Below, one piece after another: positions 1-64,000 of a stretch of 64,000 bases of DNA. The position numbers were made by a program, and so were the translations under genes. This DNA comes from Bacteroidota bacterium. Its GTDB lineage: Bacteria; Bacteroidota; Bacteroidia; Bacteroidales; VadinHA17. Below the pieces are notes generated by a model. The model searched no databases. It saw nothing but the letters and a program-made list of their open reading frames with translations, and had not been told where the DNA came from. Every line of letters starts with the position of its first letter. Positions within the stretch are counted from its first letter, which is position 1. Location: positions 1 to 64,000 of the forward strand of contig DRFJ01000047.1 of the NCBI GenBank assembly GCA_011050615.1, given 5' to 3'.

Positions 1-223
1 CCCTGTTACTGTCTGCCAGCTGTAAGAGAGCCACTTTATTGTGTTTGCCTTTACTGAATTTGGGTTTTGTTTCGGTATCAAAACCAATAACGCTGACTGA
101 TTCCAGCATTCGCAGGCTTTCCTTGAGTTTACCGGGATCATCAACCAGTACTATTTCGCCCTTAAACCCTGAAACCGGATATTCCACCAGGTCTTTCTTA
201 TCTATATTCTCCTTAAAAGTCAT
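1..223 (-). CDS. 3'-5' exonuclease (RNase D/WRN-like DEDD family), partial
   Basis: The reverse strand reads inward from ATG at 223 and runs off the left edge, so only about 74 N-terminal residues are visible. They include the DEDD exonuclease motif I core GFDTETKP, whose Asp and Glu bind catalytic metals, followed by a LLQLAD strand, as in the 3'-5' exonuclease domain of RNase D and WRN. The start follows an AGAAAGGAG ribosome-binding site and overlaps the last 11 bases of the upstream DUF5063 gene, which implies translational coupling. The ORF track does not list it because it is truncated; the listed plus-strand ORF 39-260 is its shadow. Family is fairly sure; the substrate (RNA or DNA) is unknown. 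Confidence 0.8.
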   Translation of the reverse strand, partial: MTFKENIDKKDLVEYPVSGFKGEIVLVDDPGKLKESLRMLESVSVIGFDTETKPKFSKGKHNKVALLQLADSNR

Positions 224-827
224 CACCGTTCTCCTTTCTGAAATCATTCTGGCGCCGTGATATTATCCAATCAGATTTATCACTGTCAGCCCTGCTTCCT
301 GTAGCAGTACCGCCGATTTTTTCAGAATCAATCAAAGCAAAGTGCACTGCTCTTATTGTATTTACCAGTGTCTGCCCCCAGTAAAGCCTGAAGTTCTCCC
401 TGCATTCCCACAGTGCATCATTCATTAGTTCAGGGGTAGCCACCCGGTATACCATAAGGAAATCCCTGATATCCTGGTATATATCAGCCAGGTTCTCTGC
501 AAGGTCGCCATAAACAAGTTCTTCAGTTGAATCCATATCATGGTTTACATCAATATAATCATTTGCGGCACCAAATTTAAGAGTGAGATTATCCTTAATA
601 AGCTGCCAGTCTTCCTCTTTGACAAATTTTTCAGTTCCTTCATCAAGTTTTGACTCAATATCAGGCAGATATAAGGCTTTCAGATACAGAAGGGGTAATA
701 ATTTCTGTAAAACCATTAAGAGTTTATGTCCGTCCGCAGAAGATGCTTCTTCAAGTAAGCGGCAATATTCGTTTGCCACAGCGGTAAATTCTATAACTTT
801 CCGTGAATAGACTACATTCTCATTCAT
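213..827 (-). CDS. DUF5063 domain-containing protein
   Basis: This 204-residue, acidic, probably all-helical protein has no signal peptide or membrane segment, so it is likely cytoplasmic. The sequence matches what I remember of the Bacteroidetes DUF5063 family: a helical N-terminal half, an ENLADIYQDIRDF stretch, then WxxRxxFxxYWGQxLVNxxRAxH near the C-terminus. It lies directly upstream of and overlaps the exonuclease gene, an arrangement I recall as common for this family, which hints at a linked nucleic-acid role. No biochemical function is known to me. The basic tail after residue 175 is low in complexity and probably disordered. Confidence 0.75.
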   Translation of the reverse strand: MNENVVYSRKVIEFTAVANEYCRLLEEASSADGHKLLMVLQKLLPLLYLKALYLPDIESKLDEGTEKFVKEEDWQLIKDNLTLKFGAANDYIDVNHDMDSTEELVYGDLAENLADIYQDIRDFLMVYRVATPELMNDALWECRENFRLYWGQTLVNTIRAVHFALIDSEKIGGTATGSRADSDKSDWIISRRQNDFRKENGDDF

Positions 828-973
828 AGGATAAATTTTGAGACAAAATTAATTCAAATAAATGATAATAACGAAAGGGTGTTGAACCGAGCCTGGTGAG
901 TTCCCGGGCTTTCGGGGGCGAACCCTGCGGGTTCGGCGGATCCAATCGTCAAACTGCCGGAAGGTTTACTTAA
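828..973. other. Intergenic region with a GC-rich inverted repeat
   Basis: The gap between recQ (which ends here on the minus strand) and the DUF5063 gene. Bases 890-960 are clearly richer in G+C than the flanks and contain a perfect 7-bp stem with a 3-base loop (CGAACCC-TGC-GGGTTCG, 919-935), next to a second imperfect GC hairpin (903-918). There is no T-tract directly after the stem on the minus strand, so it is not a classical terminator. It could be a short palindromic repeat or a structured 3' end of recQ. The remaining AT-rich bases 828-880 probably carry the promoter of the DUF5063 gene. Confidence 0.4.
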
Positions 974-2887
974 TCAGGAGTTCCAGATGAGGTTTTGCTT
1001 ATCATCCTTCAATATTTTATCGTGATCGAGCAGCCATCGTATAACTTTAATTGCTTTTTCCTCGTCGGTATCCAGTTTAGACAGTAGCCTGTCAGCCGGC
1101 ATCTCTTCTTTCATCAGTACCTCCTTTATGCCATCAAGTATCTGGTCAAACTCATATTTACTCAGATCAAGTTCATTGCGGCTCATACAAACATCACACA
1201 TGCCACACCTCACTGATTCCTGTCCGAAATAATCCAGCAGCATACTGGCACGGCACCTTGTCTGTGAGGTGACATATTTAAGCATCTCGTTCAAACGGTC
1301 AAGGTATTTTTCTTTTACATCTTTATGGTTTTCAGGTGAAATATAAAGAGATTTCCTGTCGAGGCGCTCTTCTGTAAATATTATCAGGGCTGTTTTTTTA
1401 CCGGGTATATAGTTTATTATATCGCGGCTGCTAAGCTTAACAAGGAATTTATATATTACATCGCGAGACAGACCTGACTTTTTCGCCAGTATTTCTTCGT
1501 TAACCGGCACGTATTCTGTAAACATTCCGGTATAGCTTCTAAGGAGCAATTTTATAAAGCCATCCATTGCAGCGTTTGCCACCTGGAATTTATACAGATC
1601 GTCGCGACTTACTTTAAAATGGATCCTTGAAGGATTATTCAGTTCCTCAGTTAATTCCAGATATTTTTCTCTTTCAAGAAATTTAAGGCTATTATATGCC
1701 TGGGTAACTGAAAGCCTGTATTTAGAGACAAACTCGGCCAGATTAAAATCATACACGATATTCTTACCACTTCCAATTGGTATTTGCAGGTAGTTGCAGA
1801 GCAATTCATAGATATTCTTTATATAATCCACGGCAGGGAATTTTGCATTCACCCTTTCCTTTGCCCGGTCAATATCGCTTTCATAATATAACTGGACGGC
1901 CCAGGCTTTTTTCCCGTCTCTTCCTGCCCTTCCGCTTTCCTGGAAATAAGATTCAACAGAATCGGGTATATCCCAGTGGATAACAAAGCGCACATTTGCC
2001 TTGTCGATCCCCATGCCGAAGGCATTTGTTGCAACTATTATCCTTGGTTTGCCTGCAGCCCAGGCATTTTGTTTTCGCTCTCTCAGTTCCCTGTTCAGGC
2101 CGGCATGGTAATAATCTGCCGAGATCTTACCGGCAACAAGGAATTGAGCTATTTCCCTTGTTTTCTTCCTGCTTCTTACATAAATGATACCGGATCCCTG
2201 GACTTTCTGCAAGGTGTCGAGTATATATTTATTCTTATCCTCCACCTTTCGTACCAGGTATACCAGGTTTTTTCTTTCAAAACCTGATTTCAATACATTT
2301 CTTTGCCTGAACTCCAGTTTATCCATAATATCCTCAACCACCCTGGAGGTCGCAGTAGCAGTGAGGGCAAGAATCGGAACATTTTCACCAAGCAGTTTCC
2401 GTATGTCAGCTATATACAGGTATGAAGGTCTGAAATCATAACCCCACTGCGATATACAGTGAGCTTCATCAACTGCAACAAGTGACACATTCATTGCTGC
2501 TGCCCTTTTTTCAAAAATCCAGGATCTTATTCTTTCCGGGGAGATATAGAGTAACTTATAATCTCCATAAACACAGTTATCGAAGGCTATATCTATTTCT
2601 TCCCTGGTCATACCCGAATGTATAGCCATAGCTCTTACTTCCATATGTCTGAGTTTATCCACCTGGTCCTTCATGAGTGCTATAAGTGGTGTAATTACAA
2701 TACACAATCCGTCAGATGCAAGTGCAGGTATCTGGAAAGTAATTGATTTCCCTCCTCCGGTGGGCATCAGCCCGAGGGTGTCCTTCCCTTCGTCAATCGA
2801 CTTAAGAATCTCTTCCTGCAGAGGCCTGAAAGAAGTATATCCCCAGTAACGGGTCAGTATTTTTTTATATTCATCCAGGCGATTCAT
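974..2887 (-). CDS. recQ: ATP-dependent DNA helicase RecQ
   Basis: 637 residues. It unwinds DNA 3'-5' in recombinational repair. Superfamily 2 motifs occur in order: Walker A MPTGGGKS (about residue 40), the DEAH box VDEAHCISQWG (about 140), LTATAT (motif III, about 175), and IVATNAFGMGIDK and QESGRAGRDG (motifs V and VI, about 285-335). A zinc-binding block follows with C-x16-C-x2-C-x2-C type spacing (CRASMLL...CGMCDVC) near residue 555. No HRDC domain is evident, which fits the shorter RecQ versions of Bacteroidetes. The gene is separated by 147 bp from the divergent guaB, so both probably have promoters in that gap. Confidence 0.95.
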   Translation of the reverse strand: MNRLDEYKKILTRYWGYTSFRPLQEEILKSIDEGKDTLGLMPTGGGKSITFQIPALASDGLCIVITPLIALMKDQVDKLRHMEVRAMAIHSGMTREEIDIAFDNCVYGDYKLLYISPERIRSWIFEKRAAAMNVSLVAVDEAHCISQWGYDFRPSYLYIADIRKLLGENVPILALTATATSRVVEDIMDKLEFRQRNVLKSGFERKNLVYLVRKVEDKNKYILDTLQKVQGSGIIYVRSRKKTREIAQFLVAGKISADYYHAGLNRELRERKQNAWAAGKPRIIVATNAFGMGIDKANVRFVIHWDIPDSVESYFQESGRAGRDGKKAWAVQLYYESDIDRAKERVNAKFPAVDYIKNIYELLCNYLQIPIGSGKNIVYDFNLAEFVSKYRLSVTQAYNSLKFLEREKYLELTEELNNPSRIHFKVSRDDLYKFQVANAAMDGFIKLLLRSYTGMFTEYVPVNEEILAKKSGLSRDVIYKFLVKLSSRDIINYIPGKKTALIIFTEERLDRKSLYISPENHKDVKEKYLDRLNEMLKYVTSQTRCRASMLLDYFGQESVRCGMCDVCMSRNELDLSKYEFDQILDGIKEVLMKEEMPADRLLSKLDTDEEKAIKVIRWLLDHDKILKDDKQNLIWNS

Positions 2888-3040
2888 AAGGGATCTGCTA
2901 AGGGTAAAATATTATGCTTTACATACAAAAATAACAACTGTAATTCAATTTTTTAGCCATCTTAAAAAATAAAAGACAGCTGTTAAGTCAATCATCATTT
3001 TTTTGTATCTTGCGCCATCTAAAACAAATACCGCTTGCTT

Positions 3041-4507
3041 ATGTCTTTTCTTGATGATAAAGTAGTTATGGAGGGTATAACTTTCGATGATGTTCTGCTT
3101 ATCCCAGCCTATTCAAAGGTTCTGCCCCGGCAGGTGAATACAAGCACAAATTTCACCGGGAATATCACTCTGAATACACCTATAGTCTCGGCCGCCATGG
3201 ATACTGTTACTGAAGCCGAGCTGGCCATAGCAATTGCCCGCGAAGGAGGCATTGGGGTTATTCACAAGAATATGTCCATTGGGAAACAGGCCTTACAGGT
3301 TAAAAAGGTTAAGAGAGCAGAAAATGTTATGATACTTGAACCGGTAAGTATAGGTATTGATGCCACGGTATCAGAAGCCCTGCATTTGATGAAGGAATAC
3401 AAGATAGGTGGCATACCGGTCATTAAAGATAATAATGTCCTGGTTGGTATTGTGACCAACAGGGATCTCAGGTTTGAAAATGAGATGACCAAGAAAATAT
3501 CCGAAATAATGACCAGGGATCTTATTACAACCGATCAGGAAACCGACCTTGACACGGCTGCCCACATACTTCAGAAGCATAAGATTGAAAAACTGCCTAT
3601 AGTAAATGAGAAGAATCAGCTAGTAGGTCTTATTACCTATAAAGACATTACCAAGACAAAGGACAGACCTTCATCATGCAAAGATAATAAGGGAAGGCTC
3701 AGGGTTGCAGCAGCAGTCGGCATAGCCCCCGACACCCTTGAAAGGGCTGAAGCCCTGATCAAGGCAAATGTGGATGCACTGTCAATTGATACTGCTCATG
3801 CCCACACAAAAAATGTGATGCATATCCTCAGGGAAATAAAAAGAAACTTTCCGGATATTGAGGTAATAGCAGGTAATATTGGCACTTCGGAAGCAGCAAA
3901 AATGATGGCTGACGAAGGTGCTGATGGTGTTAAAGTAGGCATTGGGCCAGGATCGATTTGCACGACAAGAATTGTTGCCGGTGTTGGTATACCGCAGCTT
4001 TCAGCAATATACAATGTCGCAAAGTATTTACAGGGATCAGGGATACCCATAATAGCCGATGGAGGGATCAGATATTCAGGTGACATCGTTAAGGCCCTTG
4101 CTGCAGGGGCTGACTCAATAATGGCTGGTTCACTTTTTGCAGGGGTAGAAGAGTCGCCGGGCGAAACAATCATCTATAATGGCCGCAAGTTTAAATCCTA
4201 TCGCGGCATGGGTTCAATAGAGGCCATGCAGCAGGGATCGAATGACAGGTATTTCCAGGATATCGAGGATGATATAAAGAAACTTGTCCCTGAAGGTATA
4301 GCAGCTAGAGTACCTTATAAGGGCACCTTATCGGAGGTTATTTACCAGATGATTGGCGGACTCAAAGCCGGGATGGGCTATTGCGGTGCCAAAGATATTG
4401 AAGAACTTAAGAAAGCACGCTTTGTTAAAATTACTCACTCAGGAATAATTGAAAGTCATCCACACGATGTAACAATAACAAGAGAGGCCCCTAACTACAG
4501 CAGGTAA
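3041..4507 (+). CDS. guaB: Inosine-5'-monophosphate dehydrogenase
   Basis: Oxidises IMP to XMP with NAD+, the committed step of GMP synthesis. I take the ATG at 3041 (MSFLDDKVV, 488 residues) rather than the tracked TTG at 3035, because IMPDH proteins normally begin with this MSF..DK segment. The TIM-barrel N-terminus ([15 protein letters not shown]) is followed by two CBS domains (about residues 95-210), then the catalytic loop GPGSICTTR with the nucleophilic Cys, the [10 protein letters not shown] phosphate-binding segment and the RGMGSIEAM flap region. It leads the 3.0-10.3 kb run and is followed by PPIase genes after 25 bp, so it may share their transcript. Confidence 0.97.
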
Positions 4508-4532
4508 AAATCCTGAAATCAATTGTTTTACC

Positions 4533-6500
4533 ATGAAGATCAGGAAAGCCATAACTTATACAATTGCTTTAGTATTTACACTTAACTCAAATGCCCAGAA
4601 ACCTGACGCCCTGTTGAGGGTTAACGACAGGTCAGTAAGTGCAGATGAGTTTAAATGGCTTTATCTTAAAAACAATACCGGTGAACATTACTCGGATATA
4701 GAGGAATATCTGGAATTATATATCAATCTCAGACTAAAAGTTGAAGCAGCTGAAGATGCAGGTATACACGAGAGGCCTTCATTTAAGGCTGAACTGGAAG
4801 GATACAGAAAGCAACTGTCAAAAAATTACCTGACAGATCATGAGCTTAAAGACAGGCTGATAGAGAAGGCATATGAAAGGTACAAAACAGAAATTTATGC
4901 CATGCATATTCTTATCAGATGCCCTGCTGATGCACCACCTGATGATACCTTACAGGCTTATAAGAGAGCCCTGAATATCAGACAGCGCTTAAGGCTTGGA
5001 GAACCTTTTGAATCAGTTGCCAAAGGAGCCAGTGATGACCCTACGGCAAATATTAATGGAGGGAACCTGGGCTATTTTACAGTTTTTCATACACCCCTGC
5101 CTTTTGAAAATGCTGTATACAGGATGAAACCCGGGGAACTTTCTATGCCGGTGAGAACAGCGAGCGGGTATCATATAATTAAGGTTCAGGATAAGAGAAA
5201 AAACCAGGGAAGGATCAAGGTGGCTCATATAATGAAGTCGACCCCTCCGGGAAGTACAGAAGCAGCAAGGATGAGGGCCAAACATGAAATTGACAGCCTG
5301 TACCACTTGCTCGAAAACGGAGCTGACTTCAGTGAACTGGCAAGAAATAATTCTGATGACATTATGTCGGCCGCCAACGGAGGTGAACTTCCCTGGTTCG
5401 GAAGCGGAGAAATGGTACATGAATTCAGTGTGGAAGCTTTCAAACTTTTAAGAGATAATGATTACACTGAACCGGTAAAGACTGTATACGGCTGGCATAT
5501 AATAAAGAGGCTCGATAAGGAAGCCTTGCTTTCCGGCCCGGAAGCAAGGAAATTCCTGGAAGGCAGACTTTCCAATTCGTACCTGATATCAGAAAGTAAA
5601 AAATCATTTGCCGAAAAACTTAAGAAAGAATATAACTATAGGCTGAATAAAAAGGCACTGGAATGGTTCTATGCCATTGCCGATTCATCTTTCAGGTACG
5701 GCAGGAAATATAACCTGCCGGGTCCCATACCGGGCGACATACTCTACTCATTTGCCTCTGAACAATGCACAATGCACGAATTTGCCACTTATATAAGTCA
5801 GAACGGTAACCAGGCACCAGACTACAATAATGAAGTTTTTATAAATGCCTTACTTGATCAGAAAGTGTACAAGGACCTCCTCGGGTATGAGAATTCAATC
5901 CTGGAAAAGAAGTACCCTGAATTCGGCTTCCTTATGAATGAATTTTATGATGGCATCCTTCTCTTTGAAATTTCGGACAGCCTGATATGGAAGAAGTCAG
6001 AAAATGACAGCACCGGGCTGAAGCATTACTATAATACCAGGAAAGAGGAATTCATGGATGCACCAAGAGCCAGGGCGAGGATATATGAAATCGATAAGAA
6101 TGCAGGAAAAAGAAAAACAAGAAGGATTCTCAGAGTCATCAGAAGGCACCATAACAGGGACAATTATTACCAGAAGGTAATGGCTGAAGCAATCACAGGA
6201 AAAGACACTCTTGTTAAAATTACCGAGGGGATTTTTGAAAAAGGCGAAAATACATTTCTTGATAATATAAGATGGAACAGGGGCTTAAATCAACAGCAGG
6301 GTAATAATGGTACAATACTTGTTGACATTCTGGAAATTGAAAAGGATAGATATAGAGACCTTGAGGATGTTAAAGGGTTAATCATCAATGGTTACCAGGA
6401 ATATCTTGAAGCACAATGGCTAAGGGAATTGAAAAAAAAGTACGAAGTATCAGTTAACAGGAGCATAATGGAAAAACTTAAAGCGAAAACAGGGAAATGA
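4533..6500 (+). CDS. Periplasmic peptidyl-prolyl isomerase with two parvulin domains
   Basis: 655 residues with an N-terminal signal peptide ending near NSNA-QKPD, so exported to the periplasm. Two PpiC/parvulin rotamase domains are visible: the first around residues 120-230 (MHILIRCP ... GGNLGYFTVF ... GYHIIKVQDKR) and the second around 235-340 (VAHIMKSTP ... GGELPWFGSGEM ... GWHIIKRLDK). A long helical C-terminal half without recognised motifs follows. It is probably a SurA/PpiD-like chaperone that helps outer-membrane proteins fold. The next gene overlaps by 4 bp (ATGA), so they are co-translated, and two further envelope genes follow. Confidence 0.88.
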   Translation: MKIRKAITYTIALVFTLNSNAQKPDALLRVNDRSVSADEFKWLYLKNNTGEHYSDIEEYLELYINLRLKVEAAEDAGIHERPSFKAELEGYRKQLSKNYLTDHELKDRLIEKAYERYKTEIYAMHILIRCPADAPPDDTLQAYKRALNIRQRLRLGEPFESVAKGASDDPTANINGGNLGYFTVFHTPLPFENAVYRMKPGELSMPVRTASGYHIIKVQDKRKNQGRIKVAHIMKSTPPGSTEAARMRAKHEIDSLYHLLENGADFSELARNNSDDIMSAANGGELPWFGSGEMVHEFSVEAFKLLRDNDYTEPVKTVYGWHIIKRLDKEALLSGPEARKFLEGRLSNSYLISESKKSFAEKLKKEYNYRLNKKALEWFYAIADSSFRYGRKYNLPGPIPGDILYSFASEQCTMHEFATYISQNGNQAPDYNNEVFINALLDQKVYKDLLGYENSILEKKYPEFGFLMNEFYDGILLFEISDSLIWKKSENDSTGLKHYYNTRKEEFMDAPRARARIYEIDKNAGKRKTRRILRVIRRHHNRDNYYQKVMAEAITGKDTLVKITEGIFEKGENTFLDNIRWNRGLNQQQGNNGTILVDILEIEKDRYRDLEDVKGLIINGYQEYLEAQWLRELKKKYEVSVNRSIMEKLKAKTGK

Positions 6501-7351
6501 CAAGAATAATAACATTCTGCAGTTTATTTCTTATTATGGCTGCATGCAACAAATACAATAACAATGGCAATCGTGAACTCGTTGCCCAGGTGGGTGACAA
6601 ATACCTCTTTGCCGACCAGATACCCATAAACAAGAATAACGGCTTCAGTAAGGAAGACAGTATCAGTATTGCCCGCAATTATATAGACAGGTGGATCAGA
6701 AACGAACTGATCCTGAGCAAGGCTGAAGAAAATCTTTCGGAGGAATACAAGACGGAAATCAACACCAAGCTGGAGAAAACCAGGGCAAATCTTATGATTT
6801 ACCAGTATGAGCAGCAAATGATGTTGCAAAAAATGGATACCACCGTAGGGGAGCAGGAAATAATGGATTATTATGACAATCATTTACAGAATTTCACACT
6901 TCAGCATAATATACTGAAGGCATTATTCCTTAAGCTCCCGGTTGAGGCACCAAATATCGACAGAGCAAGATCATGGTTCAGGTCAGATAGACAGGATGAT
7001 ATTCAAAGCCTCGAAGGTTATGCCTACCAGTTTGCAGAAAAATATGATGATTTTGGAGAAAACTGGATAAGCATGAATTTCCTCTTAAGGGAACTGCCTG
7101 ATAATATCAAAAATGAATCATATTTTCTCAGAAACAACCAGTATTATGAAACAAGCGATTCAGCATTTCATTACCTGGTAAATATTCGTGACTTCAGGCT
7201 CAAAGGATCAATCGCACCACTCGAATATGTGAAGAATGATATAAGAACCATTATATTGAACAACAGGAAGATAGATTTTCTCCAGGACCTTGAAACAGGC
7301 ATTTATAATGAGGGTATCAGGGATAATAGTTTTAAGGTTTTCAAGGAGTAG
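6497..7351 (+). CDS. SurA_N-like lipoprotein without a parvulin domain
   Basis: 284 residues starting with a lipoprotein signal whose lipobox is IMAAC-N, so the mature protein is lipid-anchored at Cys17 or so. The segment VAQVGDKYLFADQI followed by ARNYIDRWIRNELILSKAEENL resembles the N-terminal chaperone region of SurA/PpiC proteins (VA.VG...L...D). I cannot find the GG.LG / G.HI signatures of a catalytic parvulin domain. It starts inside the stop codon of the preceding PPIase (ATGA overlap) and precedes another SurA-like gene, so a shared chaperone role is likely, perhaps as a non-enzymatic partner. Function is inferred. Confidence 0.7.
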   Translation: MTRIITFCSLFLIMAACNKYNNNGNRELVAQVGDKYLFADQIPINKNNGFSKEDSISIARNYIDRWIRNELILSKAEENLSEEYKTEINTKLEKTRANLMIYQYEQQMMLQKMDTTVGEQEIMDYYDNHLQNFTLQHNILKALFLKLPVEAPNIDRARSWFRSDRQDDIQSLEGYAYQFAEKYDDFGENWISMNFLLRELPDNIKNESYFLRNNQYYETSDSAFHYLVNIRDFRLKGSIAPLEYVKNDIRTIILNNRKIDFLQDLETGIYNEGIRDNSFKVFKE

Positions 7352-7426
7352 AAAGAGGAGTAATGAATTTTGAAGAAAATAGTAAAGTTTTAATGCATAG
7401 TTTAAAAATAAGGAATAATAAAAGAA

Positions 7427-8776
7427 ATGAAAATATTTAATCACATATTTATCAGTCTGTTAATCTGTGTTTTAATCAATGGTACCGCCTCATCACAGTA
7501 TCTTATTGATGAGGTATCTGCCATTGTTGGGGATGAAACAATATTTCTGTCGGATATTGAGAACATGGTATTGCAGCAGGTGACAATGGGAGACAACCGG
7601 CCTGAGGAGGTAATACGGTGTGAAGTTTTTGAAGACCTCCTCGTACAGCTTTTATTTCTGGACCAGGCAAGGATAGACAGCATTGAGATTTCGGGAGACA
7701 ATATAAACAGGATGCTTGATGAGAGGTTGAATGATTTTGTCTTGCGTGCCGGCTCGGAAGAGAACCTCGAGGAATACTTTAAAAAGAGTATGGTTGAGAT
7801 CAGGAGGGATCTGAGACCCATGATGGAAAATCAGCAACTGGCTTCACAGGTTCAAAGCAATCTGGCATCGGGTATAAACATAACTCCTGAAGAAGTAAAA
7901 AGATTTTACGAATCGGTTCCCTCCGACAGCCTGCCTCTAATGCCTGCCCGTGTTAAAATCAGCATAATACAGATTGATCCTCCCGGACTTGAGCAAAGCA
8001 AGATTCAGACCAGGCAACAGTTGCTCGATCTCAGGAGGAGGATTGTTGAGGGAGAAAGTTTCAGGGCCCTGGCCGTATTATATTCTGAAGATGAAGCTTC
8101 TGCAGCAGCAGGCGGAGAAATAGGCTTCCAGGTACGGGCGAACCTTGACAAGGCGTATGCCGATGAAGCATGGAGCCTTAAGAAGAACCAGGTATCAAAG
8201 ATCATTGAATCAGAATTTGGCTTTCATATAATTGAACTCATTGAAAGAAGGGGAGATATGGTGAATACGAGGCACATTCTCATCAGGCCGAAGATTTCAC
8301 AGGGACAATCAATAGAAGCCAAGAACAGGCTTGACAGCATTGCAAATCTTATTCGCTCCGATTCATTGAGTTTCCAGGAAGCAGCATACAGGTTCTCAAC
8401 ACACAAGGACAGCAGGATGAATGGAGGGCTTTTTGTCACACCGGATACCAGGGAAAGCCTCATAGAAATTGACAGGCTGCCCCGGGAAATGTATATGGTG
8501 GTCAGGGATATGAATATTAATGAAATATCTGAAGGATTCAGAATGCAGGATGAGAGCGGAAATACCGTTTTCAGGATAATAAAGCTCAACAAGCAGACTG
8601 AGCCGCATGTAGCCAACCTGAAAGACGACTATAATTACCTTCAGGAGCTTGCGCTCGCTAACAAAAGAGCGGGCATTTACCGGAACTGGATAGAAGAAAA
8701 AATGGAAATGACCTATATAAAGATCAGTGACAGGTTTAAAACATGTAATTTCAGGAACAAAGGATGGCTGAAGTGA
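7427..8776 (+). CDS. SurA-like periplasmic PPIase/chaperone
   Basis: 449 residues with a signal peptide (hydrophobic stretch, cleavage after TASS-Q). The N-terminal chaperone module starts DEVSAIVGDETIFLSDIE, typical of SurA. Parvulin domain 1 lies at about 180-280 (RVKISIIQI ... AGGEIGFQV ... EFGFHIIELIERRG) and a second, more degenerate one at about 280-400 (NTRHILIRPK ... NGGLFVTPD). SurA escorts unfolded outer-membrane proteins across the periplasm to the BAM complex. The 75-bp gap before it may hold its own promoter. The downstream OstA-like gene overlaps its end by 13 bp, tying it to lipopolysaccharide and outer-membrane assembly. Confidence 0.88.
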   Translation: MKIFNHIFISLLICVLINGTASSQYLIDEVSAIVGDETIFLSDIENMVLQQVTMGDNRPEEVIRCEVFEDLLVQLLFLDQARIDSIEISGDNINRMLDERLNDFVLRAGSEENLEEYFKKSMVEIRRDLRPMMENQQLASQVQSNLASGINITPEEVKRFYESVPSDSLPLMPARVKISIIQIDPPGLEQSKIQTRQQLLDLRRRIVEGESFRALAVLYSEDEASAAAGGEIGFQVRANLDKAYADEAWSLKKNQVSKIIESEFGFHIIELIERRGDMVNTRHILIRPKISQGQSIEAKNRLDSIANLIRSDSLSFQEAAYRFSTHKDSRMNGGLFVTPDTRESLIEIDRLPREMYMVVRDMNINEISEGFRMQDESGNTVFRIIKLNKQTEPHVANLKDDYNYLQELALANKRAGIYRNWIEEKMEMTYIKISDRFKTCNFRNKGWLK

Positions 8777-10287
8777 AGGTGATAAGATTTATTATACTTA
8801 TCGCACTTTTTATTTTACCTGACAGCATTTTAAATGCTCAGGATACTGAACCGGAGGGTAAAAAGAAAATAGAAATTCTGCATGCTGACCTGATGTCCAA
8901 CCGTGGAGAGATGAGACAATTGCTCGGAAATGTCAGGTTCAGACATAAAGAAACCTACATGACCTGCGACAGTGCACATTTCTTTCCTGCCAGGAATCTT
9001 GTTGAAGCATACAGTAAGGTACACATTTTCAAAGGTGATACACTTCACCTGTACGGTGACTATCTGCTATATGATTCTGAAGCTGAATATGCCTATGTTT
9101 CTGATTCGGTTATACTCATAGATAATGAAACAAGCCTCTACACTGATTATATTGAATATGATATGATTAAAGAAACGGCAACCTACACTACCGGTGGACG
9201 GATAATAAATGAAGACAATGTACTCACCAGCATAATAGGTATTTACTATACTGAATCTGAAGTATTTAATTTCAAGGATAGTGTCAAACTGGTAAACCCC
9301 GATTATATAATGTATTCCGACACCCTGCAATATAATACCATCAATGAGGTTGCTTATTTTCTCGGTCCTTCAGAGATAATTGGTGACAGCATCTATGCCA
9401 GGTGCAACAGGGGGTGGTACGATACCAGGAATGAGTTAAGCCTTTTGATGGATGATGCATTCATAGACAATGAGATACAGATAGTTACCGGTGACTCATT
9501 ATATTATGAAACAGACAACGGTTTTGGGACTGCTCACTATAATGTAACGATAAGGGACAAGGAGGAGGATATTATAGTAAAGGGTAATAAATCATGGTAT
9601 TACAGTGAGCCTGAAAGATTTATGATAACCGACAGTGCGCAGTTCATACAGGTAAATGAAGATGATTACCTCTACCTCCATGCCGATACACTATGGTCTG
9701 TTACAATAGAGGATTCAACAATGAATTACCGCCTGGTACGTGCTTTTTACGGTTGCCGTATTTACAGTGAAGACCTGCAGGCTAAATGCGATTCATTATC
9801 GTATTCATTCTGTGATTCAGTCATCCGTCTTTATTATGAACCTGTATTATGGTCCGATGCCAACCAGCTTTTTGCTGACTCTATGGCGTTATATACAAAA
9901 AACAAGGAAATGTACAAGATGGAATTATACAATAATATATTTGTGATTGAGGAAGTGGATTCTGTGAGGTACAATCAGCTCAAGGGTAAAAACCTGATTG
10001 GCTATTTCAGGGAAAATAAGCTCTATAAGATTGAGATAAGAGGTAATTCTGAAAAGATATACTTTGCAGTGGAAGAAGATGAGCTGGTAGGTGTAGATCA
10101 TTCCACCTGTGTAAATATGGATATATATATTGAAGAGGGCAAGATCAGCGAAATCTATATGCTGGATATGCCAGAAGGCACACTTGATCCGCCCTTATAT
10201 AAAGAACCGTCTTCAAGGCGGCTTGAAAATTTTTACTGGTATGATGCCATCAGGCCAAGAAACAGGTTTGATATCTTCAGGAAATAA
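8764..10287 (+). CDS. OstA/LptA-like protein
   Basis: 507 residues. It has a signal peptide (IILIALFILPDSILNAQ) and then repeated short beta segments of the OstA/LptA type, for example GNVRFRHKETYMTCDSAHF, followed by many more D-S/Y-x-Y strand repeats up to about residue 470. Such beta-jellyroll repeats stack into the bridge that carries lipopolysaccharide through the periplasm. This long version is the one usually annotated as OstA-like in Bacteroidetes. The ATG lies inside the end of the SurA-like gene (13-bp overlap). It is the last gene of the run; a convergent DUF2795 gene begins 5 bp beyond its stop. Confidence 0.85.
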   Translation: MAEVKVIRFIILIALFILPDSILNAQDTEPEGKKKIEILHADLMSNRGEMRQLLGNVRFRHKETYMTCDSAHFFPARNLVEAYSKVHIFKGDTLHLYGDYLLYDSEAEYAYVSDSVILIDNETSLYTDYIEYDMIKETATYTTGGRIINEDNVLTSIIGIYYTESEVFNFKDSVKLVNPDYIMYSDTLQYNTINEVAYFLGPSEIIGDSIYARCNRGWYDTRNELSLLMDDAFIDNEIQIVTGDSLYYETDNGFGTAHYNVTIRDKEEDIIVKGNKSWYYSEPERFMITDSAQFIQVNEDDYLYLHADTLWSVTIEDSTMNYRLVRAFYGCRIYSEDLQAKCDSLSYSFCDSVIRLYYEPVLWSDANQLFADSMALYTKNKEMYKMELYNNIFVIEEVDSVRYNQLKGKNLIGYFRENKLYKIEIRGNSEKIYFAVEEDELVGVDHSTCVNMDIYIEEGKISEIYMLDMPEGTLDPPLYKEPSSRRLENFYWYDAIRPRNRFDIFRK

Positions 10288-10292
10288 GGGAT

Positions 10293-10514
10293 TTAATACT
10301 CATCTTCATTAAAGAAGAAGTCATCCTTACTGGGATAATCAGGCCAAATATCTTCAATACTTTCGTAGATATCACCCTCATCTTCTATTTCCTGCAGGTT
10401 CTCGATAACTTCCATAGGAGCTCCCGACCTGATGGCATAATCAATAAGTTCGTCCTTGGTTGCAGGCCAGGGAGCATCTTCGAGTTTGGATGCTAATTCA
10501 AGAGTCCAGTACAT
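10293..10514 (-). CDS. DUF2795 domain-containing protein
   Basis: 73 residues, very acidic, soluble. MYWTLELASKLEDAPWPATKDELIDYAIRSG matches the Bacteroidetes DUF2795 family as I remember it: a small helical domain built around a W-P-A-T-K-x-E-L-I-D-Y-A motif, with an acidic DDFFFNEDE tail. An AGAAGGGA ribosome-binding site lies about 5 bases before the ATG. Function is unknown to me. It lies convergent to the OstA-like gene and downstream of the decayed adenosyltransferase. Confidence 0.85.
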   Translation of the reverse strand: MYWTLELASKLEDAPWPATKDELIDYAIRSGAPMEVIENLQEIEDEGDIYESIEDIWPDYPSKDDFFFNEDEY

Positions 10515-10598
10515 TATTCCCTTCTATTTTTTTTTGAATTTGGGTCTGCAAATAAATACTAAATTATTTAATAAAACAACAGTAAAATCCTATTTTTT

Positions 10599-10903
10599 TC
10601 ATGGGATCCATTTACTCTGCTCTATTCCTGATTCATCTGCTGTTTTCCTGGCCACTACGAAAAGATAATCAGATAGTCTGTCAAGGTAACGTGCAACCGC
10701 TGTATCGCTTTCATTTTTATCGTCCAGTGAAATAGCCAGGCGTTCAGCCCTCCTGCAAACACACCGGCTTATATGCGTAAAGGCGACAGCATCATTTCAT
10801 CCGCAGTACCGTAAGCCTCAATCCTTTCATGGTGTTTAGGCACCCTGTGACCTCCAGCCAATGATGTGGTTCCATCATCACCTGTTCGTGCATATATTTT
10901 CAT
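10599..10903 (-). pseudogene. Cob(I)alamin adenosyltransferase (PduO type), internally deleted
   Basis: Reading the minus strand from ATG at 10903 gives [20 protein letters not shown]...IEAYGTADE, the classic N-terminus of PduO-type ATP:cob(I)alamin adenosyltransferases, including the ATP-binding TRTGDDGTT and the AYGTxDE element. It is then wrong and stops. In another frame, starting about 10793, it resumes as [17 protein letters not shown] and RYLDRLSDYLFVVAR, the conserved C-terminal third of the same family, ending TGA at 10599. About 80 central residues are absent. The ATG is 2 bp after the stop of the LolD-type ATPase gene, so the operon position is intact. It cannot yield active enzyme. 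The alternative is an assembly error. Confidence 0.88.
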
Positions 10904-10905
10904 TA

Positions 10906-11592
10906 TCAGTTGAGGATTTCATCACTGGCCACTTCTCCGTCCATAAGCCTTACTATCCTCTGTGCATTTCTGGCTATGCCTTCTTCGTGTGTGACGAGTA
11001 TTACGGTATTACCATCTTTATGTATCTTGTCAAGGAGTCTCATTATGTCAATGGATGTCTTGCTGTCGAGGTTACCGGTAGGTTCATCCGCAAGTATTAT
11101 GGAGGGGTTATTAACCATTGCCCTGGCAATAGCAACCCTCTGGCGCTGACCTCCTGATAGTTCATTTGGCTTGTGTTTAACCCTGTCAGACAAGCCAACT
11201 GAATCGAGTACCTTCATTGCTATTTCCTCCCTCTCAAGGCGGGGATAGCCGGCATAGATTAGTGGCAGTATCACGTTTTCATGGGCAGTATATCTCGGGA
11301 GGAGATTGAAAGTCTGGAAAACAAATCCGATTTCCTTATTCCTTATTTCAGCCAGCTGGTTGTCTTCCAGTTTGCTGACATCAGTACCATTGAGTACATA
11401 CTGTCCTTTGGTCAGGGTGTCAAGACATCCAAGAATATTCATCAGTGTTGACTTGCCTGAACCTGAGGGCCCCATGACAGCAACATACTCGTTCTTATCT
11501 ATAGACAGGGTGACCGACCGCAGCGCCCTTACCACCACCGAACCAACCTGATAGTTCTTTACTACTTCCTTTATCTCAATTACTTTACTCAT
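10906..11592 (-). CDS. ABC transporter ATP-binding protein, LolD/MacB type
   Basis: 228 residues, the usual length for stand-alone LolD/MacB-type ATPases. Walker A is GPSGSGKST (about residue 40), the Q-loop is [18 protein letters not shown], the signature is [14 protein letters not shown] (about 140), Walker B is [13 protein letters not shown] (about 160), and the switch His is in LVTHE. Such ATPases power mechanotransmission-type exporters or lipoprotein release by partnering with FtsX-like permeases. No permease gene lies nearby, so the partner must be encoded elsewhere. Downstream is the decayed adenosyltransferase (2 bp away). Substrate cannot be told from sequence. Confidence 0.9.
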
Positions 11593-11667
11593 ACTAAGTG
11601 CTTAAAAAAATTATCCGAAATTAATCCTAATATTTTAATATATAAAAATCAAACTCATTAAATAATG

Positions 11668-12489
11668 TTAATATCTTATAACAAAATCCTGTTTTACCAT
11701 TCCCTGCCGGAAAAATACCAGTCCCATCTGGAAAACATCTATACTTACTGACACCTGTGGATCACTTTTTATTTCATTCCATGCTTCATTCATTTCAAAT
11801 GAATAATTTATATCATCAAAAATTATAACAGAATCCCCGGGAATAAGTTCTTTAAGGAAGGCAAAATATTTCAATACTGCTTCTTTCCTGTGGTTTCCAT
11901 CAACAAAGACCATTGACGGTCTGAAGTTTATATCCCTGACAACGGGAAGCAGGTTACCAAAATCACCCGTCAATATATCAATATTTTGCACTTCGCCACG
12001 GGAAAAATTTTTTTTCGCGATTTCTGCCAGGTTATTACAGCCCTCCATACTTATTATTTTGGACCCGGGAGCTCCAATAGCCATAAATAAGGCGCTTATG
12101 CCCACTGATGTTCCCATTTCCAGTATATTTTGGCCATTGTAACGAAGTGCCAGGTTATACAAAACCCTTCCATACCTTTCATGAACCGATGATTTACGTG
12201 ATATGTCAGAAAGCTTCCTGTAAGATGAGGGTATACTGGCTGAACCTCCTCCCAGATCATTGACTCTGACGGTTATTTGGCTGTTTTGCATCAGTTTCTT
12301 TATACGAAGAATCACTTCCTTCCTTTCCCCTGGTATATCTTTACGAAGTACCGTATTTATAAAGTCAAAAACAAAGGGGCTGTGAATGCCATGACCCTTC
12401 CTGTGACGTGAACAGGTGAAATACTTTATAGCGGCCGCCATCCTGTAATAATTCATCAGGTGTAAAAATACTGTTGGTGAACAATTCAA
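11668..12489 (-). CDS. Class I SAM-dependent methyltransferase
   Basis: 273 residues from the tracked start; the Met at residue 17 (MAAAIKYF) is an equally good start and is closer to the conserved domain. The N-terminal signature KGHGIHSPFVFDFI is typical of a Bacteroidetes methyltransferase group. The SAM-binding region reads ILEMGTSVGISALFMAIG (motif I, about 120-140), then ISMEG (motif II) and MVFVDGNHRKEAVLKYF, an O-methyltransferase-like VDGxH. This resembles the Methyltransf_24 family. It is divergent from recG with a 55-bp gap. Substrate is unknown. Confidence 0.8.
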   Translation of the reverse strand: MNCSPTVFLHLMNYYRMAAAIKYFTCSRHRKGHGIHSPFVFDFINTVLRKDIPGERKEVILRIKKLMQNSQITVRVNDLGGGSASIPSSYRKLSDISRKSSVHERYGRVLYNLALRYNGQNILEMGTSVGISALFMAIGAPGSKIISMEGCNNLAEIAKKNFSRGEVQNIDILTGDFGNLLPVVRDINFRPSMVFVDGNHRKEAVLKYFAFLKELIPGDSVIIFDDINYSFEMNEAWNEIKSDPQVSVSIDVFQMGLVFFRQGMVKQDFVIRY

Positions 12490-12544
12490 AAATAGTTAAT
12501 TTAGAATTCAGGTTTTAAATATTCCTCAACATTTTTACCAAACA

Positions 12545-14650
12545 ATGCCTGATATCCTCGACACTGAAATAAAGTTCCTTACAGGAGTCGGACCCAAAAG
12601 GTCAGAACTGCTTGATAAAGAGCTGGGCATAAAAACCTTCCGGGATCTTCTATATTATTTTCCATATAAATATATTGACAGGACAAAATTCTATAAAATT
12701 TCAGAGCTTGACCCCGAAATGCCCTATGTACAGGTAAGGGGTGTTATTGACAGCTTCCAGGCAGAAGGAGCAGGACGAAATAAAAGACTTACCGCAAGCT
12801 TCAGGGATGATACCGGAACAGTTAAGCTGGTATGGTTTAAGGGGCTTAAATGGATCGTCGACTCTTATAAGCTGAACAAGGAATATATCATTTTCGGACG
12901 CCCGGGATTGTTCAATGAAGCAATAAACATAGTGCATCCTGAGATTGAAGACCCTGACCAGCTTGAAAAGAGGATCAGCAGCAATATACAATCACAGTAC
13001 AGTACCACCGAGAAGTTAAAGAATAATTACATAAGTTCCAAAACCATAAATAAGCTACAGGGGAATCTGTTCAAGCAGTTAGAGCCCAGGATAAAAGACA
13101 CCTTACCCTTATGGATGAGAGAAAAATACAGGTTGATGGATCTTCATGACGCACTGTTCATAACTCATTTCCCAAATGACAATAAAGACCTTGAAAGGGC
13201 TCGTTACAGGCTTAAGCTGGAAGAGCTTTTCTATATACAGTTAAGTTTACTGAGCCTTAAAATACACAGGGGAAACAGGTTCAAAGGTCATGTTTTCGGC
13301 ATTATCGGAGAGAAATTTAATGATTTCTATTCCGGTAATTTACCTTTCAAGCTTACCGGTGCACAAAAAAGAGTGGTGAAGGAAATACGAAGGGATCTTG
13401 GTTCAGGGAAGCAAATGAACCGCCTCCTCCAGGGTGATGTAGGCAGCGGGAAGACACTGGTAGCTCTTATGAGCATGCTCATTGCGATTGATAACGGATT
13501 TCAGGCATGTTTAATGGCACCCACAGAGATACTGAGTATACAGCATTATAACACCATCTCAGAAATGCTCAGGGGAATTGACATACGAATATGCCTGCTC
13601 ACCGGATCAACAAAGAAATCAGAAAGAGAACAAATTGCATCGGGACTTGATGATGGTGCAATAAATATTATTGTAGGAACCCACGCTCTTATTGAAGATA
13701 CGGTCAGGTTTAAAAAGCTTGGACTGGTAATAATTGATGAACAGCATCGCTTCGGTGTGGCACAGAGAGCAAGGCTCTGGAAAAAAGACAGGAATCCTCC
13801 GCATGTACTGGTAATGACGGCAACACCCATTCCCAGGACCCTGGCAATGACACTGTACGGCGACCTTGATGTGTCAGTTATTGATGAAATGCCTCCGGGC
13901 AGGAAGGCAGTTAAAACGATGCATTTCACCGATTCCGCGAGGTTGAAGGTATTTGCATTTATGAAGGAACAGATAAGGGCAGGGCAACAGATATATATCG
14001 TGTATCCCCTGATCAAGGAATCAGAAAAAATGGATTACAAGGATCTGGAAGACGGGGTGGAAGCCATTAGCAGGGCCTTCCCTCCTCCCCGCTATGTTGT
14101 ATCGGTAGTTCATGGCAGGATGAAATCAAAAGACAAGGCCATATCTATGAAGCTGTTCACTTCGGGCCAGGCTAATATACTTATTGCCACAACAGTCATT
14201 GAGGTGGGTGTGGATGTTCCGAATGCTTCCGTTATGGTTATCGAATCAGCTGAGCGTTTCGGACTCTCCCAGTTGCATCAGTTGAGAGGGAGAGTGGGAA
14301 GGGGAGCAAAACAGTCATACTGCGTACTTATGAGCTCTGACAAGCTTTCAAATGAAGCCCGTAAAAGGATTGAAATCATGGTAAGCAGCAACGATGGGTT
14401 CGAAATAGCAGAAGCCGATCTCAGGCTCAGAGGACCCGGCGATCTCGAAGGAACACGTCAGAGCGGGATTGGATTTGACCTCAGGATAGCAAACCTGGGA
14501 AAAGATGGCCAGATACTCGAATATGCCAGGAGGATAGCTGAAGAAATATTAAACAATGATCCCCTCCTGCAGGAAGCAAATAATGCTATACTGAAACAAC
14601 AACTTAAAAATATCAGGAAAACCGAATACGACTGGAGTAAAATAAGTTAA
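12545..14650 (+). CDS. recG: ATP-dependent DNA helicase RecG
   Basis: 701 residues, the family's usual length. It remodels stalled forks and Holliday junctions. The N-terminal wedge/OB domain lies at about 1-230 (FLTGVGPKRSELL, then DLLYYFPYKYIDR). Helicase motifs: LLQGDVGSGKT (Walker A, about 300), IIDEQHRFGVAQR (DEQH box, about 400), MTATPIPRTLAMTLYGDLD (motif III), IATTVIEVGVDVPNA (motif V) and QLHQLRGRVGRG (motif VI), followed by the C-terminal TRG region. The gene stands alone between the divergent methyltransferase and the Rnf operon, from which it is 146 bp away. Confidence 0.97.
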   Translation: MPDILDTEIKFLTGVGPKRSELLDKELGIKTFRDLLYYFPYKYIDRTKFYKISELDPEMPYVQVRGVIDSFQAEGAGRNKRLTASFRDDTGTVKLVWFKGLKWIVDSYKLNKEYIIFGRPGLFNEAINIVHPEIEDPDQLEKRISSNIQSQYSTTEKLKNNYISSKTINKLQGNLFKQLEPRIKDTLPLWMREKYRLMDLHDALFITHFPNDNKDLERARYRLKLEELFYIQLSLLSLKIHRGNRFKGHVFGIIGEKFNDFYSGNLPFKLTGAQKRVVKEIRRDLGSGKQMNRLLQGDVGSGKTLVALMSMLIAIDNGFQACLMAPTEILSIQHYNTISEMLRGIDIRICLLTGSTKKSEREQIASGLDDGAINIIVGTHALIEDTVRFKKLGLVIIDEQHRFGVAQRARLWKKDRNPPHVLVMTATPIPRTLAMTLYGDLDVSVIDEMPPGRKAVKTMHFTDSARLKVFAFMKEQIRAGQQIYIVYPLIKESEKMDYKDLEDGVEAISRAFPPPRYVVSVVHGRMKSKDKAISMKLFTSGQANILIATTVIEVGVDVPNASVMVIESAERFGLSQLHQLRGRVGRGAKQSYCVLMSSDKLSNEARKRIEIMVSSNDGFEIAEADLRLRGPGDLEGTRQSGIGFDLRIANLGKDGQILEYARRIAEEILNNDPLLQEANNAILKQQLKNIRKTEYDWSKIS

Positions 14651-14759
14651 ATGAAAGATTGATTTGGTTTTTAAATTAAATGCTTATTTAGATTAATTCT
14701 ATATTATTTTACCCCGTTTAAAAACTGATATTATACATATATAATTTAGCAGCATATTA

Positions 14760-14767
14760 TAAATTTG
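14760..14767 (+). promoter_or_regulatory. Possible -7 element of the Rnf operon promoter
   Basis: TAAATTTG fits the Bacteroidetes -7 consensus TAnnTTTG and lies 30 bases before the rseC-like start, inside the only sizeable gap (146 bp, AT-rich) ahead of the Rnf operon. I see no good TTTG -33 element at the expected 19-21 base spacing, so the call is tentative. Confidence 0.4.
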
Positions 14768-14796
14768 CCCATTCTAACCATGCATGGTCGCAGATA

Positions 14797-15219
14797 ATGC
14801 AAAAAGAAAGTACAATCGAGCATACCGGTATTGTTAAATCAGCAGGCGAAGACTATGCAATTGTTGATATTGTAGCGCATCCTGCCTGCTCAGGATGCCT
14901 GGCCTCAGGCATATGTGATCTTTCGGCGCAAAAGAATAAGGAAATAAGGACAATTAACAATACTGATGTAAAAGCCGGTGACCGTGTGCTTGTTGTAATG
15001 AGGCAATCATTAGGTTTCAGAGCCCTCTTTCTGGGTTACCTGCTCCCTTTTATCGTGGTAATGATTATTTTAATCATTATGACATCCTTATCCTTTTCAG
15101 AACCGATTAGTGGCATTACTGCCCTGCTGTCGCTCATCCCCTACTATATCATAATCTACCTTAAGAAGGAAAAAATCGGCAAGAGCTTTTCATTTACCAT
15201 AAAAAAACAGATTACATGA
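14797..15219 (+). CDS. rseC: RseC/MucC-family protein, first gene of the Rnf operon
   Basis: 140 residues. The N-terminal soluble part holds [16 protein letters not shown], a cysteine cluster shared by SoxR-reducing/RseC family proteins. Two transmembrane helices follow (about 72-95 and 100-120) and a short basic C-terminus. RseC proteins are often encoded with Rnf genes and are thought to assist a SoxR-reducing or Rnf-type complex in the inner membrane. The stop overlaps the rnfB start by 4 bp (ATGA), firmly placing it in the operon. Confidence 0.85.
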
Positions 15220-16079
15220 GTTCTGTAGTACTAATCACAATAATATCATTAAGCCTGTTAGGTGTAATAGCCGCCCTTATATTATATTTTGTAGCCAGCA
15301 AGTTCAAGGTATATGAAGATCCCCTGATTGACGAGGTGGAAGCAGCCTTGCCCGCTGCCAATTGCGGCGGTTGTGGTTTCGCAGGTTGCAGGAACTTTGC
15401 AGAGGCACTTGTTAAGTCTGATACTTTTGAAGGGCTGAGTTGTCCTGTTGGTGGAAACGAAACAATGGCCCTGGTAGCAAAGATACTCGGCAGGGAAGCA
15501 CCTGAGGTTGAACCAAGGGTTGCCGTGGTAAGATGCAACGGCACTCCCGGGCACAGGAAAAAAACATCCCGTTACGACGGCGAACTGAACTGTACCATAG
15601 CACATAACCTCTACAGGGGTGAAACAGATTGCCAGTATGGTTGCCTCGGGCTGGGTGAATGTGTTGATGCATGCGATTTTGATGCGATGTATATGGACAG
15701 CAAAACAGAATTGCCTGTAATTATTGACGATAAATGTGTTGCCTGCGGAGCATGTGTAAGAGCCTGTCCGCGGGATATAATCGAACTCAGGAAAAGAGCC
15801 AGGAAAGACAGGAAGATATTTGTATCGTGTGTAAACAAAGACAAAGGAGGTCCTGCCAGGAAAGCCTGTGCAGTTGCATGCATCGGATGTGGAAAATGTC
15901 AGGAGGTCTGTAACTTTGATGCCATCACCATTGAAAATAACCTTGCTTTCATTGATTCTGATAAATGTAAGCTTTGCAGGAAATGTGAGCCGGTTTGCCC
16001 TACGGGAGCAATACTGGAAATTAATTTTCCACCACGTAAGTCTGAGCAAACGAAGGAAGCTGAGAAAGCAGAAGCATAA
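15216..16079 (+). CDS. rnfB: Rnf electron transport complex subunit B
   Basis: 287 residues. It has an N-terminal membrane anchor (about 4-25), then a 4Fe-4S cluster motif [11 protein letters not shown] with a later Cys (LSCP), followed by several ferredoxin-type CxxCxxCxxxCP motifs: [23 protein letters not shown] and [12 protein letters not shown]. RnfB accepts electrons from reduced ferredoxin and feeds them into the complex. Length and cluster number fit the long RnfB of anaerobes. The C-terminal tail is charged. Its start overlaps the rseC-like gene; rnfC follows after 31 bp. Confidence 0.95.
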
Positions 16080-16110
16080 TATAATATAGTTAAACCTAAA
16101 ATAACATAAA

Positions 16111-17445
16111 GTGTTGAAGACATTCCCAAAAGGAGGCGTTCATCCACCTGAGAACAAAATATCTTCAGGCGTTCCAATTGAAGCAATGCCTTTACCTGAA
16201 CAGGTCATAATACCGGTTAACCAGCACCTTGGCGCACCTGCTGAAGCGGTAGTGGAAAAAGGAGAAACTGTCAAAGCAGGGCAGATTATTGCCCGCAGTA
16301 AAGGTTTCGTTTCAGCCAATATCCATTCATCAGTCTCCGGCAAAGTACTGAAAGTAGATAAGATGCCTGATGCCTCCGGGTATAAACAGACAAGCGTGGT
16401 AATAAATGTCGAAGGAGACGAATGGCTTGAAACTGTTGACAGAAGCAAGGAGCTTAAAAAAAACATAAGCCTGTCAGGTGAAGAAATTATTAAAAAATGT
16501 GCTGAAAACGGAATTGTGGGAATGGGTGGAGCTACATTCCCCTCACATGTAAAGCTAAGCATACCCCAGGGGAAGAAGTGTGATGTCCTGATTATCAATG
16601 GCGTTGAATGCGAACCCTACCTAACCTCTGACCATCGACTTATGATTGAAAAGCCCGAAGAGCTTCTTACGGGTACTTCCCTGCTTATGAAGGCGCTTGG
16701 AGTTAACAGGGCTTTTATAGGTATTGAAAATAATAAGAAGGACGCCATAGATAAGCTTAAAGGCCTGGCCAGCTCTTATGATGGCATAAGCATACATGCC
16801 TTAAAGGTTAAGTACCCGCAGGGTGCTGAAAAACAACTGATCAAGGCGCTCATAAACAGGGAGGTACCCTCGGGTGGGCTTCCTGTTGATGTAGGCACGG
16901 TAGTCCACAATGCAGGAACTGCCTTCGCGGTATATGAGGCTGTCCAGAAAAACAAGCCACTGGTTGAGAGAGTGGTTACTGTTTCCGGTAAAGGCCTGGA
17001 TAAAACTTTGAATCTTCTGGCCCGTATAGGTACCCCTGTCAGCAAGCTGATTGAGTATGCAGGCGGGCTGCCGGAAAGCACAGCCAAAGTAGTGAATGGC
17101 GGGCCCATGATGGGTAAAGCACTTGGTTCACTTGAAGTACCTGTAACAAAAGGTACATCAGGAATTATCATTTTCAGGGATGAAGAGTCACGCCGAAAGG
17201 AAAAAGGCCCATGCATCAGGTGTGCCAGGTGCATATCTGTTTGCCCGATGGGGCTTGAGCCCTACCTCTTAATGACTCTAACAGAAAAAGAACTTTATGA
17301 AAGAGCGGAAAAAGACAGGATAATGGATTGCATGGAATGTGGTTCATGCAGTTTTACCTGCCCTGCTAACAGGCCTTTGCTTGATTATATCAGGCTGGGT
17401 AAAGCATATGTTGGAAAGATAATCAGAGAGAGAAAACAAAAATAA
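16111..17445 (+). CDS. rnfC: Rnf electron transport complex subunit C
   Basis: 444 residues beginning at GTG (LKTFPKGGVHPPENK), as expected for RnfC; no upstream ATG fits. It contains the NADH/FMN-binding Rossmann-type region (GIVGMGGATFPSHVKL ... INGVECEPYLTSDHRLM, about 135-185) and two C-terminal 4Fe-4S motifs, CIRCARCISVCP (about 370) and CMECGSCSFTCP (about 410). RnfC is the peripheral subunit that reduces NAD+. It follows rnfB and precedes rnfD by 26 bp. Confidence 0.95.
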   Translation: MLKTFPKGGVHPPENKISSGVPIEAMPLPEQVIIPVNQHLGAPAEAVVEKGETVKAGQIIARSKGFVSANIHSSVSGKVLKVDKMPDASGYKQTSVVINVEGDEWLETVDRSKELKKNISLSGEEIIKKCAENGIVGMGGATFPSHVKLSIPQGKKCDVLIINGVECEPYLTSDHRLMIEKPEELLTGTSLLMKALGVNRAFIGIENNKKDAIDKLKGLASSYDGISIHALKVKYPQGAEKQLIKALINREVPSGGLPVDVGTVVHNAGTAFAVYEAVQKNKPLVERVVTVSGKGLDKTLNLLARIGTPVSKLIEYAGGLPESTAKVVNGGPMMGKALGSLEVPVTKGTSGIIIFRDEESRRKEKGPCIRCARCISVCPMGLEPYLLMTLTEKELYERAEKDRIMDCMECGSCSFTCPANRPLLDYIRLGKAYVGKIIRERKQK

Positions 17446-17471
17446 GCATCATAAGAAATATACATTAAATA

Positions 17472-18482
17472 ATGAACAAACTATTGACAGTTTCGCCCTC
17501 CCCACATGAGTACAGCAGGGAATCCACCAGGAAACTCATGTATGGAGTGGTAATTGCTCTTGCTCCCGCCCTCCTTGCCACTATATGGTTCTTTGGATGG
17601 GCGGCCCTTATTGTAACGTCAGTTTCTGTTGTATCCTGTATAATCTTTGAGTACCTTATCCAGAAATTTATTCTGAGGATAAAGCCAACTATAACGGATG
17701 GTTCTGCAATAGTAACAGGCTTATTACTGGCTTTTTGCCTGCCGTCCAATCTTCCCCCGGGTCTGGTAATTCTTGGCGCGCTGGTGGCTATCGGTATTGG
17801 TAAAATGACATTCGGAGGTCTTGGTAATAACCCATTCAACCCGGCCCTTGTTGGCAGGGTATTTCTCTTTCTTTCATTCCCGGCACAAATGACTACATGG
17901 CCCCTTCCAGGGGGATTTAATGCCAGCTTTACCGATGCGCTTACGGGTGCTACTCCACTAAGCATACTGAACGAGAATTATGACAAGGCAGGCATTGATG
18001 TGCTTATGTCCGACCCTGAGCTGTCGATGCCGGGTTATCAGGAATTATTCTGGGGCAATATGGGTGGTTCACTTGGTGAGATTGCCGCTTTTGCACTTAT
18101 CATAGGACTGGGCTACATGCTGATAAGAAAAATTATTACATGGCACATACCGGTCAGCATCCTCTTAACCGTCACTGTTTTTACAGGTATACTTTGGCTG
18201 GCCAGGCCTGAAGCAAATGCAGACCCACTATATCATCTTATGACGGGAGGCTTACTTCTGGGAGCAATATTCATGGCGACAGATTATGTAACATCGCCAA
18301 TGTCAAAGAAAGGGATGATAATATACGGCACAGGAATTGGCGTTATAACGGTACTGATAAGGCGCTTCGGGGCTTATCCCGAAGGTGTGCAGTTTGCTAT
18401 CCTTATTATGAACGCATTCACTCCACTGATAAATATTTATATGAAACCAAAAAGGTTTGGAGAGGAGGTAAAAAATGGCTAA
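17472..18482 (+). CDS. rnfD: Rnf electron transport complex subunit D
   Basis: 336 residues, polytopic (about 8-10 membrane helices). The segment FTDALTGATPLS carries the S/T-GAT motif whose threonine is covalently linked to FMN through a phosphodiester in RnfD/NqrB proteins. GGLGNNPFNPALVGRVFL is another family hallmark. RnfD is thought to form part of the ion-translocation path. The end overlaps rnfG by 8 bp. Confidence 0.95.
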   Translation: MNKLLTVSPSPHEYSRESTRKLMYGVVIALAPALLATIWFFGWAALIVTSVSVVSCIIFEYLIQKFILRIKPTITDGSAIVTGLLLAFCLPSNLPPGLVILGALVAIGIGKMTFGGLGNNPFNPALVGRVFLFLSFPAQMTTWPLPGGFNASFTDALTGATPLSILNENYDKAGIDVLMSDPELSMPGYQELFWGNMGGSLGEIAAFALIIGLGYMLIRKIITWHIPVSILLTVTVFTGILWLARPEANADPLYHLMTGGLLLGAIFMATDYVTSPMSKKGMIIYGTGIGVITVLIRRFGAYPEGVQFAILIMNAFTPLINIYMKPKRFGEEVKNG

Positions 18483-19056
18483 GAAAGAATCTAACCTGAA
18501 GAATATGCTTTTTGCCCTCTTGCTGATCACACTGATTGCTTCGGCCTCCCTGGGAGGTATCTATGAGCTGACAAAAGAGCCAATTGCAGCGGCAAAGCTT
18601 GAAAAAAAGAATAACGCAATAAAGCAGGTCATACCTGAATTTGATAACAACCCGACATCCGAAGTGTACAAGGCAGCTGTGAATGGAGATACCCTGTATT
18701 TTTACCCCGGGAAGAAGGGTAACGATCTGGTAGGTACTGCCGTTGAAACATACTCTAACCTGGGTTTCTCCGGTGAAATTAAGGTAATGGTTGGTTTCCT
18801 ACCCGACGGAACTATAAATGATGTGGCCGTTTTGGAGCATGAAGAAACGCCGGGATTGGGTGATAAGATGGAAAGAAAAAAGTCGGACTGGAGTGTACAA
18901 TTCCAGGGCAAGAATCCTGAAACATTCCGCCTGTCGGTAAAGAAAGATGGAGGCGACGTAGATGCAATAACAGCCTCCACCATCAGTTCAAGAGCCTTTT
19001 GCGATGCTGTAGCCAGGGCTTATGAAGAATATAAAAGTATTAATGATAATAAGTAA
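18475..19056 (+). CDS. rnfG: Rnf electron transport complex subunit G
   Basis: 193 residues. One N-terminal membrane helix (about 10-30) is followed by a periplasmic FMN-binding domain. DAITASTISS near residue 163 matches the flavinylation motif (D-x-x-T/S-x-A-T/S), where the threonine carries covalent FMN. LGDKMERKKSDWSVQFQGK is also typical of RnfG. It overlaps rnfD by 8 bp and precedes rnfE by 20 bp. Confidence 0.94.
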   Translation: MAKKESNLKNMLFALLLITLIASASLGGIYELTKEPIAAAKLEKKNNAIKQVIPEFDNNPTSEVYKAAVNGDTLYFYPGKKGNDLVGTAVETYSNLGFSGEIKVMVGFLPDGTINDVAVLEHEETPGLGDKMERKKSDWSVQFQGKNPETFRLSVKKDGGDVDAITASTISSRAFCDAVARAYEEYKSINDNK

Positions 19057-19076
19057 GAAAAAAGCCATAGATTAAA

Positions 19077-19664
19077 ATGAACCAGCTCAAGAATTTCACA
19101 AAAGGCTTTATCAGGGAAAATCCGGTATTTGCCCTTTTCCTGGGCCTGTGTCCCACCCTGGGTGTAACCACAACTGCAATTAACGGAATGGGCATGGGCC
19201 TGGCAACAACCTTTGTCCTGCTGATGGCCAACATAGTGGTTTCGCTTATCAAGAACTTTATTCCTGACAAAGTCAGGATACCTTCTTTTATAGTTATAAT
19301 CGCTTCTTTTGTAACCATAGTAGAGTTGACAATGCAGGCTTATCTGCCGGATCTGTTTGAAACCCTTGGCCTTTTCATTCCCCTGATTGTTGTAAACTGC
19401 CTTGTTCTGGGGCGTGCTGAAGCCTTTGCCTCCAAGAATAAGCTCCTGTCATCAGCCGTAGACGGCCTGGGTATGGGTCTGGGTTTTACCTTTGCTCTCA
19501 CACTTCTGGGCTCGGTAAGGGAAATACTTGGTTCAGGTTCTATTTTCGGTCTGAAATTTATTGAAGGTGACGGTATGCTTATTTTCATTCTTTCACCCGG
19601 TGCCTTCATAGCACTTGGCTACCTGATTGTGATTATTAACAAACTAAGCAGGAAAGGAGCATAA
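19077..19664 (+). CDS. rnfE: Rnf electron transport complex subunit E
   Basis: 195 residues, six or so membrane helices. [18 protein letters not shown] near the N-terminus carries the conserved Cys region (LGLCPxL), and [17 protein letters not shown] holds the second conserved NC. In RnfA/RnfE (as in NqrD/NqrE) these cysteines hold an intramembrane iron-sulfur centre between the two subunits. It ends 1 bp before rnfA begins, which supports tight stoichiometric expression. Confidence 0.95.
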
Positions 19665-19665
19665 A

Positions 19666-20238
19666 ATGGAATATATCATTATCATCATATCGGCCATATT
19701 TGTTAATAATATTGTACTTAATAAGTTCCTTGGCATATGCCCTTTTATCGGGGTGTCAGCCAGGCTGGAAACCGCCATGGGCATGTCAGGAGCAGTACTC
19801 TTTGTAATGACTATAGCCACTCTGGTAACCTATCTTATACAGAACTACATACTTGTTCCTTTTGGGATAGGTTTTATGCAGACCATCACATTTATTCTTG
19901 TAATAGCCACCCTGGTCCAGCTTGTAGAAATAATACTCAAAAAAGTAAGTCCTTCGCTCTACCAGGCACTGGGCATCTTCCTTCCCCTGATTACCACTAA
20001 CTGTGCAGTTCTTGGAGTGGCGATAATGGCAGGCCAGCAGGACCTTAACCTGATGGAAAGCATAGTGTTTGCCATTGCCAATTCAATAGGTTTTGGCCTG
20101 GCATTAATCCTGTTTTCGGGACTGCGTGAACAGCTCGAACTAGCTGAAGTACCGGGTCCGATGAGGGGTGTCCCCATCGCATTTATTGTTGCCGGCCTGC
20201 TGGCTATGGCCTTTATGGGCTTTGCAGGTATTGTATGA
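19666..20238 (+). CDS. rnfA: Rnf electron transport complex subunit A
   Basis: 190 residues, six membrane helices, homologous to RnfE but inverted in topology. NNIVLNKFLGICPFIGVS and FLPLITTNCAVLGVA carry the paired conserved cysteines. It is the last gene of the operon; order B-C-D-G-E-A is the one found in anaerobic bacteria with a ferredoxin:NAD+ oxidoreductase. The convergent flavoprotein gene ends only 8 bp beyond its stop, and I see no strong terminator hairpin between them. Confidence 0.95.
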   Translation: MEYIIIIISAIFVNNIVLNKFLGICPFIGVSARLETAMGMSGAVLFVMTIATLVTYLIQNYILVPFGIGFMQTITFILVIATLVQLVEIILKKVSPSLYQALGIFLPLITTNCAVLGVAIMAGQQDLNLMESIVFAIANSIGFGLALILFSGLREQLELAEVPGPMRGVPIAFIVAGLLAMAFMGFAGIV

Positions 20239-20246
20239 TGTAAAAA

Positions 20247-23200
20247 TTATTTAAAGGCTTTCTCCAACAAACCGTCTCCTTCAATCCTGAGCCTGTTGAA
20301 ATACTCAGGAACGGATTTACCCATAAGCTGGTCGACATACATTCTTGCAAGATATTGCCCAAGCATGAATCCCTGTCCCCTCAGGCCTATGAATAAACCA
20401 TTTTCGGGATCAACAAACATCCTGGGCTCTACATAATAACCTGCCCACACTGCCTGGAATCCCACTGATGACAGGCAGGGAAGCCAGTCAACGAAGACTT
20501 CAGTGACAATCTCAAGAAAATCCTGTGAATTTATTTTCAGGTTCTTCCCTGTTTCTTCCGGTTCAACCATAGGTGAAGCACATCCGATTATCTGACCTGT
20601 CTCAGCCAGTTGTTGTCCGTATACTGCCGTAAAACCCTTATACTTTCTACGGTCGATCAGCATCGACAAGGGACTTCCATTTACACCTATCATTGGTAAA
20701 CGACGGGTGATGAAAGCCTGGTGTTTCACAGGATAGATACCGGTTTCGAGGCCCAATTTTGATGCGAATTTTGCACCTTCAGGACCAAGGGCATTAATAA
20801 AAATATTCGCTTGATATTCGATGTATTCATTATTATGATCACGGACAAGAACCCTGTATTCATTAGCGGTTCTGGTTACGTCAATCAGTTCACAGTCCTC
20901 CAGAACTTGTCCGCCGTGTTCAATTCCAATATTTCTTATTAAATCAATTACCCGGCCAGGTGTGGCCTGCCAGCAATTATCAGTTATAAGTGCAGCCCTG
21001 TATTTTTTCAGGTCAGGATTAAAATTAGGAGATACCTCTTTCCTGAAATCAGAAGGGGAAATCATTCTTGCGTCAGACCAGGCAACAGAAGCCTCAAGGT
21101 CTTTCATCAACCGGTCATCGTGGGCAAAGGTCACATATTTTATAGGTCTAAAATCAATATTTTTAATATCTTGTAACTCCTTAAATATCTGCAAATTATT
21201 ATTGGCAATATCAGAGAGTTCCGGGAGACTGAAATTAGGACGGCCGCCGGCAATATTCCTCCAGGAGGCTCCCCGACCATAATTTATCAATACCGTTTTA
21301 AGTCCCGCTTCAGACAGGTAGCGAAACAGGGCACTTCCTCCTATTCCTCCCCCTGCTACAAATGATTCAGTTTTTATAATTTTACGTTTCTGCCCTTCAG
21401 GCTGTATAATAATATTTTCATGAACATTACGGGGAGCCAATTCGCCCATAGCTATCTGGTTTGACATGGGGCCGCGTGGTGTTGGATCACCAACGAGGGA
21501 TATCCCATATTTAGGTAAGACCGTCTTAAGTCTTTTGATGCATCTTTTACCCCTGCAGGCTCCCATTCCCAGCCTTGTGGTATGTTTTATTTCATCTATC
21601 GAAATAAATCTCCTGTCTCCTATAATATTCAGTATATCAACCAGTTTTACATCATCACAGTGGCAGATATACTGATCACCCTCATATTTGTGAGATGAAT
21701 TTTTAAAGTCTATTTCATCAGGGTACAGTTCCTTCAGGATGAAGCCTCTGACCTGTGATAGTTTTTCACCATGTATATCGTGAGCTTTAACTCTTGCGAC
21801 ATTGGTTTTATTAGCTTTCTTCAGTATTTTCTCAATAATCCCTTCACCTAATTTTCTGCCCTGGTTATCTACAAGGTAAACCTCAGAATTTTCCTGTGCC
21901 TCATATTCAAGAGGCAGGAACAACCAGTCCTTTTTCAGGTTGTACCCGAATATTGCCAGCCCGGGACATTGGTATACACATTGCATACAGCCGATACATT
22001 TATCAAAATCGATTCTGGGAACAGTACTTGTTGATGATTTGGTAATTGCCCCATGCGGGCAAGCAAAGGCACAGGGATTACATGCGAAACCATAAAGGCA
22101 ATCGATCAGCACAAATGGTTTTTCTTCCATTCTTGCTCTTGAGGGCATATAAGGTTCTTCAATAATTCTTACGGGTTCCTGCTGTGAGTCAATATATTCT
22201 TTGGAAATTATTAGGTACTCTTTATAATTATATTTCACTCCCAGCTCCTCAAGAATCTCATAAGCAACCTGTTTGCCTCTCAATACGGCACTTGTTCCTT
22301 CTCCTATCCTGATGGCATCACCTGCCCCGTGGCAATTTCTTCCAAACACTTCCCTTCCTTTAATAAGGAGTGCATCATCAGGTATCAATCCGGTACAAAT
22401 ATTTATTGCGTCTATTCCGTCAATGACTCTTTCGGTTCCCGGCACGGGTTCGAAATTCACAGCATTGGCTACCACTGCTCCTCTTATACCATCATAGTTT
22501 TCATTTGGGATTGCCTTCACCAGCATTGTTGAAGTAAGTACCGGGATTCCCAGGCGTCTTACCCTGTTTGCCTGGACCGGGAATCCGCCCTCTGCCGGCA
22601 TTGCTTCAATAATTGCCTTTACCCTGGCTCCTGCCTGTACTAGCTGGTATGACGTCAGATAACCGATATTTCCTGCTCCAACCGTCAAGATATTCTTACC
22701 GAGCAGGGTAAATTCCTGGTTCATCATTTTCTGGACTACGGCAGCCGTATAGACACCAGGGACATCATCATTCTCAAAGGGTGGCATAAAGGGTACCGCA
22801 CCGGTAGCAATAATCAGATGGCCGGCATCGACATAATATATCTCTTCCGATTTAATATTCTTAACTGCCAGCCTCCTGCCTTCGAGTATATCCCAGGCCG
22901 TTGAGTCAAGGAAGATTCCATCATGATTTTTTCCTGCCAGGTGTCGTGCTATATCGAAGCCCCTCATCCCCCCAAATTTTTTTTCTTTCTCAAAAAAGAA
23001 GAACTGGTGTGTCTGCATTAAAAACTGGCCGCCTATCTGATCATTATTATCGATGACAATATTCCTGACCCCATGCTGATTCAATATCTCTCTGGCTGCC
23101 AGTCCGGCAGGCCCTGCTCCTATAATAAGCACATCAGTATTGTAAACATTGATAGCCTCATTCCTGTCGATCGTCAGAATATCGGGCTTATAATCATGTG

Positions 23201-23480
23201 GTACCTTTTTAACCTCTTTAACTCCGTTAACTTTTGTGATACATATTCTTCTGATTACACCATCTACAAGCATCTCACAGGCTCCACATTTCCCTATTCC
23301 GCACTCCAGGCTCCGTTTCCTGTTTTCAAGACTGAAGCTATGAACAGGATAACCCGCCTGATGGAGGGCTGCAGCAATGGTGAAATCTTTTTCTGCTACT
23401 ATTGTTTTCCCTTCATATTTAAAACTTACCCTTGATTCTTCCGGAACTTCAAGGATGGGATGTTTATTTATCTTTTGCAT
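20247..23480 (-). CDS. Multidomain iron-sulfur flavoprotein (HcnA/HcnB/HcnC- or amino-acid-dehydrogenase-like fusion)
   Basis: 1077 residues if started at ATG 23480 (MQKINKHPIL); the tracked start at 23540 adds 20 unlikely residues. Domains in order: plant-type 2Fe-2S (CGIGKCGACEM), FAD/NAD(P) disulfide-reductase-like module (DVLIIGAGPAGLAA, then ILTVGAGNIGYL), two 4Fe-4S motifs (CNPCAFACP and CIGCMQCVYQCP), a BFD-type 2Fe-2S domain (CHCDD ... GACRGKRC), and a second FAD domain of the DAO family (FVAGGGIGGSALF). Separate subunits of this kind make up hydrogen cyanide synthase, sarcosine/opine oxidases and proline dehydrogenase complexes. Here they form one chain. An amino or imino acid dehydrogenase seems likeliest; substrate and electron acceptor are unproven. 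Confidence 0.85.
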   Translation of the reverse strand: MQKINKHPILEVPEESRVSFKYEGKTIVAEKDFTIAAALHQAGYPVHSFSLENRKRSLECGIGKCGACEMLVDGVIRRICITKVNGVKEVKKVPHDYKPDILTIDRNEAINVYNTDVLIIGAGPAGLAAREILNQHGVRNIVIDNNDQIGGQFLMQTHQFFFFEKEKKFGGMRGFDIARHLAGKNHDGIFLDSTAWDILEGRRLAVKNIKSEEIYYVDAGHLIIATGAVPFMPPFENDDVPGVYTAAVVQKMMNQEFTLLGKNILTVGAGNIGYLTSYQLVQAGARVKAIIEAMPAEGGFPVQANRVRRLGIPVLTSTMLVKAIPNENYDGIRGAVVANAVNFEPVPGTERVIDGIDAINICTGLIPDDALLIKGREVFGRNCHGAGDAIRIGEGTSAVLRGKQVAYEILEELGVKYNYKEYLIISKEYIDSQQEPVRIIEEPYMPSRARMEEKPFVLIDCLYGFACNPCAFACPHGAITKSSTSTVPRIDFDKCIGCMQCVYQCPGLAIFGYNLKKDWLFLPLEYEAQENSEVYLVDNQGRKLGEGIIEKILKKANKTNVARVKAHDIHGEKLSQVRGFILKELYPDEIDFKNSSHKYEGDQYICHCDDVKLVDILNIIGDRRFISIDEIKHTTRLGMGACRGKRCIKRLKTVLPKYGISLVGDPTPRGPMSNQIAMGELAPRNVHENIIIQPEGQKRKIIKTESFVAGGGIGGSALFRYLSEAGLKTVLINYGRGASWRNIAGGRPNFSLPELSDIANNNLQIFKELQDIKNIDFRPIKYVTFAHDDRLMKDLEASVAWSDARMISPSDFRKEVSPNFNPDLKKYRAALITDNCWQATPGRVIDLIRNIGIEHGGQVLEDCELIDVTRTANEYRVLVRDHNNEYIEYQANIFINALGPEGAKFASKLGLETGIYPVKHQAFITRRLPMIGVNGSPLSMLIDRRKYKGFTAVYGQQLAETGQIIGCASPMVEPEETGKNLKINSQDFLEIVTEVFVDWLPCLSSVGFQAVWAGYYVEPRMFVDPENGLFIGLRGQGFMLGQYLARMYVDQLMGKSVPEYFNRLRIEGDGLLEKAFK

Positions 23481-23628
23481 ACCTGTATTTATTTTACAAG
23501 TGCGAAAAATAATAACATAAAAACAGGAAATAACTGACATCTGTCAGCTGGCACTCTTACAGTGACCAAAAAAATATTGAATTGATTAAGCTGCAATTAT
23601 CTCCGGCTTTGTGCGGGTTTCAATTTCC

Positions 23629-24435
23629 TTATAAAAGCATCAGGCTTATTCCTATGACTATAATCCCGCTTATCAGTCCGTAAATTGTTGTATGATGTTT
23701 ACCATATTGATGAGCTGCAGGGAGCAGCTCATCAAAGGATATATAAATCATAATGCCTGCAACTACAGCAAATACATAACCCAGGATTATCTGGTTATGG
23801 AAAAATGAAAGGATAAAATATCCAAAGAAGGCTCCCAGGGGCTCAGACAAACCTGACAGGGCAGCCCACCAGAATGCTTTCTTTCTTGAACCTGTTGCAT
23901 AATAAACCGGTACAGATACGGCAATGCCTTCCGGAATGTTATGGATGGCAATAGCGATTGCTATGCTTATTCCGACTGTTATATCCGATACTCCTGCCAT
24001 AAATGTTGCTATACCTTCAGGAAAATTATGAATGGCTATTGCAACAGCCGTAATAATACCCACACGCAGGAGTTTTTTCCCACGACAGGGCCGGCCGTTA
24101 TCCATTTGCTCCAGGCTCCTCATTTCGTGTGGGTTTTCCCGCGATGGTACCATCTTGTCTATTAAGGCAGTTAAAAAGACGCCAACTATAAAAAAAATGA
24201 ATGTAAGCCAGGCAGAAGCATTTTCAGTATATTGCCTGCCTATAATTATGTTTGCCTCACCAAGAATCTCGGTAAAGGAAATATAAATCATTACACCGGC
24301 AGAAAAGCCCAGGGAATAAGAAAGGAAGGTGGTATTTGTCCGTTTGGCAAAAAAAGCTATTCCTCCCCCGATGGCTGTAGCAAGACCTGCAAATAATGTC
24401 AACCCGAAGGCAAGGTAAATATTAGTCCACTCCAT
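23629..24435 (-). CDS. zupT: ZIP-family metal transporter (ZupT-like)
   Basis: 268 residues with about eight membrane helices. Helices IV and V carry the metal-binding signatures HNFPEGIATF and HNIPEGIAVSVP, with the H-N-x-P-E-G motif repeated as in bacterial ZupT. GGGIAFFAKR and SAGVMIYISFTEI are also family features. It imports zinc and possibly other divalent metals into the cytoplasm. A short, partly charged loop (about 90-115) separates the two halves. It precedes the flavoprotein gene in the same direction by 148 bp; that gap has a small ctgacatctgtcag hairpin and otherwise nothing I recognise. Confidence 0.92.
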   Translation of the reverse strand: MEWTNIYLAFGLTLFAGLATAIGGGIAFFAKRTNTTFLSYSLGFSAGVMIYISFTEILGEANIIIGRQYTENASAWLTFIFFIVGVFLTALIDKMVPSRENPHEMRSLEQMDNGRPCRGKKLLRVGIITAVAIAIHNFPEGIATFMAGVSDITVGISIAIAIAIHNIPEGIAVSVPVYYATGSRKKAFWWAALSGLSEPLGAFFGYFILSFFHNQIILGYVFAVVAGIMIYISFDELLPAAHQYGKHHTTIYGLISGIIVIGISLMLL

Positions 24436-24588
24436 TCCTGTAAAGTAAAACGAATTTGATCTGCAAAATTACAAAAAGTCAGTTGAATACAATGGTTAAT
24501 TTTAAAACTTATAATTTCATCTTTCCCCGTACCGGTTCAGCCAGCTTTTTTTGTAAGGGAATGTATATGATAATACCTTCCAAATCAC

Positions 24589-24596
24589 TACTTTTG
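24589..24596 (+). promoter_or_regulatory. Possible -7 promoter element for the J-domain gene
   Basis: TACTTTTG matches TAnnTTTG exactly and is identical to the -7 element of the tRNA-Lys promoter in this window. It lies 18 bases before the TTG start at 24614, giving a very short leader. A TTTG -33 box at the right distance is not evident. Confidence 0.4.
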
Positions 24597-24613
24597 CATC
24601 TCAGTAAAGTATA

Positions 24614-25156
24614 TTGAGCCGGATAGAAAAATATTACCGCTTGCTTGGATTGGAGCCGGGAGCCCGGATTGATGATATAAAGAAAGCATACAGGATTTGT
24701 GCCCGCAAATATCATCCCGACCTTAATAAATCGGCTTCAGCAACGCAGTTATTCATAGAAACCACCGAAGCCTACCAGTTCCTGCTCGCGCATTATAAGA
24801 GACAGGACAACTTAAAAGACAGTGACTTCATTAATGAATGGGAGAGCTATAAAAAAGAGCAGGCCCGCCGTACCGCTTATACCCATGCCAGAAAACGATA
24901 TAATAATTTCGTCAGATCAGACCTTTACAAATCAACACAAATACTTGACAGAACAAGGTTTTACATCGGAATTGTTTTTTCTGTTTTTATAATAATTATG
25001 GCCATACACGGGTATATTTACAGGCTAAAAATGGTTGACCTGGGATTTGAAAAACCCACCCTGGCAGGTTTTCTGTTTCTACTGTTTATCGGGATCCTCT
25101 TCCTTGTCACCTCACTCTTATTTCTTTATAATTACCACTGGAAAAATAAAAAATAA
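24614..25156 (+). CDS. Membrane-anchored J-domain protein
   Basis: 180 residues with a TTG start (no ATG fits before the J domain). Residues 6-65 form a J domain: YYRLLGLEPGARIDDIKKAYR, then ARKYHPDLN with the HPD tripeptide needed to stimulate DnaK. Two hydrophobic helices follow near residues 115-135 and 148-172, so the J domain faces the cytoplasm and is tethered to the inner membrane. It lacks the Gly/Phe and zinc-finger regions of DnaJ. It precedes the thioesterase gene by 9 bp, suggesting an operon. Confidence 0.85.
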   Translation: MSRIEKYYRLLGLEPGARIDDIKKAYRICARKYHPDLNKSASATQLFIETTEAYQFLLAHYKRQDNLKDSDFINEWESYKKEQARRTAYTHARKRYNNFVRSDLYKSTQILDRTRFYIGIVFSVFIIIMAIHGYIYRLKMVDLGFEKPTLAGFLFLLFIGILFLVTSLLFLYNYHWKNKK

Positions 25157-25165
25157 GCTGTAACT

Positions 25166-25642
25166 ATGAGAAGAAAAATTATAAACCCCTATGACCCCCA
25201 GTTAAACAAGTGTTTCGGCTGCAGCAAGAGCAATCCCATTGGCCTGAAGCTCGAGTTCGAGGAAGATGATGATTATGTAACTGCCGCATGGGAGCCGGAA
25301 GAATATTACCAGGGGTATATAAATGTACTGCATGGAGGGATCATAGCCACGATGCTTGACGAGGTGGGTGCATGGTGCGTAACTGTAAAGACCGGGACAG
25401 CCGGGGTAACCTCTGAACTTAGGGTAAGATATCTTAAGCCTGTTTTTATGAACAATGGCAGGATACTGCTTAAGGCCAGGATAGTGAAAACAGAAGGGAG
25501 GATTGTATATCTTAAATGTGACCTCTCCGATGGCAATGGCAAAATATGTGCTGAGGCTGATACAATATTCTTCACATATCCCGAGGAAGTGGCAAAACGT
25601 AAATTTGGATATCCTGGCCAGGAATATTTCTTTGAAAAATAA
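25166..25642 (+). CDS. PaaI-like hotdog-fold thioesterase
   Basis: 158 residues. The hotdog motif is seen in YINVLHGGIIATMLDEVGAW, with the HGG-x8-DE pattern of PaaI/4HBT-type acyl-CoA thioesterases, followed by TSELRVRYLKPV. An N-terminal CFGCSKSNPIGLKLEF (a C-x-x-C-x3-N-P-x-G-L segment) is typical of the subgroup found in Bacteroidetes. It probably hydrolyses an acyl- or aryl-CoA in the cytoplasm. It lies 9 bp after the J-domain gene. Confidence 0.85.
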   Translation: MRRKIINPYDPQLNKCFGCSKSNPIGLKLEFEEDDDYVTAAWEPEEYYQGYINVLHGGIIATMLDEVGAWCVTVKTGTAGVTSELRVRYLKPVFMNNGRILLKARIVKTEGRIVYLKCDLSDGNGKICAEADTIFFTYPEEVAKRKFGYPGQEYFFEK

Positions 25643-25703
25643 GAACTTATATGGCATGTTTTTTGATGCTCTTAATCCAGGCTAAACCAAAAAACATACC
25701 GGA

Positions 25704-26933
25704 ATGACACGCATTGTCTTATTTATCGTCTTTCTCTTAATACCAATCTGTTCATGTGAGAAGAATAACCCGGATAATCTGCCTGACGAGCCCATACCCA
25801 TAGAACTTACAGTATCACAAAAAGAACTGGTGAGGGCCGACAACGCCTTCGGTTTTGATATTTTCAGGCTGATAATGCAGGACACTGATGACGAGAATGT
25901 AATGATCTCTCCTCTAAGTATTTCATACGCACTTTCCATGACACTTAACGGGGCAAACGGGGTAACACGTGATTCAATGATGAAAGCACTGAGGTATTAT
26001 AACATCAGTTTAGAGGAAATAAATAATTCATACAAGGACCTGACAGACAAACTAATGAAAGTTGATAAGCGGGTGATAAGCGAAATTGCAAATTCTGTCT
26101 GGGTTGAAGAAAGATTAAGGGTAAAGCAGGCTTTCATGGATAGCCTCACGGAGTATTTTAATGCCGAAGTCCATGATTTCTCTGTCAGTGATCCCGATAT
26201 TGTGGATATCATTAACGGATGGATTGAAGATAATACTCATGGTAAAATAAAGGACATGATCAATGAGCTGCCCGCGGACATTGCAATGCTCCTCATAAAT
26301 GCCATTTATTTTAACGGGAAGTGGAAATATGAATTTGACAGGGATAATACAACTGATATGCCGTTCTATCCTGAATCAGGCCCTGAAGTAAGTGTCCCCA
26401 TGATGAACCAGGAAGTAACGGTAAAAATAAATTCACAGGCTGAATTCATGTTACTCGAGTTACCTTACGGCCAGGGAAATTATGTTATGGATATAATTCT
26501 TCCCGAAGATGGTTTCACAAGTTCAGACATTATCCCGATGCTCAATGCCGAAGACTGGGCTGACTGGACTGAAAATATGTATAAGACCAGTATTGACCTG
26601 TTTATGCCAAGGTTCAAATATGAATTCAAGACCGAATTAAAAAATGTTTTGAGTGCTATGGGAATGGGTATAGCATTCACCCCCTTTGCAGCAGATTTTT
26701 CTAACATATCTGAGCAGGATCTTTTCATCAGCAAAGTATTACACCAGACTTTTATAGAAACCAATGAAGAAGGTACTGAAGCAGCTGCCGCAACAGTTGT
26801 AATGATGGAACTGACATCCGTTCCCAGCGGTCCGCTTGTTGTAAAACTGGATAAGCCATTCATTTACATAATAAGGGAAACAAGTACCAATAGCATCGTA
26901 TTTATGGGTAAAACAGGGAATCCTGCCAATTAA
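25704..26933 (+). CDS. Serpin-family protease inhibitor, lipoprotein
   Basis: 409 residues. The signal sequence ends in a lipobox (PICSC-E), so it is membrane-anchored and exported. The rest spans the full serpin fold: NVMISPLSISYALSMTLNGA (helix B), NAIYFNGKWKYEF, the hinge EEGTEAAAATVV, and the closing strand PFIYIIRETSTNSIVFMGK. Counting from the hinge, P1-P1' falls at about Thr-Ser in ELTSVPSG. The AAAA hinge is consistent with an inhibitory serpin that traps serine or cysteine proteases, perhaps those of competitors or a host. Neighbours give no specific clue. Confidence 0.93.
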   Translation: MTRIVLFIVFLLIPICSCEKNNPDNLPDEPIPIELTVSQKELVRADNAFGFDIFRLIMQDTDDENVMISPLSISYALSMTLNGANGVTRDSMMKALRYYNISLEEINNSYKDLTDKLMKVDKRVISEIANSVWVEERLRVKQAFMDSLTEYFNAEVHDFSVSDPDIVDIINGWIEDNTHGKIKDMINELPADIAMLLINAIYFNGKWKYEFDRDNTTDMPFYPESGPEVSVPMMNQEVTVKINSQAEFMLLELPYGQGNYVMDIILPEDGFTSSDIIPMLNAEDWADWTENMYKTSIDLFMPRFKYEFKTELKNVLSAMGMGIAFTPFAADFSNISEQDLFISKVLHQTFIETNEEGTEAAAATVVMMELTSVPSGPLVVKLDKPFIYIIRETSTNSIVFMGKTGNPAN

Positions 26934-26979
26934 GAGTAAAAAATCCTTATCTTTAATTTAGTTCTTCCAACAATATTAT

Positions 26980-27888
26980 ATGATAAGGATTTCTATTTTT
27001 ATCCTGGCTTTCCGGATAGCCACCCAATTTTCAGGCAATATGAATACGACATACACCAAGGAGCCTGGCGATGCTGTTTTATCATTCGGATTAATAGCAG
27101 ATGTCCAGTATTGCGATTGTAAAAGTCAGGGATCAAGACATTTTGGCAAGTCACTTAATAAACTCAGTGAAGCAATTGACGACTTTAATGATAGTAACAT
27201 TGACTTCATAATTAATCTGGGTGACCTGATAGAAGAAGATTTCCGGTCGTTTCAAGCGGTGATGGAAATCCTTGAAAAAAGTGACAAAAAGATATTTCAT
27301 CTGCCAGGCAACCATGATTACAGTGTAAAAAGGAAGCATAAGAAGGAAGTAAATACTATCCTCACAGGAGAAAATACCTATTACAGTTTCTCTTCAAAAG
27401 GGTTCAGGTTCATTGCCCTGAATAGTTGTGAAATAAGCACATATTCAGGATCCTTCCTGTCCGAATTAAAGGCAAACACTATGCTGGCAAGGCTGCAAAG
27501 GGATTCACAGCCCAATGCTTATGAATGGAACGGGGCTCTGAGCAGAAGGCAGGTAAAGTGGTTTGAATCAGAACTTACCGAAGCGGACAGCAAAAATGAG
27601 CATGTACTGATCTTTTCTCACCATACTGTTGAGCCTGCCGGTACTCACAATATTTATAACAGGGAAGAAATCCTTGAAATTATTTCAGGCCATGATAATA
27701 TAATTGCATGGTTTTCCGGGCATAACCATTCAGGAGGATACAGTAATTACAGGGATATACATTTTATTACTTTAAAAGCTATGGTTGAAACCCCTGATAG
27801 TAATTCATGGGCGCTTGTGGAGATTTATAATGATATGCTCCGGATAAATGGCAGGGGCAGGGAAGAAAGCCGTGTATTGACTTACTAG
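26980..27888 (+). CDS. Calcineurin-like metallophosphoesterase (ADP-ribose/CDP-alcohol diphosphatase-like)
   Basis: 302 residues. Motifs of dimetal phosphoesterases occur in order: GLIADVQYCD (D-x-Q variant), NLGDLIEED (GD), PGNHDYS (GNHD), FSHH and GHNHSGG (GHxH). The D-V-Q-Y-x-D opening rather than D-x-H, together with the spacing, resembles Mn-dependent ADP-ribose/CDP-alcohol diphosphatases. The N-terminal hydrophobic stretch could be a signal peptide, placing it in the periplasm. It ends 6 bp before the convergent SiaC-like gene. Confidence 0.85.
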   Translation: MIRISIFILAFRIATQFSGNMNTTYTKEPGDAVLSFGLIADVQYCDCKSQGSRHFGKSLNKLSEAIDDFNDSNIDFIINLGDLIEEDFRSFQAVMEILEKSDKKIFHLPGNHDYSVKRKHKKEVNTILTGENTYYSFSSKGFRFIALNSCEISTYSGSFLSELKANTMLARLQRDSQPNAYEWNGALSRRQVKWFESELTEADSKNEHVLIFSHHTVEPAGTHNIYNREEILEIISGHDNIIAWFSGHNHSGGYSNYRDIHFITLKAMVETPDSNSWALVEIYNDMLRINGRGREESRVLTY

Positions 27889-27894
27889 TTATTC

Positions 27895-28269
27895 TCACGA
27901 CATTTCCACGAAATTAAAATCCATATCCAGCACTGAAGCAAAGTATTCGCCCCTTTCAAGTATATCTTCATCACCTTCCTCGTAGAACCAGTTCACAAAA
28001 TACTTCTTATTCTTAAGTCGCACATTTTTAAGCTTTTGAAGCATTACAACAAGATATTTTGCTGTAGAACTGTTAAAATATTCCAGCTGTATATCCACGA
28101 AAGTGGTATCAGCAGGATCATTTATATATTCGTCTACCCAGTTCAGTACAGAGTCAAAAAAATCCTGTGTGTTCTCATGGATTGAGCGTCCCCTGAACTT
28201 CAGAGTACCTGAAGGATGGAGTTTTATCTCAGGTGATGTTTTTGTTGGCTCTATTATAAGCTGGTTCAT
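27895..28269 (-). CDS. SiaC-family (DUF1987) regulatory phosphoprotein
   Basis: 124 residues, soluble. IEPTKTSPEIKLHPSGTLKFRGRSIHENTQDFF and YFNSSTAKYLVVMLQKL match DUF1987/SiaC, whose threonine/serine near NSST is phosphorylated by SiaB-type kinases and dephosphorylated by SiaA-type phosphatases. In Pseudomonas this switch controls a diguanylate cyclase and aggregation. No kinase or phosphatase partner lies nearby, so it is an orphan in this window and its output is unknown. Confidence 0.8.
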   Translation of the reverse strand: MNQLIIEPTKTSPEIKLHPSGTLKFRGRSIHENTQDFFDSVLNWVDEYINDPADTTFVDIQLEYFNSSTAKYLVVMLQKLKNVRLKNKKYFVNWFYEEGDEDILERGEYFASVLDMDFNFVEMS

Positions 28270-28319
28270 TGGCCCGTATTTATTACTAATATAGTTATCG
28301 GGAAATAAATATGAAATCT

Positions 28320-29357
28320 TTATTTATAATATTTTTGAAATACTTCCTCATCCAGATTAATGGGTGAAATTTTCCTTTTACTGTCTTCGATTTCATGAAT
28401 CATTTTAACAATAGCTTCATTTACCGGTGTGGGTACACCATACTCCCTTCCGTAAGTTGCAATATAACCGTTCAGGTAGTCTATTTCAGTCAGCTTACCC
28501 CTTTGCAAAGACTGCAATGATGACGATTTCAGTTTTCGGTATTTCAAACCCATCAGTCTCAATTTTATATGCCGCCTGAGTTCAGCAAAGGTTTTATTAT
28601 CATCAACAAAATCATAATAATTCAGTCGCTTCCCATAATCTTCAATCTTTATCTGGAGTACATGAGCCAGTTCAACTGCTTCACGTATTATAGCTATGAA
28701 CAATTTTCTGGCTTTCCTCCTGCGCATCATTTCCCCCAGCAATAAACCGGTAATTGCCCCGAGTGAGGTGATACATGCATTAATAATAAGTTTGGAAAAC
28801 AGGTGTCCCATCATGTTAGCGCTTATCCTTACAGGATGGATAGTACCCAGGAGTTCGGCTATTTCAGCAAGCCTTTCATCCTCCGGTCTGTCAATATAGC
28901 CAATCACAAAGTCGCCTCCTGAGGTCATAAGCAATTCACCCGGCTTATCCATGGTTGCGCCCCAGCCGACAATACATCCAACGATATGATCATTGCCCAG
29001 TATCCGGCCCAGTTCAGGTTCACATATTCCATTTTGCATAGACACAAGCAGGCTGTTTTCCTTTAGCAGGGATTTAAGGTCTTCAGCAGCTTCAACCATA
29101 TCAGTAGCCTTAACTGCCAGTAGTATGATATCTTTCTTACTACCAGTATCCTTAATGTTAATATACGCATTCATTTTCTCTCTGACAGCACCCTTTACGC
29201 CACTGACCGCTATACCTTCACTGATTATAATATCCCTGTATTCTTCATATTTACAGACTATTTCAACGTTATAACCTGCATTCTTAAGAAAGGCAGCTGT
29301 TATTCCTCCAATGGAACCTGCTCCCACCACCAAAATCGATTTTTCTTTTAAATCCAT
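28320..29357 (-). CDS. Ketopantoate reductase (PanE/ApbA) family protein
   Basis: 345 residues. N-terminal Rossmann motif VVGAGSIGGITAAFL (GxGxxG) for NADPH. The C-terminal domain has MMGHLFSKLIINACITSLGAITG with the catalytic-lysine region (SKLIINA) and a later Glu. This family reduces 2-dehydropantoate in coenzyme A synthesis, but has many paralogues acting on other 2-oxo acids. It ends 50 bp from the SiaC-like gene and begins 9 bp after tsaD in the same direction, so it is probably cotranscribed with tsaD. Confidence 0.85.
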   Translation of the reverse strand: MDLKEKSILVVGAGSIGGITAAFLKNAGYNVEIVCKYEEYRDIIISEGIAVSGVKGAVREKMNAYINIKDTGSKKDIILLAVKATDMVEAAEDLKSLLKENSLLVSMQNGICEPELGRILGNDHIVGCIVGWGATMDKPGELLMTSGGDFVIGYIDRPEDERLAEIAELLGTIHPVRISANMMGHLFSKLIINACITSLGAITGLLLGEMMRRRKARKLFIAIIREAVELAHVLQIKIEDYGKRLNYYDFVDDNKTFAELRRHIKLRLMGLKYRKLKSSSLQSLQRGKLTEIDYLNGYIATYGREYGVPTPVNEAIVKMIHEIEDSKRKISPINLDEEVFQKYYK

Positions 29358-29366
29358 TTTCTTCGA

Positions 29367-30386
29367 TTAAATATTAAACCTTGCCAGTGGAACTGTATCC
29401 TGACTGCTGAAATCACCGTCAAGATACTTAAAATAGGCGGTAATTGCAATCATGGCAGCATTATCGGTAGTATATCCAAGCTCCGGCAAATATATATTCC
29501 ATTCATGCTCCTGCCCTATTTTAGCAAGAGCTTTTCTCAAGCCGCTGTTGGCTGTCACACCTCCAGCTATACCAACTTCCTTTATACCTGAACTGGCGGC
29601 AGCTTTAATCAGTTTATCCGTAAGGATCTCCACTATAGTTTTCTGAAGAGAAGCACAGAGGTCATTTTTATTCTCCTCTATAAATCGATAGTTACCCTTA
29701 ACAGAATCGCGGAGAAAATAAAGGAAATTCGTTTTCAGTCCGCTAAAACTGTAATCAAGTCCCTCAATTCTGGGTTTTGTGAAATTAAACCTGTCAGGAT
29801 TACCCCTGGCTGCCAGTTTATCAATAAAAGGACCGCCCGGATAAGGCAACCCCATTATTTTTGCACACTTGTCAAAGGCCTCACCTGCAGCATCATCAAT
29901 TGTAGATCCTATCTCCTTCAACTTCATATCCTTTTCTACAATAATAAGCTTTGTATGGCCTCCCGACACCAGTAGGCACAGGAAAGGAAGGCCGGGCACT
30001 CTCCCTTCCTGTCCCTTCTCTCTCAGCCAGTGGGAGAACACATGTGCATGCAAGTGATTAACTTCTATAAGAGGTTTATTAAGTGCAAGAGCAAATCCTT
30101 TGGCAAAAGAAGTACCTACAAGCAGAGATCCCAGCAGGCCTGGCCCCCTGGTAAATGCCACCGCATCAATATCTTTCTTGTCTATGCCGGCCTTCCTGAC
30201 AGCCTGGTCAACAACCGGTACTATATTTGCCTGGTGTGCCCGTGAAGCCAGTTCGGGAACCACTCCTCCATATGACCTGTGTACTTCCTGTCCTGCAATA
30301 AGATTTGAAAGAAGGTAACCATCCTTGACAATGGCAGCAGAAGTGTCGTCACATGAAGATTCTATGGCAAGAATAGTAAGTGGCAT
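29367..30386 (-). CDS. tsaD: tRNA N6-adenosine threonylcarbamoyltransferase TsaD
   Basis: 339 residues. It transfers threonylcarbamoyl from TC-AMP to A37 of ANN-decoding tRNAs. ASKHA-fold motifs include IESSCDDTSAAIV at the N-terminus, the iron-binding HLHAHVFSHW, LLVSGGHT, and IAGGVTANSGLR. Its length is normal. It is divergent from tamB with a 62-bp gap. TrmO in this same window (57.2 kb) acts on the t6A that TsaD makes. Confidence 0.97.
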   Translation of the reverse strand: MPLTILAIESSCDDTSAAIVKDGYLLSNLIAGQEVHRSYGGVVPELASRAHQANIVPVVDQAVRKAGIDKKDIDAVAFTRGPGLLGSLLVGTSFAKGFALALNKPLIEVNHLHAHVFSHWLREKGQEGRVPGLPFLCLLVSGGHTKLIIVEKDMKLKEIGSTIDDAAGEAFDKCAKIMGLPYPGGPFIDKLAARGNPDRFNFTKPRIEGLDYSFSGLKTNFLYFLRDSVKGNYRFIEENKNDLCASLQKTIVEILTDKLIKAAASSGIKEVGIAGGVTANSGLRKALAKIGQEHEWNIYLPELGYTTDNAAMIAITAYFKYLDGDFSSQDTVPLARFNI

Positions 30387-30413
30387 CTAGCTTTATTTTT
30401 CAGTTTTTTACGC

Positions 30414-30421
30414 TATTTTTG
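30414..30421 (+). promoter_or_regulatory. Possible -7 promoter element of tamB
   Basis: TATTTTTG fits TAnnTTTG and sits 27 bases before the tamB ATG in the 62-bp tsaD-tamB intergenic region. The only candidate upstream box is an imperfect TTTA at about 18 bases spacing, so confidence is limited. Confidence 0.4.
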
Positions 30422-30448
30422 GAATGTTATTTGTGTATATAGCTAATA

Positions 30449-33400
30449 ATGGGCAAAATTAAGAAAATATATAAAATACCTCTTTTTACTTTATTGCTTT
30501 TAATCATCTTTATTGCTATAGGTTTCATAAGCCTGCCAAGCCCGTCAGTACAAACATGGCTTTTCGAAAAATTTTCCTCCAGGTTTTCAAAGCATAATGA
30601 AATAGAACTTTCCGCAGGAAGAATAAGATTCACATTCTTCAATAAGATAGAAGTATCAGATCTTCTATTAAAAGATAATACAGCCGATACAATGCTGTAT
30701 GCACCTAAAGTTAAAGCAGGTATAAGAAAAATAAAACCAAAGCAAAGGCTAATAAGCCTGGGCAAGATAGAGATGGATCACCCGGTAATAAAACTCCAAC
30801 CTGATACAAACAATGTATTGAACCTTGCCTACTTGATGCAACTATTGGCAAAAAAAGATACTACAAAAAGAGATAATAATCTTCTTATCAGTCAGGTAAA
30901 TATCAACAATGGCAAGCTGAGCTACAGGTCGGGAGCGAGGCCTGATACAGCCGATATGTTTGATATGCATAATTTTTCGCTCTCCGAGATCAATCTTAGC
31001 CTGGATAACTTGAGTAAATATGGTAAAGATCTGGGTTTTGGAATCTCGGAGTTATCCTTCATGACAGAAGCCGGGTTTGAATTAAAGAGCTTGTTTGCCG
31101 ATGTGCAAATAGAAGAGGGTAAATACCGTTTGATTAACCCCACTATCAGGACTGCCAACAGTTTTATCAATTCAGAAGTTATAGCTCTGGATATCAAGGA
31201 GGGTGATGCTGATTTTGATTTCATCCGTGATGCCAATCTGCAGGTAAGCCTGCAAAGTTCAACTGTTGCATTATCTGACCTGGCATATTTTGTTAAGCCT
31301 TTGAAGGGGATGGACAAAGATATTATACTCTCGGGAAATATAAACGGCCAGGTTGCAGAGATTAACGGACGGGATATTATTCTGTCATATTCGGACAGTA
31401 CAACGCTGGTATGTGATTTTGACCTTTCAGGATTGCCGGATATAGATAATACCTTCATGTTCATTCGTGTGGGCACCTTTATAAGCACTGCACATGAAAT
31501 AGCAAATTTTGAGCTGCCGGGAATTGGCAAAATTGACCCGGGAGATGAGTTCAGGAGGTTGGGGGCAATATCTTTCAGTGGAAATTTCACCGGTTTTCTT
31601 CAGGACTTCGTGACATACGGTACCATAAATACGGAACTCGGATCAGTTTCCACCGATATATTGTTCAGGCCTGATACTTCCGATACTTTCTATTATAAGG
31701 GTACACTGCAGGCAGAATCAATAAGAATGGGAAAAATCTTAAATCGCGAAGACCTGTTCGGACCCCTGTCAGCCCGTCTGGAGGTAGATGGAATATCAAA
31801 ATCATTTAAGAACTTCAGGGCTGAAATAGATGCCACTGTCAACAACCTTGAATTTAAGGATTACACCTACACAGATATTGAGATCAGTGGCCTGGTAACT
31901 GATAAAATATGGGACGGTAAGGTTAGTTCAAACACTGAAGACCTTAAAATGGACTTGCTGGGCCGATTTGATTTTACCGGGGATTTACCGGAAGTGGATT
32001 TCAGTCTAAACCTCCTAAATGCCGATCTATACAGGCTCAATTTAGATCACTCCGACAGTCTTTCAAAGCTCTCCATGTTACTTACAGCAAATTTTACGGG
32101 TAAGGATATTGATAGCTTAAACGGTGATATACGCCTCCTGAATTCAAAGCTCAAACGAAACGGTGATGAATTTGATCTTTTTGATTGCAGCATTAGTGCT
32201 TTCAATATTGACAGCACAAGCATGGGAATCGATCTCAGGACAGACTATATTGATGCCGATATCAGGGGTAAATACGATCTTGCCACCATTATACCGGACA
32301 TTAAGCTCGCGGCCTCATCGCTCTTCCCTTCCCTCATCAATAAGCCGGAAGAAAAGTACTCAGGAACAAATGACTTCGGTTATGAAATAAGATTCAAAAA
32401 TACAGACCAGATAAACGAATTCTTTCAAACAGGATTTATGCTCGCACCCGGTTTTAAAGTGCAGGGATGGATTAATCCGGGAAACATGATCAGCCTGGCA
32501 GCCTCAGGAGATTATGCCATTTACACCAGCAGCAGTATGGCGAGACCTGAAATCAATCTTCTTATTGAAGATACCACTATGGTATTCGATATAAACAGCG
32601 ATAAGCTAAGTCTTGTTAACATGCTTAATCTGGAAGAACTGACCTTCAGTTCTGCGACAAACATTGACACCTTCAATATAAATATAGACTGGGATAATTC
32701 AGGTAATCTTGAAAACAAAGGGACCCTGGCTGCCCGGGGCATATTCTCCCTGCCCGATAGTTCTAATACACGGCTCGACCTTTGGATATTGCCCGCAGAA
32801 GTAATAATCAACAACAATCCATGGCTGGTAAACAGCAGCAGGCTTAGAATCGATTCCTCGGCCATAAACATTAACAGGTTTATGGTAAGCCGTGAGGATG
32901 AATACTTTCTGATTGACGGGAAAATTTCTGAGAGCCCCTCTGACAGCATAAACATAAGTTTTAATGGGCTTAACCTTGCAGGGCTAAATAAGCTTGACAG
33001 ATCACAGGGCCAGGAAAACTCAAAACAGATAGAATTTCTTCTTGAGGGTTTGCTCAATGGCAGGATACTCCTGACAGACTTGTACAATAAACTGATGTTT
33101 GAAACGGATATATTGATACAGGATTTCAAGCTTAATGAGCAGGAGCATGGAGATGTGAGAATACTATCGGAATGGGATAACACAGACAAGGTTGCCGGCA
33201 TAAGCCTAACTAACAATTTGGATGGGAACAAGACCTTCAAAGTTGATGGCGACTACGATCCGGCAGGAAAAAAACTTGATCTTGTTGCTATAGTGGATAA
33301 AATGCCACTTGACATACTCAACCTCTTTCTAAAGTCCTTTGCCTCTGATGTGAAAGGTCTTGGATCGGGATGTGTAGAGATAAAAAGTGACCGGGGGGAT

Positions 33401-34915
33401 ATGTCTTTACAGGGAAGAGTACTGGCTGAAAATGCTTCAATGACAATTGACTACCTGCAATCCAGCTTCATGTTTTCCGACAGTATACGTTTTGATGATA
33501 ATAAATTGGTGTTTAAGAATATACAACTTCGTGACAACAGGGATAATAATGCCGTATTAGACGGCTATGTATCTCATAATAATTTCAAGGAATGGTTTGT
33601 TGATCTTCGTGTTAACGCCAATAATATAATGGTTTTTGATACAAGGCAAAAAGACAACAGTCTTTTTTATGGTACTGCTTATGCATCCGGGCTCATAACT
33701 ATTGGTGGTCCTGCAAACAACCTTGATTTTAATATTTCGGCCAGGACCGAAAGAAACACGAGGATGTTTATCCCACTTGGTGCAGGTGATGAAATCAGCG
33801 ATTATACCTTTATCAGTTTCAGGGAAGAGGGAGAGGAAACTGACAAGGATATCCCCATCAAACTGTCCTTGATAAAAAGCCCTGAGAAGAGCTCCATTTC
33901 ACTGAACTTTGAACTGGAAGTAACACCTGATGCTGAAGTACAGTTAGTTTTCGATTCGAAAATGGGTGATGTAATGAAAGCACGAGGTGCAGGGACCCTC
34001 CATATGACACTGGATAAAAAGGGTGATTTTTCAATCTTTGGTGATTATGTAATAGAAGATGGTGAATACCAGCTGACCCTTGGCAATATATTCAATAAAA
34101 GATTTACGGTTGAGGAAGGAGGAACAATATCCTGGAATGGTGATATTTTGAATGCCAGTGTGGATGCCAGAGCCATATACAAGTTAAAGGCTTCACTTGA
34201 AGATCTTTTCCAGGATGAGGCATATGCGGCACGCATACCTGTTGAATGCCATCTTAATATGAGCGGGCAGCTGGTCAATCCCATAATAGGATTCGATATT
34301 TACCTTCCAACTGCTGATGAATCGATGCGGACCGACCTCAGGGCCGCCATTGATTCAGAAGAAGAAATGAGCAGACAATTCCTGTATTTACTGGTAATGA
34401 ACAGTTTCTATCCTGATCCTGCCATTTCAGGAGTATCACTGAATACAACCAGTGCCGGTGCATCCGCGATGGGGGTAACAACCACCGAGATGTTGTCGAA
34501 CCAGCTCAGCAACTGGCTTTCACAGATAAGCAATGATTTTGACATAGGCTTTACCTACCGGCCGGGGAATGAAATAAGCACCCAGGAAGTTGAGGTGGCC
34601 CTTTCAACACAATTGTTGAATGACAGGGTAATTATTAACGGCAATTTTGACGTGGGTGGTGAAGCAGGAGGATCACAGACAAGCACCTCCACCAATGAAA
34701 TAACAGGCGACTTCGATGTAGAAGTTAAAATAACCGAAAAAATAAGATTTAAGGTTTTCAACAGGTCAAATGATAACCTGGTCTATGAAACTGCACCTTA
34801 CACCCAGGGTTTTGGACTTTTCTTCCGGCAGAGTTTTGACAGGTTTGGTGATCTCTTCAAAAAGAAAAAAAGTGATATGATACGAGAAGAAGACACAGAG
34901 ATTATTGAAGAATAG
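30449..34915 (+). CDS. tamB: TamB/YtfN-like translocation and assembly module protein
   Basis: 1488 residues, the largest gene here. One N-terminal signal-anchor helix (about 10-35) is followed by AsmA/TamB-type beta-rich repeats and a C-terminal DUF490/TamB domain (FNISARTERNTRMFIPLG ... VIEDGEYQLTLGNIFNKRFTVEEGGTI, residues about 1080-1300). The very C-terminus includes FRVFNRSNDN-like strands. TamB proteins span the periplasm as a groove that moves phospholipids or supports outer-membrane protein insertion. No TamA/BamA homologue lies next to it. It stands as a single gene; nhaD begins 71 bp downstream. Confidence 0.92.
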   Translation: MGKIKKIYKIPLFTLLLLIIFIAIGFISLPSPSVQTWLFEKFSSRFSKHNEIELSAGRIRFTFFNKIEVSDLLLKDNTADTMLYAPKVKAGIRKIKPKQRLISLGKIEMDHPVIKLQPDTNNVLNLAYLMQLLAKKDTTKRDNNLLISQVNINNGKLSYRSGARPDTADMFDMHNFSLSEINLSLDNLSKYGKDLGFGISELSFMTEAGFELKSLFADVQIEEGKYRLINPTIRTANSFINSEVIALDIKEGDADFDFIRDANLQVSLQSSTVALSDLAYFVKPLKGMDKDIILSGNINGQVAEINGRDIILSYSDSTTLVCDFDLSGLPDIDNTFMFIRVGTFISTAHEIANFELPGIGKIDPGDEFRRLGAISFSGNFTGFLQDFVTYGTINTELGSVSTDILFRPDTSDTFYYKGTLQAESIRMGKILNREDLFGPLSARLEVDGISKSFKNFRAEIDATVNNLEFKDYTYTDIEISGLVTDKIWDGKVSSNTEDLKMDLLGRFDFTGDLPEVDFSLNLLNADLYRLNLDHSDSLSKLSMLLTANFTGKDIDSLNGDIRLLNSKLKRNGDEFDLFDCSISAFNIDSTSMGIDLRTDYIDADIRGKYDLATIIPDIKLAASSLFPSLINKPEEKYSGTNDFGYEIRFKNTDQINEFFQTGFMLAPGFKVQGWINPGNMISLAASGDYAIYTSSSMARPEINLLIEDTTMVFDINSDKLSLVNMLNLEELTFSSATNIDTFNINIDWDNSGNLENKGTLAARGIFSLPDSSNTRLDLWILPAEVIINNNPWLVNSSRLRIDSSAININRFMVSREDEYFLIDGKISESPSDSINISFNGLNLAGLNKLDRSQGQENSKQIEFLLEGLLNGRILLTDLYNKLMFETDILIQDFKLNEQEHGDVRILSEWDNTDKVAGISLTNNLDGNKTFKVDGDYDPAGKKLDLVAIVDKMPLDILNLFLKSFASDVKGLGSGCVEIKSDRGDMSLQGRVLAENASMTIDYLQSSFMFSDSIRFDDNKLVFKNIQLRDNRDNNAVLDGYVSHNNFKEWFVDLRVNANNIMVFDTRQKDNSLFYGTAYASGLITIGGPANNLDFNISARTERNTRMFIPLGAGDEISDYTFISFREEGEETDKDIPIKLSLIKSPEKSSISLNFELEVTPDAEVQLVFDSKMGDVMKARGAGTLHMTLDKKGDFSIFGDYVIEDGEYQLTLGNIFNKRFTVEEGGTISWNGDILNASVDARAIYKLKASLEDLFQDEAYAARIPVECHLNMSGQLVNPIIGFDIYLPTADESMRTDLRAAIDSEEEMSRQFLYLLVMNSFYPDPAISGVSLNTTSAGASAMGVTTTEMLSNQLSNWLSQISNDFDIGFTYRPGNEISTQEVEVALSTQLLNDRVIINGNFDVGGEAGGSQTSTSTNEITGDFDVEVKITEKIRFKVFNRSNDNLVYETAPYTQGFGLFFRQSFDRFGDLFKKKKSDMIREEDTEIIEE

Positions 34916-34986
34916 AAAAAAAATATATTTTTGTGCCTTAATAATTTTAAAACTCACTTTAATCACCTTACTAATACCTGGCAATT

Positions 34987-36459
34987 ATGTTCCTATTAAT
35001 GGTTGTTATTTTTATCCTGGGGTACACTGCGATAGCCCTGGAGCATCCCATAAAAGTTGAAAAAGCTGCTAGCGCCCTGCTGACAGGATCAATATTATGG
35101 GCACTTTATGCACTCTTCAGTGAACAAATCCTTTCACTCAACTTATCTCCTTCATGGACCGAGACACGAGAGCTGGCGCAGAGTTTTATAGAAAATATTA
35201 AACCCAAGATGGGTAATCTTGAGTTCGTAACCTCATCTTACCAGCACACTGTAGATATGGTCCAGCATCAACAGGAATTCGTAAAAAGTGAACTCGGGCA
35301 TCACCTTATTGAAATAGCAGAAATACTGTTCTTCCTGTTCGGGGCCATGACAATAGTAGAAACCATTGATCAGAGCCAGGGATTTAAGATAATCACTGAC
35401 AGGATTAAAACAACATCCAAAGTTAAACTCCTCTGGATTCTTGGTTTCCTTACATTCTTTATGTCAGCTGCCCTTGACAATCTGACAACCACTATAGTAA
35501 TGGTGGCACTTCTGAGAAAGTTGATTTCTGACAAAGGAACCAGGTGGTTCTTTGCGAGTATCATTGTTATTGCGGCAAATGCGGGGGGAGCCTGGTCCCC
35601 AATAGGTGATGTAACAACCATTATGCTCTGGATAGGAGGACAGGTTACAACAATTCCAATCATAACCAGGGTTATCTTACCCAGCCTGGTAAGTATGATC
35701 ATACCGTTAACTATCCTGTCATTCATGCTTAAAGGCAAAGTTACAAGGCCTGAGGCAGATGAATCGAGTCATGATTTCACGAGCCAGAAGGAAAGAACCT
35801 TTATACTTATACTGGGAATAGCATGTCTTATAAATGTACCGATATTCAAGAGTATCACACATCTCCCTCCCTATGTAGGAATGCTCCTTGGCCTTGGTAT
35901 TTTATGGCTGACCACCGAGATTATGCACAGGAACAAATCTGATGAAGCAAAGAAGAGACTATATATCTTCAACATACTTAAAAAGGTTGATACACCCACC
36001 ATCTTTTTCTTTCTGGGTATACTTATAGCCGTGGCATCACTGCAGTCTGCCGGTCAGCTGGCCGTGACGTCAAGATGGCTTGATGAAAACCTGGGCAGTA
36101 TTTATACCATTAACCTTGCAATTGGTGCCCTGTCGGCTATTGTTGACAATGTGCCACTGGTAGCCGGAGCCATGGGTATGTACCCCATTGCTAGCCCTGA
36201 GCTGCTGGAATTGTCTGCGAACCCGGAGTACCTTGCCAACTTCATGCAGGATGGCCTTTTCTGGGAATTTCTGGCCTACTGTGCCGGAACAGGCGGCAGC
36301 ATGCTTATAATAGGGTCAGCGGCAGGGGTGGCAGCCATGGGCCTAGAGAGAATCGACTTCATATGGTACATGAAAAAGATCAGCTGGCTGGCCGTAATAG
36401 GATATCTTTCAGGTGCAGGAACATACTGGTTACAGGTACAAATAATAGGTATGCACTGA
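34987..36459 (+). CDS. nhaD: Na+/H+ antiporter, NhaD family
   Basis: 490 residues with about 12 membrane helices. Family motifs: SAALDNLTTTIVMVALLRKL (about 160), NAGGAWSPIGDVTTIMLWIGGQV (about 200) and AIVDNVPLVAGAMGMY (about 385), each with conserved acidic or polar residues in the ion path. It expels Na+ in exchange for H+, fitting a marine or saline lifestyle and the ion-pumping Rnf complex nearby. A possible -7 element TATTTTTG lies at 34926. A terminator hairpin follows at 36481. Confidence 0.95.
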   Translation: MFLLMVVIFILGYTAIALEHPIKVEKAASALLTGSILWALYALFSEQILSLNLSPSWTETRELAQSFIENIKPKMGNLEFVTSSYQHTVDMVQHQQEFVKSELGHHLIEIAEILFFLFGAMTIVETIDQSQGFKIITDRIKTTSKVKLLWILGFLTFFMSAALDNLTTTIVMVALLRKLISDKGTRWFFASIIVIAANAGGAWSPIGDVTTIMLWIGGQVTTIPIITRVILPSLVSMIIPLTILSFMLKGKVTRPEADESSHDFTSQKERTFILILGIACLINVPIFKSITHLPPYVGMLLGLGILWLTTEIMHRNKSDEAKKRLYIFNILKKVDTPTIFFFLGILIAVASLQSAGQLAVTSRWLDENLGSIYTINLAIGALSAIVDNVPLVAGAMGMYPIASPELLELSANPEYLANFMQDGLFWEFLAYCAGTGGSMLIIGSAAGVAAMGLERIDFIWYMKKISWLAVIGYLSGAGTYWLQVQIIGMH

Positions 36460-36480
36460 TAACTGTTAACAAAAAACAGG

Positions 36481-36520
36481 AAACGGGATATAATACAAAA
36501 CATTATATCTCGTTTTTTTT
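36481..36520 (+). terminator. Rho-independent terminator after nhaD
   Basis: A 14-bp stem (AAACGGGATATAAT with ATTATATCTCGTTT, one G-T pair) and a 7-base loop are followed by a run of eight T's ending at 36520. It lies 21 bases past the nhaD stop. The rest of the gap up to 36647 is AT-rich and holds nothing else I recognise apart from a presumed promoter for the ExbB gene. Confidence 0.85.
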
Positions 36521-36647
36521 ATATCTTCGACTGGTTTAAAGAGTTACCGGCAAAAGAAGACATGGATAAGTAATTAATTAATTTATGGTGCAGGCCGGTG
36601 AGCCACACCCTTCATTAAATAGAAAACAATTAAATATTAATACCTAA

Positions 36648-37328
36648 ATGACACTATTAAACATTGCATTACAGGATTCGGACCTGATACTTGAAGAAGC
36701 AGAACAGGTAACACTCTCTTTTGGAGAACTTGTATTAAAAGGCGGATGGGTCATGGTACCCATCATTTTACTTTCACTTATTGCAATTTACATATTCGTT
36801 GAAAGGTTTTATGTGATTACCAGGGCAGGTCACGAGGACATGAATTTCATGAACAGGATAAAGGATTATATATATGACAGTAAAATCGATGCAGCGGCAG
36901 CCCTGTGCAAATCAAGCAAGTCGCCCGCCTCACGAATGGTTGAAAAGGGTATTACCCGGATTGGCCGCCCGCTCAATGATGTTAACACCGCAATTGAAAA
37001 TGTGGGTAAGCTGGAAGTGTACAAGCTTGAAAAGGGGCTGCCCACCCTGGCAACTATCGCGGGCGCAGCACCTATGATTGGATTTCTTGGTACGGTTATT
37101 GGTATGATTAAAGCGTTCTATGACATGTCAAATGCGGGTAATAATATTGATGTGTCACTGCTGAGTAACGGCATTTACACTGCTATGGTGACAACAGTTG
37201 CTGGCTTAATAGTTGGAATCCTGGCATATTTTGCCTATAATATACTGGTATCAAAGGTTGAGAAAGTGATCTTCAGGCTCGAAGCTACATCAACTGAGTT
37301 TATGGATATACTGAATGAACCGGCTTAA
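36648..37328 (+). CDS. exbB: MotA/TolQ/ExbB proton channel family protein
   Basis: 226 residues, three membrane helices: one near 30-50 (VMVPIILLSLIAIYIFVERF) and two at the C-terminal half, around LATIAGAAPMIGFLGTVIGMIKAFYDM and AMVTTVAGLIVGILAYFAYN. The GLPTLATIAGAAPMIGFLGTVIGM stretch is the family signature. The subunit forms a pentameric proton channel that energises TonB or Tol. Genes for ExbD and a TonB-like protein follow within 10 bp and by overlap, so this is one energy-transducing complex. Confidence 0.93.
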   Translation: MTLLNIALQDSDLILEEAEQVTLSFGELVLKGGWVMVPIILLSLIAIYIFVERFYVITRAGHEDMNFMNRIKDYIYDSKIDAAAALCKSSKSPASRMVEKGITRIGRPLNDVNTAIENVGKLEVYKLEKGLPTLATIAGAAPMIGFLGTVIGMIKAFYDMSNAGNNIDVSLLSNGIYTAMVTTVAGLIVGILAYFAYNILVSKVEKVIFRLEATSTEFMDILNEPA

Positions 37329-37338
37329 CTGATTAATC

Positions 37339-37731
37339 ATGGCAATTACTTCAAGAAACAAAATAAATGCGCAGTTCAGTATGGCAGGGATGTCTGATAT
37401 TGTCTTCCTCCTTTTGATTTTTTTTATGATAACTTCAACCCTGATACATCCCACTGCACTGAAATTGCTGCTGCCACAAGGAAGCAGCCAGACTTCGGCA
37501 AAACCACTGACAACCATTTCCATAACAAGAGACCTGCAATACTACATAGAAGATCAGAATGTGGCTTTTGAGGATCTTGAAGCCGCATTGAGACAGAAGA
37601 TCGGGCAGAGTGAAGAAATGTATGTTTCACTGCATGCTGACAAGACCGTTCCCATTGAGCACGTGGTTAAAGTAATGAACATAGCTAAAAATAATCAATA
37701 TAAACTGATTCTTGCGACGAGTCCTAAATAA
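37339..37731 (+). CDS. exbD: Biopolymer transporter ExbD/TolR family protein
   Basis: 130 residues. A cytoplasmic N-terminus is followed by a single membrane helix (SDIVFLLLIFFMITSTL, about 18-36) whose leading Asp (MAGMSDIVF) is the conserved proton-carrying residue, then a periplasmic domain. It works with the ExbB-type channel upstream. The next gene overlaps or directly follows. Confidence 0.93.
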   Translation: MAITSRNKINAQFSMAGMSDIVFLLLIFFMITSTLIHPTALKLLLPQGSSQTSAKPLTTISITRDLQYYIEDQNVAFEDLEAALRQKIGQSEEMYVSLHADKTVPIEHVVKVMNIAKNNQYKLILATSPK

Positions 37732-38629
37732 CGACTTGTATGACTTTCCGTCTGAAAAGAAGAAAGGCATAATTGGTACAGTAATATTTCATATAATACT
37801 GGCCGTTATACTTATTGTGACCGGTTTTCAACCACCCGAGCCACCACCCCGGGAAGAAGGTATCCTGATAAATTTCGGAACCGATGAAACCGGTTCAGGC
37901 TTACTTGAGCCGGCACCATCTTCAAGCCAGGAAGAAAGCAGCCAGGCTGAAGAAATACCTGCTGCGCCAGTTACTGAATCCCGGACAGAAGAAACTCAGA
38001 TGACACAGGATTTTGAGGAAGCGCCTGTTGTGGAGAAGAAGGTTGAGCAGCCTGACCCTGAAACTGAGAAACGCAGGCGGGAAGCCCTTGAAGCCGAAAG
38101 GACCCGTCAGCAGCAACTGGAAGAAGAACGCTTGAGAAAGGAAGCTGAAGAAGCTGAAAAAAGACGGCTTGAAGAAGAGCAACAACGCCGTACAGACATA
38201 ATGAACCGGACACGCGATGCACTCGAGAGGGCAAATGCAAGGGGTACAGACACAAATGCGAACGAAGGAATTGCAGGAGGCCGGGGTAACCAGGGTGTTG
38301 AAACCGGGGTTGCAGGTGCTGCCAATTACGGTGAAGGATCGGGAACAGGAGATAAAGGAGTATCCTTCGATCTTAGCGGCCGACAGGCCAGGTCGCTGCC
38401 CAAACCTAACTATGATATCCAGAGTGAGGGCATAGTTGTTGTTGAAGTGACGGTCGACCGTAACGGTAATGTAACCCAGGCGGTAGCCGGTGTTAAAGGA
38501 TCAACAACCCTGGAAGAATATTTCCTGAGGGTTGCCCGCGATGCCGCCATGGCTGCTAAATTCGACCGCAAACCGGATGCACCGGTCTTCCAGAAGGGAA
38601 AAATAACCTACCATTTTATCCTCAGGTAA
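37712..38629 (+). CDS. TonB-family energy transducer
   Basis: 305 residues from a TTG start that overlaps exbD by 20 bp; a second TTG at 37736, just after the exbD stop, is equally possible (297 residues). One N-terminal membrane helix (GTVIFHIILAVILIVTGF) is followed by a proline-rich PPEPPPRE segment, a long charged coiled coil (EAEKRRLEEEQQRR, about 115-170), a Gly/Asn-rich linker, and a TonB-like C-terminal domain (VVVEVTVDRNGNVTQA). It links the proton channel to TonB-dependent outer-membrane receptors or to a Tol-like function. The end overlaps the convergent TSUP gene by 8 bp. Confidence 0.85.
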   Translation: MRRVLNNDLYDFPSEKKKGIIGTVIFHIILAVILIVTGFQPPEPPPREEGILINFGTDETGSGLLEPAPSSSQEESSQAEEIPAAPVTESRTEETQMTQDFEEAPVVEKKVEQPDPETEKRRREALEAERTRQQQLEEERLRKEAEEAEKRRLEEEQQRRTDIMNRTRDALERANARGTDTNANEGIAGGRGNQGVETGVAGAANYGEGSGTGDKGVSFDLSGRQARSLPKPNYDIQSEGIVVVEVTVDRNGNVTQAVAGVKGSTTLEEYFLRVARDAAMAAKFDRKPDAPVFQKGKITYHFILR

Positions 38630-39407
38630 AAAGGTCGAAGCCCCCCAGAAGTTTTACTGCGGAAACAAATACTGCCAGTAGAAGTATTATCCTCACGAAT
38701 TTGGGACCCCAGCTCACAGCAGTGCGGACACCTATGAATGCTCCCAGCATATTTCCTATCGCAAGTATCAGGCCCACACGCAGGTTTACCTGCCCGTTAA
38801 TGAAAAATATTACCAGTGCAAAAGCTGTGTAGATCAAAATGATAAACACTTTAAGAGCATTGGCCTTAACAAGATCTGCTCCCACCCCCAGGACAAGACC
38901 CGCCAGAAGGAAAAAACCAACACCGGCCTGGATGAAACCTCCATAAACTCCTATAAGGAAAAAAATTACTATCCGCCAGAACCTGGGACTGCCATCTATA
39001 ATTCCGGCCTGTTCTATAATCCACCTGTCAGGTTTTATAAGGATTATAAAGAACATAAATATCAGTAAGCCTCCTATGAATAAGCTCAGTATATGTTCAT
39101 TAAAATTAACGGCTATCAATGCACCAACAAGAGAGCCGGCAGTGGCCGGTATTACCAGCCATAAGCCTTCCCTGTACTCAAACACTTTTCGCTTCTTGAA
39201 ACTACCTACGGCAACAATGTTCTGCAGAAAAATAGCCACCCGGTTTGTACCGTTAGCTATGGTTGCCGGCAGCCCGAGAAACATGAGCAATGGTAAGGTT
39301 AGGAGTGACCCGCTGCCAGCCATCGTATTGACAAAACCGGCAATAATACCAACCGCGATAATTGCCAGATAAGTATACCACTCCATAAATATCTTAATGA
39401 TTGTCAC
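38622..39407 (-). CDS. TSUP (TauE/SafE) family membrane transporter
   Basis: 261 residues with about eight membrane helices. The TSUP signature is seen in GIIAGFVNTMAGSGSLLTLPLLMFLGLPATIANGTNRVAI, and repeated in the second half (GVYGGFIQAGVGFFLLAGLVLG). The family exports or imports sulfite, sulfoacetate and related small organic anions. Substrate is not evident. The start overlaps the response-regulator gene by 14 bp, which couples their translation. Confidence 0.88.
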   Translation of the reverse strand: MTIIKIFMEWYTYLAIIAVGIIAGFVNTMAGSGSLLTLPLLMFLGLPATIANGTNRVAIFLQNIVAVGSFKKRKVFEYREGLWLVIPATAGSLVGALIAVNFNEHILSLFIGGLLIFMFFIILIKPDRWIIEQAGIIDGSPRFWRIVIFFLIGVYGGFIQAGVGFFLLAGLVLGVGADLVKANALKVFIILIYTAFALVIFFINGQVNLRVGLILAIGNMLGAFIGVRTAVSWGPKFVRIILLLAVFVSAVKLLGGFDLFT

Positions 39408-39786
39408 CGCCCAGAATCTCAGCTATTGCCTTTTCCAGGTTTGAAATGAGTGAATTATCCTTTATTATATAATCGGTTATCCCTTTCCGGGCCATTTCCA
39501 GTACAACATCCCCCCTGTCCTGTCCCGATAACATCACAACAGGAATGCCAGGATTTATCTCCTTAATTTTATCGTAAATTTCCATCCCGTTTAAGACCTT
39601 AATCCCTGATTTGAAAAAATAATAATCGAGGATTATCATGTCAGGATTCCTGTCAAGGGCTTCAATGCACTCTTCACCATATTCAAACGGTTCAACTAGA
39701 TACTCTTCTGAATTGAACCGTTTAATAACCAACTGGTTGATGAATGGATCATCATCCACTATAAATAATAGTTTCCTTTTGCTCAT
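39394..39786 (-). CDS. Single-domain response regulator
   Basis: 130 residues, only a receiver domain. The acidic pocket is VDDDPF (Asp11-13), the phosphoacceptor is Asp54 in MIILDYYF, the switch Ser is in VVMLSGQD and the conserved Lys in YIIKDNS. There is no output domain, so it must act by protein contact, like CheY or Spo0F. No histidine kinase lies nearby. It overlaps the TSUP gene by 14 bp, an unusual partner. Confidence 0.9.
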   Translation of the reverse strand: MSKRKLLFIVDDDPFINQLVIKRFNSEEYLVEPFEYGEECIEALDRNPDMIILDYYFFKSGIKVLNGMEIYDKIKEINPGIPVVMLSGQDRGDVVLEMARKGITDYIIKDNSLISNLEKAIAEILGGDNH

Positions 39787-39874
39787 TAAACAGTCTGAGT
39801 TGGATCAGGTGTAAAGATATATAAAATGTTTAAAAAGAAAAGAAATATTGAAAACCCGGCCTTAAACTAAAGGA

Positions 39875-41155
39875 TTACCAGCTAAAAAGAGGATAAGGCT
39901 TCATCATTTCCTTTACTTTAGCCCCGACAGAGGAGATTACTTTTTCATCCTCAATGTTTGATATAACCTTATCAATAAGTTCCACGATGAGACCCATAGA
40001 ATCTTCCTTAAGTCCGCGTGTAGTAATGGCAGCGGTTCCCACGCGCAAACCTGATGTCTGGAAAGGTGACCTTGAGTCAAAAGGTACCATATTCTTATTT
40101 ACTGTAATATGGGCTTTAACAAGGGTATTTTCAACCTGTTTGCCAGTTATTTCAGGATATTTTGTTCTCAGGTCTATCAACATCGAATGATTATCAGTTC
40201 CACCTGATATTACCTTATAGCCCATATTGAGGAATGTATCGGCCATCACGGATGCATTTTTTTGAACCTGTGACTGGTACACTTTAAATTCAGGAATCAG
40301 CGCCTCTCCAAAAGCTACTGCCTTTGAGGCAATTACATGCTCAAGCGGACCTCCCTGAGTACCTGGGAAGACTGCGGAATCAATAAGGGACGACATTTTC
40401 CTTACTTCCCCTTTTTTGGTGGTTTTGCCCCAGGGATTATCAAAATCTTTACCTATCAGGATAAATCCTCCTCTTGGTCCCCTGAGCGTTTTATGTGTTG
40501 TTGAAGTTACAATATGAGCATACTTAACCGGGTTTTTCAACAAGCCTGCGGCTATCAGGCCTGCCGGGTGTGCCATATCAACCATGAATATTGCACCTAT
40601 ACTGTCTGCAATATTCCTGATTCTTTCATAATCCCACTCGCGTGAATAAGCCGAAGCTCCCCCGACAATCATTTTAGGCCTTTCTTTCAGAGCAAGCTCT
40701 TCCAGTTTATTATAATCGATAAGCCCGGTGTCTTCATCAACACCATAAGCTACCGGCCTGTAAAGAATACCCGATGCATTAACAGGCGAACCATGAGTAA
40801 GGTGCCCTCCATGAGCCAGGTCGAGTCCCATAAAAGTATCCCCAGGTTCCAGTACAGTCATAAAAACAGCCATATTGGCCTGAGCTCCCGCATGAGGTTG
40901 AACATTGGCAAATTCAGCATCATATAATTCCTTCAGGCGTTCAATTGCAATTGTCTCTGACTGATCAACTATTTCACAGCCTCCGTAATAACGCTTCCCG
41001 GGGTATCCTTCAGCATATTTATTGGTCATAACAGACCCCATGGCTTCAAGAACCTGATTACTCACAAAATTTTCTGATGCTATTAACTCAATGCCATCAA
41101 GTTGTCTTTGTCTTTCTTTTTCAATAAGATCAAATATTATAGTATCTCTTTTCAT
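39875..41155 (-). CDS. glyA: Serine hydroxymethyltransferase
   Basis: 426 residues. It interconverts serine and glycine with tetrahydrofolate. [20 protein letters not shown] at the N-terminus and the PLP-lysine motif [15 protein letters not shown] (about residue 230) are diagnostic; [12 protein letters not shown] is also conserved. It is a single gene with a 159-bp upstream gap holding a minus-strand TATATTTG (41219-41226), a plausible -7 element. No clear terminator follows it. Confidence 0.97.
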
Positions 41156-41314
41156 TTTTTTTTGTTAATTAATTTTATAATATCTATTTCATTAACTCTT
41201 CCAGTCGATTGCCTTAAACAAATATAAGGCTAATTTTACTATATTAGGCGGTGATTTACTTTTATATTGTAAATCCCGTTAACATCTTTAGTTCTAAACA
41301 TTTAATATTCAGCC

Positions 41315-42469
41315 ATGATTAACAAATCAAAAAAAACCGGGACTCTGAACATAATAATCACCACATCAATAATTGTTGTTTTGTTCACCCTTGCAGGCTG
41401 TAGAAATGAAAAAACCTGCATAAGTTATTATGAAATAAGCCAGGAAAAAATTAAACTCCCTGCAACAGAATTCAACCCGGAATATTATATCTGCTATAGG
41501 GCTGATAAGATAATCATTGATGGGGTACTTGACGATCTATCGTGGAGATCCGCGGAATGGACAAAGGACTTTGTGGATATTGAAGGCGAACTAAAAACCC
41601 CTCCACTTCACAGGACAAGGGTCAAAATGCTTTGGGATGATAACTTCCTGTATATAGCTGCAGAGCTTACAGAACCACATATCTGGGCAAGGCTGAGGCA
41701 AAGAGATACAGTGATATTCTATGATAATGATTTTGAAGTATTTATTGATCCGGATGGTGATACCCATGAATACCTGGAGTTTGAGATGAATGCATTTAAT
41801 ACCTTATGGGATCTTCTCCTGACAAAGCCATACCGCGACAATGGCAGGGTCGCTGATGCATGGGATATCAGTGGAATTCAAACAGCAGTCAGTATCCATG
41901 GCACAATAAATGATCCTTCCGACATAGATGATAAATGGGTGCTTGAGCTGGCTTTCCCGATGACTGTTCTTACTGAGTTCGGACCCGGACCCCTTGATGG
42001 CTCCCAGTGGAGAATCAATTTTTCCAGGGTTAACTGGCGTACCGTGATTGAAGAAGGCAGCTATGAAAAAGCAAGAGATCCGGAAACCGGAAGAAGCTAT
42101 CCTGAATACAACTGGGTATGGTCACAGCAGGGACTTATCAACATGCACTACCCTGAAAGATGGGGCTACCTCCAGTTTTCTGAAATAAAGGCGGGTGAAG
42201 GAATTGCTGAATTTATTGTAAACCCTGATGAAGACCTGAAATGGAGTCTAAGGACACTATATTATGCACAGAGAAATTATGCAGCAGAAAAGGGATTTTA
42301 TACCCAGAATATTGATGAACTCCGGGAGTACGGGTATGAAGGTGATGAATATGAGCCATGTATCCTGCTTAAACCATTTGGTTATGAAGCATATGTGCTT
42401 TCAGAAAATTCTCAATTACTCTGGACAATAGATAATTACGGGAAAGTCTGCAGTAATAAAACAAGGTAA
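41315..42469 (+). CDS. Carbohydrate-binding family 9-like lipoprotein
   Basis: 384 residues. The signal sequence ends in lipobox TLAGC-R, so it is a lipoprotein. From about residue 50 it shows a CBM9-like domain: IDGVLDDLSWRSAEWTKDFVDIEG, VKMLWDDNFLYIAAEL and FYDNDFEVFIDPDGDTHEYLEFEMNA, as in xylanase CBM9 modules and many Bacteroidetes stand-alone proteins. It probably binds a polysaccharide or sugar at the cell surface. It opens the glycan-degradation cluster; the fucosidase follows after 35 bp. Confidence 0.85.
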   Translation: MINKSKKTGTLNIIITTSIIVVLFTLAGCRNEKTCISYYEISQEKIKLPATEFNPEYYICYRADKIIIDGVLDDLSWRSAEWTKDFVDIEGELKTPPLHRTRVKMLWDDNFLYIAAELTEPHIWARLRQRDTVIFYDNDFEVFIDPDGDTHEYLEFEMNAFNTLWDLLLTKPYRDNGRVADAWDISGIQTAVSIHGTINDPSDIDDKWVLELAFPMTVLTEFGPGPLDGSQWRINFSRVNWRTVIEEGSYEKARDPETGRSYPEYNWVWSQQGLINMHYPERWGYLQFSEIKAGEGIAEFIVNPDEDLKWSLRTLYYAQRNYAAEKGFYTQNIDELREYGYEGDEYEPCILLKPFGYEAYVLSENSQLLWTIDNYGKVCSNKTR

Positions 42470-42504
42470 TGGTCGATTGAAATCATGGACTTAAAACATA
42501 TAAC

Positions 42505-44025
42505 ATGCAACTTAATCCAAAGACAGTTATAATAATCGTTCTGGTAGCTTTATCCTCATGTATGCACAGGCCTGAAAATGAAGAAGGTCCCTATTATAAA
42601 AAATCAGTATCCTTTCCTCCCGGCCTGAGCCAGGAAGATAAAATAAAAATGGCTGCAAGAGTAGTCCCTGACAGTCAACAACTTGAATGGCAAAAACTTG
42701 AAATGACCGCCTTCATTCATTTCACAGTAAATACTTTCACAGGTCTTGAGTGGGGAACGGGAGAAGAGTCACCTGAATTATTCAACCCATCGGAATTCGA
42801 TGCAAGACAGTGGGCAAGGATAATTTCTGAAGCAGGCATGAAAATGATAATTCTGACATGTAAACATCATGACGGTTTTTGCCTCTGGCCTACAAAAACA
42901 ACTGATCATTCCGTAAAATACAGCAGATGGCGTTCAGGCAGAGGTGATGTTGTTAAAGAGGTTAAGCAAGCCTGTGATGAGTATGGACTCAAGTTTGGTA
43001 TTTACCTGTCGCCCTGGGACAGGAATGCTGAATCATATGGAGACTCACCTGCATATAATAATTTTTTCATGGAACAACTTAAAGAATTATTAACATGGTA
43101 TGGTAAAGTGGATGAGGTGTGGTTTGACGGAGCCAATGGTGAGGGACCAAACGGGAAGGTTCAGGTATATGACTGGGAATCCTATTACCGGCTTATTGAA
43201 AGGTACCAGCCCGGGGCTGTAACGGCCATAATGGGAGAAGACATAAGATGGGTAGGCACCGAAACGGGATATGGCAGGGAAACGGAGTGGAGCGTAACAG
43301 CCCTGGCACCTGGTGGTGGTATTGAAAGCAGGAACATAAATGAAAATCTCGGCCTGCAGTCCAGCTCTCCCGATCTGGGCTCGGGAAAAATTATTGAAAT
43401 GGCGGATAAACTTTTCTGGTATCCTGCAGAAGTAGATGTATCAATACGCCCGGGATGGTTTTACCATAAGGAGGAAGATGATAAGGTCAAATCACTTGAA
43501 AAATTGTTCGACATATATATTAATTCGGTTGGCAGAAACGCAGTTTTACTGCTAAATATTCCCCCCGATACCCGGGGACTGATTCATGAGAATGATGCCA
43601 TGAGGCTGAAAGAGCTTAAGACCTGCCTTGACATGACTTTTGAAGATAATATCGCCTTCAGGGCCTTTACCCGCCATCCCGGTGCCCGGAAAAGTGTTGA
43701 CGGTAAGGATGGCACATATACCAGTATTGATGAATTTCCGGCTGAAATTGAATATAAATTTCCTTTTACCAGGGAATTTAATCTCTTCATGATCAAAGAA
43801 AACATAGCAAAAGGTCAGAGAATAGAAGAATTCAGGATAGAAGCCCTGGTAAACGAAGATTGGGTTGAACTGGGATCTTCGACAACGGTAGGATATAAGA
43901 AGCTACTCACCTTCCCAAATACAACAAGTGACAGGATAAGACTTACAATCAAGCAATCAAGAGATAAGGCCATGATTACTGAAATAGGTCTGTTTTTAAC
44001 ACCTGACAGTATAAGTGCAGATTGA
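42505..44025 (+). CDS. Alpha-L-fucosidase, GH29 family, lipoprotein
   Basis: 506 residues. Lipobox LSSC-M follows a short signal. The GH29 catalytic domain includes KLEMTAFIHFTVNTFTGLEWG, LTCKHHDGFCLWPTKTTDHS and VDEVWFDGANGEG, where the Asp of WFDG is the expected nucleophile. A C-terminal region from about 380 looks like a discoidin/CBM32-type beta sandwich. It cleaves terminal alpha-L-fucose from glycans outside the inner membrane. Neighbouring pectin- and rhamnose-directed genes suggest a complex plant or algal polysaccharide. Confidence 0.92.
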   Translation: MQLNPKTVIIIVLVALSSCMHRPENEEGPYYKKSVSFPPGLSQEDKIKMAARVVPDSQQLEWQKLEMTAFIHFTVNTFTGLEWGTGEESPELFNPSEFDARQWARIISEAGMKMIILTCKHHDGFCLWPTKTTDHSVKYSRWRSGRGDVVKEVKQACDEYGLKFGIYLSPWDRNAESYGDSPAYNNFFMEQLKELLTWYGKVDEVWFDGANGEGPNGKVQVYDWESYYRLIERYQPGAVTAIMGEDIRWVGTETGYGRETEWSVTALAPGGGIESRNINENLGLQSSSPDLGSGKIIEMADKLFWYPAEVDVSIRPGWFYHKEEDDKVKSLEKLFDIYINSVGRNAVLLLNIPPDTRGLIHENDAMRLKELKTCLDMTFEDNIAFRAFTRHPGARKSVDGKDGTYTSIDEFPAEIEYKFPFTREFNLFMIKENIAKGQRIEEFRIEALVNEDWVELGSSTTVGYKKLLTFPNTTSDRIRLTIKQSRDKAMITEIGLFLTPDSISAD

Positions 44026-44362
44026 AAAAAACTTATTAAAATAATAATATCCAAGTTCTTACAAAACATTCTTCTACTGCAGAATTGCCTGTTACAGGAA
44101 TTACTTTCCTGCTTTTAGTTACTGCACTGTTTACCAGGGGTTTTACCAGTGCACTCCTCCTGGAGGCCTGAGTATTGCTGGTTTCAATTAAGATAATTAT
44201 GATGCATTATAAACATAGTCTCTCAACCTGAATACACTTAACAAGCCGGAAGAAATTGAAGAGATTGATAAAAACAGGGAATAAGAAACAGACGTGTCTC
44301 TCCTGCATCATTTCGAACCAAATATTTATTAAATTAGGGATTTAATTCTTAAATCCTTTATT
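44026..44362. other. 337-bp gap with a possible small degraded reading frame
   Basis: Between the GH29 and GH28-like genes. On the plus strand around 44077-44170 one frame reads TAELPVTGITFLLLVTALFTRGFTSALLLEA and then stops, which looks like a membrane helix followed by an amphipathic stretch; a second piece, LNKPEEIEEIDKNRE (about 44236-44285), is open in another frame. Neither has an evident start and I do not recognise the family. No promoter or terminator stands out. Given the other gene remnants in this window it may be one more. Confidence 0.3.
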
Positions 44363-45835
44363 ATGAAACTTCTCAGAGCATTGTTTCTCTTTATTCTGAT
44401 CTCTACAATTAACTTACATTCACAAGATTATAAAGCTTCCCTCTTCGGTATAGAGTCAAATGGCACCACTCTCAATACCACATCCATCCAGAAGGCTATT
44501 GATTATATCCATGAGAATGGCGGGGGAAGGCTTGTATTTTATGTCGGCCGCTACCTTACAGGTACCGTTCACCTGAAATCCGATGTAACAATACAGCTTG
44601 AAGAAGGAGCCATACTTGCAGGATCGGCTAACCCCTTCGATTATGAACGCATTGGATCATGGATGGCTCTCATCTTTGCCCATGACCAGGAAAACATAGG
44701 TATAACAGGCAAGGGTGTCATTGACGGCCGCGGATACCTTGTAGCCAATAATATCCTTTCCATGGTCCACAAAGGCATCATCAAGGATCCCAGTGGCCTG
44801 CTATGGGATAGGCCCAGGGAAGGTATACGTCCGCAGAATATATATTTCAAGGGATGTAAGAACGTCCACATTCAGGGTATTATGCTGAAGGATCCGGCAA
44901 GCTGGAACCAGCAATATGACCAGTGTAAAAACCTTATTGTTGAAGACCTTTTGATCGACAGTAAATCATACTGGAATAATGATGGTGTGGATATAGTCGA
45001 CTGTGACAGCGTTATTGTAAGAAACTGTTATATAGACGCTGCTGATGACGGCATCTGCCTGAAGTCACACAGTGCTGATTTCGTTTGCCAGAATGTATAT
45101 ATATACAACAATACAGTACGCACCAGTGCCAATGGCATAAAATTCGGCACAGTATCCCGCGGTGGTTTCAAAAATATAAAAATCATAAACAATACAGTTT
45201 ATGACACTTACCGTTCAGCTATAACCTTTGCAGCGGTAGATGGCGGTTTTGTTGAGAATATTATTGTTGACAGCCTGCGGTCTATTAATAACGGGAATGT
45301 CATTTTCCTGAGGATAGGAGAACGACAGAAAGGACTTAAGGGAAGAATGGATAATATAAGCATTTCGAATCTCTATGCCGAAGTACCGGCCTCAAAACCG
45401 GATGCAGGCTATAATTATGAAGGGCCTGTCGAAGAAAATCCACGAAATATCTCACCCTCTGCCATCGTTGGAATGCCGGATGTTCCCATAAAGAATGTCA
45501 AACTTAAGAATATTGAAATAGTAATGCCCGGAGGAGGCGATCCCTTTTATGCCAGGGTGAAACTTGATGAACTGGATAAGGTGCCTGAAATGGCCGACAA
45601 ATACCCGGAATTTTCGATGTTCAAGGAACTGCCGGCCTGGGGCTTTTATATAAGACATGCTGAGAATATTGAATTCGAGAATGTCATCCTCAGGTGCAAG
45701 AAAGAAGACTACCGTAGAGCCATAGTGCTTGATGATGTACATAATGCCGTTTTCAAATCACTCACAGTGGAAGAACCCGGTGAGGATAAAGAACCGGTAT
45801 TCCAGTACAGGTCTTCAGGCATACAGATCAGGTAA
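44363..45835 (+). CDS. GH28-like (polygalacturonase-like) beta-helix glycosidase
   Basis: 490 residues with a signal peptide cleaved near NLHS-QDY. It is a right-handed parallel beta-helix, with many short N/D/G-rich coils. GH28 landmarks are WNNDGVDIVDC (N-x-D) and AADDGICLKSH (DD). The usual G-H-G motif is replaced by SANGIKFGT, so the catalytic His expected of classic polygalacturonases is not seen. Family members act on pectin or rhamnogalacturonan. The next gene starts 5 bp after its stop, so both form one transcript. Confidence 0.85.
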   Translation: MKLLRALFLFILISTINLHSQDYKASLFGIESNGTTLNTTSIQKAIDYIHENGGGRLVFYVGRYLTGTVHLKSDVTIQLEEGAILAGSANPFDYERIGSWMALIFAHDQENIGITGKGVIDGRGYLVANNILSMVHKGIIKDPSGLLWDRPREGIRPQNIYFKGCKNVHIQGIMLKDPASWNQQYDQCKNLIVEDLLIDSKSYWNNDGVDIVDCDSVIVRNCYIDAADDGICLKSHSADFVCQNVYIYNNTVRTSANGIKFGTVSRGGFKNIKIINNTVYDTYRSAITFAAVDGGFVENIIVDSLRSINNGNVIFLRIGERQKGLKGRMDNISISNLYAEVPASKPDAGYNYEGPVEENPRNISPSAIVGMPDVPIKNVKLKNIEIVMPGGGDPFYARVKLDELDKVPEMADKYPEFSMFKELPAWGFYIRHAENIEFENVILRCKKEDYRRAIVLDDVHNAVFKSLTVEEPGEDKEPVFQYRSSGIQIR

Positions 45836-45840
45836 GAAAA

Positions 45841-48720
45841 ATGAAGCGAAGAACTTTCCTGATCAATTCAATGCTTTTCACAGGAGGTGGACTATTATCA
45901 GGCGGATTTCCTTCCCTGGCCTCACTTGTTGTTTCTTCAGAGAAAGGAAAAAGCAGAGACCTGTTCCATACTTTTAAAGATCCCGATCTAAAATTTTATC
46001 CCTTTGTCAGATGGTGGTGGAACGGCAATAAGGTTGAAGCGGATGAGCTCGTACGTGAACTGCGTTTGCTGAGAGAAGCCGGTATAGGAGGTGTGGAGAT
46101 CAATCCCATTGAATTTCCTTCAAGGCAGGAAGGTGATGATCCTGGTATTCCATCCCTGAGATGGTTGAGCCATGAATGGATAGACATGCTGCAGGTATCA
46201 TTTGATGAAGCAAGTAAACTCGGGATGACCTGCGACCTGATTGTAGGATCGGGCTGGCCTTTTGGTTCGGAAACACTCAGGCCAGATGAAAGGGCACAGG
46301 TAATGCTGCTCAACGCTATCGAACTTGAAGGACCGTCAGATTATGAAATTTCCCGCTTCACCATATTCAAAGGAACTGATCCGGGTGTGACGGTAGCCTA
46401 TCCCGGCCGCACCTTTGATCTTATCTCGCTGAAGCTTGTCCCCGACCCTGTGAACAGCCCTGATGAGGCCATAGATTTAAATGATAAGCTAAATGATGAG
46501 GTAATTAGATTTAAAATACCGGAAGGCAGGCATTACCTCTATGCCGTGGTTCGTGTAAGTTCTTTCGCTTCTGTGATCAATGGTGCACCGGGAGCAGCCG
46601 GCCCCATCCTTAACCATCTGGACAGGAAGGCTGTAAGAAAGTATCTCGATCATATGTCAGACAGCATTCAAAAGCAAACAGGACCTCTGTCAAAACACCT
46701 GCGGGCTTTTTTTACTGATTCAATGGAACTGGAGGGATGCAACTGGACGGATGACTTTCCCAGGGCATTCATGGAAAAACGGGGCTATGATATCAGGCCC
46801 TGGCTTCCTTATATCATGTTCAGGGTTGGACGACTAGGTGGTGTGGTTGATTTCAATTACGGTGCAACAAAGACCGCTGAATTCGATGAAGAGGTGAAAC
46901 GCGTTCGCTTCGATTTTGAATTAACAAAGGCAGAGTTGCTCAATGCACGCTTTAACAGAACATACCTCGAATGGTGCAGGGATAACAGGGTTTTATCGCG
47001 TGCACAAGCATACGGCCGGGGTTTCTTCCCTCTTGAAAGCAGCCTGGGCTATGATATTCCGGAAGGTGAATCATGGACTACTAACTGGTTGAAACATAAA
47101 GTGGGCGAGGAAATGCCCGATGATGATTACCGCCGTGGAAGGGCATATACAATGATCAATAAGTATGTGTCGTCAGCGGCCCACCTGGAAGGTAAAAGAA
47201 TAGTGAGCTGCGAGGAGATGACCAATACCTATAAGGTATTCAATACTTCCCTTGAATTGCTTAAAATAGGTTCAGACCAGAGTATAATGTCGGGGATAAC
47301 ACATTCCATATGGCATGGTTTTAATTATTCACCACCCGGAGCACCCTACCCCGGATGGATACAGTACGGTTCATACTATAGCGAGAATAATAACTGGTGG
47401 CCATGCTTCAAATACCTTAACACATATAAGGCAAGAATATCTTCATTATTACAGAATGCAGACATGTATTCCGACATAGCAATAATGCCTGCCAACTATG
47501 ATCTGTGGAGTGAACTGGGAGTGCAAACCGACCCCTTCCCTGAACGGCTGAACGTTCCTTACACATCTCTGATATGGGAGTCAATAAACAAGAATGGCGG
47601 TGCGGCGGATTACATCACTGAGATCATAATCAATGAATCAGGCATAAAAGACGGTTGTATATACTACGGTCCCAAAAAATACAGCTTGCTTGTCCTCCCG
47701 GAAGTATCGGGTATCAATCCCGGCACACTGTCCGGAATTTTAGAATTCGTTTCAGGTGGAGGGAAAGTAATATGTATTGAAAAATTTCCCGAAAAATCAC
47801 CGGGCTATTTTAATTACAGGGAAAATGACAAAGAGGTCAAGAATCTTGTTACAAGGCTTAAAACATTCAGGGATAGCTTCATACTTATCCCAAAGCCAGG
47901 TAAGAGTACATATCTTGAGTGGATGGCAGACCTGGTCAAAGAAAAGCTTATACCGCGGTACATGGACATTGAGAAACCCGATCCCTTCCTGATGCAAACA
48001 CGCTACCGGGCTGATGATGGCAGAGAGATAATCTTCTTCTCAAATTCCAGTATCACAAAGAGGCAGGATACGAGAGTAAAATTCTCGGAAGGTATTACAG
48101 CAAACAGGTACGGCTGGATATGGGACCCTGAAAGCGGTGATCGCTACAGGATAGAAGCGGATATAAACGGCTCCTACCGTTTAAGCCTGGGACCGGCTGA
48201 ATCAAGAATCTTCGTTTTTGATAAGATGAAAACGGGAAGGAAATGGCAGGATCTTCCTGTCCAGGTCAAGGGAAGAACCAGCGTACAGGGTCCGTGGGAT
48301 CTTGAGTTTCTTCATTGCCGGGGAGAAAAAACTAATCCCGTACGGCTTGAAATCCTTAATGATCTAAAAGACCTGGCTGCATATAATGATTTTTCCGGTA
48401 CAGTTATTTACAGGAAAGAAGTAGTATTAAATGATCCTTTACCTGCCTTCCTGAACCTGGGTAGTGTATATAACATCTCGGAAGTGTACGTTAACGGCAA
48501 GACAGCAGGCCTCAGGTGGTATGGTAATCATATATATAATGTAAGCGACCTCGTCCACAGAGGCGAAAACCATCTGGAAATCAGGGTTATTACCCTTATG
48601 GGTAATTATATGAAATCTTTAAAGGACAACCCCAATGCACAATACTGGACCAACCTTGGCAGGAAGAATCAACCTTTGGTTTCCATGGGATTAATCGGGC
48701 CGGTAACATTTTACAGGTAA
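45841..48720 (+). CDS. GH106-like alpha-L-rhamnosidase family glycosidase
   Basis: 959 residues. The N-terminus KRRTFLINSMLFTGGG looks like a twin-arginine signal (RRxFL), so export as a folded protein is possible. The opening VRWWWNGNKVEADELVRELRLLREAGIGGVEINP is typical of GH106 and related glycosyl hydrolases, with the conserved E of GVEIN. The C-terminal part (about 860-940) has a galactose-binding-like beta sandwich: NISEVYVNGKTAGLRWYGNH. It likely removes rhamnose from rhamnogalacturonan-like chains together with the GH28-like protein 5 bp upstream. Confidence 0.82.
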   Translation: MKRRTFLINSMLFTGGGLLSGGFPSLASLVVSSEKGKSRDLFHTFKDPDLKFYPFVRWWWNGNKVEADELVRELRLLREAGIGGVEINPIEFPSRQEGDDPGIPSLRWLSHEWIDMLQVSFDEASKLGMTCDLIVGSGWPFGSETLRPDERAQVMLLNAIELEGPSDYEISRFTIFKGTDPGVTVAYPGRTFDLISLKLVPDPVNSPDEAIDLNDKLNDEVIRFKIPEGRHYLYAVVRVSSFASVINGAPGAAGPILNHLDRKAVRKYLDHMSDSIQKQTGPLSKHLRAFFTDSMELEGCNWTDDFPRAFMEKRGYDIRPWLPYIMFRVGRLGGVVDFNYGATKTAEFDEEVKRVRFDFELTKAELLNARFNRTYLEWCRDNRVLSRAQAYGRGFFPLESSLGYDIPEGESWTTNWLKHKVGEEMPDDDYRRGRAYTMINKYVSSAAHLEGKRIVSCEEMTNTYKVFNTSLELLKIGSDQSIMSGITHSIWHGFNYSPPGAPYPGWIQYGSYYSENNNWWPCFKYLNTYKARISSLLQNADMYSDIAIMPANYDLWSELGVQTDPFPERLNVPYTSLIWESINKNGGAADYITEIIINESGIKDGCIYYGPKKYSLLVLPEVSGINPGTLSGILEFVSGGGKVICIEKFPEKSPGYFNYRENDKEVKNLVTRLKTFRDSFILIPKPGKSTYLEWMADLVKEKLIPRYMDIEKPDPFLMQTRYRADDGREIIFFSNSSITKRQDTRVKFSEGITANRYGWIWDPESGDRYRIEADINGSYRLSLGPAESRIFVFDKMKTGRKWQDLPVQVKGRTSVQGPWDLEFLHCRGEKTNPVRLEILNDLKDLAAYNDFSGTVIYRKEVVLNDPLPAFLNLGSVYNISEVYVNGKTAGLRWYGNHIYNVSDLVHRGENHLEIRVITLMGNYMKSLKDNPNAQYWTNLGRKNQPLVSMGLIGPVTFYR

Positions 48721-48734
48721 TTAAGGCAACTCCA

Positions 48735-48914
48735 GTAAGAATAAGAAAAATAACATCCGGAGGCCAGTCCGGCGTTGACAGGGCAGCTCTTGATGCAGCC
48801 CCGGAACTGGGACTTGAAACCGGGGGATGGTGCCCCCCGGGCAGGGTTTGTGAGGGCGGGATCATCCCCCGGGCTTATAATCCGGATGAAACGAATAATG
48901 AAAGATTCAGATTA
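48735..48914 (+). pseudogene. Putative molybdenum-carrier (cpYpsA/MoCo_carrier-like) protein, N-terminal fragment
   Basis: A plus-strand frame reads RKITSGGQSGVDRAALDAA, then LGLETGGWCPPGR and AYNPDETNNERF, which matches the N-terminal third of the putative molybdenum-carrier family (SGGQTGVDRAALD...GGWCPKGR). Similarity ends about 48914, after some 60 of the roughly 150 residues expected, where the dehydrogenase 3' end begins. There is no ATG or GTG start in frame before the homology. It is a remnant cut at its C-terminus; the flanking genes are intact. The minus-strand ORF 48596-48865 is its shadow. Confidence 0.8.
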
Positions 48915-48930
48915 AGCCCTCCTTACATAT

Positions 48931-49959
48931 TTAACTTATTTGCAATACCTTGGCCCCTCTTATTCTACGGTTCTTAAGTTCATTGAGTGCTGTATTTGCT
49001 TCTACTAGCGGATATTCTGTAAAATCCGGCTTGATATTCACCTTTGCCGCCAGGGTCAGGAATTCTTCAATATCCTTCCTGCTGACATTGGCTACACTTT
49101 TTATTTCCTTTTCCATCCAAAGATCGCGGGGGTAATCGATCTGTAACAAATAATCCTTATCTATGTCTTCTTTCCTTATTGCATTTATTACCAGTCTGCC
49201 CCCGGGAACAAGATTATTCATAGCTGCAACAACAGGTTTCCAGACAGGTGTTGTATCAATTATACTATTAAGTTTTGCAGGTGGTTCATCTGTAATATCA
49301 CCTGCCCATACGGCTCCCAGGTCAAGTGCAAAATTCCTTTCCTTCTCACTTCTTGCGAACACATAAACCTCTGAATCAGGAAACATAAATTTTACCATCT
49401 TCAGGACCAGGTGACCTGATGCTCCAAAGCCTGTAAGACCAAGTTTTTCATTGTTTTTGATATCTGTTAATCTTAACGACCTGTAACCTATTGCGCCCGC
49501 ACATAATAATGGTGCAGCTTCTGAATCAGTGAAAGTATCTGGTATAAAAAATGAGGAATTTTCAGGAACCTTTATATACTCGGCATAACCACCATTAACA
49601 TCCCTGCCTGTAGCTCTGAATTCAGGACACAGGTTATCATTCCCTGATAGACAATATACGCATCTGCCACATGAAGCAAAAAGCCAGCCAACCCCTACCC
49701 TGTCACCCGTCTTAAAACGGCTCACGCCCTTTCCTTTCTTCTCAACAAGGCCAACCACCTGATGCCCCGGTATTAGCGGCAAAACAGGAGGAGGAGTGCG
49801 TCCTTCGATCTCATCCAGTTCAGTATGACAAACACCACATACTCTAACTCTGATTAGTATTTCACCCATCCGGGGAACAGGTTTTTCCATTTCAACTAAT
49901 TCGAGCGGGGTGGCATTCTTCGTCATATCAACTATATGCCTCATTACCATTGCTTTCAT
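48931..49959 (-). CDS. Zinc-dependent alcohol dehydrogenase
   Basis: 342 residues from the Met at 49959 (MKAMVMRHI); the tracked start at 49971 adds four residues. Catalytic zinc ligands lie in VCGVCHTELDEIEG and the GHQVVGLVEK segment; the structural zinc site is CGRCVYCLSGNDNLC. The NAD(P) domain has LTGFGASGHLVLKM. This is the medium-chain dehydrogenase family, close to the AdhA type. It oxidises or reduces simple alcohols and aldehydes in the cytoplasm. It follows the molybdenum-carrier remnant convergently and has its own promoter region upstream, in the 262-bp gap before the NifS-SelD gene. Confidence 0.92.
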   Translation of the reverse strand: MKAMVMRHIVDMTKNATPLELVEMEKPVPRMGEILIRVRVCGVCHTELDEIEGRTPPPVLPLIPGHQVVGLVEKKGKGVSRFKTGDRVGVGWLFASCGRCVYCLSGNDNLCPEFRATGRDVNGGYAEYIKVPENSSFFIPDTFTDSEAAPLLCAGAIGYRSLRLTDIKNNEKLGLTGFGASGHLVLKMVKFMFPDSEVYVFARSEKERNFALDLGAVWAGDITDEPPAKLNSIIDTTPVWKPVVAAMNNLVPGGRLVINAIRKEDIDKDYLLQIDYPRDLWMEKEIKSVANVSRKDIEEFLTLAAKVNIKPDFTEYPLVEANTALNELKNRRIRGAKVLQIS

Positions 49960-49971
49960 ATTGATGACCAT

Positions 49972-50233
49972 TCAGATTAAAACAAACATTAATTACATTC
50001 TCATTAATAATTTCAAATATAAATTTAAGACCATTAATGACCACATACAAATAAAATCCAAATACTTTTTCGTTTCTGATATCTTTGTATTTAGAATATT
50101 AATAAAGTAATTTGGGAGTGCCAAATAGTGTTTAGTGACCAGGACAATGAAATATTTCTTCAATTGGAGAACAAAATAAACTATAAAATTAAATGCGGAT
50201 TGTCTGTAAGCGCATATCATCTTGGATAAGAAA
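49972..50233. other. AT-rich divergent promoter region upstream of the NifS-SelD gene
   Basis: About 260 bp without a gene. It is markedly AT-rich up to 50110. TATCTTTG at 50080-50087 fits the -7 consensus TAnnTTTG for the plus strand and would leave a leader of about 140 bases before the ATG at 50234; no matching -33 box was found. The leader could hold a regulatory RNA, but I see no strong stem. The divergent dehydrogenase promoter must also lie here. Confidence 0.4.
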
Positions 50234-52438
50234 ATGAAAGCTATTTACCTGGACTATAATGCCACCACACCGGTGGCTCCTGAAGTGGCGGAGGAAATGA
50301 TGCCCTATATTTCGGAATATTTCGGCAATCCTTCAAGCCTTCATTCTTTCGGGATAAAAACTAAGGCTGCAATAGAACAGGCCAGAAGACAGGTAGCCGG
50401 TCTCATCAATTGTGAAGCCTCAGAAATCATTTTCACCAGTGGAGGTACTGAGTCAAACAATTTGGCAATAAAGGGTATAGCCTCGAGGCATCGTGGCAGG
50501 GGCAAACACATTATTACTTCATCCGTCGAACACCCTGCAGTTTACGAGGTTTGCAGGCATCTTGAAAAAGCTGGTTTTGAAATAAGCTATCTTCCTGTTG
50601 ATGAATATGGCAGGGTTGATCCGGAATCGGTTGAGGAAGCAATAAAGAATACTACCATCCTGATATCGATAATGCATGCAAATAATGAAGTGGGCACCAT
50701 TCAACCGATAGAAGAGATTGCAAGCATTGCCAGGTCATACAATATATATTTACATACTGATGCTGCCCAGTCAGCAGCCAAAATAAAAACTGATGTCAGG
50801 GAGCTGGGAGTTGACCTGCTAAGCATTGCAGGCCATAAGATATATGCCCCGAAAGGCATTGGAGTATTGTATATACGAAGCGGAGTAGAACTGGATAAAC
50901 TGATACATGGGGCTGACCATGAACAAAACTTAAGGGCCGGTACAGAGAATGTACTGGAAATAGTAGGACTGGGTAAAGCCTGTGAACTGGCAATCAAAAA
51001 GCTTGATGAATATCATGAACATTACAAAAAGACCAGAGATTATTTATACAGCCTGCTGAGGGAAGCTCTTCCGGAAATCAGGTTAAACGGTCACCCCGAC
51101 AAGCGCCTTCCAAATACCCTGAGTGTTTCATTTCCCGGTGTGGAAGCAAATACACTTATTTCACGGCTTGACAATGTGGCAGCATCAGCCGGAGCAGCAT
51201 GTCATGCAGAGAGCATTGATGTATCAGAGGTACTGAAGGCAATGAAGGTACCTGTTGAGCATGCTATGGGCACAATAAGGTTCTCAACCGGCAGGGAAAC
51301 AAGCATGAATGATATTAAAAGAGCTTCTGAGGAGGTAATAGCAACCGTTACGGCACTTATGCCTCAGACGAGCAGATCTGAGGGTAAAAAAACCGGGAAC
51401 ACCGGCAAGATCAGACTTACACATTATACTCATGGCCTTGGATGCGCCTGTAAGATACAGCCACAGAATCTCGAAAAAATTCTGGGGTCAATACCCTTTG
51501 TTCATGATCCCATGGTGCTTGTAGGCACTGAAACATCGGATGATGCAAGTGTATACAAAATTAATGATAACCAGGCTATTGTACAGACCCTGGATTTTTT
51601 CACGCCGGTGGTGGACGATCCCTGCTCTTTTGGGGCAATAGCTGCTGCCAACGCCCTGAGTGATATCTATGCCATGGGAGCAAAACCCTTGTACGCTCTT
51701 AATATAGCGGCCTTCCCTGAGGATACACTGCCACTGGATATTCTTGAACAGATACTGAAAGGAGCAAGTGATAAGGCCCGGGAGGCAGGTATTGGAATAC
51801 TTGGAGGGCATACCATCGAGGATACTGAACCTAAATATGGCCTTGTTGTCACCGGTATAGTGCACCCCGATAAAATAATAAGAAATAAAGGAGCCCGGCC
51901 GGGAGATAAACTGATCCTGACAAAACCCATTGGCACGGGTATACTTACCACGGCTTTAAAAAGGGGACTGATCAGCAGCGAACTGGAGCAAATATTAATC
52001 AGTATCATGGCATGCCTGAATAAGATACCATCTGATCTGATGCAGGAATATGATGTTCATGCCTGCACCGACATAACGGGATTTGGTTTAACGGGACATC
52101 TGAGGGAAATGAGTATGGCTTCGCAATGCGATGTAAAGATTTACGCTGATAAGGTACCCCTGATAGATCAGGCTCTTAACCTGGCTGCAGCAGGCATTAT
52201 TCCCGGAGGCACTTATAATAATCTTGAATATGTCAATAAGGATGTTTTCTTCAAAGAACAAAGCAGAACCATGCAGCTTCTTTTATGCGATGCACAGACC
52301 TCAGGTGGATTGCTAATAGCTATAAATAATAAGGATGCATCGTCATACCTGAGTCGACTTAATGACAGAGGCATAACAGGAGCAGCCATAATAGGTGAAT
52401 TTAGTGGCAAGGGAAAAGGCAGGATTACCGTCCTCTAA
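50234..52438 (+). CDS. selD: Fused cysteine desulfurase (NifS-like) - selenide, water dikinase (SelD)
   Basis: 734 residues from ATG 50234 (MKAIYLDYNATTPVAPEV); the tracked TTG adds four. In tracked numbering, residues 5-375 are a NifS/IscS-like cysteine desulfurase with HTDAAQ, the PLP lysine Lys206 in AGHKIYAPKG, and catalytic Cys327 in SAGAACHAESID. A short linker leads to full SelD from about 395: LTHYTHGLGCACKIQP with the active Cys408 and Lys411 (equivalent to Cys17/Lys20 of E. coli SelD), ATP-binding residues in ETSDDASVY, and GGHTIEDTEPKYG. The first half would supply selenium from selenocysteine to the second, which makes selenophosphate. No selA or selB is nearby. Confidence 0.93.
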   Translation: MKAIYLDYNATTPVAPEVAEEMMPYISEYFGNPSSLHSFGIKTKAAIEQARRQVAGLINCEASEIIFTSGGTESNNLAIKGIASRHRGRGKHIITSSVEHPAVYEVCRHLEKAGFEISYLPVDEYGRVDPESVEEAIKNTTILISIMHANNEVGTIQPIEEIASIARSYNIYLHTDAAQSAAKIKTDVRELGVDLLSIAGHKIYAPKGIGVLYIRSGVELDKLIHGADHEQNLRAGTENVLEIVGLGKACELAIKKLDEYHEHYKKTRDYLYSLLREALPEIRLNGHPDKRLPNTLSVSFPGVEANTLISRLDNVAASAGAACHAESIDVSEVLKAMKVPVEHAMGTIRFSTGRETSMNDIKRASEEVIATVTALMPQTSRSEGKKTGNTGKIRLTHYTHGLGCACKIQPQNLEKILGSIPFVHDPMVLVGTETSDDASVYKINDNQAIVQTLDFFTPVVDDPCSFGAIAAANALSDIYAMGAKPLYALNIAAFPEDTLPLDILEQILKGASDKAREAGIGILGGHTIEDTEPKYGLVVTGIVHPDKIIRNKGARPGDKLILTKPIGTGILTTALKRGLISSELEQILISIMACLNKIPSDLMQEYDVHACTDITGFGLTGHLREMSMASQCDVKIYADKVPLIDQALNLAAAGIIPGGTYNNLEYVNKDVFFKEQSRTMQLLLCDAQTSGGLLIAINNKDASSYLSRLNDRGITGAAIIGEFSGKGKGRITVL

Positions 52439-52495
52439 TTAATTAAGCCATGACCATAAGTAAAACGTTTTTTTATACCACAAACAAAATGTAAA

Positions 52496-53962
52496 ATGGA
52501 ACACGACAGTTCACTCGATTTCTCACCTGAATTACTGAAAAAATTAATAATAAAGTCAGCCGGCATAATTGAGGAGTGGTATGCTAACGGTCTCAGGAAC
52601 AGTAAGATTTACAGTAACTATTCTCCGGGAGAAATACGTAGCCTTTTTGATGAAGAAATGCCCGTTAAAGGTGCAGATCCTGAACAACTGCTCGAAATTA
52701 TCAGGAAGGATGTTTTCAGAACATCAAATTTCAATCCCAGCCCCAATTATTACGGCTATATCACAGGGGGTGGCAACCATGCATCAATTATAGCTGAGTT
52801 GCTGAAGACAAGTCTTAACCAGAATAATCTCAAATGGCACAGTGCCCCAGCCAATTCAGAGATAGAAAAGATAGTGGTAAAATGGATATGCCAGTTCATT
52901 GGTTATCCGGAAGATGCAGGCGGAGTACTCGTGAGCGGGGGTTCGGTAGCCAATTTTCTTAATCTTGCCGTCATGCGGAAAACAATGTGTCGCGGTGATA
53001 TATCTAATGAGGGATTGTACGGCGGAACACGTATAACAGTCTATGTATCAGAACAGGGCCATTCGAGCATTGACAAGGCAATGGACATGCTTGGACTGGG
53101 CAAAAATTACCTGAGGAAAATCCCGGTAGACGATGATATGCGGATAAACACGAAAATACTGGAGGAGACAATAGGTAAAGACAAAAAAGACGGGCTCATG
53201 CCAGCATGCATAATAGGTATTGCCGGGACTACCAATAACGGTGCTGTTGACCCCCTGAAGGAGCTGGGTAATCTTGCCGGTAAATATAATATGTGGTATA
53301 TGGTTGACGGAGCCTACGGACTGCCGGCTGCCGGCACGAAAATGTACTCCCCCCTCTTTGAAGGCTATGAAATAGCCGATTCATTGCTAATCAATCCACA
53401 TAAATGGTTCTTTGTCCCCTTTGAAGCATCATGCGTTATTGTAAAAAATAAAAAGCTGCTGAGAGACACATTCAGCCTCGTTCCTGATTATTTGCGCGAT
53501 ACCGGTGAAGATAGTGAACGGGATGACCTGATGAATTACAATCTTCAACTCACAAAAGATTTCAAAGCCCTTAAAGTATGGATGACCTTTAAAACCTATG
53601 GAGCAGGCAAACTCAGAGGGGCCATTGAAAATGATTGTAAACTTGCACAATATGCAGGAGACCTGATTGAGAAAGCCAGGGATTTCGAATTAATGGCCCC
53701 GGTCCCCTTATCCATCGTATGCTTCAGATATACAGGCAGGAATGGCGAGTTTACAGGTGATGAAAAAATGCTCGACACGGTAAATGAACAAATACTCAGG
53801 GGAATTGAGAAAGACGGCAGGATTTTCTTTGCCGGAACCAGGATCAGGGGTAAAACATCACTCAGAATAAATCTTACAAATCACCGCAGAAACAAAGAAG
53901 ATATTGATTTCCTGCTTAAGGTTCTTCGGGAAATTGCCAATAAAAACATATATAGGAAATAA
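52496..53962 (+). CDS. Group II PLP-dependent decarboxylase (aromatic amino acid/glutamate type)
   Basis: 488 residues. The PLP-lysine motif NPHKWFFVPFEASCV is diagnostic, with IAGTTNNGAVDPLKELG and MVDGAYGLPAAG before it. The N-terminal YYGYITGGGNHASIIAELL and HSAPANSEIEKIV resemble aromatic-L-amino-acid decarboxylases. It removes the carboxyl group of an amino acid to give an amine; the substrate (Trp, Tyr, Phe or a small acid) cannot be assigned from sequence. It lies 57 bp after the SelD fusion and ends 2 bp before the CorA remnant, so an operon is possible. Confidence 0.88.
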   Translation: MEHDSSLDFSPELLKKLIIKSAGIIEEWYANGLRNSKIYSNYSPGEIRSLFDEEMPVKGADPEQLLEIIRKDVFRTSNFNPSPNYYGYITGGGNHASIIAELLKTSLNQNNLKWHSAPANSEIEKIVVKWICQFIGYPEDAGGVLVSGGSVANFLNLAVMRKTMCRGDISNEGLYGGTRITVYVSEQGHSSIDKAMDMLGLGKNYLRKIPVDDDMRINTKILEETIGKDKKDGLMPACIIGIAGTTNNGAVDPLKELGNLAGKYNMWYMVDGAYGLPAAGTKMYSPLFEGYEIADSLLINPHKWFFVPFEASCVIVKNKKLLRDTFSLVPDYLRDTGEDSERDDLMNYNLQLTKDFKALKVWMTFKTYGAGKLRGAIENDCKLAQYAGDLIEKARDFELMAPVPLSIVCFRYTGRNGEFTGDEKMLDTVNEQILRGIEKDGRIFFAGTRIRGKTSLRINLTNHRRNKEDIDFLLKVLREIANKNIYRK

Positions 53963-53964
53963 TT

Positions 53965-54289
53965 ATGGCACGATTTATTAAAGACTGTTCCCAGGCAAAA
54001 GGTAAAGCTCCGGGCTCACTGGTTCTTATCGGGCGGTAAAAAATGGAAAAACCCCGGATCAGGATAATGGATTACAGTCCTGACTACATGAATGAATCAG
54101 GTAATAAAAGTACTGACAATTTTCGCTTCCATTTTCATTCCTCTTACATTTATTACCGGTGTATATGGAATGAATTTCACAAACATACCTGAACTGAGCC
54201 TGAAATATGGTTATCTTTTCTTCTGGATCTTTATAATCATAATTGGCATTTCACTTATATTATTCTTTAAAAAGGAGAAATGGCTTTAG
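53965..54289 (+). pseudogene. corA: CorA-type magnesium transporter, internally deleted
   Basis: From ATG at 53965 the frame reads MARFIKDCSQAKGKAPGSLVLIG, an in-frame TAA, then MEKPRIRIMDYSPDYMNES. This resembles the N-terminus of CorA proteins in Bacteroidetes. It then jumps frame at about 54089 to MNQVIKVLTIFASIFIPLTF ITGVYGMNFTN, the first pore helix with the signature GMN motif, a second helix, and the stop at 54289. About 240 central residues are missing, plus one nonsense codon. The start is 2 bp after the decarboxylase stop. It cannot encode a working channel. The tracked 65-residue ORF at 54092 is only its C-terminal part. Confidence 0.88.
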
Positions 54290-54306
54290 AATAAATAAAT
54301 TTCGAT

Positions 54307-54314
54307 TATATTTG
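54307..54314 (+). promoter_or_regulatory. Possible -7 promoter element of the RRM gene
   Basis: TATATTTG fits TAnnTTTG. It lies about 100 bases before the ATG at 54412, giving a leader of about 90 bases, as in many cold-inducible RNA-binding protein genes. An imperfect TTTA lies upstream at 54285. Confidence 0.45.
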
Positions 54315-54411
54315 CATATTGTTTAATCATGAGGGACTTGTGTTCCATGACTTCTTAACAGGCTTAATTAAGTTAGCAGACAAAAGACTCTCAGTAATTT
54401 TTTTATTTCAA

Positions 54412-54684
54412 ATGAATATTTTTGTTGCAAAGCTTTCGTACCAGACAACGGAAGAACAATTAGAACAGCTATTTCAGAAATTTGGTGAGGTAGCAACTGC
54501 CAAGATTATCTTCGATAAATACGAAGGAAGATCAAAGGGTTATGGCTTTGTTGAGATGCCTAATGATGATGAGGCCCTCGAAGCTATTAATTCACTTAAT
54601 GACACTGAATTTGACGGTCGTCAGATAGTAGTTAAAAAAGCCAGGCCAAAAGAAGATAATAACTCCCGGGGACGCCGAAACTAA
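54412..54684 (+). CDS. RRM-domain RNA-binding protein
   Basis: 90 residues from ATG 54412 (MNIFVAKLSY). The tracked start at 54319 adds 31 residues that lie before the conserved domain and are not likely translated. RNP2 is IFVAKL and RNP1 is SKGYGFVEM, the hallmarks of a single RNA recognition motif. A basic, Arg/Gly-rich tail follows (KARPKEDNNSRGRRN). Bacteroidetes and cyanobacterial proteins of this type are often cold- or stress-induced RNA chaperones. The stand-alone gene has its own promoter and a strong terminator. Confidence 0.93.
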   Translation: MNIFVAKLSYQTTEEQLEQLFQKFGEVATAKIIFDKYEGRSKGYGFVEMPNDDEALEAINSLNDTEFDGRQIVVKKARPKEDNNSRGRRN

Positions 54685-54749
54685 TACTGAGGCGTTTTAC
54701 AGCAAGTGAATCCTGATAAAATATCAGGCCTGAAGAATTAAGATTTATT

Positions 54750-54791
54750 AGCCAGGCAACCAGCGGATATTGGTTGCCTGGCTTATTTTTT
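54750..54791 (+). terminator. Rho-independent terminator after the RRM gene
   Basis: A perfect 13-bp stem (AGCCAGGCAACCA with TGGTTGCCTGGCT), an 8-base loop, then TATTTTTT, 66 bases past the RRM stop. It is the strongest hairpin I found in the window. There is no gene in the flanking 54685-54886. Confidence 0.92.
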
Positions 54792-54886
54792 GAAGCCGGA
54801 TTATAATAAATAAAGTATTAGTAAATTTGTATCTAATAAAATGGTGAAGCTATAGTTTAAATTGTATTGAAATAATATTCCCGGTT

Positions 54887-55282
54887 ATGAAAAAAATAAT
54901 TATGATTATGGTTATTGTGACTTTCTTTATTGGTAATGCCCTTTCTCAAACCAGGCAGGCAAGTCACTCCGCAGCTCTTAAAACAGGTGTAAAAACAGTA
55001 GACCTTATTAACGGACTGAAGATCAAAGTGGATTTCAGTCCTGAAAAGGGCACCCTGTGGTTTACAGGAGAATCCAAGGACCTTAAGATGTTTATTACTG
55101 AATTCATTCCCCTGACTGATCCCATTGAAACCGGAATTGAAATAGGGAAAAGCTACCACCTGGATAATATGTATGTCAGTATTGAGTATAAGGTCCTGAC
55201 TATAGAAAATAACAGGGTTACACGTATCTGGTTCAGAATAGCAGCCGCACAACTTGAACTGCCCCAGAAGAACTGGATATGA
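54887..55282 (+). CDS. Small secreted protein of unknown function
   Basis: 131 residues. The N-terminus MKKIIMIMVIVTFFIGNALS-Q is a clear signal peptide; the rest is a compact, mostly beta protein (TVDLINGLKIKVDFSPEKG, TLWFTGESKDL) without any motif I can name. It lacks a lipobox. Its stop (TGA, 55280) is 1 bp before the quinone-oxidoreductase ATG, so they likely share a transcript. Confidence 0.65.
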   Translation: MKKIIMIMVIVTFFIGNALSQTRQASHSAALKTGVKTVDLINGLKIKVDFSPEKGTLWFTGESKDLKMFITEFIPLTDPIETGIEIGKSYHLDNMYVSIEYKVLTIENNRVTRIWFRIAAAQLELPQKNWI

Positions 55283-55283
55283 T

Positions 55284-56261
55284 ATGAAGGCGGTAATACA
55301 GGAAAAACCAGGTGATAAACTGTACGTCAAAGATATTCCTATACCTGAGCCGGGAAAGGGTGAAGTACTGGTAAAAATGAATTATGCACCAGTCAATCCC
55401 TCTGACCTCAGCCTTCTACAGGGCACATATGCAGGCAGTCACAACTATCCCCTTATCCCTGGGATAGAAGGCAGCGGACAGGTAGTTAAAAGCGGCAAGG
55501 GTATTATTGCCAGATCAAGAGAAGGTAAAAGGGTGGCATGTACAGCATCAGGTCAAAGCTATGGAACATGGGCAGAGTATATGGTTACTTCAGCCCTCAG
55601 GACAATACCCCTGGACAAACATATAGATGATGAACAGGGCTCAATGCTTCTTGTTAATCCCCTTACTGCAGTAGCCTTTATCGAAATTGCCCGGAAAGAT
55701 AAAAAGACTGCCCTTGTGAATAATGCTGCGGCCAGCTCACTTGGAAAAATGCTTATAAGCCTCTGCAGGGAAAATAATATAGGCCTGATTAATATTGTGG
55801 CAAGGGAATCCCAGTACCAGTACCTCAAAGAACTTGGTGCCGATTATGTACTTAACAGCAGCTCACCGGATTTTGAAAATGAACTTGCCAGACACTCAGA
55901 TCTTCTCGGGGCAAGGCTCTTCTTTGATGCTGTGGGAGGGAAACAGGCAGAAACCATGTTAAAAGCATCACCTCCGGGAAGTACTATAATTACATATGCA
56001 AAGTTATCCGAACGGAATATACGTGTTGATCCTCGTTTACTCTTACAGCAGGGTAAGAAAATAACAGGTTTCTACCTGGCTAATTATATTTCCGGCAAAT
56101 CAATATTACAGAAACTCAGAGCTACAGGAAAAGCCAAAAAACTACTGTCAGAAAATATTACCATAAAAGTGTCAGCCAGATACCCCCTGGAAAAGATTAA
56201 TGAAGCCCTGGAATATTACCGAAATAATATGTCATCAGGCAAAGTACTGCTTTACCCGTGA
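55284..56261 (+). CDS. Zinc-binding/quinone oxidoreductase family dehydrogenase
   Basis: 325 residues from ATG 55284 (MKAVIQEKPGDKLYVKD); the tracked start at 55254 overlaps the previous gene and adds ten unlikely residues. It is a medium-chain dehydrogenase of the quinone oxidoreductase/Zn-less subgroup: MNYAPVNPSDLSLLQG near residue 40, GIEGSGQVV, and the cofactor domain with AAASSLGKMLISL. No zinc-site cysteine cluster is present. It probably reduces quinones or enones with NADPH. Substrate is unknown. Confidence 0.85.
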   Translation: MKAVIQEKPGDKLYVKDIPIPEPGKGEVLVKMNYAPVNPSDLSLLQGTYAGSHNYPLIPGIEGSGQVVKSGKGIIARSREGKRVACTASGQSYGTWAEYMVTSALRTIPLDKHIDDEQGSMLLVNPLTAVAFIEIARKDKKTALVNNAAASSLGKMLISLCRENNIGLINIVARESQYQYLKELGADYVLNSSSPDFENELARHSDLLGARLFFDAVGGKQAETMLKASPPGSTIITYAKLSERNIRVDPRLLLQQGKKITGFYLANYISGKSILQKLRATGKAKKLLSENITIKVSARYPLEKINEALEYYRNNMSSGKVLLYP

Positions 56262-56275
56262 TATATCCTGATTTT

Positions 56276-57115
56276 TTATCTGCTGAATAACTTAAGAGTC
56301 CGGGACAGACTGTCACGTATTTTATCAAAGGCTTCATCACTAAAAACCATGAGTTCTTTTTGTAAAGCAATATATTCTTCATTCAATTTCTCATCTGGTT
56401 TTTCTGCCGAATTCAAAAATGCGGTAAGCGATCGTAACAGTACAGCATGGTCGTGCCAGTCTCCTATACAGGTTTCGGTAGCATTCAGGTGTTCATAATG
56501 ACTTCTGGTAAAAATATTATCCTTCCGTCTCCATATCAGGGCCAGGAGGGGTTTGATATTTTTCATCACAATACGGACTTCGTGAATATACTGTAAATCT
56601 TCCTGTCCATCCAGCATATTCCTGATTCCATCTGTTTCTGAATAAATAAAGCCGGTAATAAAACTGACAAGCTCTGATCCGGTATGCCGTGAAAGCAATT
56701 CTCTTACCCGGTCGTTGCAATCTTTAAGCCCTGCATAACTAAAAGTATGGATTAGTTTATCAAGATCCGCCTCCCATCCTGTTCTCAGACGGGCAATATA
56801 CCTTGAATATGATTTACATAACTCCCCTTCACAGGGAGCTTCTCCTAATAAACGCAGATTAATCTGACTCTCCCTTATCAGTCCGGCTTGCTTGAAAACA
56901 GGCTTGAAAAGTTGATAATGGTCTTTTGCATTGAAATCTGAGGAGTAAATATACCCGAGCAGACGGAAAATCGATTTAAGCCTTTTTATCCTTACCCGCA
57001 GTTTGTGCAGGTCTTTAAGCCTGTAACTTCCGGGGATGGCCTTCATGAAAGAATAAATATCGCCTATCTGCCTGTTATAGTACACCAGAAGAAATATTTT
57101 TTTCTGCCTGTTCAT
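56276..57115 (-). CDS. CHAD domain-containing protein
   Basis: 279 residues, all-helical, soluble. Conserved His and basic residues of CHAD domains appear as DLHKLRVRIKRLKSIFRLLG (about 35-55), YIHEVRIVMKNIKPLLAL (about 175-195) and IGDWHDHAVLLRSL (about 220). CHAD domains bind inorganic polyphosphate through these basic faces and are often paired with CYTH triphosphatases; none is visible here. It is convergent with the quinone oxidoreductase, 14 bp apart. Confidence 0.85.
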   Translation of the reverse strand: MNRQKKIFLLVYYNRQIGDIYSFMKAIPGSYRLKDLHKLRVRIKRLKSIFRLLGYIYSSDFNAKDHYQLFKPVFKQAGLIRESQINLRLLGEAPCEGELCKSYSRYIARLRTGWEADLDKLIHTFSYAGLKDCNDRVRELLSRHTGSELVSFITGFIYSETDGIRNMLDGQEDLQYIHEVRIVMKNIKPLLALIWRRKDNIFTRSHYEHLNATETCIGDWHDHAVLLRSLTAFLNSAEKPDEKLNEEYIALQKELMVFSDEAFDKIRDSLSRTLKLFSR

Positions 57116-57197
57116 TATAATATATTGTAAGGCTTTAAATTAAGTAAAATTCACCAAAATGCTTAACAATTCAGGTATTCATTATAAATAATTCAAT

Positions 57198-57228
57198 AAC
57201 ACAATAAGACCCAATTGTGTTAACTTTG
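57198..57228 (+). promoter_or_regulatory. Inverted repeat overlapping the trmO promoter
   Basis: An 8-bp perfect inverted repeat, AACACAAT-N8-ATTGTGTT (57198-57221), abuts TAACTTTG (57221-57228), which fits the TAnnTTTG -7 consensus. The ATG of trmO is 18 bases further on. Placed across the region between -33 and -7, it would be a good operator for a repressor, although it may be a chance palindrome in AT-rich DNA. Confidence 0.45.
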
Positions 57229-57245
57229 AAAAAAATCAGGCCATT

Positions 57246-57731
57246 ATGAAATTTGAATTTAAACCTGTCGGATTTATCAGGACACAAAACAGGGAATTGG
57301 CAGGAACCCCCATACAAGCCTCATATGCACAGGATTACACAGGCAAAGCAGAAATACTCCTTGAATATATCCCGGGCCTTAAAGATCTGGAAGGATTCTC
57401 CCATGTTATACTGATTTACGTTTTCGACAGGCATAAGAGAGGCGACTTTAAGCTTCAGGTTCAACCATACCTGGATGATGAAACAAGAGGCGTATTCGCG
57501 ACAAGGGCTCCTAAACGGCCGAATAACATAGGCCTTTCAATAGTAAAGGTTCAACAGATAAAAAATAACATGATATTTTTTTCGGGGGCCGACATGCTTG
57601 ACAATACACCTTTGCTTGATATCAAACCTTTTATCCCTGAATTTGATTATGGTGAGAACTTCCGCATCGGATGGCTTGAGGACAAAATAAAACTCAGTGA
57701 AAAAAAAGAAGCTGATGACAGGTTTAAATAA
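57246..57731 (+). CDS. trmO: tRNA (N6-threonylcarbamoyladenosine(37)-N6)-methyltransferase TrmO
   Basis: 161 residues, the normal size for a TsaA-like beta-barrel methyltransferase. FKPVGFIRTQ at the N-terminus and RAPKRPNNIGLSIVKV (the SAM-binding RPN..G motif, about 95-110) are the family marks, as is LEGFSHVILIYVF. It methylates t6A37, made by TsaD (29.4 kb in this window), to m6t6A. The reverse complement of its 3' end overlaps the ORF of the Lgt-like remnant. Confidence 0.93.
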   Translation: MKFEFKPVGFIRTQNRELAGTPIQASYAQDYTGKAEILLEYIPGLKDLEGFSHVILIYVFDRHKRGDFKLQVQPYLDDETRGVFATRAPKRPNNIGLSIVKVQQIKNNMIFFSGADMLDNTPLLDIKPFIPEFDYGENFRIGWLEDKIKLSEKKEADDRFK

Positions 57732-57754
57732 AAATTCCGGGGATAAAGAATACA

Positions 57755-57908
57755 CAGAAGAGTCAAAGCCAATACAACATCCTGCAAAGAGACATCCAGG
57801 TTTCTGTATTGCAGGTCCTAAAGGCAGCACCCATGCATATAAGCGCAATACGGGCTTTTTAAAACTCAAAAGCCTTTTTGCCAGCAAACCTCCTGCAAGG
57901 GTAAAATA
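57755..57908 (-). pseudogene. Lgt-like (prolipoprotein diacylglyceryl transferase family) fragment
   Basis: A minus-strand frame reads TLAGGLLAKRLLSFKKPVLR LYAWVLPLGPAIQKPGCLFA GCCIGFD. The LPLGxAI...GC...AGCC-G pattern resembles the Lgt family segment that contains LPLGLAIGRIGCF, with the usual RI lost. It runs without a proper start and merges into the antisense of trmO, so no complete gene is present. A poor ORF of the plus strand (57697-57990) is its shadow. Moderate confidence only: it rests on one short block. Confidence 0.5.
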
Positions 57909-58116
57909 TTATTGCAATAATAGTCTCTGTCGTAGTCTTCCGGATTGGTTGATTTATTTCTTTAACAGAAAAATACAACATTTAGGCTGAATAATTATTG
58001 CAACCGGGAAATTCTTTTTTTTACCCGATTTTTATTGGTGAAATCCTTAAATCAAACGCATTTATTTATTTTTACTGTTTCTTTAAAAACTAAAGAAATG
58101 TGCTGATTAGGTTTCC
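57909..58116. other. Gap without recognised genes
   Basis: About 200 bp between the Lgt-like remnant and the VTT-domain gene. AT-rich, with T-runs near 58014 and 58021. No promoter match or hairpin stands out, and I recognise no coding signal. Confidence 0.5.
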
Positions 58117-58677
58117 ATGAAAGTAAAAAGAAAGATCAGAAAAAAAACCTTTTACCTCTGGCTGGTGATTATTGCTATATTACTGGCCCTGTATTTTATT
58201 AACAAGGACTGGTTTGATATAAGCTTCCTGCAAAGATTTGTTGATGATAATAAATTCCTGGTAATCACGATATATCTTTTAATACTTACACTTATCGGTC
58301 TCACATTCATCCCTTCAACACCATTTGCAATGGCCGGTCTCCTTCTTTTTCCCGCCCTTGAAACATTTATTATAAACATGATTGGTATAATAAGCTCAAC
58401 CGCTATTGTATACTATTTTACACGTTTTCTCGGACTGGATAAATGGATAGAGCTGAAATTTCCAAAGCAGATCGAAAAAACCAGGAAGGCACTGAGCAAT
58501 AAGGAACTTCCCATTATTATCGGATGGAGCTTCTTTCCGATTGTACCCACGGATCTGATCATTTATGTTGGTAGTTCACTGCGTATATCGTATCTTAAAT
58601 CTGTAACCGGAGTACTCATTGGTGAAGGCGCCCTTAACGCATTATATATCTTTTCATTTGACTTTTTTTTCCTTTAA
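58117..58677 (+). CDS. VTT-domain (TVP38/TMEM64/DedA-like) membrane protein
   Basis: 186 residues, about five membrane helices after a basic N-terminus (KVKRKIRKK). IGLTFIPSTPFAMAGLLLF and GWSFFPIVPTDLIIYVGSSL are typical of the VTT/SNARE-associated family, with the F-x-P...G pattern in re-entrant helices. These proteins are linked to lipid scrambling or undecaprenyl-phosphate flipping in DedA relatives. It ends with an aromatic tail. The porin-like gene starts 39 bp downstream in the same direction. Confidence 0.85.
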   Translation: MKVKRKIRKKTFYLWLVIIAILLALYFINKDWFDISFLQRFVDDNKFLVITIYLLILTLIGLTFIPSTPFAMAGLLLFPALETFIINMIGIISSTAIVYYFTRFLGLDKWIELKFPKQIEKTRKALSNKELPIIIGWSFFPIVPTDLIIYVGSSLRISYLKSVTGVLIGEGALNALYIFSFDFFFL

Positions 58678-58716
58678 CCTGACAAATTTTGAAAATGCTT
58701 TTTAAAAAAATGTATT

Positions 58717-59793
58717 ATGAAAAAATATCTAATATTGATCATCGCCGGTATTTTAAATATTATTACAGGATATTCTCAGGATGGCAAAGAACAAATACCA
58801 TTTTTGCAGAATACCACCATATCAGGAGAATGGTTCCTCGGATTTGGATACAACGATTATACTGAAATCAGCGCCTTTTATCTCAAAAGGGGGTATTTTA
58901 CTATCAGAACCAAAATTAATGATGTCTTTTCCGTAAGATACACACAGGATATAACAACAGATACTGAGGGAAGCGATATGGGAAATGTCGAAATGAGACT
59001 TAAGTACCTGCTGTTAAAAGTTAATCTTATAAATAACGATTTACTGAAGAATTCTTACCTGGAATTTGGACTGGTTCACAGGCCCTGGCTCTGTTATGAA
59101 CAGAGTATAACAGGTTACCGGGTACAGGGCAAAATGTATACTGATAGATATAATCTTCTCAGCTCAGCTGATTTTGGGGTAACATATTCAGGTCTGCTGG
59201 GAGGTGAGATGAACCAGGAGTACAAGGATAGGGTAAGCTCATATTTCCCTGGCAGGTATGGCAGTTTCAGCTTTGGAATTTATAACGGGGGCGGTTATCA
59301 TGCACTCGAAAAAAATAACAATAAAATCATTGAGGGCAGACTGAGTGTCAGGCCCCTGCCTGATAAAATACCTGGATTTCAATTATCCTATTCATTCTCT
59401 TACGGTAATTCTAATACTGCCTTGAACAATGCAAAGTACAGGTTAAATATTTTTCATCTTTCTTCACTGAGTAAAAATCATAAATTAATGATCCAATATT
59501 ACCAGGGTACAGGAGGACATGGCGATGATTATACTGATTCCGACGGGTTTTCATACCAGAATAAGGGCTACTCGGGTTTTGCAGAGATAATGATACCCGG
59601 AACATCCTTTTCATTGTTCTCCAGGTATGATAAGTTTATATCTTACCAGGATACGAAACAGATACAGAACACTTTCATAGCAGGAATAACATACCGGTTC
59701 CTGAGAAATAAAGTTTTACTGAACTTTGACCAGAATGAAAATAGGGGTATTTATACAAGGATTTATGAACTTGCCCTTGAAATAAACTTTTAA
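58717..59793 (+). CDS. Outer-membrane beta-barrel (porin-like) protein
   Basis: 358 residues with a signal peptide (LILIIAGILNIITGYS-QDG). The mature part consists of alternating aromatic/polar strands such as GYFTIRTKINDVFSVRYTQD and IQNTFIAGITYRFLRNKVLLNFDQNE, and ends in a C-terminal beta strand with terminal aromatic (ALEINF), characteristic of outer-membrane barrels. It resembles phosphate-selective porin O/P or general Bacteroidetes porins, but I cannot name a substrate. Confidence 0.75.
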   Translation: MKKYLILIIAGILNIITGYSQDGKEQIPFLQNTTISGEWFLGFGYNDYTEISAFYLKRGYFTIRTKINDVFSVRYTQDITTDTEGSDMGNVEMRLKYLLLKVNLINNDLLKNSYLEFGLVHRPWLCYEQSITGYRVQGKMYTDRYNLLSSADFGVTYSGLLGGEMNQEYKDRVSSYFPGRYGSFSFGIYNGGGYHALEKNNNKIIEGRLSVRPLPDKIPGFQLSYSFSYGNSNTALNNAKYRLNIFHLSSLSKNHKLMIQYYQGTGGHGDDYTDSDGFSYQNKGYSGFAEIMIPGTSFSLFSRYDKFISYQDTKQIQNTFIAGITYRFLRNKVLLNFDQNENRGIYTRIYELALEINF

Positions 59794-59814
59794 TAAATTA
59801 AAAAGCAAAAAGAA

Positions 59815-60148
59815 TCAGTTATTTATCAACCGTGTATATTCTAAGGGTGTGCTTACAGCATGAACGTTCCCGGGTAATTCCCCTTAAATATTCCGTACAA
59901 GAACACCACTGGCAATAATGACCCGATCCTTAAATGCAGCGGAAAGAGCTTCAATGTATTCATCATTATTAATACCTGAAAACCCTGATGATGTTGATCA
60001 ATTTTCTGAGATCATCGTCTGTATATCTTCTCCTGTTGGTAGAAGTGCGGTGTGGCCTGATAATACCGTATCTTTATTCCCATATTCTTATCGTATGAAC
60101 TTTACTGTTCGAAAGCTTCTCCAAATCCTTTATGGTATACTCTCCCAT
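59815..60148 (-). pseudogene. MerR-family transcriptional regulator, internally deleted with nonsense codons
   Basis: From ATG at 60148 on the minus strand: GEYTIKDLEKLSNSKVHTIRIWE-stop-RYGIIRPHRTSTN, the MerR winged-helix start in which the normal WEQRYG is broken by TAA (CAA to TAA). It continues RRYTDDDLRKLINI, then loses frame and the middle. In another frame it resumes NDEYIEALSAAFKDRVIIAS and GELPGNVHAVSTPLEYTRLI, resembling the C-terminal end of a B12-binding-type regulator, with a further TAA between. It ends TGA at 59815. The plus-strand ORF 59918 is a shadow. It is a clearly dead gene; the family is firm, the B12-binding part is inference. Confidence 0.85.
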
Positions 60149-60276
60149 CGGCCTGGTTTTATTGTTTTAAATATATCAATTTATTAAACAATTAAAATGT
60201 GTTAAATGGTTTAGTCCGGTTTCGAGGTCAGTATTATTCCTGTATTTTTTTTATATTGTTCAAAAAATGTACAGGT

Positions 60277-60762
60277 ATGAATAATATAAGGTTTCTTTTG
60301 TCCCTCATGGTATTTATGCAAGCCTGTGTATCTGCCGACAACAATCCGGAAACTGTAACGGGTGTAATTAACGAAGCAGTTTATGATTCGGTTCTTGCCC
60401 GTGAACTCAAGGCTGACTCTTATGGCATGAAGCAGTATATAATGGCTTTCCTGATCCGTGGAGACAGCAGTTCGGCTGACAGCGCTGAAGCAGCAAGATT
60501 ACAAAGAGCACATCTGGACAATATAACCAGGCTGGCACAAGAAGGTAAATTATTGCTTGCCGGCCCCCTCCTTGATGATACTGATATTAGGGGTATATAT
60601 ATATTTAACGTAAGTACTGTTGAAGAAGCAGAAAAGCTGGCCGGATCGGATCCTGCAATAAAGGCAGGCGTTCTTAAAATGGAACTTCACCCCTGGTATG
60701 GATCAGCTGCACTTCAAAAACTGAATGAAATTCATGCAAGGATTCAGTCCGGCAATATTTAA
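60277..60762 (+). CDS. YciI-family lipoprotein
   Basis: 161 residues from ATG 60277 (MNNIRFLLSLMVF), preceded by an AGG site; the tracked start at 60199 adds 26 residues with no signal sequence. Lipobox FMQAC-V marks a lipoprotein. The domain MAFLIRGDS...LQRAHLDNITRLAQEGKLLLAGPLLDD is the YciI/DGPF fold, with the conserved His and the AGP loop; YciI-type domains are found in peroxidase-like or metabolic enzymes, and the extracytoplasmic form is common in Bacteroidetes. Function unknown. Confidence 0.82.
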   Translation: MNNIRFLLSLMVFMQACVSADNNPETVTGVINEAVYDSVLARELKADSYGMKQYIMAFLIRGDSSSADSAEAARLQRAHLDNITRLAQEGKLLLAGPLLDDTDIRGIYIFNVSTVEEAEKLAGSDPAIKAGVLKMELHPWYGSAALQKLNEIHARIQSGNI

Positions 60763-60800
60763 TAATTCATTAAATATAAAATAGTACGGAAGGAACAAAA

Positions 60801-60953
60801 CGAATATATTTATTTGTCATAGACGGTAAAATAGAAAAAGGGAAAGATATTCCTTGAAAAAGGGATGCAATAGGTATTGCGGAAACAGAAGAAATTGATA
60901 TAAAAGCATTTAATTAATCCTATATTTTGTTAATTGAAATACCAATGACTTAA
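60801..60953 (+). pseudogene. Pirin-family protein, C-terminal fragment with nonsense codons
   Basis: A plus-strand frame reads RIYLFVIDGKIEKGKDIP-stop-KRDAIGIAETEEIDIKAFN-stop-SYILLIEIPMT-stop. This is the final beta strands of the pirin cupin family (VYLFVI.G...RDG.GI.ET..I.IKA...LLIEIP). Two in-frame stops (TGA and TAA) and loss of the N-terminal 80% make it a remnant. It sits between the YciI gene and the nitroreductase fragment. Pirins are often quercetinase-like or transcription-linked proteins. Confidence 0.83.
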
Positions 60954-60965
60954 TCAAATTTTACT

Positions 60966-61040
60966 ATGGAAATAGCCAATCTGATAAAAACCAGGTGGAG
61001 TCCCGGAGCTTTCAGTGATCATACACCAAGGAATGAGGAA
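60966..61040 (+). pseudogene. Nitroreductase-family protein, N-terminal fragment
   Basis: Starting at ATG 60966 is MEIANLIKTRWSPGAFSDHTP, which matches the usual start of nitroreductase/flavin reductase proteins (xxLIKxRxSPRAFSDxPV), here with a damaged R to G. Similarity stops within 25 residues, after which the frame runs straight into the signal peptide of the MBL gene. The ORF track fuses the two. It stands 12 bp after the pirin remnant, the pair perhaps having been one operon. Confidence 0.65.
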
Positions 61041-61067
61041 ATTTACATTCAAAATATTGAAAATATT

Positions 61068-61994
61068 ATGATGAGAGTAATGTTGAGGTTTTCATTAATT
61101 CTCCTGCTGCTTGTGCCGGTATCACTAATTGCCCGGGGACAGCCTTATATAATTGTTCTCGGGGTGGCACAGGATGGTGGTTATCCTCATATGGGCTGTA
61201 CAAAGGAATGTTGCAGATCAGCATGGGAAAATCCCTCCATAAGGAGAAACGTAGTTTCTCTTGCCCTGGTGGATCCTGTTTCACAGCACTGGTATCTTTT
61301 TGAAGCAACTCCGGATATCAGGGAACAATTACATCTTTTCAGGCAACTTACATCGGGGAAATACAATTACCTTCCGAGGGCGGTATTTGTGAGTCATGCC
61401 CACATAGGTCATTATACCGGGCTGATGCAATTCGGGCGCGAAGTGATGAATACAGATGGTATTAGCCTGTATGTAATGCCACGGATGAAGGCTTTCCTGG
61501 AGAATAACGGCCCCTGGGATCAGCTTGTGAGACTTGAGAACATTATACCAGTGGAGATAAATGATGGTTCGGAACTTGCCATTTCAGAAGAAATTACCGT
61601 CAAGAGCTTCTCGGTGCCACACCGCAATGAATACTCAGAAACGGCAGCTTACAAAATAATAGCCGGTAACAGGTCTTATCTTTTTATCCCTGACATTAAC
61701 AAATGGGATAAAATGAATAAGGATATTATCAGTCTTGTTCAATCATCTGACATATCTTTCCTCGATGGTACCTTCTATTCCCAAGGTGAGCTACCTGGAC
61801 GTAATATGGATGAGATCCCCCATCCCTTTATAGTGGAAACAATGGAACTGTTCAGCCGGGAAGACAAAGAGACGAAGAATAAAATACATTTTATTCATTT
61901 CAACCATTCCAACCCGGTGCTTTACAATAAAGGCATCCGGGAAGAGATACTGACCAAAGGGTTTAATATTGCTGAGCAAGGACATAATTACTAG
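61068..61994 (+). CDS. PqqB-like MBL-fold metallohydrolase, exported
   Basis: 308 residues from ATG 61068 (a further Met at 61071 is equally possible); the tracked start at 60966 lies in the nitroreductase fragment. A signal peptide (LRFSLILLLLVPVSLIARGQ) sends it out of the cytoplasm. YIIVLGVAQDGGYPHMGCTKECC and VSHAHIGHYTGLM resemble PqqB-type beta-lactamase-fold proteins; in the metal motif the usual H-x-H-x-D-H is HAHIGH, with Gly replacing Asp, and a CTKECC cluster may bind zinc. Other motifs are SVPHRNEYS and HFIHFNHSNP. Substrate unknown. Confidence 0.85.
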   Translation: MMRVMLRFSLILLLLVPVSLIARGQPYIIVLGVAQDGGYPHMGCTKECCRSAWENPSIRRNVVSLALVDPVSQHWYLFEATPDIREQLHLFRQLTSGKYNYLPRAVFVSHAHIGHYTGLMQFGREVMNTDGISLYVMPRMKAFLENNGPWDQLVRLENIIPVEINDGSELAISEEITVKSFSVPHRNEYSETAAYKIIAGNRSYLFIPDINKWDKMNKDIISLVQSSDISFLDGTFYSQGELPGRNMDEIPHPFIVETMELFSREDKETKNKIHFIHFNHSNPVLYNKGIREEILTKGFNIAEQGHNY

Positions 61995-62005
61995 ATCATA
62001 ATACT

Positions 62006-62330
62006 ATGGGTCCTGTCTGGTTAAGCATAGCATTTGTCTTTGGTTTCCTGATAAGGCTGATTGGATTACCACCGCTGGTAGGATATTTAATAGCAGGATT
62101 TGTGCTTATTTTTTTTTGGCGCCGAGTCGGGTGAGTTTATCGAAACAGTTTCTGACCTCGGTGTAACCTTATTGCTTTTCACCATTGGTCTGAAGCTGAA
62201 AATAAAGAACCTGCTCAGGCATGAGGTATATGGAGGTGCGCTTATTCATATGCTGATTATTACTGTTATATTTGCCGAGGCAGGTTCGGGGCTTGCCGAC
62301 CATATATGCAAAACCTTTTCAAACAGTTGA
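62006..62330 (+). pseudogene. CPA2 (Kef-like) cation:proton antiporter, truncated and frameshifted
   Basis: From ATG 62006: GPVWLSIAFVFGFLIRLIGLPPLVGYLIAGFVL, the first helices of a monovalent cation:proton antiporter-2. A frameshift at a run of ten T's (about 62110-62119) moves the reading to GAESGEFIETVSDLGVTLLL FTIGLKLKIKNL and GGALIHMLIITVIF, again typical N-terminal CPA2 sequence, before AEAGSGLADHICKTF and stop at 62330. The remaining 300 or more residues are absent. The tail AEAGSGLADHI might be the family's C-terminus, which would imply an internal deletion, but this is uncertain. The ORF 62100-62330 is part of it. Confidence 0.85.
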
Positions 62331-62397
62331 TAACTCTTCCCGATAAGGTCTATACAGGATAAGCGCCAATAAGATTCCTAGATAATTTATAATTGAC

Positions 62398-62429
62398 TTT
62401 GGTGTTTTGGAAAATACTTAGTACTTTTG
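62398..62429 (+). promoter_or_regulatory. tRNA-Lys promoter (Bacteroidetes housekeeping type)
   Basis: TTTG (62398-62401), then exactly 20 bases, then TACTTTTG (62422-62429), a full match to the Bacteroidetes consensus TTTG-N19-21-TAnnTTTG. Transcription would begin at about 62436, some 20 bases ahead of the tRNA. Confidence 0.85.
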
Positions 62430-62454
62430 CATCGCCTTTTAAAAAGGACACGGA

Positions 62455-62530
62455 GATTCAGTAGCTCAGCTGGTAGAGCACATCCCTTTTAAGGATGGGG
62501 TCCTGGGTTCGAGACCCAGCTGGATCACCA
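62455..62530 (+). tRNA. tRNA-Lys (anticodon UUU)
   Basis: 76 bases including an encoded CCA. The acceptor stem GATTCAG pairs with CTGGATC (one G-U), the anticodon loop is CTTTTAA in stem CATCC/GGATG, giving anticodon TTT, and the T-arm is CTGGG-TTCGAGA-CCCAG. The D-arm is GCTC-AGCTGGTA-GAGC. It is read on the plus strand with its own promoter and terminator. Confidence 0.97.
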
Positions 62531-62531
62531 G

Positions 62532-62561
62532 AAAGACCTGCCGATACGGCAGGTCTTTTTT
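62532..62561 (+). terminator. Rho-independent terminator after tRNA-Lys
   Basis: An 11-bp perfect stem (AAAGACCTGCC with GGCAGGTCTTT), loop GATAC, then T's to 62561. It begins directly after the tRNA CCA. It lies at the end of the convergent ClC gene and, with its A-run on the other strand, may also terminate that transcript. Confidence 0.93.
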
Positions 62562-64000
62562 AATCCTCAGAGACTTCCATAAGAAGTTCGCGGTAGGTCG
62601 AGAACAACCTTGATTTGGAAAGTAAGCCCACATATTTACCTCCATCCAGAACGGGGAGATTCCATGCTCCTGTTTTCCTGAAAGTATCCATTACGCTTTC
62701 AACCTTTTCTCTTTTATCAATATATGAAGGAGGCATGACCATAAGATCACTTACATAGGTTTCATCGTAAATATCCTGGTCAAACATTATATCTCTTATG
62801 TTATCAAGTAATACTACTCCCTCCAGCACTCCAATTTCATCTACTACAGGAAATATATTTCTTTTGGATGCTGAAATTACCCTGACCAGGTCACCAAGAG
62901 TGTCTCCCGATTTCACAGTTATGAGATCTGTTTCAATTTCTTTTGTCCAGTCCATCCTGGCCAGCACAGCCTTATCCTTATGATGTGTAATCAGCTCACC
63001 TCTTCGGGCCAGTCTTTTATGATAGAGGGAGTGTTTCTCAAATCTCATAACAGTTATATATGAAACCGTAGAAGTAATTATAAGCGGTACCAGCAGACCA
63101 TATCCTCCTGTTATTTCTGCGATAAGGAAAATTGCTGTCAGGGGTGCATGCATTATGCCTGCCATAGCTCCGGCCATTCCTGCAAGGGTAAAGCTGCTTT
63201 CGGGGAGGGAGTAATCTCCAAGGGTATTTATCAGCCTGGCCATGAAAAATCCGCTTACCCCGCCAATAAAGAGTGAAGGAGCAAATATGCCCCCGACTCC
63301 TCCTGCCCCGTTTGTTGAACTGCTGGCCAGAACCTTAAAAAGAGTGATCGCAAGGAGAAAAGAAAGAATGAACCATGCCTTATTGCTCATACTGATGAAG
63401 AAGCTGTTTTCAAAAAGGGATGAGGTATCGCCGTTAAGAAGCTGACTTATAGTATTATAACCTTCACCGTACAATGGAGGCAGCATAAGGATTAAAATGC
63501 CGAGGACGGTGCCTCCCATGAGAAGTCTGACATATTGATTTTTAACTTTTTCATATAAAGACTCAAGGTATATGGTAGCCCTTGTAAAATAAACAGAAAG
63601 TAATGCTGTGCCAATCCCCAGTAATATGTACCATGGAATGTTGCCCAATGAAAATGATTCACTCAGTGCAAATGAGAAAAGTACATCCCTGCCCATCAGG
63701 AAAAATGTTACAGTAGCTGCGGTGACGGATGAAATTAACAGGGGTACTATTGATGATATGGTAAGGTCCAGCATAAGAATCTCCAGGGTAAAAACGATCC
63801 CTGCAATGGGGGCTTTGAAAATTCCTGCAACGGCACCGGCTGCCCCGCATCCCACCAGGAGAGTTATATTCCTGTAATTCATCTTCATAAGGCGGCCTAT
63901 ATTTGACCCTATAGATGCTCCTGTGAGCACCACGGGGGCCTCTGCTCCCACCGATCCTCCAAAACCTATGGTGAGGGTGCTGGCAACGATTGATGACCAG
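62560..64000 (-). CDS. ClC-family chloride channel/transporter with CBS domains, partial
   Basis: The tracked ORF starts at 63951, but the frame runs on to the window edge (GFGGSVGAEAPVVLTG), so the gene is cut at its 5' end. Visible parts: the selectivity-filter motif GGSVGAEAP, KAPIAGIVFTLEI, the second filter GGVGGIFAPSLFIGG, GAMAGIMHAPLTAIFLIAEI, and then two CBS domains in the C-terminal 130 residues (ETDLITVKSGDTLGDLVRVI and VSDLMVMPPSYIDKREKVES). It moves chloride, either as a channel or as a H+/Cl- antiporter. The stop lies within the tRNA terminator. Confidence 0.93.
   Translation of the reverse strand, partial: WSSIVASTLTIGFGGSVGAEAPVVLTGASIGSNIGRLMKMNYRNITLLVGCGAAGAVAGIFKAPIAGIVFTLEILMLDLTISSIVPLLISSVTAATVTFFLMGRDVLFSFALSESFSLGNIPWYILLGIGTALLSVYFTRATIYLESLYEKVKNQYVRLLMGGTVLGILILMLPPLYGEGYNTISQLLNGDTSSLFENSFFISMSNKAWFILSFLLAITLFKVLASSSTNGAGGVGGIFAPSLFIGGVSGFFMARLINTLGDYSLPESSFTLAGMAGAMAGIMHAPLTAIFLIAEITGGYGLLVPLIITSTVSYITVMRFEKHSLYHKRLARRGELITHHKDKAVLARMDWTKEIETDLITVKSGDTLGDLVRVISASKRNIFPVVDEIGVLEGVVLLDNIRDIMFDQDIYDETYVSDLMVMPPSYIDKREKVESVMDTFRKTGAWNLPVLDGGKYVGLLSKSRLFSTYRELLMEVSED

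Follow-up and report, generated by a model that had tools for sequence, protein, structure and literature searches.

Pseudogenes and deletion scars in a Bacteroidota draft genome, very probably left by deletion-biased gene loss

Introduction

Bacterial pseudogenes have been described as eroding primarily through the accumulation of deletions (Kuo and Ochman, 2010; PMC2916853). In Salmonella, most pseudogenes carry a single lesion and few have lost more than 20% of their length (PMC2916853). The locus described here resembles the deletion-biased pseudogenes of that study in its synteny, its conserved flanks, the bias of its mutations towards deletion and the scarcity of old remnants. It differs from the Salmonella set, whose young pseudogenes have typically lost less, in that most remnants are shorter by 40–80% or more of their length, and from the study as a whole in that the present comparison spans a much greater divergence (DNA identity of about 75%).

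Two of the broken genes recall other described systems. One encodes a PduO-type cob(I)alamin adenosyltransferase, and its apparent replacement resembles the non-orthologous displacement of PduO by CobA/BtuR, which is unrelated to it but annotated with the same activity, with candidate intermediates that carry both; unlike in the usual displacement, the old gene is still visible as a syntenic pseudogene, and this in two separate lineages. The other has an intact relative whose domains and motifs, together with a photolyase encoded nearby, are those of the B12-dependent MerR photoregulators CarH and LitR, whereas in the genome studied here the regulator is broken and the photolyase was not found. 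We interpret the locus, with a probability of about 0.9, as a set of pseudogenes and deletion scars that are genuine and rather recent, produced by ordinary deletion-biased gene loss.

Materials and methods

The window analysed corresponds to bases 1–64,000 of a contig of about 100.7–100.8 kb (G000:C9) from the draft genome of an uncultured member of the Bacteroidales, 2.74 Mb in 71 contigs and 85% complete (G000). It was compared with three genomes of the same genus, G001 (deposited as UBA9300), G002 and G003, and with more distant ones, all of them drafts. RecG identity within the genus is 81–87% (G001, G002, G003). Their shared proteins make G000, G001 and G002 roughly equidistant, with G003 a little further away. 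The whole window is collinear with G002, and each open reading frame of the corresponding part of G002 was compared with it by tblastn. For most remnant genes, junctions and deletion sizes were placed by splice alignment; this placement was unreliable at three gaps (MerR, CPA2 and photolyase/redoxin), where we relied on the tblastn pieces. The comparison of deletions and insertions between G000 and G002 covered three collinear blocks of about 190 kb in total; within the window, a length difference was counted only if it reached at least 100 bp.

Results

Inventory of remnants and scars

Thirteen features of the window correspond to broken or missing genes (coordinates, strand, description):

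10602–10903 (minus): PduO-type cob(I)alamin adenosyltransferase pseudogene; residues 1–38 and 114–180 remain
44011–44058 (plus): scar of a 1.76-kb deletion; a 165-aa gene and nearly all of a two-domain universal stress protein gone
44058–44219 (plus): what is left of a gene for a 73-aa membrane protein, interrupted by an in-frame stop
about 48765–48920 (plus): N-terminal remnant of a cpYpsA/SLOG-family protein ('molybdenum carrier'); PF12694 matches the remnant with E = 1.5e-18
about 50160–50221 (plus): scar of a macro-domain-like gene; about 9 first and 13 last codons remain
53965–54286 (plus): CorA pseudogene; about 42 codons from the N-terminus and 65 from the C-terminus remain, in different frames
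57732–58116 (no strand): gap of about 390 bp in place of the G002 photolyase and two redoxin genes
58678–58716 (no strand): scar where about 0.89 kb was deleted; gene of a 213-aa outer-membrane-like protein gone
59824–60148 (minus): pseudogene of a MerR + B12-binding (CarH/LitR-like) regulator; residues 1–53 and 234–290 remain
60188–60276 (no strand): scar where about 2.0 kb was deleted; four-domain fasciclin gene gone
60804–60950 (plus): C-terminal remnant of pirin (residues 189–237), with two in-frame stops
60966–61994 (plus): 342-aa fusion ORF; start of a nitroreductase joined in frame to a metallo-beta-lactamase-fold gene
62006–62309 (plus): CPA2 antiporter pseudogene; residues 1–89 with a frameshift, then the C-terminal AEAGSGLADHIC stretch

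An earlier note, made from the letters of the window, had named eight fragmentary genes here. Seven of them match intact syntenic genes of G002, so that full-length orthologues are found by tblastn at the same place in a relative; the eighth, an Lgt-like fragment on the minus strand inside 57736–58116, had neither a Pfam match at E ≤ 1 nor a relative in the loci retrieved, and we reject it. Losses beyond that list comprise the macro-domain-like gene, the universal stress protein, of which a C-terminal tip is left, and the 73-aa gene with its single stop. Entirely gone are the photolyase, two redoxins, the outer-membrane-like protein, the fasciclin protein, an aldehyde dehydrogenase, a DUF2905 protein and the unclassified 165-aa protein. 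The neighbours are intact, as the note had stated: 77 G002 genes on the contig have full-length counterparts in G000.

The PduO gene has lost about 238 bp at a junction near 10795–10807, with an in-frame stop close by. The 1.76-kb deletion replaced the final codons of the intact upstream gene (42505–44025) and, in the splice alignment, cut the universal stress protein down to its last codons. A 632-bp deletion in the cpYpsA gene also took the DUF2905 gene, and 408 bp were lost from the macro-domain-like gene (junction 50188–50191), whose G001 and G002 copies are intact. CorA lacks 740 bp (junction 54090–54091) and has one in-frame stop; its residues about 1–42 and 290–354 match G002. The left edge of the photolyase/redoxin gap lies a few bases past the TrmO stop; the photolyase is present in G003 too. 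The MerR pseudogene has lost about 540 bp and carries two in-frame stops, and the fasciclin gene missing beside it is found in G002, G003 and G008. For pirin, 744 bp are lost and the deletion edge lies 2–4 bp past the stop of the preceding gene. What is left of the nitroreductase (60966–61043, plus strand) encodes its first 25–28 residues or so; the rest was removed, with the aldehyde dehydrogenase gene, by a deletion of about 2.49 kb, and the metallo-beta-lactamase-fold gene that follows is intact, with its own start at 61068. The CPA2 antiporter, intact in G001, G002 and G003, has lost about 424 codons, its C-terminal stretch being recognised in translation.

Scale and direction of loss

Relative to G002, the window shows 12 deletions amounting to 14.1 kb and is longer at no place. 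Of the G002 genes that encode at least 100 aa, 17 are broken or absent over the full contig, and 16 of these lie in the window; adding two smaller ones gives about 18 genes broken or lost there. Conversely, every G000 gene of at least 100 aa on the contig has a G002 counterpart.

Over the three collinear blocks, G000 is shorter than G002 in 25 events (24.4 kb) and longer in nine (5.9 kb), the two other blocks showing the same deletion bias in weaker form, with similar part-genes. Part of this deficit reflects a gene-rich reference. At this locus, G001 and G003 fall short of G002 as well, and G000 was therefore compared directly with each of them: it is shorter than G003 in seven events (10.3 kb) and longer in one (0.3 kb), and shorter than G001 in five and longer in two. 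The excess of deletions over insertions thus holds against more than one reference, as expected from the deletion-biased loss that the earlier note had put forward as one possibility. Intact copies in G003, G001 or G008 indicate that the PduO, photolyase, MerR, fasciclin, nitroreductase, aldehyde dehydrogenase, CPA2 and macro-like genes are ancestral; for CorA, cpYpsA, pirin and the 73-aa gene, remnants are left in G000 itself. The DUF2905 gene, one redoxin gene and the outer-membrane-like gene left no remnant and could instead have been gained in G002.

Advanced genome reduction, as in a symbiont, would predict a much smaller genome and decay throughout it. At 85% completeness, G000 measures 2.74 Mb compared with 2.8–3.4 Mb for the genus, and losses occur in all three blocks, most densely here. 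On a bolder reading, non-homologous deletions of 0.2–2.5 kb would be unusually frequent in this lineage, e.g., through altered end-joining or repair, and its accessory regions would erode faster than normal; we regard this as very improbable.

Kept ends and deletion edges

Five genes keep both ends, the residues missing between them numbering about 76–80 in the adenosyltransferase, 246 in CorA, 180 in the MerR regulator, 424 in CPA2 and 136 in the macro-like protein. Kept ends had already been pointed out, for three genes and with 80–240 residues missing; the observation stands, with five genes and a range of about 76–424 residues. It had also been proposed that such repeated internal deletion is unlike random decay. 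This is not supported: when deletions of the observed sizes were placed uniformly in the G002 gaps with the neighbours spared, 2.9 of the eight single-gene events were predicted to keep both ends, compared with five seen (P = 0.07), and protecting 40 bp beside each neighbour raised the prediction to 3.4 (P = 0.14). Deletion edges often lie a few bases from a retained stop codon. No special deletion process is needed to explain the kept ends.

The comparison of direct repeats at the junctions, which the earlier note had called for, was carried out with the G002 sequence and revealed no enrichment, the longest words shared between deletion edges being 4–7 bp compared with about 4.6 bp expected by chance. 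Repeat-mediated deletion was therefore rejected. A motif common to the edges was also sought among them and not found.

These results bear on the idea of a lineage- or locus-specific process making internal deletions, such as a repair defect or programmed or hotspot deletion. Eleven of the 14 deletion events of the contig fall within 44–62.4 kb, some 18 kb (binomial P of about 2e-6, for a region picked after the data had been seen), and the MerR gene is cut at almost the same codon (53/54) in G000 and G001, both of which would suit such a process, as would the five events out of eight with both ends kept. Nevertheless, the latter count is within chance, the edges share neither motif nor repeat, and the clustering follows where accessory genes lie, genes that are likewise absent or being lost from G001 and G003 at this locus. 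We therefore give this process very little credence.

Secondary lesions and parallel decay

Among the 531 aligned codons of the kept pieces there are six in-frame stops, in addition to the CPA2 frameshift. The pooled pN/pS of these pieces is 0.265, compared with 0.165 ± 0.033 in same-size samples of neighbouring intact genes, of which two in 500 resamples reached 0.265; single fragments vary, up to 0.59, and the CorA C-terminal and CPA2 middle pieces are as low as intact genes (0.13–0.14). The pooled ratio points to relaxed selection on the remnants and suggests that the genes were under constraint through most of the divergence and died recently.

Decay at the same locus is also found in G001, an independent assembly. 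There, the MerR gene is cut after about residue 54, the nitroreductase is reduced to residues 117–184, a redoxin is a fragment, the fasciclin protein has gone from four domains to one and the photolyase is absent. The lesions in MerR, nitroreductase, redoxin and fasciclin differ from those of G000.

A recurring assembly artefact would account for the fragments by joins across missing or low-coverage middles or by collapsed repeats, the genes being intact in the organism. A draft in 71 contigs, 85% complete, invites this explanation, and it may apply to a single junction. As a general account it is highly unlikely: the kept pieces have stops, a frameshift and a raised pN/pS, 77 neighbouring genes are full length, the edges in the intact relative lack direct repeats of a size that would collapse in an assembler, and the same genes are differently broken in an independent assembly. 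That the kept ends encode functional short proteins, e.g., the C-terminus of CorA (65 codons) or the N-terminal segment of CPA2, is hardly credible, since the low pN/pS of the CorA C-terminal and CPA2 middle pieces comes from a divergence that includes the time before inactivation, the CPA2 frameshift lies upstream, and other pieces have stops, frameshifts or ratios of up to 0.59.

The adenosyltransferases PduO and BtuR

PF01923, the PduO-type family, has matches in 23 of the 24 genomes; those in G000, where the pseudogene pieces are the sole matches, and in G010 are remnants only. In G010, a few N-terminal residues and the C-terminus remain at the same place, also with a stop. An intact gene for a BtuR-type enzyme (PF02572) is present in G000, G001, G002 and G010; in G000 this gene is clustered behind genes for a TonB-dependent receptor and a DUF5074 protein. 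PduO is intact in G001–G003, so both enzymes are intact in G001 and G002. BtuR was sought with PF02572 in G003, G008 and G012 and not found, and PduO is intact in these three. The presence of an intact BtuR in both genomes where PduO is broken fits a replacement of PduO, and displacement by the unrelated BtuR-type enzyme is the likely cause of its loss, on the sequences of seven genomes, which are few.

The absence of methylmalonyl-CoA mutase, together with the broken PduO, had suggested to us that all use of adenosylcobalamin was lost. This was rejected, as G000 has the intact BtuR and a partial B12-dependent ribonucleotide reductase at a contig end. The 37-kb neighbourhood of the mutase in G002 is essentially missing from the G000 assembly, so that the absence of the mutase may be an assembly gap.

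The B12-binding regulator and the photolyase

The intact G002 regulator contains MerR, B12-binding_2 and B12-binding domains and carries W-x9-EH and E-x-H-x-x-G motifs, which we take to be marks of CarH/LitR photoregulators. A photolyase is encoded within about 5 kb of the regulator in G002 and G003, and in G007 a B12-binding match in a 301-aa frame lies about 1.4 kb from a photolyase. Both G000 and G001 have a broken regulator and no photolyase. From these gene contents, we infer that a light-response module was lost, which would account for the loss of both genes.

Discussion

Under ordinary deletion-biased loss, selection would have been relaxed on a set of accessory genes, and illegitimate (not repeat-mediated) deletions of about 0.24–2.5 kb would have taken gene interiors or several genes together. 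Deletions running into adjacent intact genes would be purged, so that edges lie inside dead genes or a few bases past a retained stop and gene tips are left; these leftover pieces would then gather stops and frameshifts. Why each gene became dispensable is a matter of inference. The process itself is already known; the details that are new are this example of it and the probable replacement of an enzyme.

The locus provides clean, polarised intermediates of bacterial gene loss, in a neighbourhood that decays in parallel in related lineages. It appears to capture an enzyme replacement midway, in that the PduO-type enzyme decays only in genomes with BtuR, and it includes a B12-dependent regulator and a photolyase that were lost together. 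It also serves as a caution that gene fragments in such drafts are not necessarily assembly errors.

Fusion ORFs

Two ORFs of the genome containing the window (G000) join parts of different genes:
60966-61994, plus strand: in-frame 342-aa ORF, nitroreductase start joined to a metallo-beta-lactamase-fold protein.
G000:C2:20863-21492 (L204:863-1492), minus strand: 209-aa chimeric ORF, composed of the ends of two different genes of the same-genus genome G002.

The second is a further fusion made by deletion. Within the 342-aa ORF, an apparent signal peptide follows an internal start at 61068, and this start is probably still in use.

Neighbouring loci and related genomes

The aldehyde dehydrogenase slot of G001, another genome of the genus, is occupied by an unrelated minus-strand gene (L125 = G001:C142, reverse complement ~5030-6130), which looks like a SAM-dependent methyltransferase. 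An alcohol dehydrogenase-like gene is whole in G000 (55254-56261) and split into two ORFs in G002, which may therefore carry a broken gene of its own or a sequence error:
L097:19126-20000 and L098:1-133: split G002 counterpart of 55254-56261.

A 37-kb G002 contig encoding methylmalonyl-CoA mutase (G002:C6; L172, L156) is essentially missing from the G000 assembly, which means that the assembly has a gap there or that much DNA was lost.

One small gene of the window is highly conserved:
10296-10514, minus strand: 73-aa gene.
The protein identity is 100% with G002 and 97% with G010, a genome of another genus, a conservation far above that of the adjoining genes.
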